A DNA stretch of 64,000 nucleotides from Aquirufa lenticrescens (GTDB lineage Bacteria > Bacteroidota > Bacteroidia > Cytophagales > Spirosomataceae). The stretch is taken from the NCBI RefSeq assembly GCF_019916085.1, contig NZ_CP049834.1, positions 1,812,501 through 1,876,500 on the forward strand, in the 5' to 3' direction. Shown here piece by piece: positions 1 through 64,000 of this stretch. Positions within the stretch are counted from its first letter, which is position 1; every line of letters starts with the position of its first letter. The position numbers and the translations under genes are program-made. The notes below the pieces were generated by a model. That model searched no databases and was not told the origin of the DNA. It saw only the letters and a list, made by a program, of their open reading frames with translations.

Positions 1-194
1 CGTATTTAGCTAAGACTCCTTTCCACGCCGTACGTAATGAAAAAGAATTGCCTACCTCTGTTGTGATGTTTGGCGAAGGGGAGGGAAAAGGATTTTTTGC
101 GATTCCATTAGCGGAAAATGTGCCTGATTTAACCTCTAAGGAGGATATTTTAGTGATGCAGAAATATTTAGAAGAAACATATGGCGATTTTTAA
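1..194 (+). CDS. C-terminal fragment of an unrecognised protein
   Basis: An open frame runs in from the left edge (first full codon at 3) to a TAA at 192-194, giving about 63 residues. The fragment contains the stretch FGEGEGKGFFAIP and ends EETYGDF. I do not recognise the family. There is no membrane segment in the visible part. It lies 39 bp before the GntP-type permease on the same strand, so the two are probably co-transcribed and may serve the same substrate, which is inference only. Confidence 0.65.
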   Translation, partial: YLAKTPFHAVRNEKELPTSVVMFGEGEGKGFFAIPLAENVPDLTSKEDILVMQKYLEETYGDF

Positions 195-233
195 AGCATA
201 GTAGTAAATTGTGAGTGATAACCTATTCACTCT

Positions 234-1535
234 ATGACTTTATTCATCGTAATTGCAAGCCTTGGCCTTTTAGTACTTTTAATCACGTACTGGAAGGTCA
301 ATTCTTTTATAGCCTTCTTATTAGTTAGTCTTTTCGCCGGCGTTTGCCTGGGTTTACCTTTGCCCGATATTGCTAAATCGATCCAAAAAGGGCTAGGGGA
401 TACCCTCGGTTCTTTGGTGGTTATTTTAGTGCTAGGGGCGATGCTGGGTAAATTAGTAGCTAGTTCTGGTGCAGCTAAACAGATTTCAGGGACTTTAATT
501 GATTTGTTTGGATTGAAAAACATCACCTGGGGCTTGATGCTGACAGGTTTCGTCATCGGTATTCCTTTATTTTACAATGTGGGTTTTGTTTTAATGATCC
601 CATTGATTTTCTCTTTGGTACAGCAATACAAGATTCCACCGCTGATGGCTGGGGTACCTATGATGGCCTCCTTGTCTGTGGCGCATGGTTTTTTGCCGCC
701 GCATCCGTCTCCCGCGGCTTTAGTGGCGCAGTTTCACGCGAACATGGGGGAAACGTTGATGTTGGGAATTATGGTCGCTATTCCGGCGATTGTTTTGGCG
801 GGCCCTATTTTTGCCAAAACCTTAGCCCATCTTCCCGTCAAACCCTTAAAATCATTCGCAGCATCCGAAGTGGATGAAACGAATCTGCCAAGTAAAACGG
901 CTAGCTTCATTGCCGCCCTTTTTCCGGTATTTCTGTTAGTGGGTACCACAATCGCCGAAGTGCAATTACCTGATTCTCCGGTGGTGAAATTCATCGCTGA
1001 TCCAGCGATGGTCATGTTAGTGGCTATTTTAGTCGCTACTTATATCTTAGGGATTCGCCGTGGTAAGAAAATCGAGGAAGTGATGAATGTCTATGGAGAG
1101 GCAGTGAAAGACGTGGCCATGATTCTATTGATTATTGCCGGTGCAGGAACCTTGAAAGAGATTCTATTGGTTTCTGGAGTCAGCAAAGAAATTGCGTCCT
1201 ACTTAGGTGGCTTACCTATTCACCCCCTTGTTTTAGGCTGGATGATGGCAGCCATTATTCGCGTTTGCTTGGGTTCGGCCACGATTGCAGGCTTGACTGC
1301 AGCGGGTATGATTTATCCATTAGTGGCTTCAGGCGGAGTAAATGCAAACTTAATGGTTTTAAGCATCGGCGCAGGTAGTTTGATGTTCTCTCATGTCAAT
1401 GATACAGGTTTTTGGTTATTTAAAGAATACTTCAATTTAACGGTGAAAGAGACATTGCGTTCGTGGTCCCTCATGGAGACTATTGTGTCGATTACTGGTT
1501 TAGCTGGAGTGATGATCTTGAATCAATTCTTGTAA
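234..1535 (+). CDS. GntP family gluconate/sugar-acid:H+ symporter
   Basis: A 433-residue, very hydrophobic protein with about 12 to 14 membrane segments. Its length and sequence match the GntP family (E. coli GntT/GntP are about 440 residues), for example the GIPLFYNVGFVLMIPL region and the conserved HGFLPPHPSP loop near residue 150. Family members import gluconate or related sugar acids with protons across the inner membrane. Exact substrate cannot be read from the sequence; D-glycerate or ketogluconates are also possible. The start at 234 gives an immediate membrane helix. It follows an unrecognised gene by 39 bp. The rest of the window carries uronate-pathway genes (kduD, GH88, GH105), which fits a sugar-acid theme. 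Confidence 0.9.
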   Translation: MTLFIVIASLGLLVLLITYWKVNSFIAFLLVSLFAGVCLGLPLPDIAKSIQKGLGDTLGSLVVILVLGAMLGKLVASSGAAKQISGTLIDLFGLKNITWGLMLTGFVIGIPLFYNVGFVLMIPLIFSLVQQYKIPPLMAGVPMMASLSVAHGFLPPHPSPAALVAQFHANMGETLMLGIMVAIPAIVLAGPIFAKTLAHLPVKPLKSFAASEVDETNLPSKTASFIAALFPVFLLVGTTIAEVQLPDSPVVKFIADPAMVMLVAILVATYILGIRRGKKIEEVMNVYGEAVKDVAMILLIIAGAGTLKEILLVSGVSKEIASYLGGLPIHPLVLGWMMAAIIRVCLGSATIAGLTAAGMIYPLVASGGVNANLMVLSIGAGSLMFSHVNDTGFWLFKEYFNLTVKETLRSWSLMETIVSITGLAGVMILNQFL

Positions 1536-1543
1536 TTGTTCTA

Positions 1544-1562
1544 TTGTATCAGAAAAATACAA
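1544..1562. promoter_or_regulatory. Possible operator: TTGTAT-N7-ATACAA palindrome
   Basis: Perfect 6-bp arms TTGTAT and ATACAA are separated by 7 bases, 9 bp after the GntP gene stop and about 200 bp before the first SusC gene. A near-identical site lies at 26157-26175 before a sugar isomerase-like gene. Spaced dyads of this shape are typical of dimeric repressors such as the LacI or GntR families, but no regulator gene is adjacent. The remaining gap (1563-1765) is AT-rich and shows no clear TAnnTTTG box. Confidence 0.35.
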
Positions 1563-1765
1563 AATTTATCACTTTGCCGATAATTTGTATTTATCCAAAT
1601 ATTATACGCTTAATCAGCTGTTTTTCAGTATAAAAGACTGATTATTCTCATTTTGCTGCTTGATTATTCGTCATTTTTGATCTTTTTTTTGTTTGTTTAT
1701 TAACATTTTGTTAATTTTCGAGCGATTGATTTATTTATCAACAACTTTTTTCAACCCTAACTTAA

Positions 1766-4700
1766 ATGTTCATGAAAAAAAATTTACTCATGACTTTTCT
1801 GGTTACGATTCTATCTGTAGCGAGTCTTTTCGCACAGGATAGAAAAGTTTCAGGAAAGGTGACCTCGGCCGAGGACGGTTCTGGTCTTCCAGGTGTTACT
1901 GTAGCTATTAAAGGTACAGGCAAAGGAACTCAATCAGATGTGAATGGTAACTATTCATTATCTGTGCCAAGTTCAGCTACATTAGTTTTCTCTTTTGTAG
2001 GATTAAACCCCAAAACAATTGCAGTAGGTAACCAATCGGTTATCGATGTTAAATTGGCGACAGATACGCGTCAATTATCAGAGGTTGTCGTAACGGGTAC
2101 AGGTTCTGCAATCGATAAGCGTTCAACCGCTATCGATGTACAAGCGATCACCGCTAAAAATTTACCATCAGTTCCTACTGCTTCAGTAGATCAGGCTTTA
2201 GTAGGTAAAATTGCGGGTGCCCAGATTTCTTCTGGAAACGGTATGCCGGGTCAACCAGTTAGTATCGTTTTACGTGGTATTAACACGATTAACCGTGGTA
2301 CTTCTCCAATGATCTTATTAGATGGAGTTGAGGTAGGTTCAACTGACCTTAACTCAATCGATTTAAACATCATCGAGAAAGTGGAAGTTATCCAAGGTGC
2401 AGCTGCTGCTACTATCTATGGTGCACAAGGTGCGAACGGGGTAATTCAATTATTCTCGAAAAAAGGTAAAGCAGGTAAAGTGAATATTGATTTCGCTTCA
2501 TCTGTTATCAACTCTACACCTTTAAACGTAGGTGGTTTGCGTAAAGCAGATAAGCACGGTTTCAAAACCAATGCAAACAATGAAGTTATCGGTGGTTCTG
2601 GCCAACCTTTGGCATTAGATCCTATCTATGGTTCATATGGAGAAAACGTAATCTTTGCTTCGACTGACCCTACGGTTCAGATCAACAAGCCTTACGATAA
2701 GAACTTGAAGTATTATGATCACTTCGGTATGTTCTTTACTCCTACAACGAACTACAACAACTCATTATCTATTTCTGGTGGTTCTGAGAAAAGTGATTTC
2801 AACTTCTCTTTATCAAACTCTGATAATGCAGGTCCATTCAAAAATGTGGGTGGTTTGAATCGTACGAACATGACGGCTAACTTAGGTTTCGAATTAGCAA
2901 AAGGTTTGAAATTGCGTTCTATCACTCAATTAGTGTATACAAAGAACACGATTAATGATGGTACTGGTCGTTCGATCATCTATTCTGTATTCAACTCTCG
3001 TCCATTCGTGGATTATGATTGGAAAGATGCTGACGGAAACTACCCAGGTTATATGGGAGATGCAGTAGGTGTGAATGGTTACAACCCGAACGCGGTTAAC
3101 TACTACACGAAGACAAATTCAGATCGTATCGATATCGTTCAAAGCTTGAACTTAAACTACGAGATCAACAAGTTTGTGTCTTTAGACGCGAAATATGGTG
3201 TTAACTACCAAACAGACAAGACGATTTACACGTACTTGAACCAAACAGGTAACAAAAACATCATGGATCAACAATACTGGTATTATAACTTTAATGGTAA
3301 TGATGCAACAGGTGAGTTGAACCGTTATGAGTATGCTAGTTCATTGCAAAACTTCTTAGGTTCTGCGATTTTCAAAACAGATTTCCAAAAAGATTTCAAC
3401 ATCAACATCCCATTACGTACTACTACGCAAGTGGCATTTGACTACAGAAATCGTTTGAACACTTCTTATGTTTCTTATGGTATCGGTATGCCGAACTACA
3501 CGCCAGTGAATACTTCACAAGCAGCTGAAACAAAAGTATACCGTGATTACAAAGAGCCATTTATTACGTATGGTTACTTAGCAACACAACGTTTTGACTA
3601 TGGTACGATTGGTGGTATCTCAGGTGGTTTCCGTACGGACTTCTCGTCAGCTTTCGGTGCTGCGTCTACTCCGCAAACGTTCCCTCGTGGTGATGCGTAC
3701 TTACGTGTATCTGAATTAGGAATTTTCAAGAACTCTGCGATCAGCACGACGGTTGAAGATTTCAAATTACGTGCAGCGTATGGTGAGGCAGGTATTCAGC
3801 CAAGAGCTTTTGACCGTTACATCACGTTGAATACAGGTGTTATTGGTGGTGGAAATGCATTCTTCTTTCCATTAACGCAATCTAATCCTAACTTGAACGT
3901 AGAGATTTCTAAAGAATTAGAAATTGGTACAGATATCGGTTTGAACTTAGGTAAAAATTCAGCTTGGTTAAACAATGTGAATTTATCAGCTTCTTACTGG
4001 AAGCGTTCGACAGACAATGCGATCTTTGAAGTAGATGCTGCGCCTTCTACAGGTATCGGTACGGTAAAAGATAACGCGTTCTCTTTAGGATCAAATGGTA
4101 TCCAAGCTAGCTTAAACGCTCAGATCTACAGAGATGCAGATTGGACTTGGAATTTCACTACGAACTTTGGAAAGCAAACTTCAGAAATCACAGCGGTTCG
4201 TGGTGGTGCTGAGGTAGTTGTTCTTTCAGGTGCTGGTTCTACTGGTTATGTATTACGTGCTGGCGAGAAAATCGGTCAGTTATACGGTTTCATGGGTATA
4301 CATAGCTTAGATGCTGTTTTACCAGATGGTACGGTAGCTATTCCTGAGGCATCTCGTTCTCAATACGAAGTGGCTAGCAATGGTTGGGTAGTTAAGAAAT
4401 CAACGAAAGCTCCTTATTTCTCTTCAGGACAATATAGCTTCGGTGATCCTAATCCTGATTTCAATGCTTCATTCATTACAGATTTAACATGGAAAGGTAT
4501 CGTTTCATTCAACTTACAAGTTGATTTGATCCAAGGTGCACACGTATACAACCAAACAAAAGAATGGATGTACCGTGATGGTATCCACTCTGATTACCAA
4601 CAACCAATCACCATCAATGGTGAAACAGGTGCTTGGTCTGCATTCTACCGTGGTGTATATGCTGAGGTTTCTCGTAACGGTACGAAGAACTACTTCTATG

Positions 4701-4951
4701 AAGATGCTTCATTCGCTCGTTTACGTAACCTTTCTGTAGGTGTTGATTTAGTGAAAGCGTTCGGCTTGAAATCTTTCCGTAAGTTACAATTAGTAGCTTC
4801 AGGACGTAACTTGTATACGTTAACAAACTATACTGGTTTAGATCCAGAGATCTCTTCAGGTGGAGTTAACTCTGCTTGGGATCGTGGAACAGATCACAAT
4901 ACGATGCCAAACTTACGTTCATACCAAGTACAGTTGAACATTGGTTTCTAA
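1766..4951 (+). CDS. SusC/RagA family TonB-dependent outer-membrane transporter (pair 1)
   Basis: A 1061-residue TonB-linked outer-membrane barrel that imports an oligomeric nutrient with its SusD partner. Order: signal peptide ending LFAQ (about residues 1-24), carboxypeptidase-regulatory-like beta-sandwich (about 25-105, with SGLPGVTVAIKGT), TonB-box-like LSEVVVTG (about 105), plug with RGINTINRGTSPMILLDG and IYGAQGANGVI (about 125-235), then a long barrel ending in the aromatic terminus QLNIGF. A second ATG at 1772 gives an equally good signal peptide (MKKN). The SusD partner follows 40 bp downstream. The substrate is not predictable; nearby secreted peptidases make peptides a possibility. 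Confidence 0.93.
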   Translation: MFMKKNLLMTFLVTILSVASLFAQDRKVSGKVTSAEDGSGLPGVTVAIKGTGKGTQSDVNGNYSLSVPSSATLVFSFVGLNPKTIAVGNQSVIDVKLATDTRQLSEVVVTGTGSAIDKRSTAIDVQAITAKNLPSVPTASVDQALVGKIAGAQISSGNGMPGQPVSIVLRGINTINRGTSPMILLDGVEVGSTDLNSIDLNIIEKVEVIQGAAAATIYGAQGANGVIQLFSKKGKAGKVNIDFASSVINSTPLNVGGLRKADKHGFKTNANNEVIGGSGQPLALDPIYGSYGENVIFASTDPTVQINKPYDKNLKYYDHFGMFFTPTTNYNNSLSISGGSEKSDFNFSLSNSDNAGPFKNVGGLNRTNMTANLGFELAKGLKLRSITQLVYTKNTINDGTGRSIIYSVFNSRPFVDYDWKDADGNYPGYMGDAVGVNGYNPNAVNYYTKTNSDRIDIVQSLNLNYEINKFVSLDAKYGVNYQTDKTIYTYLNQTGNKNIMDQQYWYYNFNGNDATGELNRYEYASSLQNFLGSAIFKTDFQKDFNINIPLRTTTQVAFDYRNRLNTSYVSYGIGMPNYTPVNTSQAAETKVYRDYKEPFITYGYLATQRFDYGTIGGISGGFRTDFSSAFGAASTPQTFPRGDAYLRVSELGIFKNSAISTTVEDFKLRAAYGEAGIQPRAFDRYITLNTGVIGGGNAFFFPLTQSNPNLNVEISKELEIGTDIGLNLGKNSAWLNNVNLSASYWKRSTDNAIFEVDAAPSTGIGTVKDNAFSLGSNGIQASLNAQIYRDADWTWNFTTNFGKQTSEITAVRGGAEVVVLSGAGSTGYVLRAGEKIGQLYGFMGIHSLDAVLPDGTVAIPEASRSQYEVASNGWVVKKSTKAPYFSSGQYSFGDPNPDFNASFITDLTWKGIVSFNLQVDLIQGAHVYNQTKEWMYRDGIHSDYQQPITINGETGAWSAFYRGVYAEVSRNGTKNYFYEDASFARLRNLSVGVDLVKAFGLKSFRKLQLVASGRNLYTLTNYTGLDPEISSGGVNSAWDRGTDHNTMPNLRSYQVQLNIGF

Positions 4952-4991
4952 TTCAGAATTGAGAAAAAGGTATCATTTAAATTTGAAAAAA

Positions 4992-6623
4992 ATGAAAAAC
5001 ATAAAAATAACCGCGCTTTCCTTTCTGCTTTTAGCTGGATCGGTTATGTCGTGCAAGGATCAATTGGATATCCAAAATCCAAATCAGCCTACTCCTGCGA
5101 CGGCTGCGTCTGAGGCTGGTATCGTTGCTTTAGCACAAGGATCTGTTTACAAAAACGGATTTACTTCTGCTGGTAATAAGTATTATGATGGTGTTGTAGG
5201 AGCTTTCTACAATGGTGTAGTAGGTATTCATGAATTAATGGGTGATGTTGTTTCAGCTGAAGCAGCGAACACTTACATGAATAACTTGTCTTCTCCAGAT
5301 ATGGTTACATTAGATAATGGAACGCAAGTAGCTAATCCAAATAGCCCTGCATTGCAGAAATCATTATTGCGTGCAATCAATACAAACTCACAACAAGGTG
5401 GTAACCCAGGTTGGCATGAGTGGGCGATGATGTACCAATTAAACAATGCTTGCAACACTATTTTAGATGCAGTGGATAAGACTACATTTACAGGTGATGC
5501 AACAGCAAAGAAAAATGCAATCAAGGCATGGGCTTATACTTGGAAAGGTTTAGCTTATGCTCGTCTTGGTTCATTATACTATGCGGGTTTAATTGTGAAC
5601 ACTCCATCGGTTACAAACAATACGTATGTAACGAAAGAGGCGATGATTGCTGAATCAAATGCTAATTTTGACAAAGCAGCAACAGCTGTAAATGCTTCAG
5701 GTGCATCAGGAGATTTTGAGGAGATCGTTACGGCTTTAATTCCGGATTTCTTCCAAACGGAAAAAGGTGCGGTTCCTACTGCTGGTCAGTGGATCAAAAA
5801 CTTGAACACCATGAAGGCGCGTAATATCTTAGTAAATACTCCTGCAGCTACGATGACTGCTGCTCAGTGGGATGCTATTCTTACGTTGACTAATGCAGGT
5901 GTAGGTGCTTCTGATCCAGTATTTGCTGGTAACACGAATGCGAATGGAGATATCTTTGGTTCTTCTAACTATTCTGTGGCTGCGCGTGCAGTAGGTTCTA
6001 ACGCATCAGGTGGAACGTATAAAATCTCTGAGCGTTTAATTCAGGATTTCAATACGGGTGACCAGCGTTTAGCTCAAAACTTCAAAGTTTATACCGTATG
6101 GGTAGGTAACTCTGACCGTGGTAATGCATTTAACACACGTTATGCAATCAAGGATGGTGGTAATGGTTTAGCAGGTGTTTATACATATGTTAACCGTACA
6201 GCTGGAAATGCAGAAATCTTCTTATTAGGTTCTTACGAGGAAAATGAGTTGATGAAAGCAGAAGCTAAATTGTGGAAAGGTGATGTAGCAGGTGCTGCTG
6301 CAAGCATTAATGCGGTTCGTGAGTACCAAGGTGCTGGAATTGCTGCGATCACTTCTACAAATGCTGCTGTTGTAAAAGAAGAATTACGTAAAGAACGCCG
6401 TGTGGCTTTAGCTTTCCGTGGTTTATCATTCTACGATGCTCGTCGTTGGGGCGTATTAGATGGCGGTCGCACAGGTGCGGTGGTTATCTCTAAAGATGGT
6501 TCATCTATCTCTACGAACGCAACGATTAAATATGGTTATTTAGATTATTGGGATGTTCCTAACAATGAGTTAGCGAATAATCCAGCTGGCGCGGGTTCTG
6601 CACCTACGACAAATCCTAAATAA
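4992..6623 (+). CDS. SusD/RagB family surface nutrient-binding lipoprotein (pair 1)
   Basis: A 543-residue outer-membrane lipoprotein, partner of the upstream SusC. The start at 4992 (MKNIKITAL) was chosen because it directly begins a lipoprotein signal ending in the lipobox VMSC; the frame is open further upstream to 4941 but that would bury the signal and overlap the SusC stop. The C-terminal half has the SusD/RagB signature (AVREYQGAG, KEELRKERRVALAFRGLSFY, DARRWG). TPR-like helices are expected in the N-terminal half. The ligand is unknown. A hairpin terminator follows 20 bp after the stop, so SusC and SusD form a two-gene unit. Confidence 0.92.
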   Translation: MKNIKITALSFLLLAGSVMSCKDQLDIQNPNQPTPATAASEAGIVALAQGSVYKNGFTSAGNKYYDGVVGAFYNGVVGIHELMGDVVSAEAANTYMNNLSSPDMVTLDNGTQVANPNSPALQKSLLRAINTNSQQGGNPGWHEWAMMYQLNNACNTILDAVDKTTFTGDATAKKNAIKAWAYTWKGLAYARLGSLYYAGLIVNTPSVTNNTYVTKEAMIAESNANFDKAATAVNASGASGDFEEIVTALIPDFFQTEKGAVPTAGQWIKNLNTMKARNILVNTPAATMTAAQWDAILTLTNAGVGASDPVFAGNTNANGDIFGSSNYSVAARAVGSNASGGTYKISERLIQDFNTGDQRLAQNFKVYTVWVGNSDRGNAFNTRYAIKDGGNGLAGVYTYVNRTAGNAEIFLLGSYEENELMKAEAKLWKGDVAGAAASINAVREYQGAGIAAITSTNAAVVKEELRKERRVALAFRGLSFYDARRWGVLDGGRTGAVVISKDGSSISTNATIKYGYLDYWDVPNNELANNPAGAGSAPTTNPK

Positions 6624-6642
6624 GAATTTTTAATTTTTATTG

Positions 6643-6679
6643 AAAGAGGCACTATCCTGAGATGGTGCCTCTTTTTTTG
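6643..6679 (+). terminator. Rho-independent terminator of SusCD pair 1
   Basis: The arm AGAGGCACTATC pairs with GATGGTGCCTCT (one G-T wobble) and is followed by a T run at 6672-6678. It sits 20 bp after the SusD stop. Confidence 0.88.
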
Positions 6680-6762
6680 TGCCAAATGTTTGGCGGTATA
6701 TCGGAAAATTCCTAATTTGCCAGACGTTTTATATTATTTTTTCATTAATTAAACTCAACAAC

Positions 6763-9700
6763 ATGAAAAAACTATTACTCCTTGGGGTATTGGTGTTGGC
6801 TGTATTCAGCACATCAATGGCTCAAACAAGGCAAGTAACCGGTAAGGTTACAGCTTCAGAGGATGGTGCGGCTCTTCCGGGAGTTAGTGTCAGCCTAAAA
6901 GGTTCATCTCGTGGTACAACCACAGCAGCGGATGGTACTTACAAAATTACAGTAGGTGATGGTGCTGCAATCACTTTCAGCTTTGTGGGTTACAAGCCAC
7001 AAACGGTTTCAGTAGGAAGCCAAAGTTCAATCAACGTAGTTTTAGCGACAGATGCTTCTGAGTTAAATGAGGTGGTTGTAACGGCTTTGGGTCTTACTCG
7101 TACAAAGAACTCATTACCTTATGCTGCTCAGCAAGTGAAAGGAGAAGAGCTAACACGTGTTCGTACTGGTAACGCTATTCAAGCATTATCTGGTAAAGTT
7201 GCGGGTTTACAAATCATCCAAGGTAATGCAATCGGTGGTTCTACTAACGTGGTAGTTCGTGGTAACAAATCATTGACTGGTAACAACCAAGCGCTATTTG
7301 TAGTAGACGGTGTGCCAATCGATAACACGAACAAAAACTCAGGTAACCAACAAACAGGTCGTGGTGGTTATGATTACGGTAACGCTGCATCTGATATTAA
7401 CCCAGATGATATCGAAAACATGACGGTATTGAAAGGTGCTGCGGCAACTGCTCTTTACGGTTCTCGTGCTTCGAATGGTGTGATCATGATCACAACTAAG
7501 AAAGCTAAGCGTGGTTTAGGTTTAACAATCAACGCTGGCTTGACAGTAGGAACAATTGATAAGTCAACTTTCCCTACTTACCAAAACCAATACGGTGCAG
7601 GTTACTCTGATCCATACCAAAAAGATGGTTTCTTGTATTTTGATGCAAATGGTGACGGAACGAATGATTTAGTTGTTCCTACAGCTGAAGATGCTTCTTA
7701 CGGTGTGAAATTCAACCCTAGCTTAATGGTTTACCACTGGGATGCTTTTGATCCTGCAGGTCCTAACTACAAGAAAATGAAGCCATGGGTTGCTGCTGCA
7801 AACACACCAGTAACTTTCTATGAGACTGCTATCTCTAACAACACTAACATTATGTTAGATGGTGCAAACGATAAGGGTACTTATAAATTAGGCTTTACGC
7901 GTAACGAAGAGCGTGGTACATTACCTAACTCTAATGTAACGAAGAACATCGTTAACTTAGGTGGTTCTTACAATGTGAATGAGAAATTAACAGCTTCTGC
8001 TGTAGCTAACTTCTCTATCGTAGATGGTAAAGGTCGTTACGGTTCAGGTTATTCTGGACAAAACGTTAATCAAAACTTCCGTCAATGGTACCAAACTAAC
8101 GTTGACTTAGTTGAGCAAAAAGAAGCTTATTTCCGCAACAATCAAAACGTTACTTGGAACTGGGGTGATCCTTCATCTGCAGCTGGTTTAAAACCAATCT
8201 ACACAGATAACTATTATTGGACTCGTTACCAAAACTATGAGACAGATACACGTACTCGTATCTTCGGTAATGCTCAATTAGATTACAAAGCAACTTCATA
8301 CTTAGCGTTCTTAGGACGTATCACAGTAGATACATACAATGAATTGCAAGAAGAACGTACTGCGGTAGGTTCTCAAGCTACTCCTGGATATTCTCGTTTA
8401 GATCGTACGTTCAACGAAACGAACTATGACTTGATGGCTAACTTTGATAAAGATGTAATTAAAGATGTAAACGTGAAAGCCTTAGCTGGTTTGAACTTAC
8501 GTAAGTCTTATACACGTGCGATCTCTGCTGGGACTAACGGTGGTTTGATCGTTCCTGGTTTATACTCGGTAGCTAACTCAAAAGGTACAGTGGCTGCAGC
8601 GTCAGAAGGATATTCTCCACGTGAGGTATTCGGTATGTTTGGTGGTTTAACAGTAACATACAAAGGTTTCTTAACATTAGACGGTACAGTTCGTCGTGAT
8701 AAGTCTTCTACGTTACCAGTTGAAAACAACCAATACAACTACTACTCTGGTTCAGCTTCTTGGTTGTTCTCTCACCACATCCAAGATCTTCCTTGGTTGA
8801 CTTCTGGTAAGTTACGTGCTAACTGGGCGACTGTAGGTAATGATGCTCCTTGGGGTGCGATCAAAAACGTTTACGATCAACCAGCTCCATTTGGTTCAAC
8901 GATCTTGTTCTCTGTACCTAGTACACAAAACAACCCGATCTTAAAGCCAGAGCAAACTCAATCTCGTGAGATCGGTTTAGAAATGGCTTTCTTACAAAAC
9001 CGTTTAGGTTTTGATGCAACGTATTACCAATCAAATACATTAGATCAAATCTTACCTGCTGCAGTTTCATCTGCTACTGGTTTCTCTTCATCTTATGTGA
9101 ATGCTGGTAACATCGAGAACAAAGGTTTTGAATTAAGCCTTTATGCTACGCCTATCAAGACAGCTGACTTCTCTTGGAATGTGAATGCTAACTGGACTAA
9201 GAATCAATCATTAGTATTGAGCTTATATGGTAACTCACAAAACTTACAATTAGGTTCTTTCCAAGGTGGTGTTTCTTTGAACGCAACAGTTGGACAACCT
9301 TATGGTGTGTTACAAGGAAAGACTTGGAACTTGAAAGATGGTCAAAAATTAGTTGGATCTAGCGGTCGTTACTCTATCTCTACTACAACAACTAACAACA
9401 TCGGTAACATGAATCCAGATTGGATCGGTGGTTTGAATAATACATTCAAATACAAGAACGTTTCATTCTCTTTCTTGATCGATGTGAAAAAAGGTGGTAA
9501 CGTATTCTCTCTAGATCAGTACTATGGTGCTGCAACAGGGGTATATGCTGAATCAGCTGCATTGAACGATAAAGGTAACCCATCTCGTAACACAATCGCT
9601 GAAGGTGGTGGTGTAATTATGCCAGGTGTGAAAGCTGACGGTACTCCGAATGATATTCGTGTAGAAAATGATTATGGTACATACGGTTATGCTTATAACC

Positions 9701-9969
9701 CAGCTGCTGCTTTCGTTTACGATGCTTCTTATATCAAATTACGTGAGGCTAACTTGACGTATTCTTTGCCAAAATCTATCGTTGCTAAATTAGGTGGCGT
9801 TAAAGGTGTGGATGTGTCTGTTTTCGGACGTAACCTTTGGATCATTAAAAAATATGTTCCTTACGCAGATCCTGAAGAAAACTTGTCTTCTGGTAATATC
9901 CAAGGATATCAATCAGGTGCATATCCAACAACAAGATCGATTGGATTTAACGTTAAATTGTTATTTTAA
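6763..9969 (+). CDS. SusC/RagA family TonB-dependent outer-membrane transporter (pair 2)
   Basis: 1068 residues from the ATG at 6763 (MKKLLLLGVLVLAVFSTSMAQ), chosen because it starts the Sec signal peptide; an in-frame ATG at 6679 overlaps the upstream terminator and is unlikely. Domains: carboxypeptidase-regulatory-like (about 25-105, ALPGVSVSLKGS), TonB-box-like LNEVVVTA, plug with VVVRGNKSLTGNNQALFVVDG and ALYGSRASNGVIMITTKK, then the barrel ending in NVKLLF. It pairs with the SusD-like gene 21 bp downstream. The plug insertion carrying DNTNKNSGNQQTGRGGYDYG is longer than in the two other SusC proteins here. The substrate is not evident. Confidence 0.93.
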   Translation: MKKLLLLGVLVLAVFSTSMAQTRQVTGKVTASEDGAALPGVSVSLKGSSRGTTTAADGTYKITVGDGAAITFSFVGYKPQTVSVGSQSSINVVLATDASELNEVVVTALGLTRTKNSLPYAAQQVKGEELTRVRTGNAIQALSGKVAGLQIIQGNAIGGSTNVVVRGNKSLTGNNQALFVVDGVPIDNTNKNSGNQQTGRGGYDYGNAASDINPDDIENMTVLKGAAATALYGSRASNGVIMITTKKAKRGLGLTINAGLTVGTIDKSTFPTYQNQYGAGYSDPYQKDGFLYFDANGDGTNDLVVPTAEDASYGVKFNPSLMVYHWDAFDPAGPNYKKMKPWVAAANTPVTFYETAISNNTNIMLDGANDKGTYKLGFTRNEERGTLPNSNVTKNIVNLGGSYNVNEKLTASAVANFSIVDGKGRYGSGYSGQNVNQNFRQWYQTNVDLVEQKEAYFRNNQNVTWNWGDPSSAAGLKPIYTDNYYWTRYQNYETDTRTRIFGNAQLDYKATSYLAFLGRITVDTYNELQEERTAVGSQATPGYSRLDRTFNETNYDLMANFDKDVIKDVNVKALAGLNLRKSYTRAISAGTNGGLIVPGLYSVANSKGTVAAASEGYSPREVFGMFGGLTVTYKGFLTLDGTVRRDKSSTLPVENNQYNYYSGSASWLFSHHIQDLPWLTSGKLRANWATVGNDAPWGAIKNVYDQPAPFGSTILFSVPSTQNNPILKPEQTQSREIGLEMAFLQNRLGFDATYYQSNTLDQILPAAVSSATGFSSSYVNAGNIENKGFELSLYATPIKTADFSWNVNANWTKNQSLVLSLYGNSQNLQLGSFQGGVSLNATVGQPYGVLQGKTWNLKDGQKLVGSSGRYSISTTTTNNIGNMNPDWIGGLNNTFKYKNVSFSFLIDVKKGGNVFSLDQYYGAATGVYAESAALNDKGNPSRNTIAEGGGVIMPGVKADGTPNDIRVENDYGTYGYAYNPAAAFVYDASYIKLREANLTYSLPKSIVAKLGGVKGVDVSVFGRNLWIIKKYVPYADPEENLSSGNIQGYQSGAYPTTRSIGFNVKLLF

Positions 9970-9990
9970 TCATCCTAAATTTTCGTAAAG

Positions 9991-11421
9991 ATGAAAAATA
10001 TGTTAAAAGTTTTTGTACCGCTGTTGTTATTATTCTCGGCTTGTACAGAAGATATCTCTCAATTAAATATCGAGACTAAAAGGCCAGCAGCTGTTCCAGC
10101 TCCTACCTTGTTCTCGAATGCGACTAAGACCCTTGCTGGGACTTTAGCGTCTGCTAGTGTGAACACGAACGTGTTCCGTTTTACAGTTAGCCACTGGGCT
10201 ATGGCTGTATACCAAGATGAAGCTCAATATGATTTCTCTACTCGTAACATCCCTCAAGGATGGTGGACAACAATGTACCGTGATGTGTTAGCTGATTATA
10301 ATGAATCAGCTAAGTTAATCAACGCGGATGCTACGTTAACTGCTGGCGAGAAAGCGAATAAATTAGCGATTATCGACATCATGCAAGTGTATACGTATTC
10401 TATCTTAGTGAATACTTTCGGAAATGTTCCTTACACGGAAGCATTACAACCGACTAACTTATTCCCTAAGTATGATGATGCTAAGACAATCCACACGGAT
10501 TTATTAGCACGTTTGAACTCAGACATCACTAAATTGAACACTTCAGCTGCTGGTTTTGCTTCAGGCGAAGATTTAGTTTACAAAGGTTCTGTTTCAAACT
10601 GGTTAAAGTTTGCTAACACATTACGAATGAAGTTAGGTATGATTGTTGCTGACGAGAATGCTGCTGCTGCTAAGTCTGCGGTAGAAGCGTCTGATGCTGG
10701 TGCAATTGCTGCTTCTGCAAACAACGGTTTATTTGCATACCAATCTGCATCTCCTAACCAAAATCCATTATATGTTGATATCGTAACAGGTGGTCGTCAA
10801 GATTATATCGCTGCGAAAGACTTAATGGATAAATTGTTAGGATGGAATGACCCACGTACTGGTTTGTATTTCTCTAAAAATAACGCTGGTGCTTATGCTG
10901 GTGGTATCGTAGGTAAATCAAATACATTCGTTGATTTCTCTCGTGCAGGTGCTAAAGTGATCGCTGCGGCTGATCCTTATGTATTTGCTGACGTAGTAGA
11001 AACAGAATTCTTACGTGCTGAGGCGGCTGAGCGTGGTTATGCTGTAGCTGGTTCTGCTGAATCTCACTATAACAAAGCAATCACTGCTTCTATCTTATAT
11101 TGGGGTGGAACACAAGCAGAGGCTGATGCTTATTTAGCTCAACCTGATGTAGCTTATACTACAGCTGCAGGTAATTGGAAGCAAAAAATCGGAACTCAAA
11201 AATGGATCGCTCTTTACAACCGTCCTTACGAAGGTTGGACTGAATTGCGTCGTTTAGACTTCCCGGTGATTACTGCTCCAGTAAAAGCTAAGTCTGGCTT
11301 CCCAACTCGTTTATCTTATCCAGCTAACGAGCAAACTTTAAATGGTGCTAACTACACAGCGGCTGCTTCTGCAGTTGGTGGTGACGTTGTAACTACGAAG
11401 TTGTTCTGGGATAAAAACTAA
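9991..11421 (+). CDS. SusD-like lipoprotein of the SusD-like_2 group (pair 2)
   Basis: A 476-residue lipoprotein with a signal ending LFSAC (Cys near residue 18). It belongs to the second SusD-like Pfam group (Susd and RagB outer-membrane lipoprotein) rather than canonical SusD: note WWTTMYRDVLADYNE, VNTFGNVPYTEAL, and the C-terminal QKWIALYNRPYEGWTELRRLDFP, which is typical of that group. It binds nutrient at the surface and hands it to the SusC partner that ends 21 bp upstream. This group often accompanies SusC proteins of mixed, including peptide, specificity; the ligand here is not known. Confidence 0.9.
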   Translation: MKNMLKVFVPLLLLFSACTEDISQLNIETKRPAAVPAPTLFSNATKTLAGTLASASVNTNVFRFTVSHWAMAVYQDEAQYDFSTRNIPQGWWTTMYRDVLADYNESAKLINADATLTAGEKANKLAIIDIMQVYTYSILVNTFGNVPYTEALQPTNLFPKYDDAKTIHTDLLARLNSDITKLNTSAAGFASGEDLVYKGSVSNWLKFANTLRMKLGMIVADENAAAAKSAVEASDAGAIAASANNGLFAYQSASPNQNPLYVDIVTGGRQDYIAAKDLMDKLLGWNDPRTGLYFSKNNAGAYAGGIVGKSNTFVDFSRAGAKVIAAADPYVFADVVETEFLRAEAAERGYAVAGSAESHYNKAITASILYWGGTQAEADAYLAQPDVAYTTAAGNWKQKIGTQKWIALYNRPYEGWTELRRLDFPVITAPVKAKSGFPTRLSYPANEQTLNGANYTAAASAVGGDVVTTKLFWDKN

Positions 11422-11443
11422 TTCTTAGTTTTTAGAACGAATT

Positions 11444-11477
11444 AAAAAGGGCGACCCGCAAGGGTCACCCTTTTTTT
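11444..11477 (+). terminator. Rho-independent terminator of SusCD pair 2
   Basis: A hairpin with GGGCGACCC and GGGTCACCC arms closes on a GCAA (GNRA-type) tetraloop and is followed by seven T. It is 23 bp after the SusD-like stop. Confidence 0.9.
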
Positions 11478-11611
11478 GTTAGGGTAACTAATAAACTTTA
11501 TTAATGAATAATTAGGCCAATATATGTCATTTAGCGTGTTTTTTGTTTTGCATAAATATTTTTTATGATAAACATATAATTGTTTAATTATTATGCCCAA
11601 AACTTAAACAA

Positions 11612-11619
11612 TATATTTG
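11612..11619 (+). promoter_or_regulatory. Candidate -7 promoter box (TATATTTG) for SusCD pair 3
   Basis: TATATTTG matches the Bacteroidota -7 consensus TAnnTTTG and lies 39 bp before the SusC start. No good TTG is seen 17-21 bases upstream, so the -33 element is weak or absent. The 237-bp gap is otherwise AT-rich with no further structure after the pair 2 terminator. Confidence 0.45.
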
Positions 11620-11658
11620 AGGTTCATAACATTATCCTTCATTTTAAAAATGTTCATT

Positions 11659-14600
11659 ATGAAAAAAACGCTACTATTAAGTATGGTCTTGTGGCTGACG
11701 GCAATGGTTCCATTGTTTGCCCAGGACAGATCAATCACAGGAAAGGTGACCGGAGATGACGGTTCTTCTTTGCCAGGGGTTAACATCGCAGTAAAAGGGA
11801 CTAATAAAGGTACTAACACAGATGTGGATGGTGCTTTTAAGTTAACTGTGCCTTCGAATGCCGTGTTAATTGTTAGTTCAGTGGGTTATGCTCCACAAGA
11901 AGTTAAAGTAGGTAATAGAACGGTGATTAATGTTTCTCTTGCTTCTGCTACTTCAACTTTAGACGAAGTGGTTATCACTACGTTTGGTACTGCAAAGAAA
12001 GCATCCTTTACAGGTTCATCTGCGAAAGTCAGTGCAGAGAAGTTAGGGGTTAGACCAATTACCAATATTGGTCAAGCTTTAGAAGGTATTGCACCAGGTA
12101 TCACTACTACGTCGACTTCTGGTCAGCCAGGTTCTGCTCCAGCGGTGCGTATTCGTGGTTTTGGTTCGATTTCCTCTTCGAATGACCCATTATATGTAGT
12201 GGATGGTGTGCCCTACTCAGCTAGTATCGCGAATTTAAATAATGATGATATTGAGTCGATTACGGTATTGAAAGATGCGGCTTCTACTGCACTTTATGGT
12301 GCGCGTGCTGCTAACGGTGTTGTGATGGTAACCACTAAAAAGGGTACAAAAGGTAAAAATACGATCAACATTAAGTACACTAAAGGTTTTAACACGCGTG
12401 CGCTACCTGAATATGATCGCGTAGGTGCGGCGGATTATTACCCATTAATGTGGGAGTCGAATCGCAATAACTTAGCTTACCGTGCAACGAACCCTGTAGC
12501 CATTGCGACAGCAAATGCGACGGCTTCTGCTGGTTTAGGTGCTATCGTAGGTACTGGTTATAACGTATACAATGTGCCATTCGCTCAATTAGTAGGAACA
12601 GATGGTAAATTAAATGCGTCAGCTCAATTAATTTATAATCCAGATGATTTAAACTGGGAAAAAGCAGTTATGCGTCAGGGTATACGTGATGAGGTAAATG
12701 CAAACTTCTCTGGATCGAATGGTAAGTCAGATTACTTCTTGTCTGTTTCTTATTTAAATGATAAGGGATATCAGATTAAATCTGATTATGATCGTTTTAC
12801 GGCTCGTTTAAATGTGAATTCCCAAATGAACAATTGGTTCAAAGTAGGTGCAAACATGAATACAACCGTAACGACTTCAAATCAGTCTACGGCCGATGGA
12901 GGAACTTCTTTTGTGAACCCATTCTTCTTTACACGTGGTATGGCGCCTATTTATCCAGTTTATGCCTATGATCCGGCTAGTCCTGGTTCTTTCTTGACTT
13001 TGGAAAATGGAAGACGTCGTTACGACTACGGTAACTTAAGTGCTTTAGGTTTATCAAACCGTCCTCAATATGGTGGTCGTCACGTAGTGGCTGAAACTGA
13101 ATTGAATGAGAACTTCTTCCGTAGAAATTTATTAGGCGGTCGTGCATACGGAGAAATCTCTTTCTTGAAAGATTTTAAATTTACGAATAGTGTAGGTGTG
13201 GATATCACGAATGCGAATTCGATCGTTTTTGGTAACCCAGAAATTGGTGATGGAGCTCCAGCAGGTCGTGCTTCGAACACATTTGAGAATATTACGAATT
13301 ACAACTTATCTCAGTTGTTAACATATAACCACTCTTTTGGAAAGCATAATGTAGATGCCCTAGTAGGACATGAAAACTACAATTTGGTATCTAATAGCTT
13401 AGATGGTTCTCGTTCTCAGCAAATCTTAGATGGTAACTATGAGTTGATTAACTTCACTACGACGACGAACTTAACCTCTCAGTATGATATTCGTCGTGTA
13501 GAGGGTTTCTTCTCTCGTTTGAACTACGATTATGATTCAAAGTACTTTGTTTCATTCTCTGCTCGTCGTGATGGTTCTTCGAAATTCTATCAAGATAAGC
13601 GTTGGGGTACATTCTACTCAGCTTCAGCAGCTTGGCGTTTAGATCAGGAGGACTTTATTAAGGAATTGACTTTTATCGATAACTTGAAATTGAGAAGTTC
13701 ATGGGGCCAAACAGGTAACGATGGTGGTATCAGCAACTATGCTTGGCAGCCATTGTATGCTTTAGGTTGGAACAATGCGACAGAGCCAGGTATTTTACAA
13801 TCCTCTTTAGGAAGTAAATCATTAGAGTGGGAGACTAATACAGCATTCGATGTGGCCTTAGAATTCGGTTTATTCAAAAACAGAATCTCTGGTACGGTTG
13901 AATATTTCGATCGCCAGTCTACTAACTTGATTTTTGCAGTACCTCTTCCCTTATCAGTAGGTATTGGTACAGAGACACGTAATATCGGTTCGATGTATAA
14001 CCGTGGTATCGAGTTACAGTTAGCAGGGGATTTAGTTCGTACGAAAGACTTCGTTTGGAATATTGATTTGAATGCGACAAAATTAGAGAATAAGATCACG
14101 AAGATGCCTGCGGAAAGCAAGGAAATCATCGACGGAACTAAGAAGTTAAAAGAGGGTAGCTCTTTATATGACTATTGGTTGCGTGAGTACAAAGGCGTTA
14201 ACCCAGAGACGGGTGTAGCAGAATACCGTGCGATCTCTTATGTAGCTTCTAACTCTAGAATTACAGCCAATGGAGATACATTAACTAATAACATTGCGAA
14301 TGCGCGTTATTGGTATAACGGTACTTCGATTCCAGATTTAACGGGATCAGTTAATACCTCACTTCGTTACAAAGGCTTCTCTTTATCTGCTTTAATGGTG
14401 TATCAATTAGGTGGTAAAGTTTATGACGCTGCTTATGCAGGTTTAATGGGAGCAGGTTACCACAATGCGAAGCATGTGGATATCTTGAAGCGTTGGGTTA
14501 ATCCAGGTGATATCACAGATGTGCCACGTATGGATAATGGCCGTACTGCTGACTTTGATGCGGCATCTGACCGTTGGTTAATAGATGGAAGCTTTATGAA

Positions 14601-14811
14601 CATTCGTACGGTAACATTATCTTACCGTTTACCTAAGTCGGTGATGAATCGTTTGAAAATTGACAACGCACAGGTGTATGTGAGTGGGGAAAACTTCTTA
14701 ATGTTATCACGTAGAAGTGGGATGAACGTTCAGCAGAACTTTGGTGGAACAACAAGTAATGTTTATAGCCCAGCGAAGTCATTAGTATTAGGTCTATCAT
14801 TCTCTTTATAA
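11659..14811 (+). CDS. SusC/RagA family TonB-dependent outer-membrane transporter (pair 3)
   Basis: 1050 residues from ATG 11659 (MKKTLLLSMVLWLTAMVPLFAQ), which begins the signal peptide; in-frame ATGs at 11617 and 11650 are less likely. Domains: carboxypeptidase-regulatory-like (about 23-103, SLPGVNIAVKGTNKGT), TonB-box-like LDEVVITT, plug with VRIRGFGSISSSNDPLYVVDG and ALYGARAANGVVMVTTKKG, then the barrel ending GLSFSL. It is the closest of the three to the generic SusC/RagA consensus. The canonical SusD partner follows after 9 bp. A TATATTTG box at 11612 suggests its own promoter. The substrate is unknown. Confidence 0.93.
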   Translation: MKKTLLLSMVLWLTAMVPLFAQDRSITGKVTGDDGSSLPGVNIAVKGTNKGTNTDVDGAFKLTVPSNAVLIVSSVGYAPQEVKVGNRTVINVSLASATSTLDEVVITTFGTAKKASFTGSSAKVSAEKLGVRPITNIGQALEGIAPGITTTSTSGQPGSAPAVRIRGFGSISSSNDPLYVVDGVPYSASIANLNNDDIESITVLKDAASTALYGARAANGVVMVTTKKGTKGKNTINIKYTKGFNTRALPEYDRVGAADYYPLMWESNRNNLAYRATNPVAIATANATASAGLGAIVGTGYNVYNVPFAQLVGTDGKLNASAQLIYNPDDLNWEKAVMRQGIRDEVNANFSGSNGKSDYFLSVSYLNDKGYQIKSDYDRFTARLNVNSQMNNWFKVGANMNTTVTTSNQSTADGGTSFVNPFFFTRGMAPIYPVYAYDPASPGSFLTLENGRRRYDYGNLSALGLSNRPQYGGRHVVAETELNENFFRRNLLGGRAYGEISFLKDFKFTNSVGVDITNANSIVFGNPEIGDGAPAGRASNTFENITNYNLSQLLTYNHSFGKHNVDALVGHENYNLVSNSLDGSRSQQILDGNYELINFTTTTNLTSQYDIRRVEGFFSRLNYDYDSKYFVSFSARRDGSSKFYQDKRWGTFYSASAAWRLDQEDFIKELTFIDNLKLRSSWGQTGNDGGISNYAWQPLYALGWNNATEPGILQSSLGSKSLEWETNTAFDVALEFGLFKNRISGTVEYFDRQSTNLIFAVPLPLSVGIGTETRNIGSMYNRGIELQLAGDLVRTKDFVWNIDLNATKLENKITKMPAESKEIIDGTKKLKEGSSLYDYWLREYKGVNPETGVAEYRAISYVASNSRITANGDTLTNNIANARYWYNGTSIPDLTGSVNTSLRYKGFSLSALMVYQLGGKVYDAAYAGLMGAGYHNAKHVDILKRWVNPGDITDVPRMDNGRTADFDAASDRWLIDGSFMNIRTVTLSYRLPKSVMNRLKIDNAQVYVSGENFLMLSRRSGMNVQQNFGGTTSNVYSPAKSLVLGLSFSL

Positions 14812-14820
14812 TATAGAATC

Positions 14821-16302
14821 ATGAAAAAGAAATATTTAGGTTACTTTTCGCTTGTATTCGCATTATTACTTTCATCATGCGAGGAAGCTTATTTAGATAC
14901 TACCCCTACGGCTAGTATTGATGCAGGGTCAGCTTATGCTACTACAAAGAATGCGGCATCTGCTATTAACGGTATTTACCGTTCATTTATCGTACGTTAC
15001 TTAAGTTCGCAAGGGCACTCGGGTCACCCGGCCATGATGATTATTTTAGATCACATGGGAGAGGATATGATCATTGGAACTACAGCTGCTTCTTGGCACC
15101 AAAACGAGACTCGTTGGGTAGCTCACCGTTCTGATGTGAATACAATGGTGCAATTCCCGTATGAAATGTATTACCGTATCATTGGTAATGCGAATATCGG
15201 TATCGCAAATATTGACAAGGCAGTAGGTCCTGCGGCTGAAAGAAACGCTCTGAAAGGAGAAGCTTTAGCACTACGTGCTTTTGGTTATTTCAACTTAGTG
15301 CAATTGTACGGTAAGCGTTACGATGCAACAGCTAAGCCTAATGCACAATTAGGTGTTCCTTTAGTTTTAGAACCTACTACAGAAGGAAAACCACGTAATA
15401 CGGTAGAAGAAGTATATGCTCAGATCAATAAGGATTTAGCAGATGCTTCGGCTTTATTAACAACGTCTCGTTTAAACAAATCACACATTAATTTAAGTGT
15501 GGTGAAAGGTTTACAAGCACGAGTAGCTTTAGTGCAACAAGATTGGGCTAATGCAGCTAAGTTTGCAGCAGAAGCACGTGCGGGATATGTTCCGATGACG
15601 GCTACTATGTACCAAGATGGATTCCAAGATATTACGAATTCAGAGTGGATGTGGGGCTTTGATCACTTAGAAGATCAAACGGAATATTTCGGTGGATATC
15701 ACTCATACATTTCTTGTAACTACAACTCTACTGTAATTAGAACGTACCCTAAGGTTATTAATAGCTTATTGTACAAGCAAATTCCAGCTACAGACGTAAG
15801 AGCTAAAATGTGGGTTGAAACTCCTACTGCAGCTAATTCTATCGTGCCTCCAGGAGGTGTTCGTCCTAAATTCTTGAATCAAAAATTCAGATTGCCAGGT
15901 ACGCCATCTACTTCAGCTATGGGAGATGTTCCTTATATGCGTGCAGCTGAGATGTATTTAATTGAAGCAGAAGCAAAAGCTCGTTTAAACGATGCTGCAG
16001 GTGCTTCGCAAGTATTGTTTGACTTAGTAAAAACACGTGACGCTAGTTATGTGAAGTCAACTAAAACTGGTGTTGCTTTAATTGATGAAATTTTAGTTCA
16101 ACGTCGTGTAGAGCTTTGGGGTGAAGGACACCGTTTCTTAGACTTGAAGCGTACAAATGCGGCATTGAACAGAAATGGAACGAATGCCATAGCTTCGGTT
16201 GCCTTATTATTTGATGTGGCTCCTGGTGATGTACGTTGGGAATTCTTAATTCCTCGTCGTGAGATTAATGCAAATCCAGCGATCGTACAAAATCCATTAT
16301 AA
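14821..16302 (+). CDS. SusD/RagB family surface nutrient-binding lipoprotein (pair 3)
   Basis: A 493-residue lipoprotein with a signal ending LLSSC. Canonical RagB/SusD features are ALKGEALALRAFGYFNLVQLYG (first TPR helices), GVPLVLEPTTEGKPRNTVEEVYAQI, and the C-terminal EILVQRRVELWGEGHRFLDLKR and WEFLIPRREINANP. It binds the nutrient at the cell surface for the SusC encoded 9 bp upstream. A strong terminator follows 15 bp after the stop. The ligand is not predictable from sequence. Confidence 0.94.
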   Translation: MKKKYLGYFSLVFALLLSSCEEAYLDTTPTASIDAGSAYATTKNAASAINGIYRSFIVRYLSSQGHSGHPAMMIILDHMGEDMIIGTTAASWHQNETRWVAHRSDVNTMVQFPYEMYYRIIGNANIGIANIDKAVGPAAERNALKGEALALRAFGYFNLVQLYGKRYDATAKPNAQLGVPLVLEPTTEGKPRNTVEEVYAQINKDLADASALLTTSRLNKSHINLSVVKGLQARVALVQQDWANAAKFAAEARAGYVPMTATMYQDGFQDITNSEWMWGFDHLEDQTEYFGGYHSYISCNYNSTVIRTYPKVINSLLYKQIPATDVRAKMWVETPTAANSIVPPGGVRPKFLNQKFRLPGTPSTSAMGDVPYMRAAEMYLIEAEAKARLNDAAGASQVLFDLVKTRDASYVKSTKTGVALIDEILVQRRVELWGEGHRFLDLKRTNAALNRNGTNAIASVALLFDVAPGDVRWEFLIPRREINANPAIVQNPL

Positions 16303-16317
16303 TTTATTTTGTAATTT

Positions 16318-16350
16318 AAAGGTGGCTAATTTATTAGCCACCTTTTTTTG
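16318..16350 (+). terminator. Rho-independent terminator of SusCD pair 3
   Basis: The arms GGTGGCTAA and TTAGCCACC form a perfect 9-bp stem followed by seven T. The next gene starts only 14 bp after the T run. Confidence 0.92.
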
Positions 16351-16364
16351 TTTAAATCTATCCT

Positions 16365-18767
16365 ATGAAAAAAACATGGCTTATTGCGGCGCTTAGCGTC
16401 CTATCTTTATCTCCTTCGTTCGCGCAGGACGATTCCTATCAATTGCCTCCTAAAGCGATTGCGGACTTATTGCTGGCGAAACCCACGCCCTTAGTGCGAA
16501 TTGATTCCAAGGCAGAATATTTGTTATTATTAGGTCGTAATTCCTATCCTACGGTAGAGGAACTAGGCCAACCAGAAATGAAAATTGCGGGTCTTCGCTT
16601 GAATCCCTTGAATTTTTCTCCGTCTCGCCAAAGTCCCATCAGCAGCATTACCTTGCAAACGATTCGTACTGGAGCGAAAGTAGAAATCACCGGTTTACCT
16701 AAAAACCTAGCTGCCGGATCAATCGCTTGGAATCCGTCGGAAACGAAAATCGCGTTTGCTCAAACCGAGGTGAATGGAGTGGATTTGTATGTTATTGATT
16801 TGGCATCGAAAAAAGCGACGCGTATCAATAGCGCTCCTTTAAATCAAGTGTTGGGAAATGCCTTTACTTGGGTGGACGACCAAACAATTCTTTACAAGGT
16901 CACGACGCATGATGCGGCCGGAGCTCCTAAACGTCCGATTACGCCTAAAGGACCGACCATTCAACAGAATGTAGGAAAAGCGGCACCAAGACCGACGTTC
17001 CAGGATTTGATTAAATCTCCTTATGATGAGAGTTTATTCTCGTATTATGCAGAAGCCCAATTAGTGGTGTATAAAAATGGTGCAAATAAGAAAATAGGGG
17101 AGCCTGCTTTATTCAATTCCTTTCAATTATCACCGGACAGAAAGTATATCTTAACGCGTTCTGTAGCAAAGCCTTTCTCGTATGCCGTAACGGCATATGG
17201 TTTCCCTACGACGGTGAAAGTCTTAGATTTGGACGGAAAAACAATCAAAGAAATTGCGAAACTACCGTCAGCGGAGAGTGCTCCGGCTGGAAATGATAAT
17301 GTGCAAAATGTGCCGCGTGGCTTTGATTGGCGTGATGATGAGCCTGCTTCTTTAGTGTATGCCATGCCTTTAGATAGTGGTTTTATTAAAAAGCAGGTCG
17401 ATTTTCATGATGCCGTTTACTCCTTGTCTGCTCCCTTTACGCAGGAGGCAAAAGAATTATTCAAGACCAAGACTCGTTTTGCTGGGGTGATTTGGGGAAA
17501 TGCTAAAGTGGCTTTAGTGACTGAGGTGTTGCGTGGTAGACAAACGTCGAAAGTAAGTCGTTATTCTCCAGCAGATGGAACGATGGAGGTATTATACGAA
17601 CGGAATTTGACGGATGCCTACAAAAATCCAGGAAGTCCGGTGTTGACGAAAAATGCCTTAGGTCGCGAGGTGATTCAATTCACAGATAACGGGACTAAAA
17701 TTTTGATGAACAATCCGGTGGGTTCTTCGGATCAAGGGGATCTTCCATTTATCTCGAAATTTGATTTAGCGACGAAGAAGAATGAGATTATTTGGCGCGC
17801 AAAACCAGGCTACTTTGAACAAGTAGAGGAAGTAATTGATGCAGACAAACTAATCGTTTTAAGTAGAAAGGAATCACAAACGGAGGTGCCTAACTATTTT
17901 ATCAAGAACTTGTTAAATCCTGCTCAGGATAAGGCTTTGACCCAATTTGAAAATCCTTATCCAAATTTAGTGGGTATCACCAAGGAAAAAATCAAATACA
18001 AGCGTGCGGATGGTGTAGACCTAACGGGCGATTTATATCTGCCTAAAGGGTATAATAAAGAGAAGGATGGTCCATTGCCGGTATTGATTTGGGCTTATCC
18101 ACGTGAATTTAATTCAGCGGCAGATGCAGCGCAGATTCGCGGTAGCAAGGATCGTTTCACGACACTTAGCTGGGCATCGCCTATTTATTATGCGACTCAG
18201 GGATACGCGATTTTAGACAATGCGGAGATGCCGATTGTGTCGACGGATGCTTCTAAAAAGCCGAATGACAACTTCGTTGATCAATTACGTTTAAATGCTT
18301 CAGCGGCCATTGACCATTTAGTACAGTTAGGAGTGGGCGATCGCAAGCGTATGGCCGTGGGTGGTCACAGTTACGGTGCCTTTATGACTGCGAATTTATT
18401 AGCGCATACCGATTTATTTAAAGCGGGTATCGCACGTAGTGGGGCTTATAATCGTACATTGACTCCTTTTGGGTTCCAAAACGAAGACCGCACCTACTGG
18501 CAAGCTCCGCAATTGTACTATGAAATGAGTCCATTCAGCTACGCAGATAAAATCAAAGAACCGATTTTATTAGTGCACGGTGAGCAAGACGATAACACGG
18601 GTACATTCCCTATCAACTCAGAGCGTTTGTACGCTGCCTTGAAAGGAAACGGAGGAACGACTCGTTTTGTCTACTTACCTTACGAAGCGCATAGCTACAG
18701 AGGAAAGGAAAACGTTTTACACTTGCTTTGGGAGCAATTTCAATGGTTAGAAAAATACGTTAAGTAA
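16365..18767 (+). CDS. Secreted S9 prolyl-oligopeptidase family serine peptidase (glutamyl endopeptidase-like)
   Basis: 800 residues with a Sec signal ending PSFAQ. The N-terminal part (about 25-530) should form a beta-propeller and the C-terminal part (about 540-800) an alpha/beta-hydrolase. The nucleophile is Ser669 in GGHSYGAF; the likely acid is Asp742 or Asp743 in HGEQDDN and the base His776 in YEAHSY. The stretch IWAYPREFNSAADAAQIRGS resembles the plant-type glutamyl endopeptidase (S9D) branch, so cleavage after acidic residues is possible but not proven. It starts 14 bp after the SusCD pair 3 terminator and is followed by two strong terminators. It is likely periplasmic and works on peptides. 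Confidence 0.88.
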   Translation: MKKTWLIAALSVLSLSPSFAQDDSYQLPPKAIADLLLAKPTPLVRIDSKAEYLLLLGRNSYPTVEELGQPEMKIAGLRLNPLNFSPSRQSPISSITLQTIRTGAKVEITGLPKNLAAGSIAWNPSETKIAFAQTEVNGVDLYVIDLASKKATRINSAPLNQVLGNAFTWVDDQTILYKVTTHDAAGAPKRPITPKGPTIQQNVGKAAPRPTFQDLIKSPYDESLFSYYAEAQLVVYKNGANKKIGEPALFNSFQLSPDRKYILTRSVAKPFSYAVTAYGFPTTVKVLDLDGKTIKEIAKLPSAESAPAGNDNVQNVPRGFDWRDDEPASLVYAMPLDSGFIKKQVDFHDAVYSLSAPFTQEAKELFKTKTRFAGVIWGNAKVALVTEVLRGRQTSKVSRYSPADGTMEVLYERNLTDAYKNPGSPVLTKNALGREVIQFTDNGTKILMNNPVGSSDQGDLPFISKFDLATKKNEIIWRAKPGYFEQVEEVIDADKLIVLSRKESQTEVPNYFIKNLLNPAQDKALTQFENPYPNLVGITKEKIKYKRADGVDLTGDLYLPKGYNKEKDGPLPVLIWAYPREFNSAADAAQIRGSKDRFTTLSWASPIYYATQGYAILDNAEMPIVSTDASKKPNDNFVDQLRLNASAAIDHLVQLGVGDRKRMAVGGHSYGAFMTANLLAHTDLFKAGIARSGAYNRTLTPFGFQNEDRTYWQAPQLYYEMSPFSYADKIKEPILLVHGEQDDNTGTFPINSERLYAALKGNGGTTRFVYLPYEAHSYRGKENVLHLLWEQFQWLEKYVK

Positions 18768-18784
18768 GGCGAAAAAAAGGAAGC

Positions 18785-18817
18785 AAAAGAGGGCGCCCCG
18801 CAGGGGCGCCCTCTTTT
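18785..18817. terminator. Strong hairpin terminator after the S9 peptidase
   Basis: A perfect 15-bp stem (AAAAGAGGGCGCCCC with its complement) on a GCA loop, ending in TTTT. The A-rich left side makes it usable from both strands. Confidence 0.88.
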
Positions 18818-18853
18818 GTTATGTATACGCAGCATTTTTATGCTTTATGCTTT

Positions 18854-18892
18854 AAAAAGAGAGGCGGCCCGCAGGGCCGCCTCTCTTTTTTT
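18854..18892. terminator. Second strong hairpin terminator between convergent genes
   Basis: A perfect 17-bp stem (AAAAAGAGAGGCGGCCC with its complement) on a GCA loop, with flanking A and T runs. It probably serves the minus-strand M13 gene as well as backing up the terminator at 18785. Confidence 0.88.
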
Positions 18893-18917
18893 ATCTCTAC
18901 TCTATAATCTCTTATCT
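18890..18917. repeat. Period-7 (heptamer) array, 4 units
   Basis: Four heptamers in one register (TTTATCT, CTACTCT, ATAATCT, CTTATCT) run from the terminator. One more heptamer (AGAAAGA) then reaches the stop codon of the M13 gene exactly. The units are the same family as in the array at 41813-41903. Confidence 0.75.
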
Positions 18918-18924
18918 AGAAAGA

Positions 18925-20955
18925 TTACCAAATCTTAATCCGATCTTCTGGCTTCTTATACAGCTTATCGCCTGGTTTCACATCAAATGCTTTGTACCAA
19001 GCATCCATATTCACTGGAGCACCGATTGTACGGTATTGACCAGGTGAGTGTGGATCTGTTAATACTTGTTGCGCCTCTGTCTCAGGAAGAGAGGAACCTC
19101 TCCAAACTTGTGCCCAAGCTAAGAAGAAACGTTGGTCTGGTGAGAATCCATCAATTTTCTTCGTTGACTTACCTTGCTTCGTCATTTTGAAAGCTTCGTA
19201 AGCCATATTCAAACCACCTAAGTCACCGATGTTTTCGCCCATTGTTAATTTACCATTGACGTGGATCGTGTCTTGAACCGTGTAAGCATCAAATTGCTTG
19301 CCTAAAAGTTCTGTTCTCGCTTTGAACTTCGCTAAGTCGTCTTTCGTCCACCAGTTACGTAAAGTACCGTCTTTATCGTATTGGCTACCAGAATCATCGA
19401 ATCCGTGTGACATTTCGTGTCCGATTACGGCACCAATTCCACCATAGTTGATCGCGTCATCTGCGTCAGCTGCGAAGAATGGGAATTGTAAGATACCTGC
19501 TGGGAATACGATTTCGTTCATCACTGGGCTATAGTAGGCGTTTACTGTTGGTGGCGTCATGCCCCATTTGCTTCTGTCTACTGGTTTGCCTAATTGCGCT
19601 AAGTTCTCTTGGAAGCCCCAAGCACCTGCACGACGGATGTTACCGTAGTATTCGTTAGCAGAAATCTCTAAACCATCATAGTTTTTCCATTTGTCAGGAT
19701 ATCCGATTTTAGGAGTAAATGCGTTTAATTTTGCCAAAGCCTTTTCTTTCGTCTCTGCGCTCATCCAATCTAATCTGTTGATGCGTACAGCGAAAGCTTT
19801 ACGTAGGTTAGCCACTAATTCAACCATTCTGGATTTCGCTTCTGGCTTGAAGTATTTAGCTACATACAATTGACCTAATAATTCACCTAACGTTCCGTCC
19901 GTCATCGCTGACATGCGTTGCCATCTTGGGGCTTGTACTTTTTGGCCAGATAATACTTGAGAGTAAGCAAAGCTCGCTTTCACAAATGGAGAGCTTAAAT
20001 AGCCTGCGCTATTACGCAATACATTCCACGCTAAATAGGTCTTCCACGTGTCTACTGGCGTTTCGATCAATAATTTGTTCGCTGCCTCGAAGAATTTAGG
20101 GGCACCTACTAGAATAGAATCTGGAGCAGATGTGCCAAAGTCTTGGAAAGTTAATGCCCAGTTAAAGGCAGGTGTCTTTTGATTGAAATCAGCAAAGGCA
20201 AATTTATTGTAAGTCTTGTACGGATCACGCATTTCGACACGAGCCATTTGCGCTTCCGCTAATTTCTTCTCTAATTGGAAAACCGTTTCAGCATTCGCTT
20301 TCGCTTGAGCCTCAGGAGTTCCAGTCAAAGTGAATAGCGTCGCTACATATTTTTTGAATGCCTCTTGAATCTTTAGGCTACGCGCATCATTCTTTAAGTA
20401 GTAATCGCGATCAGGAAGTGATGTTCCTCCTTGGCCTAATTGCGGTACCATTTTCTCTACATTCTTGCGGTCTTGACCGATGTAGAAACCAAATAAAGGA
20501 GAAGCAATACCTGAAGAGCGTAAACGCGCGATTTCAGTCACTACTTGTGACTTGAATTGCAAACCTGCGATGTGTTGTAAATCCGCTTGAATAGGGGTGA
20601 AGCCTAATTTTTCAATAGCTATACTGTCCATAGCCGCCGCATAGAAATCAGCGACTCTTCTTTCGACTGAACCAGCAGGGGCTTTCGTGCCTTTGGTTTC
20701 ATCTAAAATGGTTTTAATCGCATTGATGTTGAAATCACGCAATTGATTGAAAGCGCCCCAACGTGTTTCTTTCGCTGGGATAGGGTTTTTTCTAACCCAA
20801 GGACCATTAGAATATTCTACGAAGTCATCACCCGCTTTTACGCTTAGGTTCATATTGTCGCGGTCAATAAATTTTCCCGGTTTTTCTTGGGCAAATAGGC
20901 TGCCGCTGACTAAAAGCGAACCAGCCATAAGTAATTGGTAGTATTTATTTTTCAT
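18925..20955 (-). CDS. Secreted M13 family zinc endopeptidase (neprilysin/PepO-like)
   Basis: 676 residues with a Sec signal ending SLFAQ. Both M13 domains are present. The zinc site is HEMSH (His513, His517) with the third ligand Glu574 in GENIGDLGG, where Asp578 matches the supporting Asp of neprilysin. NAYYSPVMNEIVFPAGIL is the family's substrate-strand motif. The length is normal for bacterial PepO. It cleaves peptides of up to about 40 residues in the periplasm or outside the cell. It converges with the S9 peptidase upstream and diverges from the DPP5-like S9 gene, forming a peptidase cluster beside three SusCD pairs. Confidence 0.95.
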   Translation of the reverse strand: MKNKYYQLLMAGSLLVSGSLFAQEKPGKFIDRDNMNLSVKAGDDFVEYSNGPWVRKNPIPAKETRWGAFNQLRDFNINAIKTILDETKGTKAPAGSVERRVADFYAAAMDSIAIEKLGFTPIQADLQHIAGLQFKSQVVTEIARLRSSGIASPLFGFYIGQDRKNVEKMVPQLGQGGTSLPDRDYYLKNDARSLKIQEAFKKYVATLFTLTGTPEAQAKANAETVFQLEKKLAEAQMARVEMRDPYKTYNKFAFADFNQKTPAFNWALTFQDFGTSAPDSILVGAPKFFEAANKLLIETPVDTWKTYLAWNVLRNSAGYLSSPFVKASFAYSQVLSGQKVQAPRWQRMSAMTDGTLGELLGQLYVAKYFKPEAKSRMVELVANLRKAFAVRINRLDWMSAETKEKALAKLNAFTPKIGYPDKWKNYDGLEISANEYYGNIRRAGAWGFQENLAQLGKPVDRSKWGMTPPTVNAYYSPVMNEIVFPAGILQFPFFAADADDAINYGGIGAVIGHEMSHGFDDSGSQYDKDGTLRNWWTKDDLAKFKARTELLGKQFDAYTVQDTIHVNGKLTMGENIGDLGGLNMAYEAFKMTKQGKSTKKIDGFSPDQRFFLAWAQVWRGSSLPETEAQQVLTDPHSPGQYRTIGAPVNMDAWYKAFDVKPGDKLYKKPEDRIKIW

Positions 20956-20977
20956 TTGAAAAAGGTTGATGTGACAT

Positions 20978-20993
20978 TAAATTAATTAATTTA
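20978..20993. promoter_or_regulatory. AT-only 16-bp palindrome in a divergent promoter region
   Basis: TAAATTAATTAATTTA is a perfect palindrome in the 57-bp gap between the divergent M13 and DPP5-like genes. It may bind a regulator of both peptidases or may simply be low-complexity AT sequence. No TAnnTTTG box is seen on either strand here. Confidence 0.25.
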
Positions 20994-21012
20994 CTGTATC
21001 TAAACTACCGAT

Positions 21013-23046
21013 ATGAAAAAATTGTTACTAATCCTGTCCTGCTTTTTAGCATTTAGCCTCTCTATCCACGCTCAAAAGTCCATGTCACATGAGATCATGA
21101 TCAAGCTGAAGAAAGTAGGTGCCCCTAAAATTTCCCCAGATGGCCGCCATGTCATCTATTCCCGCATCGAAACATCTTATAATCTAGATGAGCAAACTGC
21201 TGATCTTTGGATAGCTTCTACGGATGGATCTTCAGAGCCTAGAAAATTAACTAATTCAAAGGGAGGCGAGGACAATTACCAATGGTCCGCTGCTTCAGAT
21301 AAGATTTATTTCATTGCTAAACGAGACGGCGACGAAGCCCCTCAACTTTACGTTTTACCGCTTTCGGGGGGAGAGGCCCAACGTTTAACCACACTTTCTA
21401 CCGGGGTAAGTGACGTTAAATTCTCATCAGACGGCTCACGCATTATTTTCTCCAGCCGCGTTTTCCCTACCGCTTTCACGGACTCTGCTAGTAAGAAATT
21501 AGCGGAGGAAAAGAAGAAAATTAAAACCAAAGCACGTGTCTATCAATCTTTCCCGGTTCGGTTTTGGGACTCTTGGTTAGATGAGAAACAAGGGCACATC
21601 TTCACGATGGACCTAAAGTCAGGTTCAAAGCCTCTGAATTTAATGGCGAACATATCACTTGTAAATTCTCCAGGTTTCCGTTTAGGTTCTTATAACTTCA
21701 GTGCTGATGGTAAATCAGTGGTGTTTACAGCGACTACGGAATACAACACAACTGCGTATCAATCAGCAAAATCAAATATCTATTCGGTGAGTTTATCTGG
21801 CGGCAAAGAAGTCGTACTCGTGAACGATGAGACGGATTACTCCACCGCTGAATTTACGGAGGATGGGAAATACCTGATTGCATCGGGTTCTGCCATCGGA
21901 AATAAATTGTATTACCTGAATCGAATTTACCGCTTTGATGCGTCTTCTTTGTCAGCCAAAAAAGAGCTAGCCGCCACTCTCGATCGTCCCATCAATGATA
22001 TGGAAATAGCTGGTTCCTCCATCTTCGCTAGTATCGAAGACCAAGGGGTGGATCGAATCGTTGAGATTTCAGTGACCGATGGTTCAGTTAAACCTGTTTT
22101 AGGAGCAGAAACGGGTTCTTATGCAGGTCTAAGTTTGTCTACTAATACGCGTGTTTTTGCGTATCAATACCAAAACGTGGCGACTCCGCCAGAGGTTTGG
22201 GTCTCGGCAAATGGTTCATTGAAAGCCATTTCAAAAGCAAATGAGGCTGTTTTAGCAGGATTGGATTTGCATAAACCGGAGGTGATTTGGACTAAATCGT
22301 CCAGAGGTAAAATGATTCGTTCGGTGGTGTTAAAGCCGACTGGTTTCGATGCTTCAAAGAAATATCCACTCTTTGTTTTAATGCACGGTGGTCCAGCTAG
22401 TTCGTTCAAAGATGTGTTTGGATACCGTTGGAATCCCTATATTTTAGGATCAGCGGGCTATGTAATCGTGATGACAGATTATACAGGATCGGTAGGGTAT
22501 GGCGAGAAATTCGCGCAAGATATTCAGTTTGACCCATTCAAAGGTCCAGGACAAGAAATCCAAGAAGCAGCGGCCGATGCCATTAAACGCTTCTCATATA
22601 TCGATGGCACTAAACAAGCCGCTGGCGGAGCATCCTATGGAGGTCACTTGGCCAATTGGATGCAAGCGACTACTTCACATTACAAATGTTTGATCTCACA
22701 CGCTGGTTTAGTGAACTCGGAGGCGCAATGGGGAACTTCGGATGTGATTTGGGGTAGAGAATTGATGAATGGAGGAGCACCTTGGGTACCTACTAAAACC
22801 TGGAAGGAACAAAATCCGATGCGCTTCGCAGCGAACTTCAAAACTCCGATGTTACTAACGGTAGGCGAAAACGATTACCGTGTCCCTATTAATAATACGT
22901 TGGAAAACTGGAGCATTCATCAACGTCTTCAAATTCCAAGCAAGTTAATTGTCTTCCCTGGCGAAAACCACTGGATCCTAAATCCAGATAACTCGAAGTT
23001 CCACTATTCGGAAATTCAAGGTTGGTTAGCGAAGTATTTAAAGTAG
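21013..23046 (+). CDS. Secreted S9 family peptidase, dipeptidyl-peptidase 5-like
   Basis: 677 residues with a Sec signal ending SIHAQ. An N-terminal beta-propeller (about 30-400) carries WD40-like pieces such as PKISPDGRHVIYSR, then an alpha/beta-hydrolase domain (about 420-677). The catalytic triad is visible: Ser541 in GGASYGGH, Asp621 in GENDYR and His653 in ENHWIL. The motifs, order and length match the DPP5/S9C group of Bacteroidota periplasmic dipeptidyl peptidases, which release dipeptides from oligopeptides. It is divergent from the M13 gene. Its stop codon lies inside the first unit of a heptamer array. Confidence 0.9.
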   Translation: MKKLLLILSCFLAFSLSIHAQKSMSHEIMIKLKKVGAPKISPDGRHVIYSRIETSYNLDEQTADLWIASTDGSSEPRKLTNSKGGEDNYQWSAASDKIYFIAKRDGDEAPQLYVLPLSGGEAQRLTTLSTGVSDVKFSSDGSRIIFSSRVFPTAFTDSASKKLAEEKKKIKTKARVYQSFPVRFWDSWLDEKQGHIFTMDLKSGSKPLNLMANISLVNSPGFRLGSYNFSADGKSVVFTATTEYNTTAYQSAKSNIYSVSLSGGKEVVLVNDETDYSTAEFTEDGKYLIASGSAIGNKLYYLNRIYRFDASSLSAKKELAATLDRPINDMEIAGSSIFASIEDQGVDRIVEISVTDGSVKPVLGAETGSYAGLSLSTNTRVFAYQYQNVATPPEVWVSANGSLKAISKANEAVLAGLDLHKPEVIWTKSSRGKMIRSVVLKPTGFDASKKYPLFVLMHGGPASSFKDVFGYRWNPYILGSAGYVIVMTDYTGSVGYGEKFAQDIQFDPFKGPGQEIQEAAADAIKRFSYIDGTKQAAGGASYGGHLANWMQATTSHYKCLISHAGLVNSEAQWGTSDVIWGRELMNGGAPWVPTKTWKEQNPMRFAANFKTPMLLTVGENDYRVPINNTLENWSIHQRLQIPSKLIVFPGENHWILNPDNSKFHYSEIQGWLAKYLK

Positions 23047-23140
23047 CCAGTATGCGGAAATAAGTATCCAGTATCCAGTATACAGTAATCAGTATCCAGT
23101 AAATTATCCACTGATTACTGACTACTGTCTACTGATTACA
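23043..23140. repeat. Period-7 array, 14 heptamers, folding back on itself
   Basis: From 23043 every seventh base starts a related heptamer: GTAGCCA, GTATGCG, then GTATCCA-type units to about 23105, then the inverted type (GATTACT, GACTACT, GTCTACT, GATTACA) to 23140. The register never shifts. The first unit contains the TAG stop of the DPP5-like gene and the last contains the stop of the convergent oxidoreductase. The halves can pair into a long imperfect hairpin. No T run is present, so it is not a classical terminator. Confidence 0.85.
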
Positions 23141-24206
23141 GCCTCATCATCTCCCCAGTCCTCACCGACTCATCACAAGCAAAAGCGATGCGTAAGCTGT
23201 TTACGGCATCCTCCACGTGATCCGTCAGGTCGATGTTTTCGTTGATAGCCTGCAGGAAATAGGCTTGCTCGCGATCGCAAAGACCTTGGTGGTCTGGTTC
23301 ATCTGTTAGGTTAACCCATTCGTCTTCCTTTGTAAATTCGTTTTTTGAATCAATTTCTGCATGGTGTACACGAAGGGATTCTGTTTTCGTGTGTGATTCT
23401 ACATCATCGGATTTGCCCTCACCGCCTGCATTTTTTGCGACGATGGAAACGGAACCTTTGGGCCCAAACACATCTTTCACAAAATACGCATTCTGAGAGA
23501 TCATCGGACCCCAGCCTGCCTCGTACCAACCCACGGATCCATCTTCAAAGTGAATTTGTAATTGACCGTAGTTATAATTGCCTGCCGGAATATCTTCTGT
23601 CATTCGCGCGCCTATGGCCGAAACACGCATAGGTTTCGATCGCGTCATTTGGCACATCACATCTATATAGTGCACCCCACAATCAACGATAGGGCTTAGC
23701 GATTTCATCAAATTACGGTGCACATCCCACATGTAGCCGTGGGATTGTTGATTTAAGTTCATGCGCATGACCAACGGTTTTCCCATTGTCTTCGCAATCT
23801 CGATAAACTTAATCCAAGACGGATGATGGCGTAAAATATAGCCCACTACGAGTTTTTTGCCACTTTTCTTTACAGCTTCCGCTACCCGAATAGCACCCGC
23901 TAACGAATCCGCTATCGGTTTCTCTAAGAAAACGTGGCAACCTGCTTCTAATGCGGCGATGGCATAGGCTTCGTGGGTATCTGGGTAAGTGGAGATGCAA
24001 ACTGCATCTGGCTTAGAGTCCGCAAGGGCGGTGTAATAGTCGCTGTAAAGCTTTTGGCCCCCACCTAATGCTTTATTTAATGCTTCTTTGCTATTTCCCG
24101 GGGAAACAAGTCCACAGATTTCGAATCCGGCTACATTCTGGTAGGCTTTCGCATGAGAGGCTCCCATGTTTCCGCAACCCACCACGAGCACGCGTATATT
24201 TTTCAT
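23136..24206 (-). CDS. Gfo/Idh/MocA family NAD(P)-dependent oxidoreductase
   Basis: 356 residues, no signal peptide. The Rossmann domain (about 1-125) has the dinucleotide motif VVGCGNMGASHA near the N-terminus and the family EKP motif (FLEKPIA) near residue 95. The C-terminal part (about 130-330) is the usual alpha/beta substrate domain. Members oxidise or reduce sugars, inositols and sugar acids. Substrate is not predictable. It is divergent from the pectinesterase fusion gene, sharing a short intergenic region, so a role in plant-polysaccharide sugar use is a reasonable inference. Its last codons lie within a heptamer array. Confidence 0.9.
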   Translation of the reverse strand: MKNIRVLVVGCGNMGASHAKAYQNVAGFEICGLVSPGNSKEALNKALGGGQKLYSDYYTALADSKPDAVCISTYPDTHEAYAIAALEAGCHVFLEKPIADSLAGAIRVAEAVKKSGKKLVVGYILRHHPSWIKFIEIAKTMGKPLVMRMNLNQQSHGYMWDVHRNLMKSLSPIVDCGVHYIDVMCQMTRSKPMRVSAIGARMTEDIPAGNYNYGQLQIHFEDGSVGWYEAGWGPMISQNAYFVKDVFGPKGSVSIVAKNAGGEGKSDDVESHTKTESLRVHHAEIDSKNEFTKEDEWVNLTDEPDHQGLCDREQAYFLQAINENIDLTDHVEDAVNSLRIAFACDESVRTGEMMRL

Positions 24207-24274
24207 GTTAATCGATTTAGACTCGTAAATTAGGAAGAATGATTAGAATAATCGAATCTTCGCCTTTACAAATT

Positions 24275-26152
24275 ATGCGCTACATCCTTATTTTCTTGCT
24301 ATTAGGTTCCTTGAGACTTTCTGCTCAAAACAAATCAGGTATCACAGGTAAACCTGATACGTCCTTTACGAATTATTCAGCTTTGAGGATGGTTTCCAAA
24401 CAGGATCCTTCCATTCGCCTAGCGGATTATCAAAGTGCAAAGGTCAAAGTGCAAAGTTCAGTGTACAAAGTGATAGGATCAAGGAAACTAGTGGTGGATG
24501 AATATGCGGTCTCTTCCACTCGCAAGCTGCCTAGTCTCGTATTTTTCCATGGTGGAGGCTGGAGAACGGGTCATCGTTCTCAGCATATTCCTTTAGCAAA
24601 AGCCTTAGCAGATTGTGGATACCGGGTCTTTTTAGTAGAATACCGTTTATCCACGGAGGCTTTATATCCTGCGGCGATGCTAGACGCACAAACAGCCTTG
24701 CAATGGGTTTCGAAACGTAAAAATGTAGGCGAAATCTATGTGGGTGGTTATTCAGCTGGGGGCCAAATGGCTGCGCTCCTTGGTTCCGTTCAAGATGAAA
24801 ATACCTATGGAAAAGGAGTCAAATTAGCCGGGGCCATTGATATCGATGGGATATTGGCCTTTATTCACCCGGAGTCAGGAGAGGGAGATGATAGCAAACG
24901 TATCTCAGCGGCGACTCATTATTTTGGGTATAATAAGGTAGAGGGCGAGGCAATCTGGAAGGGGGCTTCCGCTTTGAGTCATGTGACGAAAGGCGATCCG
25001 CCGGTATTATTCTTAAATTCTAGTGATGAGCGGATGCACGCAGGGCGTGACGATTTTAGGCAGAAAATGGCCGGTTTGGGAATACATACGGAGTTTCACA
25101 CATTTGAAAATTCTCATCATACGTTCGTATTAATGAATCACTGGTTCAATCAGGTGGTGGACCGAATGGATCGTTTTATGCGCAAACGTTTAGTGGTGGG
25201 AACTGATTTCAAGACGATACAATCCGCAGTAGATGTGGCTCGTCCTGGTCAGGAGATTTTTATTAAAAATGGCAATTACCAAGAAAAGGTATTCATCGAT
25301 TCATTGAAACACAATTTGTCTTTTGTAGGTGAAAGCAGGGATGGCGTCGTATTGCGGGAGACGATTGCGCGGGATATTTGGCGTTGTTCAAATCCTGATG
25401 ATTATGGTGCGGGGGTTTTAAATATCAAAGGGCACGATTTGTCATTCCGGAATATGACCATTGTGAATGAATATGGATTCACGGCGACGAAGGATGTGAC
25501 GATTCCCTGTTTGAACGAGGCGGGAAAGGAGACGACCACGACAGTTCAAAAATATGCTTTGCCAAGAGAAAAGGGAGAGAAAGAGGGAGAGAAGATTGTC
25601 CGTGTGGATGGACATCAATTTGCGGTTCGTACGATGCCTGGTGCCACCCGTTTGTCTTTCGAACAATGTACCATCCGATCAGGTGGCGGTGATACGGTAA
25701 GTCCTTGGGACGTGAATGCGGGAATGTATTATTTGAATGACTGTTTGATTGAAGGGGGAGTAGATTTGTATTGTCCGCGCGGCTATGCCTTGGCTGAGAA
25801 TTGCACCTTTGTGTGCCATAATACGAGTGCGGCGATTTGGCACGATGGTTCAGGAGAAGTAGGGGCGAAGACCGTTTTGAAAAATTGTCGTTTTATTGGG
25901 GATCCGGGGTATAAATTAGGCCGATACCACCGCGAAGCACAATTTTATCTTTTGAACTGTTCTTTTGATAGAAATATAGCGGATGCACCTATCTACCAGT
26001 CAGGTGACCGAGTGCTCAACTGGGGCCATCGCGTGTATTATATGGATTGCCATAAGGATGGAGGCGACTTTGCTTGGCATAAAAATAATAGTCCAGTAAA
26101 GGCCAGCGAATTGACATTCAAGACGATTTTTGGAGAAAAATGGAAAAAATAA
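24275..26152 (+). CDS. Secreted fusion: alpha/beta-hydrolase esterase plus pectinesterase (CE8-like)
   Basis: 625 residues from ATG 24275 (MRYILIFLLLGSLRLSAQ), chosen for its signal peptide; an in-frame ATG at 24239 adds 12 residues. The N-terminal half (to about 310) is an alpha/beta-hydrolase with HGGGW oxyanion motif, GGYSAGGQ nucleophile motif, SSDERMHAG and ENSHHTF. The C-terminal half (from about 320) is a right-handed beta-helix like pectin methylesterase: DFKTIQSAVD, GNYQEKV, GGDT and GVDLYCPRG at the places of the two catalytic Asp motifs, and LGR in place of LGRPW. The likely role is to remove acetyl and methyl groups from pectin. A heptamer tract at 24430-24471 encodes part of the linker after the signal. 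Confidence 0.87.
   Translation: MRYILIFLLLGSLRLSAQNKSGITGKPDTSFTNYSALRMVSKQDPSIRLADYQSAKVKVQSSVYKVIGSRKLVVDEYAVSSTRKLPSLVFFHGGGWRTGHRSQHIPLAKALADCGYRVFLVEYRLSTEALYPAAMLDAQTALQWVSKRKNVGEIYVGGYSAGGQMAALLGSVQDENTYGKGVKLAGAIDIDGILAFIHPESGEGDDSKRISAATHYFGYNKVEGEAIWKGASALSHVTKGDPPVLFLNSSDERMHAGRDDFRQKMAGLGIHTEFHTFENSHHTFVLMNHWFNQVVDRMDRFMRKRLVVGTDFKTIQSAVDVARPGQEIFIKNGNYQEKVFIDSLKHNLSFVGESRDGVVLRETIARDIWRCSNPDDYGAGVLNIKGHDLSFRNMTIVNEYGFTATKDVTIPCLNEAGKETTTTVQKYALPREKGEKEGEKIVRVDGHQFAVRTMPGATRLSFEQCTIRSGGGDTVSPWDVNAGMYYLNDCLIEGGVDLYCPRGYALAENCTFVCHNTSAAIWHDGSGEVGAKTVLKNCRFIGDPGYKLGRYHREAQFYLLNCSFDRNIADAPIYQSGDRVLNWGHRVYYMDCHKDGGDFAWHKNNSPVKASELTFKTIFGEKWKK
24430..24471 (+). repeat. In-frame heptamer tract inside a coding sequence
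   Basis: Six heptamers (TCAAAGT, GCAAAGG, TCAAAGT, GCAAAGT, TCAGTGT, ACAAAGT) make 42 bp, a multiple of three, so the frame is kept. It encodes about 14 residues (roughly QSAKVKVQSSVYKV) between the signal peptide and the esterase core. Confidence 0.7.
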
Positions 26153-26156
26153 TTTA

Positions 26157-26183
26157 TTGTATCATTAAAATACATTAACTTTG
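26157..26183 (+). promoter_or_regulatory. Promoter with overlapping TTGTAT-N7-ATACAT dyad
   Basis: TTG at 26157-26159 and TAACTTTG at 26176-26183 (spacing 16) resemble a Bacteroidota -33/-7 promoter. The dyad TTGTAT-N7-ATACAT (26157-26175) fills the space between the two elements and closely matches the dyad at 1544-1562. A repressor bound there would block the promoter. It lies 27 bp before the isomerase-like gene. Confidence 0.5.
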
Positions 26184-26209
26184 TTCTGTTACCTCTAAAC
26201 TTATCAACT

Positions 26210-27100
26210 ATGAACTCGAGAAGAAGATTTCTTCAGCAGTCTAGCGCTTTTCTGGCGGCTAGCGTTTTAGCACCTCGTTTCTTGTCTGCACAATCGTTTA
26301 CCAATCGTCCGGTGGGTATTCAGTTGTTTACCTTTTTTGGGAAATTTGACCAAGATGTAAAAGGGAATTTGCAGAAGATTGCGGAACTAGGCTACACGGA
26401 GATTGAATCAGCTTTCTCGATGTTACCCGGTTTTTATGGGATGAAAGGCAAAGAGTTTATGGCCTTGAACAAGGATTTAGGCTTGAATTGGGTTTCACAC
26501 CACGTGGTGGGAGCGCCCTTGAAACCTCGTCCAGGAATGGATATGTCGCGTTTCCCTAAGATGATTAATTTGCGCGATGATGCGCAGCAAGCGGTGGATA
26601 ATGTAGCGGAGGCAGGTGTAAAATACTTAGTGTGTGCGAATACGCCAATAGACACGAAGGATGAATTGGCTGCCTCGGTAGCGACTTTACAGAAAACAGC
26701 AGAATTAGCGAAGAAAGCAGGACTTACGTTCTGTTATCATAACCACGATGCAGAATTTAAAGTCGTAGATGGCCAAAAAGCATTCGACGTATTTGCCTCT
26801 CAAATCTCAGCTGACTTATTGAAATTTGAATTGGATTTAGGATGGGCATCGAAAGCTGGGGTAGATCCAGTGGAGTTGTTCAAACAACATCCTGGCCGTT
26901 TCCCTTTATGTCATATCAAAGATTTCGACTCAGAATTTAAAAATATTCTCCCAGTGGGAGAGGGTGTAGTGAACTACAAGCGCATTTTTGATGCAGCTAA
27001 ATCAGGAGGCCTAGAGCACTTCTTTGTAGAACACGATTTCCCGAAAGACGCTTTCGAAAGCCTTCGCATCAGTAAGAAGGCTTTGGACGCAATTTTATAA
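26210..27100 (+). CDS. Exported sugar phosphate isomerase/epimerase-like TIM barrel protein
   Basis: 296 residues. The N-terminus (SRRRFLQQSSAFLAASVLAPRFLSAQ) looks like a twin-arginine signal, so the protein is probably exported folded. The rest is a xylose-isomerase-like TIM barrel: GIQLFTFFG, LGYTEIESAF, YHNHDAEF, LDLGWASKAG, PLCHIKDFD and FVEHDFPKD, giving His, Glu and Asp residues suited to a metal site. Such proteins isomerise or epimerise sugars or act as keto-sugar hydrolases; the exact reaction is not evident. It follows the pectinesterase fusion by 57 bp but has its own promoter-like sequence. A shared bidirectional terminator follows. Confidence 0.88.
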   Translation: MNSRRRFLQQSSAFLAASVLAPRFLSAQSFTNRPVGIQLFTFFGKFDQDVKGNLQKIAELGYTEIESAFSMLPGFYGMKGKEFMALNKDLGLNWVSHHVVGAPLKPRPGMDMSRFPKMINLRDDAQQAVDNVAEAGVKYLVCANTPIDTKDELAASVATLQKTAELAKKAGLTFCYHNHDAEFKVVDGQKAFDVFASQISADLLKFELDLGWASKAGVDPVELFKQHPGRFPLCHIKDFDSEFKNILPVGEGVVNYKRIFDAAKSGGLEHFFVEHDFPKDAFESLRISKKALDAIL

Positions 27101-27147
27101 TCCGCCTAACGGTTTTTTAGTGTTTAATGATTGAATTTTGATTCTGG

Positions 27148-27178
27148 AAAAACATCCCTTTTTAGGGGATGTTTTTTT
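27148..27178. terminator. Bidirectional terminator between convergent genes
   Basis: Arms AAAAACATCCC and GGGATGTTTTT form a perfect 11-bp stem on a 7-base loop, with A and T runs usable on both strands. The T run touches the minus-strand stop codon of the amylosucrase gene. Confidence 0.9.
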
Positions 27179-29093
27179 ATTTTAAGACATAAAATTGGTA
27201 CGGTGCGAAAGCTAAATGATCATGATCCATCCCGATCTGAACCGTTTTGCCTGTCCACAGGTCTTTCAGAACTGTCGCCCTTTCTCCATAGGCACCTAAC
27301 ATATAATAGGTTACCTCTTGTGGCTGCGCACTAAAGTTGAATAAGAAATAGACTTTCTCTCCATTGAGGTAGCGCTCAAAACCGATGATCGAATTATTGT
27401 GCACCTCTAACCAGTGAATATTTTTCAAATCAGCTACCACTTTAAGTGATTTACGCAGCTTGATCAATTTTTGTAGATTCGAGAATACCTTATTTTCGAT
27501 GGAATCCGCTTTATCTACCGCCGCATTCTTCTTCCAATCAATGATCGGGCGGTGCATCCAACGGTTATCATATGATTTGCCTGGATCTTGTAAATAGGTA
27601 TAATCATTCGTATAAGCGGCTTCATCTCCATAAAATAACATCGGCACGCCGCCCACAAATAGACTTTGAGCTTGCATTATCGTGATTTTATCGATAGAAG
27701 TCTGGATTGAAGCAGGATTTTTAGAGACGATTGCTTTCTCTAAACCACATAAGGAGGCTAACGAACCTGAAAGACGCGCATCCTGTGTTTTCGGGTTTAC
27801 TGCAAATAAGGCTCCAATGGCTGGGGATTCGATGCCACCGCTATAATAGTTTTTAATGTAGGAACGGTGATCGTAGGGATTAAAACCAGCGTGTTGGATC
27901 ATCCAATCATCATAACCTAATCCGATATCATCGTGGCAGCGGGTGTAGGTTAACCAAGTGGCCCCTTTCGGTTTACGCAGTAATTCATTCTGTGCAGTGC
28001 GCATCACTCGGATATCGCCGGTAGCTAGCGCATCCCATTGGACGGCCATTTGAGTGGCATTGTATGCGAAATCACATTCGTGTGTCGCGAAACGTCCCGT
28101 GCCAAAATATTCCATAATCTGAGCTGGAGCCACAATCGCCTCACCTAAAATAGCCATTCCTGGTGTAGCGACTTCCACACACATTTTGATTAATTGCAAT
28201 AATTGATGAGCCTCCGGCAGGTTTTGGCACGAAGTTCCCATTTGTTTCCAAATGAAAGCCGGCGCATCGATGCGGACAACATCTACTCCAAGGTTCGCGT
28301 AGTACAAAACATTAGCAAGCATTTCCACGAAGACTTTGGGATTCGTATAATTCAAATCCCATTGGTAATGGTGGAAAACCGTCATCACCCATTTGTCCAT
28401 TTTTTCGTCGTATGTAAAACTTCCGGGAGAGCTTTCTGGGAAAATTTCCGGCATGGTTTCCTCCATGGCATCTGGGATGCGACGGTCGTTGTACATGTAG
28501 AAATAGTCTTGGTATTCTTTGATGCCAGCTTTGGCTAGTTTAGCCCACTCATGGTGATGCGACGTGTGGTTTAACACGATGTCGATCATCAAGTACATGT
28601 CTTTTTGTTGCAGGGCCTTTTGGAACTCGCGCAAATCTTCAATCGTCCCTAATTTCTCCTCCACCACACGGAAATCCTCCACCGCATAACCGCCATCACT
28701 CTCGCCCTCGGGGCTTTTGAACAAGGGCATTAAGTGAAGAAAATTCACGCCTAATTTCTCTAAATAGGGAAGCTTAGCGGGTAAATCGGTGATCTTTCCG
28801 GCGAAGCGATCCACATATAAACTCATTCCCACTAGATCTTGGCTCAAAAACCAATTCTCCTCTTTCTTCGCTTTCGCCTCATCCCGCTTTTTCAGTTCCG
28901 GACTGCGATCCGTATAGGCTTGAAAAATAGTTTGGATCAAATCCGAGAATAATGGACTGTCTCCATAAATCGCTCTAAAGTGGTTATGGATATCATCTAG
29001 ATTAGCCGTCAAACGTTCTTGAAAGCCAGCGTCCTTAATTTTATGTGATTTCACAAGCGCATTCGCCTGTTTTTGAAGAGCGGAATTGTACAC
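27177..29093 (-). CDS. Cytoplasmic GH13_4 amylosucrase-type enzyme (or sucrose hydrolase)
   Basis: 638 residues with no signal peptide; the start codon is GTG, 6 bp after the fructokinase stop. It matches Neisseria amylosucrase (636 residues) along its length: LHLMPLFKSPEGESDGGYAV, QWDLNYTNP, AFIWKQMGTSCQNLPEAH. The catalytic residues are Asp276 (nucleophile, RIDAP), Glu318 (acid/base, LGEAIV) and the Asp pair 388-389 in RCHDDIG. Amylosucrase splits sucrose, polymerises the glucose into alpha-1,4-glucan and releases fructose. The sucrose hydrolases of the same subfamily only hydrolyse, and I cannot separate the two by eye. The two genes upstream supply sucrose import and fructokinase. Confidence 0.9.
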   Translation of the reverse strand: MYNSALQKQANALVKSHKIKDAGFQERLTANLDDIHNHFRAIYGDSPLFSDLIQTIFQAYTDRSPELKKRDEAKAKKEENWFLSQDLVGMSLYVDRFAGKITDLPAKLPYLEKLGVNFLHLMPLFKSPEGESDGGYAVEDFRVVEEKLGTIEDLREFQKALQQKDMYLMIDIVLNHTSHHHEWAKLAKAGIKEYQDYFYMYNDRRIPDAMEETMPEIFPESSPGSFTYDEKMDKWVMTVFHHYQWDLNYTNPKVFVEMLANVLYYANLGVDVVRIDAPAFIWKQMGTSCQNLPEAHQLLQLIKMCVEVATPGMAILGEAIVAPAQIMEYFGTGRFATHECDFAYNATQMAVQWDALATGDIRVMRTAQNELLRKPKGATWLTYTRCHDDIGLGYDDWMIQHAGFNPYDHRSYIKNYYSGGIESPAIGALFAVNPKTQDARLSGSLASLCGLEKAIVSKNPASIQTSIDKITIMQAQSLFVGGVPMLFYGDEAAYTNDYTYLQDPGKSYDNRWMHRPIIDWKKNAAVDKADSIENKVFSNLQKLIKLRKSLKVVADLKNIHWLEVHNNSIIGFERYLNGEKVYFLFNFSAQPQEVTYYMLGAYGERATVLKDLWTGKTVQIGMDHDHLAFAPYQFYVLK

Positions 29094-29099
29094 AGTCTA

Positions 29100-30041
29100 T
29101 TAATTAAAAATACTATTATTTAAGTTCTTGAAGGCTTCCATGGCCCCTAGGTATTCACAGGTTCTCGCACCGGCCTTATTCGCGTTTTCTACAATCTTTT
29201 TCCATGCAGCAAAATCAAGGTCTTGGATGTTTAATCCATCTAATTGATAAAGCACCGCACCTACAAAGGCGTCTCCAGCACCGGTTGTATCAACTGGCTT
29301 CACCGGAATACTAGGTATGATGTAGGTTTTACCTGCAAATCCCAATAAAGTCCCCTCTTTCCCTAAGGTAATCGCGAATACACCTGGACAGATATCTAAT
29401 AAGGCTTCAGTCGCCTCTTCTAAGGATTCCGTTTCCGTGATTAACATCGCTTCTTCATCCGAAAGTTTGGTGAAATCAGCTTCTTTCAAGAAAATCATAC
29501 TTTGCTTAATGAAGGACGGTATTTTATCGCCAAACAATAAATGGCGGTAATTCGGGTCAAAACTGATGATTTTGCCGTCTTTTTTCGACCGGTCTTTCAA
29601 GGAATAATAGGCCGCATTTAAAGGTCCTGATAAGAAAGCAGTTGCCGAGCCGAAGTGAACGATGTTAACTCCAGTTAAATCAATTGCTTCTACTTCTGCT
29701 TCCGTTAGTTCTGCATCTGCGCCACGGTTAAAAACGAAATCACGTTCTCCATCTAACATCAAGGAGACGAAGGCAAAAGTCGTGAACGTTTTCGAGTCCA
29801 AGTGAACGTGTGTTGTGTTCACGTTGAAATCTTGCATCACGGAGATCATTTGGCGTCCAAAAGGATCATTGCCCACTTTCGCACTCAAGCTCACCTCGCC
29901 GCCCAAGGCGCCGATGGCTGCTGCTACGTTTGTGGGAGCTCCTCCAGGTTTCTTTAAGAAATTTTGACCGTCTGACAGGCTAGAACCTTTGTCAGTACAA
30001 ATCATATCAATCAAGGCTTCGCCTATACAAATGACACTCAT
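29100..30041 (-). CDS. PfkB family carbohydrate kinase, fructokinase
   Basis: 313 residues, cytoplasmic. The N-terminal signature GEALIDMI and KPGGAPTNVAAAIGALGG and the C-terminal ATP-site signature DTTGAGDAFVGA are those of PfkB sugar kinases, and the overall sequence is of the bacterial fructokinase type. The reaction is fructose + ATP to fructose 6-phosphate. It overlaps the MFS transporter gene by 4 bp and is followed after 6 bp by the amylosucrase-type gene. This matches a sucrose operon in which the kinase captures the fructose released from sucrose. Other PfkB substrates cannot be excluded from sequence alone. Confidence 0.9.
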   Translation of the reverse strand: MSVICIGEALIDMICTDKGSSLSDGQNFLKKPGGAPTNVAAAIGALGGEVSLSAKVGNDPFGRQMISVMQDFNVNTTHVHLDSKTFTTFAFVSLMLDGERDFVFNRGADAELTEAEVEAIDLTGVNIVHFGSATAFLSGPLNAAYYSLKDRSKKDGKIISFDPNYRHLLFGDKIPSFIKQSMIFLKEADFTKLSDEEAMLITETESLEEATEALLDICPGVFAITLGKEGTLLGFAGKTYIIPSIPVKPVDTTGAGDAFVGAVLYQLDGLNIQDLDFAAWKKIVENANKAGARTCEYLGAMEAFKNLNNSIFN

Positions 30042-31348
30042 GCGGATTGTTTAGATGGGGATGGTTTAATAAAGGCAGTCGCTAGGGCTGCAATGGCTAA
30101 TAATGCTCCTGCAAAGGTAATCGCATTTCTGGGATCGTTGTCTAAATAATGCTTTAAAATAAAGCCAAATGATAGATTTTGTAGAATCATCGGGATTACA
30201 ATCATCATATTGATGATGCCCATATAGACACCGTAACGTTCCTTAGGAATATCGCTAACCACCAGTAGATAAGGGATTCCCATCATACTTGCCCAACCAA
30301 TTCCAAAGCCGGAAATCGCGAAGAATAAAAGGTTTTTATTCTCGATGTGAGGGAAAGCGAGGAAACCCGCAGCGGCTAAAATGAGGCAGATCATATGCAC
30401 GGATTTGGCACCATATTTTTTTGCAAAACCAGCTAAAGCTAAAGCCGATAAGAAAGTAACGATATTATACCAACCATTCACTAAGCCGGTCCAGGAAACA
30501 GCTTCTTCGTACAATTCCGGATTGTCCTTCGGTGTCGCATTCCAAACAGAAAGCGCGATACTTTTAGAGGAATTTTGCCAATAACAAAACAAGGCGTACC
30601 ACTGGAATAAGTACACTAACGCTAATTGCCACATCACTTTAGGCATTTCACCTATCGCGTGGAAGATTTCGAATATGGATTCTAATATGTTCGTTTTGCG
30701 CGATCGAATTTCTGCTAATTCCTCCGCTGTCGGTTCAATTTCCGTCGTTGTGTGCATACTCCACCAGATGGATCCGATCGAACAAACTGCCCCCAAGAAG
30801 AAAGAAGCATATACCCAGGTTGGTAAAGATCCGGTCTTGCCTATGAAGATCATGGGGAAGATGAAGAGGGATAGGTTGGCTAAGGTTTGGCCAAAACCAG
30901 TAAAAAAACTCTGCATCTGAAAGCCTGTCGGCTGTTGATCGTCATTTAATTTATCAGCGACAAAAGCACGGTAAGGCTCCATCGCCGTATTATTTCCCGC
31001 ATCCAAGATCCACAATAAACTGGCAGCCATCCACAAAGAGGACGAGAATGGATAGAGTAAAAGGCAAATGCTGCATAGAAGTGCACCTATAAAGAAATAG
31101 GGCTTGCGACGTCCCCACTTTGGATGCCAGGTGCTATCACTCATCGCACCGATGAAAGGTTGTATCAATAAACCCGTTACTGGGCCAGCCAGGTTTAATA
31201 AGGGTATTTCGTCAGGACTCGCACCTAGGAAATCGTAGATAGGATTCACTGCACTTTGCTGCAATCCGAAACTATATTGAATACCAAAAAAGCCAACGTT
31301 CATGTTGACGATCTGGCTAAAACTTAAAGAGGGTTTCCGTAAGGACAT
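30038..31348 (-). CDS. MFS sugar transporter, SLC45/sucrose-symporter-like
   Basis: 436 residues from ATG at 31348 ([14 protein letters not shown]); the frame is open 18 codons further upstream but that stretch is not membrane-like. About 12 membrane segments. The first cytoplasmic loop carries the [11 protein letters not shown] motif, and helix 4 has [17 protein letters not shown]. Both are characteristic of the SLC45/plant-SUT branch of disaccharide:H+ symporters. Its 3' end overlaps the fructokinase start by 4 bp. The likely role is import of sucrose (perhaps maltose) over the inner membrane. No clear TAnnTTTG box is visible in the 74-bp gap before it. Confidence 0.87.
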
Positions 31349-31422
31349 GTCTGATAGGTTTATTAGTAGATTAAATTTAATTATTCTACTCAAGACCTGC
31401 AAACTGTCCTACACTGTTGACC

Positions 31423-32139
31423 TTAATATTCTTGATTTAGGGGGTGAATCATCAATTCATCGATCACCACGTGCGCCGGTTGATTCATCACATAATAGAT
31501 GCTATTCGCCATATCTTCTGGGCTCAACCAGCCATCATGCGATGGATCCCCGGCAGGATCCGCATGAAAATGAGAATCTACTAATCCAGAATAGATCGTG
31601 CTTACTTTGATGCCGTCTCGTCTCACCTCTTTTCTAAGGGCTTCTGTGAACGCGTGCTGTGCATATTTAGAAGCACAATAAAGCGATCCACCATCGAAAA
31701 CGCGTTTTGCTACATCAGAGGCAATCGTGATGAGGTGGCCTTTTTTAGCGGATTTTAGGTGTGGTAGGGCTTTTTGGCAAAATAAAAAAGTCCCTTTTAC
31801 ATTCGTATCAAACACCTGATCCCACTGTGTCGCAGAATAGGATTCGGTAGGGCCAAAAGCCCCAATCCCCGCATTATTAATCACAAAATCAATATGTCCA
31901 AAGGTGTGTACCGTTTTTTCCACCGCATCCGAGACAAAAGCCTCATCGGATACATCTCCATCGAAATAAAGTGGACGATGTCCTATCTCGGTAATTTCTG
32001 CCGCCAGGTCTTTCAATTCCCCTTTATTGCGTGCCACCAAACTTAATTGGAAGTTGTTTTTTGCTAGTAATAGGGCAAGGGCTCTGCCTATTCCTCGAGA
32101 GGCTCCGGTAATGATGGCAGTGGGAAGTGAATTTGACAT
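31423..32139 (-). CDS. SDR family NAD(P)-dependent oxidoreductase
   Basis: 238 residues. Classical short-chain dehydrogenase: cofactor motif TGASRGIGRALA at the N-terminus, NNAG (VINNAGIGAFG), and the active-site Tyr-Lys pair in YCASKYA. It resembles the sepiapterin-reductase/3-oxoacyl-reductase-like group of generic SDRs; the substrate is unknown. It lies 74 bp upstream of the sucrose transporter on the same strand and is divergent from the lipid-kinase gene, with a 40-bp gap between the two starts. Confidence 0.9.
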   Translation of the reverse strand: MSNSLPTAIITGASRGIGRALALLLAKNNFQLSLVARNKGELKDLAAEITEIGHRPLYFDGDVSDEAFVSDAVEKTVHTFGHIDFVINNAGIGAFGPTESYSATQWDQVFDTNVKGTFLFCQKALPHLKSAKKGHLITIASDVAKRVFDGGSLYCASKYAQHAFTEALRKEVRRDGIKVSTIYSGLVDSHFHADPAGDPSHDGWLSPEDMANSIYYVMNQPAHVVIDELMIHPLNQEY

Positions 32140-32179
32140 ATTGATTTATTTTATGTTAAATTTAAACAATTCTATGATT

Positions 32180-33019
32180 ATGAGTCAAAAAATAGCGTTT
32201 CTTATCAATCCCCTAAAAAAAACTGTTGCCATTGCAAACTATTTTTCTTGGGTAATCGAGACCGTAAAGGTAGAGAAATCGGATTGGGAAATTCAGCTTT
32301 TTGCCAAAGAATGGCCTTCTGAGCTAAGTGATTTTGATCAAGTTTGGGTGATGGGTGGCGATGGAACGTTTAATTATTTTGTGAATAAATACCGTTCTAT
32401 TACGATACCAATCGCCTTATTCAAAGGAGGTACAGGAAATGATTTTTATTGGAAATTATATGGAGATCGTTCGAAGCGTGCACATTTGGATGTGGTGTTA
32501 GCTGGTCACGTAGAAACATTTGATGCTGGGGACTGCAATGGGCAACTATTTTTGAATGGCGTGGGTATTGGAATCGAGGGAGAAGTACTGAAATCGATGG
32601 ATTCCATTCGCTACTTTAAAGGTGGCCTGGGTTATTATTTAGCCGCTATTCCTAATTTATTAAAGTTCAAGACTTATCAAATTCTAGGCGGCCGCGAGGT
32701 ATTCCTCTGTATGGTTTTCAATTCTTCTAGGGCAGGTGGAGGTTTTTATTTCTTCCCCAAAGCTTCCGTTCAAGATGGCCTACTTGATGTTTTATACTGT
32801 GACCCAATACCCGTTTGGAAGCGGCTGTATTATATGCCCATTATTCAGTCAGGAAAGCACGTTAACCTTCCAATTGTAGAATTCTCCCAAACAAAGAAGA
32901 TCAGCATTAAAACAAGTCGAGTCCTCAGTGCCCAAGTGGATGGAGAAGTTCAAACCTCAGACCAATTTGATTTCCAAGTTCTTCCTGCTAAATTTAAGTT
33001 CATTGTACCTCAATTATGA
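32180..33019 (+). CDS. Diacylglycerol kinase-like lipid/sphingosine kinase family protein
   Basis: 279 residues from ATG 32180 (MSQKIAFLINPLKK); ATG 32174 (adding Met-Ile) is equally possible, and the longer frame overlapping the divergent SDR gene is not used. The DAGK catalytic domain shows INPLKK, the nucleotide loop VMGGDGTFN and the GGTGNDF motif. The C-terminal part is the usual beta-rich domain ending with DGE, the family's second conserved acidic site. It phosphorylates a lipid head group with ATP at the inner membrane; the lipid is not known. Its stop overlaps the next start (ATGA), so the two genes are translationally coupled. Confidence 0.88.
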   Translation: MSQKIAFLINPLKKTVAIANYFSWVIETVKVEKSDWEIQLFAKEWPSELSDFDQVWVMGGDGTFNYFVNKYRSITIPIALFKGGTGNDFYWKLYGDRSKRAHLDVVLAGHVETFDAGDCNGQLFLNGVGIGIEGEVLKSMDSIRYFKGGLGYYLAAIPNLLKFKTYQILGGREVFLCMVFNSSRAGGGFYFFPKASVQDGLLDVLYCDPIPVWKRLYYMPIIQSGKHVNLPIVEFSQTKKISIKTSRVLSAQVDGEVQTSDQFDFQVLPAKFKFIVPQL

Positions 33020-34434
33020 AAAAAATACTCATATTCGCTTTAGTTAGTCTACAAGCGTTCGCACAAGACGCAGACAAAAAGAAAGTCTTAGCTAGAATTC
33101 AACAACAAGAATCGCATTATAGTGCGATCGCACAGAAAATCTGGAACTTCGCCGAAGTCGGATATAAAGAAAAACAATCCTCTGCGCTCTTGCAGGAAAC
33201 CCTGAAACAAGCTGGTTTTACGATTGAAACAGGTGTAGCAGGAATTCCTACCGCCTTTGTCGCAACGTATGGACAAGGAAAACCGGTGATCGGCATTATG
33301 GCGGAATACGATGCTTTACCAGGTTTATCACAAGATTCCATTCCCACTAAACGCTCTTTAGGAGGTGCTTCTGGGCATGCCTGTGGCCACCATTTATTTG
33401 GGACAGGTTCCTCTGCGGCAGCTATTGCCGTAAAAGAATGGTTAAAGGAAACCGGCGGAAAAGGAACGATTAAATTATACGGATGTCCGGCGGAAGAAGG
33501 TGGATCTGGAAAAGTATACATGGTTCGGGAGGGTTTATTTAATGACGCCGATGTCATGTTGCACTGGCACCCGAGCGATGCGAATTCGGTTTCGACGGGT
33601 TCTTCTTTGGCAAACAAAACAGGAAAATTCCGCTTTTACGGTCTTTCGTCGCATGCGGCGGCTTCACCAGAAAGAGGGCGTTCTGCCTTAGATGCGGTGG
33701 AGGCAATGGACTTTATGGCCAATATGATGCGCGAACACGTGCCCTCTTCTACGCGTATTCACTACGTAATTACAAATGGGGGTAAAGCCCCTAATATCGT
33801 CCCAGATTATGCAGAGGTGTATTATTATGTGCGTTCTCCACAGCGCGATATTGTGATGGACGTTTGGAATCGCTTGGAAAAAGCGGCAGAAGGTGCGGCT
33901 TTAGGAACTGGAACCCGTTATGAATTAGAGGTAATCGGTGGGGTATATGAGATTTTGCCAAACGAAAAGTTAGCAGCCCTTATGAATGCAAACTTGCAAA
34001 CGGTGGGAGGATATACCTTGAATCCAACCGAGTTGGCTTTCGCCAAACAAATTCAGCAAACTCCAGGGATGTTGCAGACGGATTTAGCGTCCACTTCTTC
34101 GGTCGTTCCGGGTCGTCCAGATCCAAGCGGGGGAGGCTCTACGGATGTGGGAGATGTGAGCTGGGTAGTTCCTACGATTGGTTTAGGAACTGCGACATGG
34201 GTTCCGGGAACCACGGCACACAGCTGGCAAGCGGTGGCTGCCGGAGGTACAAGCATCGGTAAAAAAGGAATGATGGTGGCTGCGAAGACTATCGCTGGTA
34301 CGGCCATGGATTTATTTAAAAACCCAGCCTTAATTGAAGCCGCTAAAGCAGAATGGTCAAAACGTAAAGGTGCTGAATTCAAATACAAGGCTCTTTTAGG
34401 TGATCGCAAGCCGGCTTTAAATTACCGTGATTAA
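33016..34434 (+). CDS. Secreted M20D amidohydrolase (AbgB-like)
   Basis: 472 residues with a short Sec signal ending AFAQ. Typical M20 metallopeptidase/amidohydrolase residues are visible: the metal-site motifs IMAEYDALPG, SGHACGHH and CPAEEGGSGK, then GLSSHAAASPERGRSALDA of the dimerisation domain, and a final PGTTAHSW His. Length and motifs resemble AbgB (p-aminobenzoyl-glutamate hydrolase subunit B). It probably removes an acyl or aroyl group from an amino acid in the periplasm. The gene overlaps the lipid-kinase gene by 4 bp. No AbgA partner is present. Confidence 0.9.
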   Translation: MKKILIFALVSLQAFAQDADKKKVLARIQQQESHYSAIAQKIWNFAEVGYKEKQSSALLQETLKQAGFTIETGVAGIPTAFVATYGQGKPVIGIMAEYDALPGLSQDSIPTKRSLGGASGHACGHHLFGTGSSAAAIAVKEWLKETGGKGTIKLYGCPAEEGGSGKVYMVREGLFNDADVMLHWHPSDANSVSTGSSLANKTGKFRFYGLSSHAAASPERGRSALDAVEAMDFMANMMREHVPSSTRIHYVITNGGKAPNIVPDYAEVYYYVRSPQRDIVMDVWNRLEKAAEGAALGTGTRYELEVIGGVYEILPNEKLAALMNANLQTVGGYTLNPTELAFAKQIQQTPGMLQTDLASTSSVVPGRPDPSGGGSTDVGDVSWVVPTIGLGTATWVPGTTAHSWQAVAAGGTSIGKKGMMVAAKTIAGTAMDLFKNPALIEAAKAEWSKRKGAEFKYKALLGDRKPALNYRD

Positions 34435-34436
34435 AA

Positions 34437-34460
34437 TAAAATAGGCTTCGGCCTTTTTTA
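34437..34460 (+). terminator. Probable terminator with a UUCG tetraloop
   Basis: AGGC-TTCG-GCCT followed by six T, with flanking A and T runs extending the stem across one mismatch. It directly follows the M20 gene. Confidence 0.6.
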
Positions 34461-34503
34461 TTTACTTCATTCATCGTAATATTGCAATGTAATAATTAAG
34501 CAA

Positions 34504-34839
34504 ATGGGAATTACCAAAACAGACCTCTTTACAGAAGAACAAAATGCGATTGCGCAGATGGCCAAAGTACTCGGACATCCTGCACGCGTCGCCATTTTGC
34601 AGTATTTGGTGAAATCCAATACCTGCATCAACGGAGATTTAGTCCAAGAACTAGGTCTAGCCCAAGCCACCGTTTCTCAACATTTGAGAGAATTGAAAGA
34701 GGTGGGCTTTATTCAAGGAACGATTGAAGGAGTCTCCGTTTGTTATTGCATTAACCCAGAAAAGTGGGCAGAATTTAGCCAGCTTTTTGGGGAGTTTTTC
34801 GAACATTATTTTGTCGCACAAAAATCTAACTGTTGTTAA
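34504..34839 (+). CDS. arsR: ArsR family metalloregulator
   Basis: 111 residues. A winged-helix repressor: KVLGHPARVAILQYL and LGLAQATVSQHLRELKEVGFIQGTIEG are the ArsR DNA-binding and wing sequences. Cysteines occur in the NTCIN segment, in SVCYC after the wing and in the C-terminal KSNCC, and could bind As(III). It heads a three-gene operon with the next gene one base after its stop. The upstream region contains ATTGCAAT (34481-34488) inside an imperfect dyad near the start, a possible autoregulatory operator. As(III) binding by these cysteines is inference. Confidence 0.9.
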   Translation: MGITKTDLFTEEQNAIAQMAKVLGHPARVAILQYLVKSNTCINGDLVQELGLAQATVSQHLRELKEVGFIQGTIEGVSVCYCINPEKWAEFSQLFGEFFEHYFVAQKSNCC

Positions 34840-34840
34840 T

Positions 34841-35359
34841 ATGTCAACTTTTCCAAGAATGCACGTCTCCCTGTATGTCAGCAATTTAGCGGCATCGGTG
34901 AATTTTTACTCAACTTTTTTCGGTCAGCCAGCTACGAAAGTGAAACCAGGCTATGCGAAATATGTGTTAGATAGTCCCTCCTTGATTATCTCGTTTATCG
35001 AAAATCCAGAACGCGTTCAGGCAAACTTTGGCCACCTAGGTTTCCAAGTAGAAACTTCGGAAGAGATGAATGCCCGTTTAGAAGTGGCAAGAAAACAAGG
35101 GATTGTTTCCAAAGAGGAAATAGGGACATCCTGCTGCTTCGCCGTTCAAGACAAATTCTGGGCAACGGATCCCGACGGTGTTCAATGGGAAGTGTATTAT
35201 TTCCACGAAGATGCAGAATTCAATGACCCGCACTACGCTGCGCAGGATGCATCTGCTTGTTGCATGCCGCCGTTAGCAGTGGCTGAAGAAAAACCAAAAT
35301 TAAAAATCGCCGAAGTGCAAGCCGCAAACGCTTGTGCCCCAGGCTCAGGATGTTGCTAA
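34841..35359 (+). CDS. ArsI/CadI family glyoxalase-fold metalloenzyme
   Basis: 172 residues from ATG 34841; the frame is open further upstream within arsR but MSTFPRMHVSLYVSNL is the family's standard N-terminus. A VOC-fold domain (1-130) carries the vicinal cysteines in TSCCFAVQDKFWATDPDGVQWEVYY, which match ArsI C-As lyases and the CadI group. His8 and the Glu in WEVY are the usual metal ligands. The C-terminal tail is rich in cysteine pairs (SACCM, SGCC). ArsI-type enzymes split the carbon-arsenic bond of trivalent methylarsenicals or aromatic arsenicals. It lies between arsR and arsC. Confidence 0.88.
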   Translation: MSTFPRMHVSLYVSNLAASVNFYSTFFGQPATKVKPGYAKYVLDSPSLIISFIENPERVQANFGHLGFQVETSEEMNARLEVARKQGIVSKEEIGTSCCFAVQDKFWATDPDGVQWEVYYFHEDAEFNDPHYAAQDASACCMPPLAVAEEKPKLKIAEVQAANACAPGSGCC

Positions 35360-35360
35360 G

Positions 35361-35966
35361 ATGAAGGATACGTTAAACCAAAATTTGGACCAAATTCTCT
35401 CCCTCGACATCCCAGCCGAGCGCCGAGAAATTCTACAAGTCTTAATCGATTACATCAAAGACAAACGCAAAAAAGAGCAGCCGATTCGCCTGAATTTCAT
35501 CTGTACGCACAATTCGCGCCGCTCTCAATTCTCACAAGTATGGGCCCAAACCGCCGCTGACTTTTTCCAAATCCCTGCCCAATGTTATTCCGGTGGGGTA
35601 GAGGTAACGGCTTGTAATGAACGCACCGTGGCTTCGCTAGAGCGAATGGGTTTCATTGTCTCTAAACACGGGCATTCTAATCCCATCTATTTCGCCTTGC
35701 ACACGCAGGATTCGCGTCCCATCATTCTTTTTTCGAAACTGTATGATGACGTCATTAATCCGCACGGCAATTTTGCGACGGTCATGACCTGTTCACACGC
35801 AGACGAAAATTGCCCTTTCATTCCTGGCGCTGAAGCACGCATTCCGGTCCGTTATGAGGATCCCAAAACCTTTGATGACACCGCTGAGGAGGCTGCGCAA
35901 TACGATGCAAGATCGAGGCAGATAGCGGGAGAGATGTTTTATGTGTTTTCGAGAGTATCAATCTAG
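35361..35966 (+). CDS. arsC: Thioredoxin-coupled arsenate reductase (LMW-phosphatase fold)
   Basis: 201 residues from ATG 35361, one base after the preceding stop. The phosphatase-like loop is Cys48-THNSR-Arg54 (CX5R). The redox relay cysteines Cys144 and Cys151 in CSHADENCP keep the spacing of S. aureus ArsC Cys82 and Cys89, which supports arsenate reductase over a plain tyrosine phosphatase. It is longer than the 130-residue S. aureus protein, having an N-terminal helix of about 40 residues and an insertion. The reaction is arsenate to arsenite using thioredoxin. No arsenite efflux gene (arsB or acr3) follows; the next feature is a long hairpin. Confidence 0.88.
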   Translation: MKDTLNQNLDQILSLDIPAERREILQVLIDYIKDKRKKEQPIRLNFICTHNSRRSQFSQVWAQTAADFFQIPAQCYSGGVEVTACNERTVASLERMGFIVSKHGHSNPIYFALHTQDSRPIILFSKLYDDVINPHGNFATVMTCSHADENCPFIPGAEARIPVRYEDPKTFDDTAEEAAQYDARSRQIAGEMFYVFSRVSI

Positions 35967-35980
35967 ATTTCTTTTGCAGT

Positions 35981-36041
35981 TAATTTACAGGTATTTCTGA
36001 AAATGTCCTTCGAAATATTTTCGCGAAATACCTGTAAATTA
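35981..36041. repeat. Perfect 17-bp inverted repeat (long hairpin) after the ars operon
   Basis: TAATTTACAGGTATTTC at 35981-35997 is exactly complementary to 36025-36041. The 27-base loop contains GAAAAT and ATTTTC, which lengthen the hairpin. No T run follows, so it is not a standard terminator. The spacer from 36042 to 36091 shows nothing recognisable. Confidence 0.8.
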
Positions 36042-36091
36042 GCTCGCAAACAGTAAATCTTTCTTCATCTCTCTTAAGCTGAAGTACGTGG

Positions 36092-36196
36092 AGGCGGACA
36101 TCGGAAGTCGCTAGTCAATAGTCCGGAGGAAACATTAATCATTCACCATTTACCATTCACCATTTACCATTCTCTTTACTCTCTTCTCCATAATCT
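36092..36196. repeat. Period-7 array, 15 heptamers, left of the NTF2-like gene
   Basis: Fifteen heptamers keep one register: AGGCGGA and CATCGGA types, AGTCGCT/AGTCAAT types, then ATTCACC and ATTTACC alternating twice, then ATTCTCT, TTACTCT, CTTCTCC, ATAATCT. The last base is the first base of the minus-strand stop codon. The array is an imperfect inverted copy of the one at 36623-36755. Confidence 0.85.
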
Positions 36197-36621
36197 TACG
36201 AAGTGTGATCCCTCACCACCAGCCACTTCCCGTTTATTTTTTTCATCAACAACGTAAAATAGCCACCCACATCACCCACGGTCGGTCTTGTCAAATGCCA
36301 GCGGCCTAATACCCAGGCAGTCTTTCCTTCTGTCACATCTACTTCTTGAATGTCAAAATCCAAAGTTCCCATTGTCTCGCGATTAGGATACGATTTTAAA
36401 TAGCGTTGAAGAGTCGCATCCCAACCTGAAACCACGCCAGCCTTTCCAACGAATTTTAGATTAGGGGATTTCTCGTAGTATTCCATAAAACCCTCAATAT
36501 CGCCCTTGTTCCACAGTTTAATCTGAGTTTGCAGGACAGACTTGATATCGTTTTCGTCTTTATTTGTTTGAGCGAAAAGGAGGGAGGGGAAGAATAGGAG
36601 TAGGTAGAGGAGTGTTTTCAT
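36196..36621 (-). CDS. Secreted NTF2-like (DUF4440/SnoaL-type) protein
   Basis: 141 residues with a Sec signal ending LLFAQ. The mature part is a small cone-shaped NTF2-like domain: DIKSVLQTQIKLWNKGDIEGFM and KINGKWLVVRDHTS are typical of the DUF4440 group, whose members are found as ligand-binding or orphan enzymes. No function can be given. The gene fills the whole space between two inverted heptamer arrays (36092-36196 and 36623-36755). Its signal peptide uses CTA and CTC leucine codons, unlike most genes here, which prefer TTA, suggesting array-like sequence has entered the coding region. Confidence 0.82.
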   Translation of the reverse strand: MKTLLYLLLFFPSLLFAQTNKDENDIKSVLQTQIKLWNKGDIEGFMEYYEKSPNLKFVGKAGVVSGWDATLQRYLKSYPNRETMGTLDFDIQEVDVTEGKTAWVLGRWHLTRPTVGDVGGYFTLLMKKINGKWLVVRDHTS

Positions 36622-36622
36622 A

Positions 36623-36755
36623 TTAGAGTAGAGATTATAGAGTAAAGATAATAGAGAATGGTAAATGGTGAATGGTAAATGCTTCCTCCGGACTCATTCC
36701 CTCCGGACTTTCGACTAGCGACTGTCTACTGGCCACTGTCCACTGACTACTGATT
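36623..36755. repeat. Period-7 array, 19 heptamers, right of the NTF2-like gene
   Basis: Nineteen heptamers hold one register while the unit changes: TTAGAGT and AGAGATT types, ATGGTAA/ATGGTGA types, CTCCGGA types, then ACTTTCG, ACTAGCG, ACTGTCT, ACTGGCC, ACTGTCC, ACTGACT, ACTGATT. It begins one base upstream of the start codon of the minus-strand NTF2-like gene. The remaining 82 bp to the next gene contain TATTGTATCA at 36802-36811 and no clear promoter box. Confidence 0.87.
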
Positions 36756-36837
36756 TTGGCATTTCGTCTCATTTTCCACTCAACAATTTTAAAAATCCAA
36801 TTATTGTATCATTTTTGTAGAATACTAATTTAAACCT

Positions 36838-39684
36838 ATGATTAAGAAAATTACGCTAGCCATTTTACTGGCTTTTCCTGTGCTTTCTTCGCTTGCACAG
36901 GCCCCCGATGAAAATCGTTTTGTGAAGTCTGTTTTGGTGGACAAATTGGATGAACCTATGGAGTTTACCTTTTTGCCAGATGGACGAATCCTATTTGTAG
37001 AACGTAAAGGGGATGTGAAGTCTTATGATACGAAGACTAAAGAGACGAAGACGATCGCTCACTTAAATGTCAACACGAAATACAAAAACCGTTTGGGTCA
37101 AGAGCGTGTGGCAGAAGAGGGATTAATGGGTATTGTTTTGGACCCTAACTTCAGTAAAAATCACTGGTTATACCTTTATTATGCGCATCCAACGGAGACG
37201 AAGCACATTCTAGCTCGTATGGAATTGCGTGGCGATGAGTTATTGGTAGAGCAACAAAAAGTGCTTTTGGAGGTTCCTACACAGCGGGAGGAATGCTGCC
37301 ATACGGGTGGTGGAATGGTTTTTGACAAATCAGGAAACTTATTCTTAACCGTGGGAAACAATACAAGTAACAGTAATTCAGATGGTTATGCGCCTATCGA
37401 TGAGCGTCCGGGTCAAGCGTATTGGGATGATCAACGTGGTGCGTCTAATACGAATGATTTACGCGGAAAGATTTTACGCATTCACCCAGAGGCGAATGGC
37501 ACGTATACGATTCCAAAAGGCAATTTATTTGCACCAGGTACGCCTAAGACGAAGCCAGAAATTTATACGATGGGTCACCGCAATCCTTGGAGACCTAGTA
37601 TTGACTCAAAAACGGGTTTCTTATATTGGGGTGAAGTAGGTCCGGATGCGTCAGTAGATTCAGAAAAAGGTCCACGCGGTTATGATGAATTTAATCAGGC
37701 CAAAGGTCCAGGCTATTATGGCTGGCCTTATTTCATCGGAAACAACCAAGCTTATGCGGATGTGAACTTTGAGACGATGGCGATTGGACCTAAATTCAAT
37801 CCAGCTGCTCCAGTGAACGAATCTCCCAATAACACCGGTTTACGTGAATTGCCACCAGCAACGAAAGCGATGATTTGGTATCCATACGGTACTTCAGATG
37901 AGTTCCCATTAGTGGGTTCATCAGGTCGTTCAGCGACGGGTGGTCCGGTCTTTAGAAAGGCGAATTTTGCAGGTGCAAAGCGTGCTTTCCCATCGTATTA
38001 TGAAGGAAAATGGTTGATCGTGGAGTTTATGCGTGGTTGGATTATGGCTGTTACCATGGATGAAAATGGGAATTATAAATCTATGGAGCGCTTTATGCCT
38101 TCTACGACTTTTGGTTCGGCGATTGATATGGACTTCAGCCCTGAGGGAGATTTATATGTATTAGAATATGGTTCGGCTTGGTTCCGCGGAAATGAAAACG
38201 CACGCTTAGTGAAGATTGAATACCAAGGTGGTAACCGCAAACCATATGTGGAAGCCTCTTCAGCTAAAAAAGCGGGAGCAGCACCATTCACAACGACTTT
38301 ATCTGCAGAAGGAACGAAAGATTTCGACGGAGATAAGTTGACCTATACATGGACAGTGAAAAAGGCAGGCAAATTTGTGAAGAATTTAGCTGGCGCTAAT
38401 CCAACCTTGCAACTGAGAGACGCAGGTAAATACGAGGTGATCCTAAAGGCATCCGATCCGAAAGGATTGTCGAATACGGCTTCTTTGGAAATCTTAGTAG
38501 GTAACGAAGCGCCAGTAGTGGACATCGCGGTGGAAGGAAATAAATCGTTCTATTTCGAAGGTCAACCTGTGAAATACGAAGTAAAAGTAGAAGATAAAGA
38601 AGACGGAACGCTCGGTAAAGGTATCGCCAAAGAGGCAGTTGCTACAACTGTTGATTACGTAGCATCAGGTTACGACCCGATCGAGATGGCCCAGTCACAC
38701 CGCAAGGCAGATAGCGATTTATTCGCTTCGGCAGGTCTTCGTTTGATCAATGCGAGTGATTGTAAATCTTGTCACCAAATGTCTGTACGCTCTGTAGGGC
38801 CATCTTACAAAGAAGTGGCTGAGAAGTACAAAGGTCAAGATATGGTGGAGAAACTTTCTGACAAGGTAATTGCTGGTGGAATGGGCGTTTGGGGAGAACA
38901 CGCGATGTCTGCTCATCCGAATATCTCGAAAGCAGATGCGAAAGCGATGGTGAACTATATCTTGAGTTTAGGAGATTCCAAAGCAAGTAATGCTATTGCT
39001 ACTTCAGGAACCTTAGGTTTGAAAAAGCCAGCGGATCAATCGTCTTCGAAAGGGGTGTTCGTGGTTCGTGCGACATATTTAGATAAAGGAAACAAGAAAA
39101 TGGCTCCAGTTCAATCGGAGAAATGGTTGTTCTTGCGTCACCCAGCCTTGAACGTGGAGAAAGCAGATATGACGAAAGGCATTTTGCAGTTAATCACGCC
39201 AGGTCGTTCGACGAACATGGTGGGTCAAAATCCTCACTTAGGCTACAAAGATTTAGATTTAACTGGAATCTCAACAATTGAAATTTCGGCTTCAGCACAA
39301 GCGCGTTCTAACGCAGCGGGTGGTGTGATTGAAATTCGTTTGGATTCACCTACCGGAACGGTCATTGGTCAAACAGCGCCGATCGAAGTGTCACAAGGTG
39401 GATTTGGTGGACCTCCTCCAGCAGCGGCAACGCCAGGAAAGGGTGCTCCACTAGGAACGGGAGTTGCGGCTCCAGCTTCAGCGCCTGCAGCTACAACAGC
39501 CCCTGCACCGTCAGCAGCTCCAGCGGCACCTGCGGGTCAAAGAAGAATGTCTGGTCCAACTGCTCAAAAAGTAGCCATCCAAGCCACTTCAGGTTCTCAT
39601 GATCTGTATTTTGTGGCGGTAAACCCGAAAGCAACCGAGCAACAAATCGTCGTGCAGATCTCGGGTATTGAAATGAAAAAATAG
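36838..39684 (+). CDS. Secreted sugar dehydrogenase (GSDH beta-propeller)/PKD/cytochrome c/CBM6-like protein
   Basis: 948 residues, Sec signal ending SSLAQ. Order: glucose/sorbosone-dehydrogenase-type beta-propeller (about 25-465; EPMEFTFLPDGRILFVERKG, EEGLMGIVLDPNF, MGHRNPWRPSID), PKD-like domain (about 470-560), linker, class I cytochrome c (about 620-700) with heme motif Cys642-K-S-Cys645-His646, then a C-terminal CBM6-like beta domain (about 730-948). This last domain is interrupted by a Pro/Ala-rich segment at about 854-905 before HDLYFVAV. It probably oxidises a sugar in the periplasm or at the surface and passes electrons to its heme. It is usually PQQ-linked; no PQQ genes are in the window. 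Confidence 0.88.
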   Translation: MIKKITLAILLAFPVLSSLAQAPDENRFVKSVLVDKLDEPMEFTFLPDGRILFVERKGDVKSYDTKTKETKTIAHLNVNTKYKNRLGQERVAEEGLMGIVLDPNFSKNHWLYLYYAHPTETKHILARMELRGDELLVEQQKVLLEVPTQREECCHTGGGMVFDKSGNLFLTVGNNTSNSNSDGYAPIDERPGQAYWDDQRGASNTNDLRGKILRIHPEANGTYTIPKGNLFAPGTPKTKPEIYTMGHRNPWRPSIDSKTGFLYWGEVGPDASVDSEKGPRGYDEFNQAKGPGYYGWPYFIGNNQAYADVNFETMAIGPKFNPAAPVNESPNNTGLRELPPATKAMIWYPYGTSDEFPLVGSSGRSATGGPVFRKANFAGAKRAFPSYYEGKWLIVEFMRGWIMAVTMDENGNYKSMERFMPSTTFGSAIDMDFSPEGDLYVLEYGSAWFRGNENARLVKIEYQGGNRKPYVEASSAKKAGAAPFTTTLSAEGTKDFDGDKLTYTWTVKKAGKFVKNLAGANPTLQLRDAGKYEVILKASDPKGLSNTASLEILVGNEAPVVDIAVEGNKSFYFEGQPVKYEVKVEDKEDGTLGKGIAKEAVATTVDYVASGYDPIEMAQSHRKADSDLFASAGLRLINASDCKSCHQMSVRSVGPSYKEVAEKYKGQDMVEKLSDKVIAGGMGVWGEHAMSAHPNISKADAKAMVNYILSLGDSKASNAIATSGTLGLKKPADQSSSKGVFVVRATYLDKGNKKMAPVQSEKWLFLRHPALNVEKADMTKGILQLITPGRSTNMVGQNPHLGYKDLDLTGISTIEISASAQARSNAAGGVIEIRLDSPTGTVIGQTAPIEVSQGGFGGPPPAAATPGKGAPLGTGVAAPASAPAATTAPAPSAAPAAPAGQRRMSGPTAQKVAIQATSGSHDLYFVAVNPKATEQQIVVQISGIEMKK

Positions 39685-39705
39685 TCTTTTGATTATAGTA
39701 ATTCT

Positions 39706-39743
39706 GGGGTCCTCTCTGCTTTAATAGAGAGGACCCCTTTTTT
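39706..39743 (+). terminator. Terminator whose T run abuts the next start codon
   Basis: Arms GGGGTCCTCTCT and AGAGAGGACCCC form a perfect 12-bp stem on an 8-base loop, followed by six T (39738-39743). The ATG of the GH105 gene begins at 39744. Confidence 0.9.
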
Positions 39744-41039
39744 ATGCGCTATACCTTAATTTTGTTGTTAATTTCTGGCTCCTTATTTGGCCAAAAAAAT
39801 ATCACCACCGCTTCGGACGCTACGGCGCCTCTGCATGCATTACAACCAGATTATCCTACACCTTACGGTGCGCCTACAGTTGAAAATATCCAAAAAACCA
39901 TCGACCGTGTCTTCGCTTATTTAGAAACGGCGACGCCTGATCGTTTTGTGGATAAGACGAGCGGCGCAGAAGTGAAAACCTATAACGCAAATACCCTATT
40001 TAGCAAGGGGGATTTTCGTCCGATTTCCTACGAATGGGGCGTGACTTATTCCGGAATGCTCGCTTTAACAGAAGTCACCGGGGATGTGAAATACAAGAAC
40101 TATGTGTTTATTCGCCTCAATCTGATAAATTCGGCTGTTCCAGAGGCCATAAAGATTCCCGCAGATCAATCTCATGTGTTGAAAGGCTTAGTGCATCCTC
40201 GCGCATTAGACGACATCGGAGCGATGGGAATGGCCGTGGTCAAGGCGAAGAAAGCAGGCTTCACGACCGATATGTCTTACATTACGAAACGTGCCTCTGA
40301 CTTTATTTTAAAGGAAGAGCATCGCTTACCGGATCGCACTTTGGTGCGGATTCGACCATTACACCACACGATGTGGCTGGACGATGTCTATATGGCTATT
40401 CCGGCTTTATTGCAGTTAGGGGAATATGAGGAGGCGGTTTTTCAGTTCAATGCCTACCGCAAACGGATGTTCAATCCGAACCAAAATATTTATATGCACG
40501 GTTATTTAGTGGACGCCACGGAGCACCCGGAATTTCATTGGGGGCGTGCGAATGGCTGGGCCTTGTTGACCAACTGCGAATTATTGGAGTATTTGCCGGC
40601 GAATCACCCGGCGCGTCCGGAGATTTTGGCCCAATTGAATAATCACTTGAAAGGGCTGATGGCTTTGCAGGATGGGACGGGATTTTGGCATCAATTACTG
40701 GATAAAAATGATTCCTATTTAGAGACATCTTGCACGGCGATTTATACCTATGTTCTTGCCAAAGGCATAAACAAAGGCTGGCTCGACCCTAAAACCTATG
40801 GTCCTGCAGCGATATTAGGCTGGAATGCAGTGAATACGAAAGTGAATGAAAAAGGCCAGGTGGAAGGGACATGCGTAGGAACAGGTTTAGCCTGGGATCC
40901 TGCTTTCTACTATCACCGCCCAATTTCACCATTTGCGGCACACGGCTATGGTCCCGTTTTATTAGCTGGAGCAGCCATGATGGATTTAGTGAAACATCAC
41001 ACTTACCAAATCAATGATTCTGCCGTACATTTGAAATAA
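39744..41039 (+). CDS. Secreted GH105 unsaturated rhamnogalacturonyl hydrolase
   Basis: 431 residues with a Sec signal (MRYTLILLLISGSLFGQ) that fixes the start at 39744, directly after a terminator. An (alpha/alpha)6 barrel of the GH105/GH88 clan: WLDDVYM with Asp213 and Asp214 in the active site, and HWGRANGWALL (His265), the clan signature. It removes the unsaturated uronic acid that pectate or rhamnogalacturonan lyases leave at the non-reducing end. It sits two bases before kduD, which handles the product of that pathway, and close to GH88. The exact linkage preference is not evident. Confidence 0.92.
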   Translation: MRYTLILLLISGSLFGQKNITTASDATAPLHALQPDYPTPYGAPTVENIQKTIDRVFAYLETATPDRFVDKTSGAEVKTYNANTLFSKGDFRPISYEWGVTYSGMLALTEVTGDVKYKNYVFIRLNLINSAVPEAIKIPADQSHVLKGLVHPRALDDIGAMGMAVVKAKKAGFTTDMSYITKRASDFILKEEHRLPDRTLVRIRPLHHTMWLDDVYMAIPALLQLGEYEEAVFQFNAYRKRMFNPNQNIYMHGYLVDATEHPEFHWGRANGWALLTNCELLEYLPANHPARPEILAQLNNHLKGLMALQDGTGFWHQLLDKNDSYLETSCTAIYTYVLAKGINKGWLDPKTYGPAAILGWNAVNTKVNEKGQVEGTCVGTGLAWDPAFYYHRPISPFAAHGYGPVLLAGAAMMDLVKHHTYQINDSAVHLK

Positions 41040-41041
41040 TT

Positions 41042-41806
41042 ATGAAAAACACGTTTGATTTAACAGGAAAAATAGCGCTAGTCACGGGTTGTAAGCGTGG
41101 AATCGGAATGGCGATGGCGCTCGGTTTAGCGGAGGCAGGTGCGGATATCATTGGAGTTTCGGCTAATTTAGAATTGGCCGGTTCTCAGGTTTCTGCCACT
41201 GTGGAGGCTTTAGGTCGCAAATTCAAAGCTTACCAAGCTGACTTCTCAAATCGAGATTCGCTCTATGCGTTCATCAAACAGTTGAAAGCTGACTATCCCC
41301 GCATCGATATATTAGTAAACAACGCAGGAACGATTTTGCGTAATCCGGCAGCGGAACATTCAGATGAGTTTTGGGACGAAGTATTGGAAGTCAATCTGTC
41401 ATCTCAGTTTATTTTGAGCCGCGAAATCGGTTCTCGGATGATTACTGAAGGTAGTGGAAAAATTATTTTTACTGCTTCTCTATTAAGCTTTCAAGGTGGC
41501 ATTAATGTGCCGGGTTATGCTGCCAGTAAAGGCGGTATCGCCCGTTTAACAATGGCTTTAGCGAACGAGTGGGCTGGGAAAGGAGTAAATGTGAACGCGA
41601 TTGCTCCGGGTTATATTTCCACTGATAATACGACGGCATTGCGCGAAGATAAAGAGCGCAGCGCTTCTATTTTAGGTCGAATTCCGGCGGGAAGATGGGG
41701 GGAACCAGAAGACTTTAAGGGTCCGGTGGTATTCTTAGCTTCTGAAGCCTCTAATTATGTACACGGAACCATTTTGACCGTTGATGGCGGCTGGATGGGA
41801 AGGTAA
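41042..41806 (+). CDS. kduD: 2-dehydro-3-deoxy-D-gluconate 5-dehydrogenase (KduD)
   Basis: 254 residues. SDR fold with VTGCKRGIG cofactor motif, NNAG, and catalytic Tyr159-x3-Lys163 (GYAASKGG). The C-terminal RIPAGRWGEPEDFKGPVVFL and VDGGWMGR are close to E. coli KduD, which has 253 residues. It interconverts 2,5-diketo-3-deoxygluconate and 2-keto-3-deoxygluconate with NAD in uronate breakdown. It starts two bases after the GH105 stop, so the two are co-transcribed, and GH88 follows after a heptamer array. KduI, KDG kinase and aldolase are not in the window. Confidence 0.92.
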   Translation: MKNTFDLTGKIALVTGCKRGIGMAMALGLAEAGADIIGVSANLELAGSQVSATVEALGRKFKAYQADFSNRDSLYAFIKQLKADYPRIDILVNNAGTILRNPAAEHSDEFWDEVLEVNLSSQFILSREIGSRMITEGSGKIIFTASLLSFQGGINVPGYAASKGGIARLTMALANEWAGKGVNVNAIAPGYISTDNTTALREDKERSASILGRIPAGRWGEPEDFKGPVVFLASEASNYVHGTILTVDGGWMGR

Positions 41807-41812
41807 AAGTGT

Positions 41813-41903
41813 AGAGATAATAGAGTAGAGATAAGAGATATGAATCTCGACTCTATTATCACTTATCTCTACTCTATACTCTATTATCTCTTATCTAATA
41901 ATT
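41813..41903. repeat. Period-7 array, 13 heptamers, ending at a start codon
   Basis: Units in one register: AGAGATA (three), ATAGAGT, TGAATCT, CGACTCT, ATTATCA, CTTATCT, CTACTCT, ATACTCT, ATTATCT, CTTATCT, AATAATT, after which ATG of the GH88 gene begins. The left part is the inverted complement of the right part, so a long hairpin of over 20 bp can form just before the start codon. Confidence 0.87.
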
Positions 41904-43067
41904 ATGAAAAAACTAACTCTAATCCTCACCCTACTCTCTACCTCCCTTTTCGCGCAGAAAATTGATGTGGATAAACAAATCGCTTTAGCTGGACAGCAAT
42001 ACCAATTGATGCTAGCGGCACAGCCAGATACTAGCACGACGGTGCACTCAGCTAAACAAGATGGAACCTACCGAAATATGCCATCTAAGTGGTGGTGTTC
42101 AGGTTTCTTCCCAGGTGGACTTTGGTTCTTGTATGAGAAAACTAAGGACCCGAAATGGGAAGCAGCAGCTCGTTTATGGACGGCGGCTGTAAAGAAGGAG
42201 CAGTTTAATACGGGGACGCATGATTTGGGATTCATGATGTTTGACTCTTTTGGGAATGGTTTGCGTCTGACGAAGGATCCGGAATATAAGAAAGTGTTGA
42301 TTCAATCGGCGAAGTCTTTAGCGACGCGTTTCGATCCTAAGATTGGCTTGATTAAGTCATGGAATGGTTTCAAAGGAGGGTATCAATATCCGGTGATCAT
42401 CGATAACATGATGAACCTAGAATTGTTGTTTTGGGCTTCGCGCGAGACGGGGGATCCGCGTTTTAAGGAGATTGCGATTATTCACGCGGATAACACGATG
42501 AAGAACCATTTTAGACCGGATTATTCGAGTTATCACGTGATTTGCTATGATGTAGATGGCAAGGTTTTGGCCAAAAAACAACACCAAGGCTACCAAGACG
42601 AGTCTACCTGGACGCGCGGACATGCTTGGGCAATGTACGGCTACGTGGAAATGTATCGTAATACGAAGGACAAAAAATACCTTGACTTCGCCCAAAAAAT
42701 CTCTGATTTCTATTTAAATCACCCGAATATGCCGGCTGACAAGATTCCGTATTGGGATTTCTATGCGCCTAACATTCCTACAGAGGAGCGCGATGCATCT
42801 GCAGGAGCGATTGCGGCTTCTGCCTTGCTCGAATTGAGTACGTATTCAGGAGAAAAAGGCAAACGTTACTATGCAGATGCGGTGAAGATGTTGGAATCGC
42901 TTTCGTCTCCAGCGTACCGTGCGGCCTTGGGAGAAAATAATCACTTCTTGATCAAGCATTGCGTGGGAGCGAAATCGCTGAATTCGGAGATTGATGTGCC
43001 CCTAATCTATGCGGATTACTATTATTTAGAAGGCTTGTTGCGCTACCAAAAAATGGCTAAAAAATAG
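41904..43067 (+). CDS. Secreted GH88 unsaturated glucuronyl hydrolase
   Basis: 387 residues with a Sec signal ending SLFAQ. GH88 hallmarks: SKWWCSGFFPGGLWFLYE, Asp107 in GTHDLGFM and Asp167 in IIDNMMNLELLFWAS (matching the two catalytic Asp of Bacillus unsaturated glucuronyl hydrolase), TWTRGHAWAMYGY, and ERDASAGAIAASALLEL. It cleaves unsaturated uronate from oligosaccharides made by polysaccharide lyases. Its start follows a folding heptamer array directly, and the signal-peptide codons (CTA, ACT, CTC) continue the array's composition. With GH105 and KduD it forms a uronate-oligosaccharide pathway. Confidence 0.92.
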   Translation: MKKLTLILTLLSTSLFAQKIDVDKQIALAGQQYQLMLAAQPDTSTTVHSAKQDGTYRNMPSKWWCSGFFPGGLWFLYEKTKDPKWEAAARLWTAAVKKEQFNTGTHDLGFMMFDSFGNGLRLTKDPEYKKVLIQSAKSLATRFDPKIGLIKSWNGFKGGYQYPVIIDNMMNLELLFWASRETGDPRFKEIAIIHADNTMKNHFRPDYSSYHVICYDVDGKVLAKKQHQGYQDESTWTRGHAWAMYGYVEMYRNTKDKKYLDFAQKISDFYLNHPNMPADKIPYWDFYAPNIPTEERDASAGAIAASALLELSTYSGEKGKRYYADAVKMLESLSSPAYRAALGENNHFLIKHCVGAKSLNSEIDVPLIYADYYYLEGLLRYQKMAKK

Positions 43068-43090
43068 ACGGCTTTTTGGGCTGAATTTCG

Positions 43091-43098
43091 TACCTTTG
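43091..43098 (+). promoter_or_regulatory. Candidate -7 promoter box (TACCTTTG) for purH
   Basis: TACCTTTG matches TAnnTTTG and lies 24 bp before the purH start. The nearest TTTG upstream is only 12 bases away, so the -33 element is unclear. Confidence 0.5.
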
Positions 43099-43121
43099 AG
43101 GCTTCATTTTTATCAAGCCCT

Positions 43122-44645
43122 ATGTCAGTTAAGAAAATTCAATCAGCCTTAATTTCGGTTTATTACAAGGACGGTTTAGCGCCTATCATTCAAGAACTTC
43201 ATAAAAACGGAGTGACACTTTATTCTACGGGAGGGACGCAGTCTTTCATCGAAGAATTAGGTATTCCCGTGATTGCAGTAGAAGATTTAACGGGTTATCC
43301 GTCGATCTTTGGTGGTCGTGTGAAGACGTTGCACCCGAAGGTTTTTGGAGGAATCTTACACCGTCGTGACTTAGCGTCTGATGTGGAGGTGGCCAAACAA
43401 TACGATATTCCTGCATTAGATTTAGTAATGGTGGATTTGTATCCATTCGAGGAAACTGTAGCATCTGGAGCTTCTGATGAAGATATTATTGAGAAAATTG
43501 ACATTGGTGGTATTTCTTTAATCCGCGGTGGAGCGAAGAACTTTAACGATGTATTAATCGTTTCGTCTCGTGATCAATACGCGGAGGTTGCGGCAATTTT
43601 TGCAGCACATGGCTCTACTTCGACGACATTAGAAGAACGTAGACGTTTTGCTGGAAAGGCTTTCCAGGTTTCATCTCATTATGATGGAGCGATTCAACGT
43701 TATTTCGCGGGCCAATCTGCAGATTTGGCAAATTACACGACCTTGCCAGCACACGGCTTACGTTATGGAGAGAATCCACACCAACAAGGTAAATTCTACG
43801 GAGATTTAGCGGCGCTATTTGATAAATTACACGGTAAGGAATTGTCTTACAATAACTTAGTAGACGTAGATGCTTGTTTGTCTTTATTAGACGAATTTGC
43901 TGAAACGGCTTTCGTGATTATTAAGCACATGAATGCGTGCGGTGTGGCGACGGGAACAACGGTGAAAGAGGCCTACGATAAGGCACTTTCTTGCGATCCT
44001 ATTTCGGCTTTTGGTGGTGTTTTAGCCACCAATAATACGGTGGACAAAGCAGCGGCTGAATCGATCAATCCTTTGTTCTGTGAGATTTTAATTGCGCCAG
44101 ACTTTACGGAGGAGGCTTTGGAGATCTTAAAGACAAAGAAAAACCGTATTCTATTGAAGCGTAACCAAGTTGCTTTCCCTAAAGTAATGTTCAAGACCTT
44201 GTTAAATGGTGTTTTAGAACAAGATAAGGACTTAGTGATGGAAGGCGTAGAAGATTTCAAGACAGTGACGAAACGTGTTCCTACAGACGAGCAAAAGCGT
44301 GCTTTAGCGTTTGCGTTAAAGATCTGTAAGCACACAAAGTCGAATACGATCATTTTAGCGAATGATGGACAGCTATTGGCTTCAGGAGTGGGTCAAACTT
44401 CTCGCGTAGATGCCTTAAAGCAAGCAATCGATAAAGCAAAGGAATTTGGATTTGACTTAAACGGTGCTGTGATGGCTTCGGATGCGTTCTTCCCATTCCC
44501 TGACTGCGTAGAAATTGCTGGAAATGCGGGTATTGTGGCTGTTACGCAACCTGGTGGATCGATTAAGGATCAAGATTCAATCGATTATTGCGATGCGAAC
44601 GATTTAGCCATGGTCATGACGGGAATTCGTCACTTCAAACATTAG
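43122..44645 (+). CDS. purH: Bifunctional AICAR formyltransferase/IMP cyclohydrolase
   Basis: 507 residues, the usual PurH length. The N-terminal IMP cyclohydrolase domain (about 1-195) has LYSTGGTQSF, DLTGYPSIFGGRVKTLHPK and IDIGGISLIRGGAKNF. The C-terminal transformylase domain has LRYGENPHQ, IIKHMNACGVATG, DPISAFGGV and DAFFPFPDCVE. It does the last two steps of IMP synthesis in the cytoplasm. A TACCTTTG box precedes it and nothing resembling a terminator follows it; gyrB starts 94 bp later. Confidence 0.97.
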   Translation: MSVKKIQSALISVYYKDGLAPIIQELHKNGVTLYSTGGTQSFIEELGIPVIAVEDLTGYPSIFGGRVKTLHPKVFGGILHRRDLASDVEVAKQYDIPALDLVMVDLYPFEETVASGASDEDIIEKIDIGGISLIRGGAKNFNDVLIVSSRDQYAEVAAIFAAHGSTSTTLEERRRFAGKAFQVSSHYDGAIQRYFAGQSADLANYTTLPAHGLRYGENPHQQGKFYGDLAALFDKLHGKELSYNNLVDVDACLSLLDEFAETAFVIIKHMNACGVATGTTVKEAYDKALSCDPISAFGGVLATNNTVDKAAAESINPLFCEILIAPDFTEEALEILKTKKNRILLKRNQVAFPKVMFKTLLNGVLEQDKDLVMEGVEDFKTVTKRVPTDEQKRALAFALKICKHTKSNTIILANDGQLLASGVGQTSRVDALKQAIDKAKEFGFDLNGAVMASDAFFPFPDCVEIAGNAGIVAVTQPGGSIKDQDSIDYCDANDLAMVMTGIRHFKH

Positions 44646-44721
44646 GATTATTCAGTTAAAATTTATATTTTTAAGGTTACTAATCAACAGTATTTCCGGG
44701 CGATTAAAAAGCTCGTTTTAA

Positions 44722-46710
<1,989 letters not shown>

Positions 46711-46711
46711 A

Positions 46712-46930
46712 ATGAATTTTGATTTTAAGTCGTATCATTTGCGTGGCATTCACGCGGAGACGCTGGAGGAAAAGCAAAAGATCAATCAGGAATTGAAAGA
46801 CTTTTACAATTCCTTAATAGAGGAGGACAAACGCTTGTTTAATTTAGAACTTCAGAAATTCTTGGCAACAGAAATGGGGCGTTTGGGTTCTGATTATCAA
46901 GCCATCAAAAATCAAGTTCCTACGGAATAA
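46712..46930 (+). CDS. Small charged protein of unknown function downstream of gyrB
   Basis: 72 residues, charged and probably alpha-helical (ETLEEKQKINQELKDFYNSL and EEDKRLFNLELQKFL), no signal or membrane segment. The ATG comes one base after the gyrB stop, so it is translationally linked to gyrB. It is followed by an inverted repeat that could be the operon terminator. I do not recognise the family. Confidence 0.72.
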   Translation: MNFDFKSYHLRGIHAETLEEKQKINQELKDFYNSLIEEDKRLFNLELQKFLATEMGRLGSDYQAIKNQVPTE

Positions 46931-46968
46931 TATGAGTGAATTAGATAAAATACTGAAACACGATGAGT

Positions 46969-46998
46969 CAAAAGATTCCCTTGCCGGGAATCTTTTGT
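46969..46998 (+). terminator. Probable gyrB operon terminator (perfect 12-bp inverted repeat)
   Basis: CAAAAGATTCCC and GGGAATCTTTTG form a perfect 12-bp stem on TTGCC. The T run is short and partly in the stem, the same design as the terminator at 18785. If it acts as a terminator, ppk1 should start after it, at 47034. Confidence 0.6.
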
Positions 46999-47033
46999 CA
47001 TTACTTACGCCTACGAACTGGAAGATTAATCTG

Positions 47034-49220
47034 ATGGCTCCGCGTGAGCAAAATCGGAAGGTAGATAAGTCGACCCAAAAGTCGAACGATACCATCGCGA
47101 AATCAAAATTCATCTCGCGTGATTTGTCGTGGTTAAAGTTTGACGAGCGGGTTTTGGATCAGGCGCGTGATACGTCTAAGTCACTTTTTGATCGCTTAAA
47201 ATTCTTAGCGATTACGGCCTCTAATTTGGATGAGTTCTTTACCATCCGAATGGGCTCCTTGTATAATTACATCGATTTAGGGAAAGAAAGGACGGATTAT
47301 TGTGGTTTGCGTGAGGTGCCTTTTAAGCAGGCAATTATTAACGATGCACAGGAATTTACACAAGAAAAGCACCGCCTTTTCATGGAGGAAATCTTGCCCT
47401 TATTTCCGGAAAACGGGCTTTTATTAGCTTGTTTAGATGATTTAGACGAAGACGAAAAGGAAGAGGTAGCGACCTATTTCCAGCGGACCATCTATCCGAT
47501 GTTAACACCGATGGTGTTCGATCATACGCACACGTTCCCTAGTTTGTTAGCTAAAACCTTGATTTTTGGAGTGGTTACGGTGGGACTTTCAGATAAGAAA
47601 AAGACGCGAAACGAGCGGGAGCAAAAGATCTCTTTTGTTCAGATTCCGTTGAATTTAAAACGTTTTTACGTGATTGAAAGAGAGGATAAAGTATTGTTTA
47701 TCCCGATTGAAGAAATTATACGCCATCATTTGCAGGTCTTATACCGCAATGTGGAAATTGAATCGACGACTTTATTCCGCATCACACGTAACGGGGATTT
47801 CGATTTAGTGGAGCACGAGGATTCGGATACGGATTTCGTGGATGAGGTGAAGAAGAAGATTAAGGACCGTCGTTTGGGTCGTGTGACGCGTGTGGAGGTG
47901 GAGAAATTCCATTCGGATTTCTTGTTGACAGAGATGTTAAAGCGTTGGAATTTAGAGCGTTCAGATATCTTTGTCAAGAATTCAATTTTGGATTTTACGT
48001 GTTTTTGGCAAATCTTAAAACACACTGAATTTAAGACCCAAATGGCTGTAAATCCTGCTGTGGTTCCGGCCTTAGGTCTGAAATCAGTGGTGATTGATGA
48101 CATTTTCGATACGATCAAACGTGGTGATATTTTACTGCATCATCCCTACAATAATTTTGAGCCCGTTATTCAATTATTGGAACAAGCGGCAGACGATCCG
48201 AAAGTCTTAGCGATTAAGATTACTTTATATCGTATTTCTAAAAACTCTCGTATTTCAAGTGCTTTATTGCGCGCAGCGGAGCAGGGGAAACACGTTTCGG
48301 TCTTGTTTGAGGTGAAGGCTCGCTTCGATGAGGAGAACAATATCAAGGAGGCGACGAAACTGCAGAAAGCGGGTTGCTTCGTGATCTACGGTATTCCGGG
48401 GTTGAAAACGCATACAAAATTATTGCAAGTAATTCGTAATGAAGGGAATCATGTGGTCAGTTATGCCCACCTTTCCTCTGGAAATTACAACGAGGATACG
48501 GCTAAATTATATACGGATATTGGTCTATTAACAACGGATACACGTATTACCCAAGATATATCAGAGTTCTTCAATGTAATTACAGGGCATTCCATGCCCA
48601 CGCATTACGAGCATTTGATAACGGCGCCACGCGATATGCGGAACCGTTTAATCGAGATGATTGAGAATGAAGTGAAAAATCACAAAGAAGGTTTGCCAGC
48701 GGGTATTTGCTGGAAAATTAATTCCTTGCAGGATTTGAAGACTATGGAAGCACTTTATAAGGCTTCGCAAGCGGGTTTGCCCGTGCTTTTAATCGTGAGA
48801 GGTATCTGCTGTATTCGTCCTCAACGCAATGGTTTGTCTGAGAATATCTTTATTAAATCGATTGTAGGGGAGTATTTAGAGCATACGCGTTTGTATTATT
48901 TCCATAATGCCGGCGATCCTAAAATCTATGGGGGAAGCGCGGATGTGATGGTGCGCAGCTTTGACCGACGTATTGAATCCTTATTTGAATTAGTGAATAC
49001 ACGCGCGAAGAATCTGGCTATTACTATCTTAGACTGGAATCTTCAGGATACGAAAAATTCGTATGAGATGCAGGAGGATGGGACCTATTGGAAAATCGAA
49101 AGCGATGTACCTTTTGATATCCATACGAAATTTTACGAAATCAAAGACGAGGATTTGGTTGCCGAACTAGCTTTTGATAAATTTACAGTTAGCCTAGATA
49201 CGAAACTAGAATCAAAATAG
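47034..49220 (+). CDS. ppk1: Polyphosphate kinase 1
   Basis: 728 residues from ATG 47034 (MAPREQNRKVDKS). An in-frame ATG at 46932 would add 34 residues but would place a perfect terminator-like inverted repeat inside the gene; the conserved N domain begins later, at FISRDLSWLKFDERVLDQA, so the shorter start is preferred. Other PPK1 motifs: ITASNLDEFFTIRMG, KITLYRISKNSRI, the phosphorylated-His motif KTHTKLL, YAHLSSGNYNEDTAKLYTD and LEHTRLYYFHN. It makes polyphosphate from ATP. The genes for a CNT transporter and primase follow closely. Confidence 0.94.
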   Translation: MAPREQNRKVDKSTQKSNDTIAKSKFISRDLSWLKFDERVLDQARDTSKSLFDRLKFLAITASNLDEFFTIRMGSLYNYIDLGKERTDYCGLREVPFKQAIINDAQEFTQEKHRLFMEEILPLFPENGLLLACLDDLDEDEKEEVATYFQRTIYPMLTPMVFDHTHTFPSLLAKTLIFGVVTVGLSDKKKTRNEREQKISFVQIPLNLKRFYVIEREDKVLFIPIEEIIRHHLQVLYRNVEIESTTLFRITRNGDFDLVEHEDSDTDFVDEVKKKIKDRRLGRVTRVEVEKFHSDFLLTEMLKRWNLERSDIFVKNSILDFTCFWQILKHTEFKTQMAVNPAVVPALGLKSVVIDDIFDTIKRGDILLHHPYNNFEPVIQLLEQAADDPKVLAIKITLYRISKNSRISSALLRAAEQGKHVSVLFEVKARFDEENNIKEATKLQKAGCFVIYGIPGLKTHTKLLQVIRNEGNHVVSYAHLSSGNYNEDTAKLYTDIGLLTTDTRITQDISEFFNVITGHSMPTHYEHLITAPRDMRNRLIEMIENEVKNHKEGLPAGICWKINSLQDLKTMEALYKASQAGLPVLLIVRGICCIRPQRNGLSENIFIKSIVGEYLEHTRLYYFHNAGDPKIYGGSADVMVRSFDRRIESLFELVNTRAKNLAITILDWNLQDTKNSYEMQEDGTYWKIESDVPFDIHTKFYEIKDEDLVAELAFDKFTVSLDTKLESK

Positions 49221-49244
49221 GCGAATTACACCAATAAACAACAC

Positions 49245-50483
49245 ATGGAAAGATTTACAGGATTGCTCGGTATCGTATTGATTTTGGGCGTATCATTTTT
49301 GATGTCGAATAACCGAAAAGCGATCAATTACCGGACGGTAGGCGTAGGTCTTTTAATGCAAGTGTTGTTAGCGGTGTTTATTTTAAAGACAGAGACAGGC
49401 CAAAACCTCTTCCAATGGTTAGGTGATTCCATCAATACCTTATTAGGTCAAGCGGATAAAGGAGCACAATTCGTGTTCGGTTCTTTAGTGAATCGTGACT
49501 TGATGATTAAGGCATTTGGTCCCGGAAATGATTATATCTTCTTCTTTAAAGTAGTTCCTACGATCATCTTTGTGTCTGTTTTAGTGAATATGTTCTACCA
49601 TTTAGGCGTTCTTCAGCGGGTGGTTTCCTTTATCGGGAAAGGCGTTCACTGGTTAATGGGTGTGAGTGGGGCAGAGGCGCTTTCAAATGTGGCATCCACG
49701 TTTGTAGGCCAGGTAGAGGCTCAAATTATGATCAAGCCTTATTTAAAAAACATGACGAATTCGGAGCTGATGGCTTCGATGACGGGTTCATTTGCCTGCA
49801 TCGCGGGTGGTGTAATGGCCGTTTATATCTCCTTGGGAGTTCCAGCAGCGTATTTATTAGCGGCAAGTTTGATGGCTGCGCCGGGTGCGCTTGTGATTTC
49901 TAAAATCATGTTCCCAGAAACGGAGAAGTCGGAGACGGAAGGGGAAGTTAAATTAGAATTGTCTAAGACTCACGCGAATTTAGTCGATGCCATCGCGGCA
50001 GGTGCGAGTGAGGGTTTGAAAGTGGGGATGAATGTGATCGCGATGTTGATCGGTTTTATTGCTTTGATCGCTTTAGTGGATTTAGGGTTAGGACATATTG
50101 GTGCTTGGATTAACTATCCAGAATTATCGATGAACACGATTTTAGGAAAAGTATTCTCTGTATTTGCTTTTGCGATGGGCGTTCCCGCGCAGGATATTGA
50201 AGTGGCAGGAGCCTTGATGGGTAAGAAAATGGTGGTGAACGAATTCGTCGCTTATTTAGATATGGTGCATTTGAAAGCAACGTTAGATCCGAAAACAATT
50301 GCGATTACGAGTTTTGCCTTGTGTGGTTTTGCGAACTTTTCATCGGTAGCTATCCAAATCGGGGGTATCGGAGAATTAGCTCCATCACGTCGTTCCGATT
50401 TAGCGAAATTAGGCTTTAAAGCCTTGATCGCAGGTACTTTGGCCTCTTATTTATCAGCAACGCTAGCCGGCTTATTATTGTAA
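49245..50483 (+). CDS. NupC/CNT family concentrative nucleoside transporter
   Basis: 412 residues, highly hydrophobic, about 8 to 10 membrane segments. The family signature regions are visible: GVSGAEALSNVASTFVGQVEAQ (the substrate and cation site of CNTs), MTGSFACIAGGVMAVYISLG and FALCGFANFSSVAIQIGGIG. It imports nucleosides with H+ or Na+ over the inner membrane. It begins 24 bp after ppk1 and ends one base before dnaG, so it is probably in one transcript with both. The specific nucleosides are not predictable. Confidence 0.94.
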   Translation: MERFTGLLGIVLILGVSFLMSNNRKAINYRTVGVGLLMQVLLAVFILKTETGQNLFQWLGDSINTLLGQADKGAQFVFGSLVNRDLMIKAFGPGNDYIFFFKVVPTIIFVSVLVNMFYHLGVLQRVVSFIGKGVHWLMGVSGAEALSNVASTFVGQVEAQIMIKPYLKNMTNSELMASMTGSFACIAGGVMAVYISLGVPAAYLLAASLMAAPGALVISKIMFPETEKSETEGEVKLELSKTHANLVDAIAAGASEGLKVGMNVIAMLIGFIALIALVDLGLGHIGAWINYPELSMNTILGKVFSVFAFAMGVPAQDIEVAGALMGKKMVVNEFVAYLDMVHLKATLDPKTIAITSFALCGFANFSSVAIQIGGIGELAPSRRSDLAKLGFKALIAGTLASYLSATLAGLLL

Positions 50484-50484
50484 T

Positions 50485-52443
50485 ATGCGCATTGATCCCG
50501 AAACCGTCGAGCGAATAAAGCAAACGGCTGCGGTGGCAGACGTGATCGGGGATTATGTGACAATTAAGAAGAAAGGCGCGAACTATTGGGCTTGCTGTCC
50601 TTTCCACGGAGAAAAGACGCCGTCTTTTTCTATTTCCCCAGCGAAGGGAATTTACAAATGTTTTGGTTGTGGAAAAGCCGGTGATTCTGTGCGTTTCATT
50701 ATGGATATGGAAGGCCTGGGTTACGGAGAGGCCTTACGTCATTTGGCCAAAAAATACGGTATCGACATCCAAGAAGAGGAAATGACCGACGACCAGCTCG
50801 TTCGTCAAAACGAGCGCGAAAGTCTTTTAATCATCCTCGAATACGCGAAAGAATACTTCAAAAAACAATTATACGATACAGACGAAGGAAAATCGATTGC
50901 CCTGCCTTATTTCAAGGAACGCGGTTTTTCCGATGCCACGCTTCAATCATTCGATTTAGGCTACAGCCCAGAAGCCTGGGATGCTTTCTTGAAAGCGGCC
51001 CTCAAACAGGGTTTTTCTCAGGAAATCATTGAAAAAGCAGGTTTAGTCACTCAAAAGAATGACGACGGAAAGGTCTACGATCGATTCCGTAACCGTGTTA
51101 TCTTCCCGATTCACAATGTGTCGGGGAAAATCATCGCTTTTGGTGCACGTATCCTACGAAACGACGCTAAGAATCAGGCAAAGTACCTGAACTCTCCGGA
51201 AACGGAAGTTTACCATAAGTCAGCCACCTTATATGGTATCTCACAAGCAAAAAATGAGATCCGAACGAAAGACGTTTGTTACTTAGTTGAGGGTTATACC
51301 GATGTTATTTCCTTGCACCAAGCGGGAATTAAAAACGTGGTAGCCTCTTCAGGTACGTCTTTGACTATCGAGCAGATTAAATTAATTGGTCGTTTTACCC
51401 AGCATGTGACGGTATTATACGATGGTGATTCAGCGGGTATAAAGGCCGCCTTGCGCGGGATGGATTTGATTTTGGAAGAAGGCTTGCAAGTAAATTTAGT
51501 GGTGTTCCCGGAAGGAAATGATCCCGATTCCTTTGTGCGCAAAATCGGTTCTGAGGCCTTTATTGACTACATTAAGAAAGAAGCGAAGGATGTGATTTCG
51601 TTCCAAGCGAATCTCTTTAAAGAAGAAGCAGGGGACGATCCTTTTAAGAAAGCCGAAATGATTAAGGAAATGGTTCAATCCATTTCAAAGATACCGGATG
51701 CCATTCAACGGAGTCTTTTCATTCAAAAGACCGCGACGATGATGCGGATGGATGAAGATGTCCTTTTAGCGGAATTGAATAAGATTCAGCTGAAAAAGAT
51801 GAAAGGGGCTAGCCAAGATCCTCAGCAAATATCTGCACAGCAATATGCGGAGGTGCGTCAATTGATTGAGCCCACTTTCGCTGATGAGGACGAGCCGGCG
51901 CAAGTTCAGAATTTAGCTTATTACCAAGAATTGGAATGTGTGCGTCTATTGATTAATTATGGGCATTTGGAAATCAATCCAGAAAAGGCTCCAGGATTAA
52001 CGGTAGTACATTATTTAATAGATGAGTTAGAAGGAACCATTTTCCAAACTCCATTATTTGTGCGCATTCTTGATTTATGTAAACAGGAATTTGCTGCTCA
52101 GCGTGCTCCTAAACCTGATTTCTTCTTGCACCATACGGACGAAGAGATTCAATCATTCTCGATTAATATCTCTTCTGATAAGCATTCTGTTTCTTCTGAA
52201 TGGAAGGATAAACATGAGATTCGCGTGAATACAGACGAAGAAATGTTAGAGGATTTAGCCTACAAGAATGTATTGCGCCTTAGAAAGGTTTATAATGATC
52301 AGCATTTGCAGGAGATCTTGAGCAAATTAGATTCATTAAAGGCTGATGCGTCAGAAATGGATGAGGTTTTGCTTGAATTCATCCGTTTGAAGGAAATTCA
52401 AAAAAATATTTCTCAAGAATTAGGCACTGTGATCGAAAAATAG
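50485..52443 (+). CDS. dnaG: DNA primase
   Basis: 652 residues. CHC2 zinc finger at the N-terminus (CPFHGEKTPSF and YKCFGCGKAGD), catalytic core and Toprim domain (YLVEGYTDVISLHQAGIKNVVASSGTSLT and VLYDGDSAG), then a C-terminal helicase-binding region (about 440-652) that diverges from E. coli, as is normal. It makes RNA primers at the replication fork. It starts one base after the nucleoside-transporter stop. A small secreted protein gene follows by 17 bp. Confidence 0.97.
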   Translation: MRIDPETVERIKQTAAVADVIGDYVTIKKKGANYWACCPFHGEKTPSFSISPAKGIYKCFGCGKAGDSVRFIMDMEGLGYGEALRHLAKKYGIDIQEEEMTDDQLVRQNERESLLIILEYAKEYFKKQLYDTDEGKSIALPYFKERGFSDATLQSFDLGYSPEAWDAFLKAALKQGFSQEIIEKAGLVTQKNDDGKVYDRFRNRVIFPIHNVSGKIIAFGARILRNDAKNQAKYLNSPETEVYHKSATLYGISQAKNEIRTKDVCYLVEGYTDVISLHQAGIKNVVASSGTSLTIEQIKLIGRFTQHVTVLYDGDSAGIKAALRGMDLILEEGLQVNLVVFPEGNDPDSFVRKIGSEAFIDYIKKEAKDVISFQANLFKEEAGDDPFKKAEMIKEMVQSISKIPDAIQRSLFIQKTATMMRMDEDVLLAELNKIQLKKMKGASQDPQQISAQQYAEVRQLIEPTFADEDEPAQVQNLAYYQELECVRLLINYGHLEINPEKAPGLTVVHYLIDELEGTIFQTPLFVRILDLCKQEFAAQRAPKPDFFLHHTDEEIQSFSINISSDKHSVSSEWKDKHEIRVNTDEEMLEDLAYKNVLRLRKVYNDQHLQEILSKLDSLKADASEMDEVLLEFIRLKEIQKNISQELGTVIEK

Positions 52444-52460
52444 CCTATTTTTGCTCTTGA

Positions 52461-52979
52461 ATGAAAAAAATACTTGCCATAATGCTATTCTCTGTGCTGC
52501 TTTACCAAGCAGGCGGTTTTGCGTTGCAGTATTTATCAGAAGGCAACACCGTTGCGATTGATCCGGAAACGGAAGAGACGGTAATCGTTAAAATTCCAAT
52601 CAATTTACCTTATCAAACAGACTGGGTTTCTTCAGAAGAAGTAGAGGGGTCTGTTCGTCAAGGCGATGAATTCTACGAAATGAAGGAGCGCAAGGTGGAA
52701 AATGACACCTTGGTGACGGTGATGGTGAAAGACCGTAATGCCCGTGAAAACTTCTTTGATTTAGCGGAGCAGGTAAATGAACACCTGACCGATGAGCCTG
52801 GTTCTACACCTTCGAAAACGAAATTAATTAATACCCTTGTTAAAGAATATTGTGCTCAGGCTTCTGGCTGGGTTCTCTATATTATGGAATGGCCTGCTTC
52901 AATCGAAGCTCCCGTTCATCCTATTTTACCAACAAAAGACTTCTCGTCTGATTTTTTCTCGCCGCCACGGCACGCTTAG
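52461..52979 (+). CDS. Secreted protein of unknown function downstream of dnaG
   Basis: 172 residues with a hydrophobic N-terminal signal or anchor (KKILAIMLFSVLLYQAGGFAL). The rest is soluble and acidic, with one Cys (KEYCAQ) and a C-terminus rich in Pro and aromatic residues (FFSPPRHA). I do not recognise a family. It begins 17 bp after dnaG and is followed by a palindrome at 53003-53024 and an outer-membrane barrel gene. Confidence 0.78.
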   Translation: MKKILAIMLFSVLLYQAGGFALQYLSEGNTVAIDPETEETVIVKIPINLPYQTDWVSSEEVEGSVRQGDEFYEMKERKVENDTLVTVMVKDRNARENFFDLAEQVNEHLTDEPGSTPSKTKLINTLVKEYCAQASGWVLYIMEWPASIEAPVHPILPTKDFSSDFFSPPRHA

Positions 52980-53002
52980 TTTTTCTTTGATTCCCTTTTT
53001 AG

Positions 53003-53024
53003 CCTAGGACAAATCTGTCCCAGG
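53003..53024. promoter_or_regulatory. Possible operator: CCTAGGACA-N4-TGTCCCAGG dyad
   Basis: The 9-bp arms match at 8 of 9 positions around a 4-base centre, 31 bp before the outer-membrane barrel gene. There is no T run on the plus strand. It could be an operator for the downstream pair or a weak terminator for the upstream gene. Confidence 0.4.
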
Positions 53025-53055
53025 AAATCGTGTATTATTTTAAAAATTAAGCAAA

Positions 53056-54156
53056 ATGAAAAAAATCTTTTTAGCACTCCTATGTGTAGGAGTATTTACG
53101 TCTAGTTCTTTAGGTCAAGGTTGTGTAGCCGTTCGTCACATGAGCTGCTCAGTGGGAACGGGTACAAACTCGAATTCGATGATGCACCCGGGCCAATGGC
53201 AAGTTTCATTAGGATTTAGAAGCCTTCATTCTTATAAACATTATGTAGGGGCTGATTACCAGCCAGCACGTGAAGCGGCAGGTACCAATGTGATTAATGA
53301 TTCCCAAAGTTTTGATTTAGGGGTTACGTATTCAGTAACAGATCGTCTTTTGTTAGCGGTTAATTTACCGCTGAACTTTAATTACAGAACCTCACTTTAT
53401 GAGCACTATGGTAATGCATTGAATGTAAATCCCGCTCAAAAGCGTTTTGGTACCATGGCGAACGGTATCGGAGATGCGCGTCTGACTGCTTCTTACTGGT
53501 TGTTGGATCCGTTGAAACATATGAAAGGGAACCTTTCTGTGGGTCTTGGTCTGAAGTTGCCTACAGGTGATTCGAAAGCGATGGATAAATTCCATAGAAG
53601 AGCCAGTGATGGATCGGACTATACGATTGAAAAGCCAGTGGATCAGTCGATTCAATTAGGCGATGGCGGTGTGGGAATTAACTTGGAGATTCAAGGTTAC
53701 CAGCAATTGTTCAGTCGTACGTCTCTTTACTATAATGGATTCTATATGTCGAATCCTAGGAATGTGAATGATGCTGCGAATGTGGCACCAGATAAAGTGG
53801 TAACAGATGAAATGGTCCGCTATATGTCAGTGGCAGATCAATACGCAGGTCGTGTAGGTTTAAATTATGCTTTGGCCCCCAAAGCAGGTATCGGCGCTAC
53901 CCTAGGTGCTCGTATCGAAGGTGTTCCAGCTTATGATTTAATCGGAGGTTCTGATGGTTTCCGCCGTCCAGGTTATATCTTCTCGATCGAACCAGGCATC
54001 AGTTATTCCACAGCGAAGAATACGTTTTTCGTATCATTGCCTATCGCCACACAGCGTAATCGAATCAAAAGTGCAAGTGATTGGGTAAATAATAAGCATG
54101 GGGATGCCGCTTTTGCAGACTATTTTATTTCAGCGACAGTGACACATCGTTTTTAA
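53056..54156 (+). CDS. Outer-membrane beta-barrel protein, phenol MetA-deg-like
   Basis: 366 residues with a Sec signal ending SSLGQ. The mature part consists of alternating beta strands and ends in the aromatic THRF typical of outer-membrane barrels. FDLGVTYSVTDRLLLAVNLPLNF and GIGDARLTASYWL resemble the family annotated as MetA pathway of phenol degradation/putative transporter. It begins with a Cys-containing segment (GCVAVRHMSCSVG) after the signal. It probably allows passage of a small molecule or binds one; function is not assigned. A DoxX-like membrane gene follows by 10 bp. Confidence 0.8.
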   Translation: MKKIFLALLCVGVFTSSSLGQGCVAVRHMSCSVGTGTNSNSMMHPGQWQVSLGFRSLHSYKHYVGADYQPAREAAGTNVINDSQSFDLGVTYSVTDRLLLAVNLPLNFNYRTSLYEHYGNALNVNPAQKRFGTMANGIGDARLTASYWLLDPLKHMKGNLSVGLGLKLPTGDSKAMDKFHRRASDGSDYTIEKPVDQSIQLGDGGVGINLEIQGYQQLFSRTSLYYNGFYMSNPRNVNDAANVAPDKVVTDEMVRYMSVADQYAGRVGLNYALAPKAGIGATLGARIEGVPAYDLIGGSDGFRRPGYIFSIEPGISYSTAKNTFFVSLPIATQRNRIKSASDWVNNKHGDAAFADYFISATVTHRF

Positions 54157-54166
54157 TTTTTATGAC

Positions 54167-54595
54167 ATGGTAACTATTAGCAAATCACGTCTCCAAGCCC
54201 TCGTAACGGCAGCTTGGTTAAACCGCGCGATGATCGCGGTGGTGTATATTTGGTTTGGATTCTTGAAAGTTTTAGGTACGTCTCCCGCAGAAGGATTAGT
54301 GACTAAGCTTTTTAATATCACGTTAGAGCCCTTTATGGGCATACAGACGTTTCTGTTGATTTTAGGAATAGGGGAGTGTGCGATCGGAATGTTATGGTTG
54401 TCTCCTCGTTTGACTAAAATTGCGTTTTGGGTGATGCTTGGGCATTTGTTTACGACTTTTTTACCGGTATTGTTTTTGGTAGAAGATACGTGGCAATCCT
54501 TTTTCTCATTGACCCTGACAGGGCAATACATTATCAAGAATGTGGTGGTGTTATCCTCGGCATGGTTTATTTATGTCTTTCGAGAAGAAGCATAA
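54167..54595 (+). CDS. DoxX/DUF417-like small membrane protein
   Basis: 142 residues with four predicted membrane helices. The segment IWFGFLKVLGTSPAEGLV resembles the first helix and loop of the DUF417 (YkgB) and DoxX-like groups. The ATG at 54167 is used; an overlapping ATG at 54162 runs into a stop after three codons. It follows the outer-membrane barrel gene by 10 bp and probably belongs to the same transcript, which ends at the shared terminator at 54605. The function of the family is poorly defined. Confidence 0.8.
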   Translation: MVTISKSRLQALVTAAWLNRAMIAVVYIWFGFLKVLGTSPAEGLVTKLFNITLEPFMGIQTFLLILGIGECAIGMLWLSPRLTKIAFWVMLGHLFTTFLPVLFLVEDTWQSFFSLTLTGQYIIKNVVVLSSAWFIYVFREEA

Positions 54596-54604
54596 ATGGA
54601 TAAA

Positions 54605-54634
54605 AAAAAGCCCCTGACTCGTCAGGGGCTTTTT
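54605..54634. terminator. Bidirectional terminator between convergent genes
   Basis: Arms AAAAAGCCCCTGAC and GTCAGGGGCTTTTT form a perfect 14-bp stem around TC (or a CTCG loop), with A and T runs on both sides. Confidence 0.92.
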
Positions 54635-54636
54635 AC

Positions 54637-55689
54637 TTATAGACCTAAGATCTTTTTGTTGAACTCTTCATCAGCTCCGGTTCCTGCGAAATCATCGAAG
54701 ACCTTTTCAGTTGCTTTGATGATGTGGCTCGCGATGAACGGCGCACCCTCCGTAGCTCCCTGAACAGGATCTTTGATACAGCATTCCCATTCTAACACTG
54801 CCCATCCGTCGTATCCGTATTGGGTTAATTTAGAGAAGATGCTTTTGAAATCTACCTGTCCGTCACCTAATGAACGGAAACGGCCTGCGCGGTTAATCCA
54901 AGATTGGTAGCCACCGTACACCCCTTGCTTGCCTGTTGGGTTGAACTCAGCGTCTTTTACGTGGAACATCTTGATGCGCTCGTGGTAGAAGTCAATGTAT
55001 TGTTTGTAGTCCAAAGCCTGTAACACAAAGTGCGATGGATCATACAATAAATTTGCGCGTTTGTGACCTTTTACTTCGTCTAAGAACATTTCGAATGTCA
55101 CGCCATCGTGCAAATCTTCACCTGGGTGAATCTCGTAGCATAAATCAACGCCACATTCATCGAAGGTATTCAAGATAGGTAACCACCGGCGACCTAATTC
55201 TTTGAAACCTTGCTCTACTAATCCGGCTGGACGTTGTGGCCAAGGATAAACCGTGTGCCACATCAATGCGCCAGAGAAAGTCGCGTGTGCGTTTAAACCT
55301 AAGTTTTGGGACGCTTTCGCCGCATACTTTAATTGTTGGATCGCCCATTCGGTGCGTGCTTTTGGATTTCCTTTCACGGAATCTGGAGCGAATGCATCGA
55401 AACCAAGGTCGTAGGCTGGGTTAACTGCCACTAATTGACCTTGAAGGTGGGTAGATAATTCGGTGATTTGTAAGCCTTTGGCAGCTAACATTCCTACGAT
55501 TTCATCGCAATAAGTCTTCGACTCAGCTGCTTTTTGTAAATCAATGCAACGTGAATCCCAAGACGGAATCTGCACCCCTTTGTAACCTAAAGAGGCTACC
55601 CAAGTTGTGATACTATCTAAGGAATTAAATGGGGCTTCGTCGCCCATAAATTGTGCCAAAAATATCGCTGGCCCTTGAATCGTTTTCAT
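54637..55689 (-). CDS. Sugar phosphate isomerase/epimerase family TIM barrel protein
   Basis: 350 residues, no signal peptide. Xylose-isomerase-like TIM barrel with candidate metal ligands in LCYEIHPGEDLHDG, NLLYDPSHF, MFHVKDAEF and AVLEWECC. Such proteins act on sugars, inositols or keto-sugars. It is the last gene of a minus-strand operon behind two Gfo/Idh/MocA oxidoreductases (13-bp and 7-bp gaps), a combination common in inositol and 3-keto-sugar pathways. The exact substrate is not evident. Confidence 0.9.
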   Translation of the reverse strand: MKTIQGPAIFLAQFMGDEAPFNSLDSITTWVASLGYKGVQIPSWDSRCIDLQKAAESKTYCDEIVGMLAAKGLQITELSTHLQGQLVAVNPAYDLGFDAFAPDSVKGNPKARTEWAIQQLKYAAKASQNLGLNAHATFSGALMWHTVYPWPQRPAGLVEQGFKELGRRWLPILNTFDECGVDLCYEIHPGEDLHDGVTFEMFLDEVKGHKRANLLYDPSHFVLQALDYKQYIDFYHERIKMFHVKDAEFNPTGKQGVYGGYQSWINRAGRFRSLGDGQVDFKSIFSKLTQYGYDGWAVLEWECCIKDPVQGATEGAPFIASHIIKATEKVFDDFAGTGADEEFNKKILGL

Positions 55690-55702
55690 ATGTTCTAAAG
55701 GT

Positions 55703-56848
55703 TTAGATTTTTACCCATTTTTGAGAACGCGTCGAATCTAAGATGCGCTCGCAAATTAATAATTCGCGGTATCCGTCAGCAAAAGTAGGATATTTTGGGT
55801 TTTCTGGTTGTTTTCCAGCTTCTACAGCCGCATATACTTCTTTGAATAATTGCTTCGACGTATCAGAGAAACCTTCGTTATGTCCTCCAGGGAAGGTCAT
55901 CAAGGCAGTTGCTTCTGGGTAGGCCAAAGAAGGATCACGCATCAACACCTGATTCGCTTGATCACGGTTACCAATCCACATTTCGTTAGGCGACTCTGAG
56001 TTAAACGCAAAAGTCTTGTTCGAACCAGAAATCTCTAATTTCAATTGGTTCTTACGACCCGCTGAAACTTGAGATACCGTTACACAACCACGGTTGCCAT
56101 TGTCAAAACGCAATAAAACGTTCGCATGGTCTTCCGTATTAATGTGTACATCCGCATAGTCTTCTGGTTGCAACATTTTGCCTGAATAAGTCTCTACCGG
56201 CTTCAAAGGCTTCTTGCGCACTTTGTGAACCGTGTTGAAATCAGCCATTACTTCAACTGTTTTCAATCCTGTGATGTATTCAATGACGTCTAATAAGTGA
56301 GAACCGATATCTGCGATAGCGCGGGAATCACCTGATTTGTCCGGCTCTAAACGCCAGTTATAATCCGTATTGTAGAATAACCAATCTTGCAAATAGCTAC
56401 CGATGATCGAATAGATTTCGCCTAAATCGCCTTTTTCTCGCATCGTCTTCATTTGACGAACTAAAGGATAGTAGCGAAGGTTAAAGTGAACCGCATTCAC
56501 TAAGCCCGTTTTAGCCGCTAATTCGACTAATTCCTCTGCTTCGTGTAGGTCTTTTGCCAAAGGCTTCTCGCAAACCACGTGTTTCCCGGCTAATAAGGCC
56601 GCTTTCGACTGCGAATAGTGTAAGAAGTTAGGTGTACAAATGTGCACACATTGAATATCCTCTTGCTTCAATAAATCTTCAAACGTATACCAACGGCCAA
56701 TGCCTAATTGCTTTGCTTTCGCTTCTGCTAATTCGATGGTCACTTCGCAAAGCGCAGCTACATCAATGTTAGGTAAACGGCGTAATGCTTCGATATGTGC
56801 GGGTCCGATAAAACCGGTTCCTACGATTCCAACTTTGATTTTCGTCAT
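55703..56848 (-). CDS. Gfo/Idh/MocA family oxidoreductase (second of a tandem pair)
   Basis: 381 residues from ATG 56848 (MTKIKVGIVGTGFIG); an ATG six codons earlier would overlap the upstream stop and is not used. Rossmann motif VGIVGTGFIGPAHIE, the EKP motif (VVCEKPLAKDL) and the family's HFNLRYYP segment in the middle of the protein. The C-terminal domain carries DIGSHLLDVIEYITGL, with the Asp and His of the catalytic site. Dehydrogenation or reduction of a sugar or cyclitol with NAD(P) is expected. Lies 7 bp after the paralogue upstream. Confidence 0.9.
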   Translation of the reverse strand: MTKIKVGIVGTGFIGPAHIEALRRLPNIDVAALCEVTIELAEAKAKQLGIGRWYTFEDLLKQEDIQCVHICTPNFLHYSQSKAALLAGKHVVCEKPLAKDLHEAEELVELAAKTGLVNAVHFNLRYYPLVRQMKTMREKGDLGEIYSIIGSYLQDWLFYNTDYNWRLEPDKSGDSRAIADIGSHLLDVIEYITGLKTVEVMADFNTVHKVRKKPLKPVETYSGKMLQPEDYADVHINTEDHANVLLRFDNGNRGCVTVSQVSAGRKNQLKLEISGSNKTFAFNSESPNEMWIGNRDQANQVLMRDPSLAYPEATALMTFPGGHNEGFSDTSKQLFKEVYAAVEAGKQPENPKYPTFADGYRELLICERILDSTRSQKWVKI

Positions 56849-56855
56849 GGTTATA

Positions 56856-58052
56856 TTATAGTTCAAATTTTGTCCACTTGTTTGTATTGTCTTGGGATGA
56901 TCTCACCACATTTTCGATGAAAGCCATTCCCATGATTCCCTCGTCGATTCCTGGGAAATCGTACAAAGGATCCTGCGCTTTTCCTTCCCATCTCGCTCTT
57001 AGTGCAAAAGCAAAATTACGGTAGATGTTCGCAAAAGTCTCCACATAGCCTTCTGGGTGACCCGCTGGCTGACGTGTATGCGCATTCGCGGCAGGAGATA
57101 GCTGGCCTACGGCCGTACGAATAATCCGCGCTCCTTCGTCGCGCGTCCTAAATACCATCGTATTCGGCTCCATTTGGTGCCAAGTAATGCCCGCCTTGCT
57201 TCCATAGATACGGAAGTTGAAGTCGTTTTCTTCGCCGTTGCAGATTTGTGAGCAATGTAAAATACCTTTGGCCCCATTATCATAATGGATTAAGATATTG
57301 CCATCGTCATCCAGCATTCTGCCCTCCACGAAGATCGTCAGATCCGCGCAAAGCTCTTTAATATGTAATCCAGTGATGTATTCTATCAAATTCTCGCAGT
57401 GCGTTCCAATGTCACCAATGGCACCTGCGGCACCGCAACGCGCTGGATCTGTTCTCCACGCCGCTTGCTTTTGGCCTGTCGCCTCTACTAGGTCGATTAA
57501 CCAACCCTGTGGATATTCTACGATGATCTTACGAATTTCGCCTAGCTGACCTGAGTCCACTAAGTGTTTCGCCTCCTTCACCATCGGATAAGCCGTATAG
57601 TTGTGAGTCAAAGCAAAAATCAAGCCTGATTTTTCAATGATTTTCTTCAATTCTTTCGCTTCTGCTAGATTCAAAGTCGCTGGCTTATCGCAAACGACAT
57701 GGAATCCATTCTCCAACGCCATTTTAGCGGCAGGGAAGTGCACGTGATTAGGCGTTACGATGGAAACGAAGTCCATTCGCTCGCCTTCAGGTAATTCCTT
57801 TTCTTTCAAAATCATCTCCTCATACGAACCGTAAACGCGGTTTTCTGGAAGATAAAGGGCTTCGCCAGTGGCTTTTGATTTTTCTGCGCTGGAACTAAAT
57901 GCGCCGCAAACTAATTCGATTTCTCCGTCTAATTGGGAACCGCGACGGTGAACTGCACCGATGAAAGCCTCTTGACTTCCACCAATCATTCCCATTCTGA
58001 TTTTCCTACTTTGGCGTGATTTTGCCTGTGTAGCAGAACCTCCTTGAATCAT
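56856..58052 (-). CDS. Gfo/Idh/MocA family oxidoreductase (first of a tandem pair)
   Basis: 398 residues from ATG 58052 (MIQGGSATQAKSRQS); the frame is open further but this start is near the expected fold. The nucleotide-binding loop is MGMIGGSQEAFIG, a variant seen in a subset of this family in place of GxGxxG. The EKP-equivalent is VVCDKPATLN (Asp for Glu), and the active-site segment is DIGTHCENLIEYITGL. It differs clearly from the paralogue 7 bp downstream, so the two probably act on successive or different substrates. It is divergent from an MFS transporter with a palindrome between them. Confidence 0.9.
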   Translation of the reverse strand: MIQGGSATQAKSRQSRKIRMGMIGGSQEAFIGAVHRRGSQLDGEIELVCGAFSSSAEKSKATGEALYLPENRVYGSYEEMILKEKELPEGERMDFVSIVTPNHVHFPAAKMALENGFHVVCDKPATLNLAEAKELKKIIEKSGLIFALTHNYTAYPMVKEAKHLVDSGQLGEIRKIIVEYPQGWLIDLVEATGQKQAAWRTDPARCGAAGAIGDIGTHCENLIEYITGLHIKELCADLTIFVEGRMLDDDGNILIHYDNGAKGILHCSQICNGEENDFNFRIYGSKAGITWHQMEPNTMVFRTRDEGARIIRTAVGQLSPAANAHTRQPAGHPEGYVETFANIYRNFAFALRARWEGKAQDPLYDFPGIDEGIMGMAFIENVVRSSQDNTNKWTKFEL

Positions 58053-58122
58053 AATTTTTATAGATTTAGATATGTTACAAAAATAGAGCAAAATTTGGTT
58101 TTCTAGCCTCTAAATCCCTCTT

Positions 58123-58143
58123 TTTTTAGAATAATTCTAAAAA
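58123..58143. promoter_or_regulatory. Perfect 21-bp palindrome in a divergent promoter region
   Basis: TTTTTAGAAT and ATTCTAAAAA flank a single central A. It lies 71 bp before the minus-strand oxidoreductase start and 123 bp before the MFS start, suited to controlling both. No exact TAnnTTTG box was found in the 213-bp gap, which is otherwise AT-rich. Confidence 0.5.
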
Positions 58144-58265
58144 TATTTGCCTTTAGATGCCATTATCCGAAAAACTTTTTGTTTTTTTGTTACGATTTTT
58201 CCAATGAAGAATTTAATTTTTTTAAGAATTACCAATCTAAACTATTTATCTAAACTCAAACAATT

Positions 58266-59474
58266 ATGAATCAAACGGTTAATGCCAATCGATTATTTTT
58301 GGCGTCTTGTTTTGCACTCATCACCACTTCTATGGCCTTCGGGATCCGTGCAGGTGTTTTAACTCAGCTTGGTGTTAGTTTCCAATTGGATAACGAACAA
58401 TTAGGTTATGTAAACCAAATGGCTTTCCTAGGTTTTCCTATCGCGATGATCATCGGTGGCCCTTTGTACAATGTGTTAGGACCTAAAAAAATCATTTGGG
58501 TGGCGTTCTTTACGCACGTGATTGGTCTTATTATGACGATTTTCTCAGGTGGTTTTTGGACTCTATTATTATCAACTTTCTTTGTAGGATTCGGTAATGG
58601 TACAGTAGAAGCTGCTTGTAACCCGATGATTTCGGATATGTTCGAAGGAAAGGACAAGACTAAAATGTTAAACCGTTTCCACATGTGGTTCCCAGGCGGT
58701 ATCGTTATTGCGACTTTATTGTCTCAATTTATGACGGACAACAACATGGGCTGGCAATTGCAAATCGCAGCTATCTTAGTTCCAGCGGTTATTTATGCGT
58801 ATTTATTCTACGGTCAAGCATTCCCAGTAGCGAAAGTAGAAGGTGGAGCTTCGACAGGTGAAAACTTCAAAGCGATGTTATCTCCTATTTACTTGTTTAT
58901 GTTAGCTTGTATGGCTTTAACAGCGATCTCGGAATTCGGTCCGGAACAATGGATTGGGCCAATTATGGGTCAAGCGGGAGCAAGTCCAATGATCATTTTG
59001 GCTATCGTAACAGGTTTAATGGCCGTAGGTCGTTACTTCGCAGGTCCTATTGTTCACAAATTAGATGCTGGCGGCGTGTTATTAGTTTCAGCTATTTTAA
59101 CCGCAGTAGGCGTTTACTTAATGAGTGGAGCTACAGGTAATATGGTCTACGTTTCAGCGATTATCTTCGCCTTAGGTGTATGCTATTTCTGGCCAACTAT
59201 GATCGGTTATGTAGCAGAAAACATTCCATTAACAGGTGCTTTTGGCCTTTCGATTATGGGTGGTATGGGTATGTTTGCTACATCAATCTTCCAACCTATC
59301 ATCGGTTCTTGGTTAGATGCAAATACAGCTGAGGCTGCTAAGACAATGACGGGTGATGCAGTCGCATTAGCTGCAGGTCAAGCAACAATGGCTCAAATGG
59401 TATTATTCCCTTCGATCTTAATCGTGGCATTTGCAGGTCTTTATTTCTTCGGAAAGAAAGCATCTCACGCTTAG
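58266..59474 (+). CDS. MFS transporter, sugar-type
   Basis: 402 residues, about 12 membrane segments, no signal. Conserved pieces include FGIRAGVLTQLGV, GGPLYNVLGPKK (the loop 2-3 motif of MFS proteins), GNGTVEAACNPM in helix 4 and FGLSIMGGMGMFATS. It imports or exports a small molecule over the inner membrane. It is divergent from the isomerase and Gfo/Idh operon and shares its control region, so its substrate is probably that operon's sugar or cyclitol. It is followed by a terminator that touches the next start codon. Confidence 0.88.
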   Translation: MNQTVNANRLFLASCFALITTSMAFGIRAGVLTQLGVSFQLDNEQLGYVNQMAFLGFPIAMIIGGPLYNVLGPKKIIWVAFFTHVIGLIMTIFSGGFWTLLLSTFFVGFGNGTVEAACNPMISDMFEGKDKTKMLNRFHMWFPGGIVIATLLSQFMTDNNMGWQLQIAAILVPAVIYAYLFYGQAFPVAKVEGGASTGENFKAMLSPIYLFMLACMALTAISEFGPEQWIGPIMGQAGASPMIILAIVTGLMAVGRYFAGPIVHKLDAGGVLLVSAILTAVGVYLMSGATGNMVYVSAIIFALGVCYFWPTMIGYVAENIPLTGAFGLSIMGGMGMFATSIFQPIIGSWLDANTAEAAKTMTGDAVALAAGQATMAQMVLFPSILIVAFAGLYFFGKKASHA

Positions 59475-59495
59475 TCTAGAATTTTAGTTAATTTA

Positions 59496-59521
59496 GGGGG
59501 CTCGAAAGGCCCCCTTTTTTT
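59496..59521 (+). terminator. Terminator whose T run abuts the next start codon
   Basis: GGGGGC and GCCCCC arms on a GAAA-containing loop, then seven T (59515-59521); the ATG of the cyclophilin gene starts at 59522. Confidence 0.87.
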
Positions 59522-60100
59522 ATGCGTTACCTGATCTTATTCGCTTTCTTGATTTTTGCGTGCAAGCCTAATTGGCGGATTGATCCTGCCAAAGTCAAGG
59601 AGGAATTGCAGGCCCAGGCAGCACAAAACACAGAGCGCAAGATAAAGATAGAAACCCGTTTAGGGGACTTTGAACTTGAGTTAGATGACCGAACACCCTT
59701 GCATTCTGTGAACTTTATACGCCTCGTCAAAATGGGCTATTTCAGCGATCGCTATTTCTACCGTAATGTGTATGAAATCGGAATTCAGGGTGGAGGAGAG
59801 TATTTTGATCGCTTGAACTACCTGGTTCCGGCGGAGTATCTGGACGAGCTGCGACCTGTGCGTGGAACCATTGCGATGGCCCGATATGATGAGGGGAATC
59901 CACTTCAATCCTCGTCACCCACCGAGTTTTTCATTGTGACAGATTCAGAACAAGCCCGTCGTTTTTATCGGAAATACGTGGTTTTTGGCAAAGTCACCAA
60001 AGGTATGGCCGTGGTTGATTCCATCAAAAAGGAGCGTTCTTATGATGAAAAGCCGGTTATTCCGGTGAGGTTTTCGATGTCTGTTTTGGACCCCAAATAA
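59522..60100 (+). CDS. Lipoprotein peptidyl-prolyl cis-trans isomerase (cyclophilin type)
   Basis: 192 residues with a lipoprotein signal (MRYLILFAFLIFAC, Cys14), so it is anchored in an envelope membrane. The cyclophilin domain (about 40-190) has the core motifs: GDFELELDDRTPLHSVNFIRL, FYRNVYEIGIQGGGE with the catalytic Arg and Gln, RGTIAMAR, SSPTEFFIV and VVFGKVTKGMAVVDSI. It assists folding of envelope proteins. The start is directly after a terminator. Its last 44 bp overlap the 3' end of the convergent symporter gene. Confidence 0.92.
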   Translation: MRYLILFAFLIFACKPNWRIDPAKVKEELQAQAAQNTERKIKIETRLGDFELELDDRTPLHSVNFIRLVKMGYFSDRYFYRNVYEIGIQGGGEYFDRLNYLVPAEYLDELRPVRGTIAMARYDEGNPLQSSSPTEFFIVTDSEQARRFYRKYVVFGKVTKGMAVVDSIKKERSYDEKPVIPVRFSMSVLDPK

Positions 60101-61718
60101 GACTTAACAGAAGGGCGATTGCCATTACCATTAAGCAGCCTAATACGTTTAGCCAAAGAAAGGCCATCCATTCTACTTTCCAAGCATAAATTACAAAAGC
60201 CTCAGCAATCAATGCGGCGATGAAAACCTGCGTCCCCGTCGTTCTTGGAAGGTAAAAGGCACACAAGAAAATGCCTAAAATGGTACCATAAAACCAAGAT
60301 CCTAGAATATTAACCACTTCTATCAGGCTTCCCATATTTACCGCAAAAGTCGCGACGACTAAACAAAGTGCCCCCCAGCCTAAGGTGATGAGTTTCGATA
60401 TCCACCAATAATGTTGGTTTCCACGATCAGGCGCGATAAATCGTTCATAAATATCGACCATCGAAGTAGAAGTCAAGGACCCAAAAGCAGAGGCCATCGA
60501 TCCCATCGATGAGAGTAAAATCATCGCAATGAGGAAACCTACAATCCCGATAGGTAATTGATTGATAATATAATGTAAGAAGATGTAGTTCGTGTCTTGG
60601 GTTTCCGTCTCTGGTTTTGCTGTTTTTAAAAGGGCTACCGCTTTTTCTTGAGTGGCCGCGGCTTGCTTGTTTAAGTCATTTAGGCGAGAATAATCTTTCT
60701 GTAAAATGGCGGATTTTTTTGCTTCGAAAATTGCCCCTTTCTCCTGATCAATGACCTGATGCCCCGGTACTGATGCCCAAACGGCCTCCGTATTCTTATT
60801 AAAGAACGTAGGCGGGGCATTAAATTGGTAATAGGTGAATACTAAAATACCCACTAACAAGATGAAGAACTGCATCGGAATCTTGAGGAAACCGTTCATT
60901 AATAAACCTTTTTTGATCTCGCCAGCAGAAACGCCGGATAAGTAGCGGCCTACTTGGCTTTGGTCCGTACCGAAATACGACAACTGTAAAAAGAAGCCAC
61001 CAATGATCCCAGACCAAATGTTATAGCGGTTATTCAAATCGAATTTCCAATCGATCAAATTCACTTTACCCATCTTGCCCGCAATCTGTAGGGATTCTTT
61101 GACGCCGATTTCGTCTGGAAGCTGAGCAATGATATAGACGCCGACGAAAACCATCCCGACGAGAACAACGGCCATTTGCAACATTTGAGTGTAGGAAATG
61201 GCTTTAGATCCACCCAGCATACAATAGGTAGTGACGATGGCGGCGGTTACGGCATTTGTCCAAGTTAAATCCCAACCTAATAGGGTAGAAAGAATAATGG
61301 ATGGAGCAGCGATGGTCACACCAGTGGATAAGGCACGCGGGATTAGGAAGAGGAGGGAAGTCAGCACCCGGGTTTTGGCATCAAATCGATTCTCTAAAAA
61401 TTCGTAAGCCGTATATACTTTTAAGGAAAAATAATGTGGGATGAAGGTCACCGAAAGGATAATCATCGCAATAGGTAGACCTAAGTAGAACTGCACAAAA
61501 CGCATTCCATCGTGGTAAGCTTGGCCTGGAACGGATAAGAAGGTAATCGCTGAAGCCTGCGTGGCCATCACGGAAAGTAAAATATGGTACCAGGGAAGTT
61601 CTCGATCTGCTAACAGAAAACCCTGTAAGGAATGCTTTGTTTGCTTTCCTTTCCAGCTGCCATACGCCACAATTCCACCAATTGTAGCTAACAAAACGAT
61701 CCAATCGAGTGCTTGCAT
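60057..61718 (-). CDS. Sodium:solute symporter (SSS/SLC5 family)
   Basis: 553 residues, about 13 to 14 membrane segments. SSS features: the first-helix region ALDWIVLLATIGGIVAYGSW, YTAYEFLENRFDAKTRVLTS, YFGTDQSQVGRYLSG and SMASAFGSLTSTSMVDIYERF. A hydrophilic insertion of about 70 residues (around 300-370; FFNKNTEAVW, AAATQEKAVALLKTAK) is seen in many Bacteroidota SSS proteins. It imports a sugar, sialic acid or other organic solute with Na+. A 29-residue membrane ORF ends two bases before its start, and its 3' end overlaps the convergent cyclophilin gene by 44 bp. Confidence 0.93.
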   Translation of the reverse strand: MQALDWIVLLATIGGIVAYGSWKGKQTKHSLQGFLLADRELPWYHILLSVMATQASAITFLSVPGQAYHDGMRFVQFYLGLPIAMIILSVTFIPHYFSLKVYTAYEFLENRFDAKTRVLTSLLFLIPRALSTGVTIAAPSIILSTLLGWDLTWTNAVTAAIVTTYCMLGGSKAISYTQMLQMAVVLVGMVFVGVYIIAQLPDEIGVKESLQIAGKMGKVNLIDWKFDLNNRYNIWSGIIGGFFLQLSYFGTDQSQVGRYLSGVSAGEIKKGLLMNGFLKIPMQFFILLVGILVFTYYQFNAPPTFFNKNTEAVWASVPGHQVIDQEKGAIFEAKKSAILQKDYSRLNDLNKQAAATQEKAVALLKTAKPETETQDTNYIFLHYIINQLPIGIVGFLIAMILLSSMGSMASAFGSLTSTSMVDIYERFIAPDRGNQHYWWISKLITLGWGALCLVVATFAVNMGSLIEVVNILGSWFYGTILGIFLCAFYLPRTTGTQVFIAALIAEAFVIYAWKVEWMAFLWLNVLGCLMVMAIALLLSLIWGPKQTSKTSPE

Positions 61719-61720
61719 AG

Positions 61721-61810
61721 CTACTTAAAGGTTTCAGTTAAATAAATGAATGTCGCAATAACTCCGATGAGGAAAGCCATTAAAGCGACATACCAGCGAC
61801 TGAATTTCAT
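61721..61810 (-). CDS. 29-residue single-helix membrane peptide upstream of the SSS symporter
   Basis: The ATG at 61810 opens a 29-codon frame encoding MKFSRWYVALMAFLIGVIAT followed by FIYLTETFK. It has a positively charged start, one hydrophobic helix of about 16 residues and a short tail. It stops two bases before the symporter ATG, and a TAACTTTG -7 box lies about 20 bp before it, so it heads the transcript and may be translationally coupled. I know no family; it could be a symporter partner or a leader peptide. Confidence 0.6.
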   Translation of the reverse strand: MKFSRWYVALMAFLIGVIATFIYLTETFK

Positions 61811-61828
61811 AGGAGGTTTATTTTAGCC

Positions 61829-61836
61829 CAAAGTTA
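61829..61836 (-). promoter_or_regulatory. -7 promoter box (TAACTTTG) for the small ORF and symporter
   Basis: On the minus strand TAACTTTG matches TAnnTTTG and lies about 19 bp before the ATG at 61810. No clear TTG is found 19 bases upstream. The predicted leader is very short. Confidence 0.5.
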
Positions 61837-61861
61837 ATCCAATATTTATATTTAAAAGCTT

Positions 61862-61891
61862 TTGAATTTTTAAAATTGCTGACTACCTTTG
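61862..61891 (+). promoter_or_regulatory. Promoter of tRNA-Leu (TTG-N19-TACCTTTG)
   Basis: TTG at 61862-61864 and TACCTTTG at 61884-61891 have the ideal 19-base spacing of Bacteroidota housekeeping promoters, 12 bp before the tRNA. Confidence 0.8.
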
Positions 61892-61903
61892 CACTCCAAA
61901 TTC

Positions 61904-61988
61904 GCGGGTGTGGTGGAATTGGTAGACATACCAGACTTAGGATCTGGCGCCGCGAGGCATGGGGGTTCGAGTCCCTTCACCCGTACCA
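61904..61988 (+). tRNA. tRNA-Leu (anticodon UAG)
   Basis: An 85-base class II tRNA. The acceptor stem GCGGGTG pairs with CACCCGT (one G-T), the anticodon arm CCAGA-CTTAGGA-TCTGG gives anticodon TAG reading CUA-type Leu codons. A variable arm, GGTTCGAGTCC T-arm and an encoded 3' CCA (61986-61988) are present. It has a well-formed promoter upstream and a terminator 9 bp downstream, so it is a single-gene unit. Confidence 0.95.
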
Positions 61989-61996
61989 ATGGCAAG

Positions 61997-62032
61997 CCCT
62001 CAACACCAAAAAGGTTTTGAGGGTTTTATTTT
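61997..62032 (+). terminator. Terminator of tRNA-Leu
   Basis: CCCTCAACACC pairs with GGTTTTGAGGG (one mismatch) on an AAAAA loop, followed by TTTTATTTT. It lies just before the trigger factor gene. Confidence 0.8.
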
Positions 62033-62057
62033 AAAGGCTAATTATAAATAAAAACAA

Positions 62058-63398
62058 ATGAACATTTCACTTAACAAGGCAGGAGATTTAGAAGGTCGTT
62101 TGACCGTGGCAGTTTCACCAGCAGACTATGCGGAAAAAGTAGAGGCTAAATTGAAGGATTATCGCAAAAAAGCATCTATCAAAGGATTCCGTCCGGGGAT
62201 GGTTCCTGCGGCGCTTGTGAAGAAATTATATGGTCAATCTGCGCTAGTAGATGAAATCAATCATTTGTTAGGTCACGCAGTTTCTGATTATATCAAAGAA
62301 AATAAATTGAACCTAGTAGGTGAGCCTTTGCCAGCTGTAGAAGAGGCAGATGCAATCGACTGGGAAAAAGATACGGAATTTACGTTCCACTATGATTTAG
62401 GTTTCCACGGAGATTTTACGGTGGATTTGGCCAAAATCAAAGCTATCAACTCGTACGAAATCAAAGCAGACAAGAAAGAAATCGAAGAAACGATTGAAAA
62501 CTTGAAGAAGCAATTTGGCGATCAAACACATCCAGATGCTGTTGAAGACCGTGATTTAGTTTTCGGAACCTTCACTCAAGGTGACTGGGTAGAGAAATCT
62601 GCGATCCCAATGCACGCCATCAACGATAAGTCGAAGAAAGTGTTCATCGGTGCGAAAAAAGACGATACCTTGAAATTTGCGATAGATAAAGTATTCGTAG
62701 ATGCGAAAGCTTTAGCTTTAGCGACAGGAAAGAAAGAAGACGAAGTAGCTGACTTAACAGGTGAAGTTTCATTCGTAGTGGAAGATATCACACGTCAAGT
62801 TCCTTCGGAATTAAACGTATCGTTTTTTGACAAAGTTTTAGGGGCTGGAAAAGCGACAGATGAGAAATCATTCCGCGAGCAAGTAGAAACAATCGTTACA
62901 GAGAACTACAAGCGTGAGGCTGAATACTTATTGCGTATTGACGCCGAGAAAGCTATTTTAGACGCGGTTAAGATTGACTTACCAGAGAAATTCTTACGCA
63001 CTTGGTTAATCCGTATTAACGAAGGAAAATTCACAGCAGAGCAAATCGATCAAGATTTTGATAATGTGAAGAAAGATATGCGTTGGAACTTAATCAAGAA
63101 CGAAATCGCTGAGAAATTCGACGTAAAAGTGGAATATCCAGAGGTAGTAGAGAAAGCAAAAGATATGGTACGTGCGCAGTTTGGCGGTTATTTATCGTCT
63201 AACGAGCCAGGTATCGAAGAAATGATTGAGAAAATCGCGATGGGTTACTTGAGCGATAAGTCGAAGTCAGACAACTTCATGAACTTATACAACCAAGCTT
63301 TCGCAGACAAAGTATCTGCTGCAATCGTAGCGAATGTTCCTCACAAAGTGACGAAAATCGACGTAGACAAGTTTAAAGAAATCGCAGCAGCGCTTTAA
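62058..63398 (+). CDS. tig: Trigger factor
   Basis: 446 residues. The N-terminal ribosome-binding domain contains VEAKLKDYRKKASIKGFRPGMVPAALVKKLYG, with the GFRxG ribosome-contact motif. The middle PPIase-like domain is diverged, as is usual in Bacteroidota, and a long helical C-terminal region follows (YLLRIDAEKAILDAVKIDLPEKFLRTWL). It is a ribosome-associated chaperone for new chains. It lies directly upstream of clpP, a widely conserved order. Confidence 0.95.
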   Translation: MNISLNKAGDLEGRLTVAVSPADYAEKVEAKLKDYRKKASIKGFRPGMVPAALVKKLYGQSALVDEINHLLGHAVSDYIKENKLNLVGEPLPAVEEADAIDWEKDTEFTFHYDLGFHGDFTVDLAKIKAINSYEIKADKKEIEETIENLKKQFGDQTHPDAVEDRDLVFGTFTQGDWVEKSAIPMHAINDKSKKVFIGAKKDDTLKFAIDKVFVDAKALALATGKKEDEVADLTGEVSFVVEDITRQVPSELNVSFFDKVLGAGKATDEKSFREQVETIVTENYKREAEYLLRIDAEKAILDAVKIDLPEKFLRTWLIRINEGKFTAEQIDQDFDNVKKDMRWNLIKNEIAEKFDVKVEYPEVVEKAKDMVRAQFGGYLSSNEPGIEEMIEKIAMGYLSDKSKSDNFMNLYNQAFADKVSAAIVANVPHKVTKIDVDKFKEIAAAL

Positions 63399-63426
63399 TT
63401 TTAAAATTGTCCTGCTATTTTTTGGA

Positions 63427-63449
63427 AGCCCCGCACATTGCGGGGTTTT
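63427..63449 (+). terminator. Terminator of trigger factor gene
   Basis: CCCCGC-ACATT-GCGGGG followed by TTTT, 28 bp after the tig stop. Confidence 0.8.
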
Positions 63450-63466
63450 CTGTGAACAAAGGTTCT

Positions 63467-63474
63467 TATATTTG
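63467..63474 (+). promoter_or_regulatory. Candidate -7 promoter box (TATATTTG) for clpP
   Basis: TATATTTG matches TAnnTTTG, about 60 bp before clpP. TTTTC, not TTTG, stands at the -33 place. Together with the preceding terminator it suggests clpP is transcribed on its own. Confidence 0.55.
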
Positions 63475-63533
63475 TGTTCTAGGTAGTATAAATTCTAAAA
63501 AAGTCTAAATTTGATTTTTAAACATTGAAATCT

Positions 63534-64000
63534 ATGTATCCAAAGGAGTTATCATCAGAAGAGTTTCGTAAGTACGCGGTTCACCACAGAGGTTTGAACG
63601 GTCTTGCGGTTGATCAATATATGAATAACATCGGCAGTCGCCCGATGCACCAAATCGAAGATATGACACAATACATCATTGAGGAACGCCCGATGCGTTT
63701 TGCTCAAATCGATGTATTCTCTCGTCTAATCATGGATCGTATCATCTTTATGGGTGTTCCGGTAGATGATTATATGGCCAATATCATTGTGGCACAATTG
63801 TTGTTTATGGAATCTACGGATGCCAAAAAAGACATTGTGATGTATATCAATAGCCCAGGCGGATCTGTTTACGCTGGTTTAGGTATCTACGATACGATGA
63901 ATTACATCCGTCCAGAAGTTGCGACAGTTTGTACTTCTTTAGCAGCTTCGATGGGTGCCGTTTTATTAGCGGGTGGTGCAGCCGGAAAGCGTTCTGCTTT
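63534..64000 (+). CDS. clpP: ATP-dependent Clp protease proteolytic subunit (5' part)
   Basis: The first 155 codons are present; the gene runs off the right edge. ClpP motifs: [48 protein letters not shown] and [16 protein letters not shown], where Ser139 is the nucleophile. The catalytic His and Asp lie beyond the window. The N-terminus is about 28 residues longer than that of E. coli ClpP. It follows tig after its terminator. It forms the barrel protease that works with ClpX or other Clp ATPases. Confidence 0.97.

Follow-up and report, generated by a model that had tools for sequence, protein, structure and literature searches.

Judged by sequence comparison among Aquirufa genomes, the strongest feature of the intergenic heptamer arrays described here is that an array retains its position across species while its unit type is often replaced. 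Retention of position with exchange of the unit points to a role for structure or periodicity, or else to a slippage process that is blind to sequence. We read these loci as a whole as slippage-driven, self-homogenising heptamer arrays, perhaps retained as 3'-end hairpins, a reading that we think has roughly an even chance of being correct. The Aquirufa sister species, one of which is cultured, constitute a natural experiment in which place, period and polarity are conserved against a freely varying sequence; below, the genome under study (G000) is compared with a sister species (G019) and a third species (G012).

Period-7 arrays in the window and in the genome

The initial annotation had described arrays of back-to-back heptamers in five intergenic gaps of the window (the whole stretch of 64,000 nucleotides analysed), here numbered 1 (18890-18917), 2 (23043-23140), 3 (36092-36196), 4 (36623-36755) and 5 (41813-41903). 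The family is real: identity at lag 7 is 0.62-0.64 in gaps 2-5, and 0/1000 dinucleotide shuffles matched it, likewise when the best of lags 2-21 was taken, so that on the shuffling comparison proposed with the claim the signal lies far above shuffled sequence. Four arrays are therefore significant singly, but gap 1 is too short alone (16/1000 shuffles reach its lag-7 value and 582/1000 do so for any lag); the type to which its units belong occurs elsewhere in the genome. A scan of the window in 56-base windows at lags 4-15 exceeded 0.6 only for lags 7 and 14 and only at gaps 2-5, and a shorter scan (35 bases) added an array at 24430-24472. Across 724 kb of this genome there are 44 arrays at lag 7, 41 of them intergenic, against at most 4 at every other lag from 4 to 13; together with the shuffles, this census rules out a chance origin. 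The units are low in G and fall into at least six types (t1-t6). The stepwise drift claimed for the unit is seen in the unit sequences, and the claimed constant register generally holds as a 7-base step, with an exception in gap 4, where two CTCCGGACT copies begin 15, not 14, bases apart. At gathering score, Rfam models matched one tRNA in the window and nothing at the arrays.

The following arms are all given on the forward strand. Gap 1 is recognised from its sequence as a single pyrimidine-type arm of t1 units (TATCTCT ACTCTAT AATCTCT; 18892..18920) between convergent S9 and M13 peptidase genes, immediately preceded by a GC-rich terminator-like hairpin (~18854-18892); its G019 orthologue has t6 units. 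Gap 2 comprises a purine-type left arm of t3 units such as CAGTATC (23042..23102; lag 7 = 0.63, 0/1000 shuffles, and arm orientation), which overlaps the stop codon of the S9 peptidase gene, and a pyrimidine-type right arm, also of t3 units (ACTGATT ACTGACT ACTGTCT; 23111..23141), which folds with the left arm and extends to the stop codon of a convergent Gfo/Idh gene. The orthologues of this gap in G019 and G012 have t5 units instead of t3. Gap 3 is a composite array, defined by sequence and arm orientation on its purine-type left side (AGTCGCT AGTCAAT AGTCCGG AGGAAAC; 36106..36133) and by lag 7 (0.62, 0/1000) on its pyrimidine-type right side, where t2 units give way to t1 (ATTCACC ATTTACC through CTCTTTA CTCTCTT; 36134..36195) and the arm stops at the stop codon of a DUF4440 gene. 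Its composite order is the mirror of that of gap 4. There a purine-type left arm of t1 then t2 units (36622..36681; lag 7 = 0.62, 0/1000), immediately upstream of the DUF4440 start, leads into the core TTCCTCCGGACTCATTCCCTCCGGACT (36683..36709), which is common, whole or in part, to other arrays in the genome, and then into a pyrimidine-type right arm of t5 then t3 units (GACTAGC GACTGTC TACTGGC and further units; 36710..36754). The t3 part of this right arm is common to G019, which carries a different block, t6-core-t6, at its centre. Gap 5 pairs a purine-type left arm of t1 units (41811..41840; lag 7 = 0.64, 0/1000, supported by folding), beginning shortly past an SDR stop codon, with a pyrimidine-type right arm of t1 units (41845..41896), ending 7 bases short of the ATG of a GH88-like gene. 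Judged by eye, 19 of 30 Aquirufa loci orthologous to gap 5 bear an array or a lone arm, the types being several, and 11 bear none.

Relationship to known repeats

These arrays are of the heptanucleotide repeat kind found in cyanobacteria, Xanthomonas and some Bacteroidota, but are a variant rather than a typical member, being multi-type and often inverted. With the heptanucleotide tandem repeats (STRR type) of cyanobacteria they share head-to-tail 7-base units (the signal peaks at lag 7 and at twice that lag), an intergenic location and whole-unit changes in copy number; they do not keep to one unit per array, the type shifting along many of them. The initial statement that no counterpart with a changing unit and constant register was known from Bacteroidota is wrong or at least incomplete, since MacGregor 2015 (PMC4679880) reports TAACTGA repeats in five Bacteroidetes as well as in Beggiatoaceae and Cyanobacteria, and some of the Bacteroidetes have mixed heptamers. 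As described there, such repeats resemble the Aquirufa arrays in having a 7-base, intergenic unit often beside a start or stop codon, in indels between close strains that mostly go in 7-nt steps, and in an admixture of other heptamers at some loci; in the genome of Beggiatoa a single unit dominates, and similar units seldom form direct repeats (PMC4679880). The Aquirufa arrays differ from what is set out there in their at least six types, their frequent inversion with fixed polarity and the replacement of type at conserved positions. Likewise, the GGGAATC and GGGGA(C/T)T repeats of Xanthomonas and Nostoc have a G-quadruplex-forming unit (Rehm 2015, PMC4692102), whereas Aquirufa has several low-G types that change between species. 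Our literature search turned up no paper describing arrays like these in Aquirufa, and none describing a switch of type where the position is conserved. Overall, the first interpretation stands as regards the family, the 7-base step, drift, inversion, gene-end contact and unit gain and loss, and gives way on folding, seen in only two of four arrays, and on the Bacteroidota precedent.

Conserved positions and replaced unit types

G019 is collinear with G000 and 87% identical to it. For each of the 20 placed G000 arrays the corresponding gap of G019 also holds an array, yet unit make-up differs at 13 of the 20 (by 5-mers) and main type at 13/18, two being untyped; in G012 an array is present at 16/18 placed arrays. 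In 8/13 switched arms the register to the gene-proximal flank is preserved (chance 1/7, p=1.1e-4), and in 5/9 (p=0.0045) after removal of the loci from which the mapping had been derived; the gene-proximal side was picked after the table had been seen, and over both sides 9/26 comparisons keep register (p=0.008).

A composite order, t1/t4-t2-core-t5-t3 or its mirror, recurs at several loci, core-bearing blocks (t4-core-t4 and t6-core-t6) take the place of parts of gap 4 in relatives, and the core hairpin GGAATCCCCTNNGGGGAT occurs in 10/38 genomes. These observations would suit a mobile repeat of dispersed type (REP-, MITE- or SDR-like), in which composite elements made of a core plus heptamer arms multiply and settle in arrays already present. 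Like REP/BIME elements with their RAYT, the arrays are dispersed, intergenic and often palindromic; unlike them, they have no constant palindrome, and array-rich genomes lack a Y1 transposase. PF01797 (RAYT, Y1 transposase) is present in 12/38 Aquirufa genomes, several of them array-free, and in four of the five genomes where a t2-like arm is all that gap 5 holds (G017, G020, G024, G033), but is absent from all ten array-rich genomes, including G000, G019 and G012. As RAYT does not track the arrays, REP/RAYT mobility was rejected. Mobility in general also sits poorly with the often preserved flank register and with the fact that changes fall mostly in gaps already bearing arrays (20/27 placed G019 blocks match a G000 array by scan, and for 3 of the other 7 short heptamer runs are visible by eye in G000); nor did a by-eye look at the compared gaps reveal constant terminal repeats or target duplications. 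We consider a mobile repeat rather unlikely.

The same replacement recurs between G000 and G019: TACTGNN of G000 lies opposite GACTANY of G019 four times and TCTACTC opposite CTTTGNN four times, the reverse never being seen. Slippage alone does not account for an identical type change at several loci. Furthermore, whole-genome counts of unit types differ strongly between species. It is conceivable, though quite unlikely, that a trans-acting determinant (protein or nucleic-acid template) sets the heptamer 'dialect' of a genome and that a change in it rewrites many inverted arrays, lying beside unrelated genes, in parallel, each in situ and without loss of register; array positions would then be common to species that use different dialects (t1 or t6, t3 or t5). 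A protein-binding lattice would likewise fit both the shared type differences and the species-specific counts, if the heptamer were one footprint of a single-strand binder (for example a cold-shock OB-fold on the pyrimidine strand) whose shifting preference the arrays follow; cold-shock proteins are reported to sit on heptamer repeats one per unit, with weak specificity (PMC4679880). This proposal must accommodate several unit types within one genome, and we regard it as very unlikely. The counts of t1 and t6 are inversely related across ten genomes (rho -0.75, p=0.013) and less clearly across the eight on the tree (-0.64, p=0.086) or eleven with G003 added (-0.44, p=0.18), and t3 and t5 show no inverse relation; the fragility of the t1/t6 relation on recount lowers the odds of both trans-factor readings. 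A prediction fixed before the G012 comparison expected t5 units at the t3/t5 loci and, at the t1/t6 loci, t1 or t4. It was only partly borne out: of the placed loci, 1/3 had the expected t5 and 4/4 the expected t1 or t4, or 0/2 and 3/3 among new cases, the state of gaps 2 and 5 having been known.

Gain and loss of whole units

Among indels of 5-40 nt between close orthologues, 10/14 are multiples of 7 (six pairs at gaps 4 and 5, sharing genomes), against 7/49 in control indels outside arrays (p=9e-5). The expected unit-wise gain and loss is thus seen in close pairs, but the excess is weak (p=0.08) when the controls are limited to indels whose length is no multiple of three (7/19 sevens), and the more diverged G000-G019 alignments in or near arrays show none (5/31). 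These figures come from a stricter count, a broader one over orthologue pairs of at least 85% identity having been swamped by misaligned unlike types. Among the functions and origins first suggested, a process copying 7-base steps matches slippage best.

Arm polarity and folding

By a type-based measure, which gives a clear result but whose labels were fitted to the data, two-armed blocks have a fixed polarity in 22/23 cases in G000 and 12/12 in the sister species. Single pyrimidine-type arms lie closer to the right ORF in 19/19 cases and single purine-type arms closer to the left ORF in 11/14. Plain purine/pyrimidine halves were discarded as a measure (30/40 in G000 and 16/27 in G019, not significant), and ordinary convergent gaps lean alike in such halves (29/46 and 12/19). 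Mainly beyond the genus, the polarity holds for 12/21 arms in four genomes, including one Aquirufa (G007), with overlapping loci counted twice. The RNA:DNA hybrid is estimated to be weaker for the right arm (-1.13 vs -1.28 kcal per step, background -1.20), but this difference is too small to serve as an argument and was set aside.

Two telomere-like ends fused head to head would have this same polarity. It would result if heptamers were added to DNA ends from a template, as by telomerase, and the arrays were such ends joined together, the purine strand running 5'-3' into the gap from the gene on either side; G000 does have one RVT_1 gene. All five genomes with RVT_1 (G000, G012, G021, G010 and G024) bear arrays or an arm at a gap examined. 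However, five of 38 Aquirufa genomes make a reverse transcriptase too rare to account for the arrays, and RVT_1 was not found in array-rich G019 (99% complete), G030, G014 and others; reverse-transcriptase templating was accordingly rejected, and templated end addition appears extremely improbable.

Most arrays had been said to invert and to be able to fold. Inversion is frequent, and two of four tested gaps fold well (23043-23145, z -4.5; 41811-41898, z -3.9), while the other two do not (36092-36196, +1.25; 36622-36760, +2.45), each having arms of unlike unit types. Hairpin z values are -3.9 to -8.4 for gaps 2 and 5 together with four selected orthologues of gap 5 that differ considerably in sequence. 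Similarity between arms within a block is not clearly above permutation (156/2000 permutations reach it), which, with the unfolded gaps 3 and 4, argues against hairpin selection as a general rule.

Gene context and a possible mechanism

The reported contact with start and stop codons is confirmed: with 8 further blocks that lie inside called ORFs set aside, an edge falls no more than 15 bp from a called ORF end in 56/67 blocks of G000 and G019. Convergent gaps are favoured both in G000 (21/40 array gaps vs 67/409, p=2e-8) and in G019 (14/26 vs 34/220, p=9e-7), and divergent gaps are depleted (3/40 vs 142/409). SbcD is a hairpin nuclease, and its model TIGR00619 matched 0/38 Aquirufa genomes against 13/14 controls. 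SbcD loss was rejected as what separates Aquirufa genomes with arrays from those without; common to both groups, the loss cannot suffice and is at most permissive.

The arrays might be a neutral by-product of 7-base slippage in a hairpin-tolerant genus, without function, the 3' ends being where extra DNA harms least. The lag-7 arrays and sevens among indels, the depletion of divergent gaps, the lack of SbcD and the mixed arrays that do not fold all accord with this, but the complete retention of position with changed make-up, like the fixed orientation of the single arms, shows more regularity than would be expected of plain slippage. We consider this explanation possible, though not probable. 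Under the preferred reading of self-homogenising arrays perhaps kept as 3'-end hairpins, 7-base replication slippage would add, remove and homogenise units, variants would spread by template switching within the hairpin (both arms) and between arrays elsewhere in the genome, and the genus may tolerate such palindromes through its lack of SbcD. The arrays would persist because an inverted array at the 3' end of a transcription unit is a harmless or mildly useful hairpin or terminator-like boundary.

Like bidirectional intrinsic terminators, the arrays lie at 3' ends and in convergent gaps and have inverted arms; unlike them, they have no GC-rich stem with a U-tract, and some cannot fold. Canonical terminators are scarcer in convergent array gaps (10/21 vs 37/46, p=0.0098), less so at matched gap length (9/19 vs 22/30) and not significantly in G019 (8/14 vs 17/20, p=0.12). 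At some loci the arrays adjoin canonical terminators.

Period-7 arrays in the window and across the genome

The initial annotation had described five intergenic gaps built of back-to-back heptamers. The four longer ones (gaps 2-5: 23043-23140, 36092-36196, 36623-36755 and 41813-41903) show lag-7 identities of 0.62-0.64, which were reached by 0 of 1000 dinucleotide shuffles, and the 28-base piece at 18890 was not significant when taken alone. Scanned at a width of 56 bases, the window passes the threshold at those four gaps, at lag 7 and the doubled lag of 14 and at no other lag; a shorter scan of the window recovered one further array, at 24430. The window lies at C1:1812501-1876500 of the source genome (G000), which measures 2.5 Mb. 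Across 724 kb of G000 we found 44 lag-7 and 34 lag-14 arrays, the remaining lags between 4 and 13 giving 0-4 apiece; 41 of the 44 lag-7 arrays lie for the most part in intergenic DNA, which makes up only about 6%. At a looser threshold, 604 kb, of which 204 kb is the same DNA as in the 724-kb scan, gave 25 arrays for lag 7, the highest count for any other lag being 8 (lag 9). Such arrays thus form a family spread across the whole of G000. The close relatives of this genome are other Aquirufa, and 80 kb each of G009, a species devoid of an array at gap 5, and G005 held one lag-7 array apiece, no more than at other lags.

Heptamer repeats are already known as a kind: one study reports that cyanobacteria and Bacteroidetes carry TAACTGA arrays in which indels are mostly of 7 nt and other heptamers are mixed in (PMC4679880), and according to another, no intergenic tandem repeat is more abundant than the heptamers, whose function is unclear (PMC6344855). 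Cytophagales outside Aquirufa likewise have arrays, with other units. As the listings of a literature search returned no description of unit-type replacement at conserved positions, we set the Aquirufa arrays apart as a variant within this known kind, new in that unit types are replaced at conserved positions.

Unit types and their turnover between species

Recurrent unit types were sorted by eye, and their sequences are given here for the pyrimidine-type strand: t1 (TCTACTC/TATAATC), t2 (TACCATT/CACCATT), t3 (TACTGNN), t4 (CTTTATG/CTTTGTG), t5 (GACTANY), t6 (CTTTGNN) and a core, CGGACT. With at most one mismatch one t3-type pattern occurs at 114 places in G000, and the pattern read backwards at none. 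Whole-genome counts of the t3, t5, t6 and t1 patterns differ strongly between species (114, 13, 24 and 107 in G000; 20, 243, 240 and 65 in its collinear sister species, G019), though they are rough measures since hits inside one array are not independent. The t1 and t6 counts are inversely related in ten array-rich genomes (rho -0.75, p=0.013), with rho -0.64 (p=0.086) in the eight of the gap-5 tree, without G023 and G007, and -0.44 (p=0.18) when G003 joins the ten; t3 and t5 counts show no relation among array-rich genomes.

By-eye reading of gap 5, between an SDR gene and a GH88-like gene, in 30 Aquirufa loci revealed no array in 11, all from one clade of the single-gene tree. The remaining 19 have arrays or single arms (runs of units) in the same place, of quite different types (t1, t6, t4, t5, CCGG, ACGT and t2-like), and sister species on this tree alternate between t1 and t6. 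When 604 kb of G000 was set against 600 kb of collinear G019 sequence (about 87% nucleotide identity in aligned DNA over 204 kb of the region), two of the 22 G000 blocks were unplaceable, and for all 20 others the orthologous gap holds an array, accepted at a slightly looser threshold. The 5-mer make-up differs at 13/20 shared loci and the main type at 13/18, two being untyped; one locus differing by 5-mers has t6 in both. Conversely, the 30 G019 blocks comprise 20 shared, 7 found by scan only in G019 and 3 unplaced. From G000 to G019 the main type goes from t3 to t5 four times and from t1 to t6 four times, the reverse of either never, and from t1 to t4 twice and t4 to t1 once, such pairs carrying no time polarity. 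A third genome, G012, has an array for 16/18 placed arrays; a type prediction put down before that comparison agreed at 4/4 t1/t6 loci, one of them already known, and at one of the three t3/t5 loci that could be placed, where the state was likewise known beforehand.

Mode of change

Gain and loss of whole units, as the initial annotation had anticipated, is favored by the indels in six close-orthologue pairs at gaps 4 and 5 (genomes being shared between pairs), 10/14 of which are multiples of 7 against 7/49 outside arrays (p=9e-5); the excess weakens to p=0.08 against non-codon-sized controls, because control indels are mostly codon-sized and 7 of the 19 not divisible by three are sevens. Register to the gene-proximal flank, a side selected after the table was seen, is kept through type change in 8/13 arms (chance 1/7), and in 5/9 without the loci that defined the unit mapping; over both flanks it is kept in 9/26 (p=0.008). 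Because of these whole-unit indels and the survival of register, a process whereby units would change in place by slippage and homogenisation fits the compared sequences better than fresh insertion.

RAYT was rejected as a driver, its distribution not following the arrays. Reverse transcriptase is present in 5/38 genomes, G000 among them, and all five have arrays or an arm; it was rejected too, being missing from array-rich G019. SbcCD cuts hairpins. The SbcD model TIGR00619 found no match in 38/38 Aquirufa genomes, the control search being positive in 13/14 named genomes; this absence would be permissive only, because array-free species also are without SbcD.

Gene context, folding and possible role

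Two-armed blocks have a purine-type left and a pyrimidine-type right arm in 22/23 cases in G000 and 12/12 in G019, a partly circular test as strand labels were set from the same data. Outside called ORFs, which contain 8 further blocks, single pyrimidine-type arms lie nearer the right ORF in 19/19 cases and purine-type ones nearer the left in 11/14. A plain purine count makes the polarity visible in G000 (30/40) and does not show it in G019 (16/27). By mechanical ORF calls, 56/67 blocks have an ORF end within 15 bp, and convergent gaps are favored in G000 (21/40 array gaps against 67/409 gaps of 40-700 bp, p=2e-8) as well as in G019 (14/26 against 34/220), divergent ones being avoided in G000 (3/40 against 142/409). 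The array at 24430-24472 lies within called ORF 24239-26152, upstream of the first Pfam match (residue 93), and has t6 as main type in G000, G019 and G012; the ORF start may have been called too early, or the array may be translated.

Arms match by a crude 5-mer measure in 13/26 two-armed blocks, a set including six loci picked for t3 hits, and within-block arm similarity is not clearly above permutation (156/2000 reach it). Folding is strong where both arms of a block are of a single type (z -4.5 at gap 2, -3.9 at gap 5, and -4.9 to -8.4 in four chosen gap-5 orthologues); the mixed-arm gaps 3 and 4 do not fold (z +1.25 and +2.45). Several mixed blocks share the order t1/t4-t2-core-t5-t3 or its mirror image, exceptions including G000 133192, 162827, 172705 and 219208. 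Gaps 3 and 4 flank a DUF4440 gene with this composite in opposite orientations, and by eye gap 4 has no array in the more distant Aquirufa read (21/30 loci). Before the GSDH-like gene, at about 36782-36837, a stretch beginning ATTATTGTATCATTTTTGTAGAATA stays mostly the same among the relatives read as the adjoining array turns over, and is probably that gene's promoter.

Canonical terminators are rarer in convergent array gaps of G000 (10/21 against 37/46, p=0.0098; 9/19 against 22/30 once gap length is matched), a deficit not significant in G019. This rarity, the convergent bias and the folding of matched arms suggest that the arrays may have a role at 3' ends.

Other hairpins and palindromes

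In a second hairpin family the core (ATTGCGCAGCAC or a variant of it) is conserved; the long arms vary from locus to locus and are complementary within each. A single motif recovered six in about 1.1 Mb of G000 (C1 near 121230, 1805438, 2011448 and 2022253) and 0.6 Mb of G019 (C3 near 469573 and 482916), and a similar hairpin occurs in gap 3 of locus L079. Between array 3 and its upstream gene, at about 35966-36054, lies a palindromic element, TTAATTTACAGGTATTTC ... GAAATACCTGTAAATTA, which recurs in several relatives, once with arms that changed and still match. At G019:C3:402057-402625 a t6 arm and a hairpin with a GGAATCCCCTGCGGGGAT core stand in three near-identical tandem copies, 85 bp apart, which shows that a larger unit expands too.
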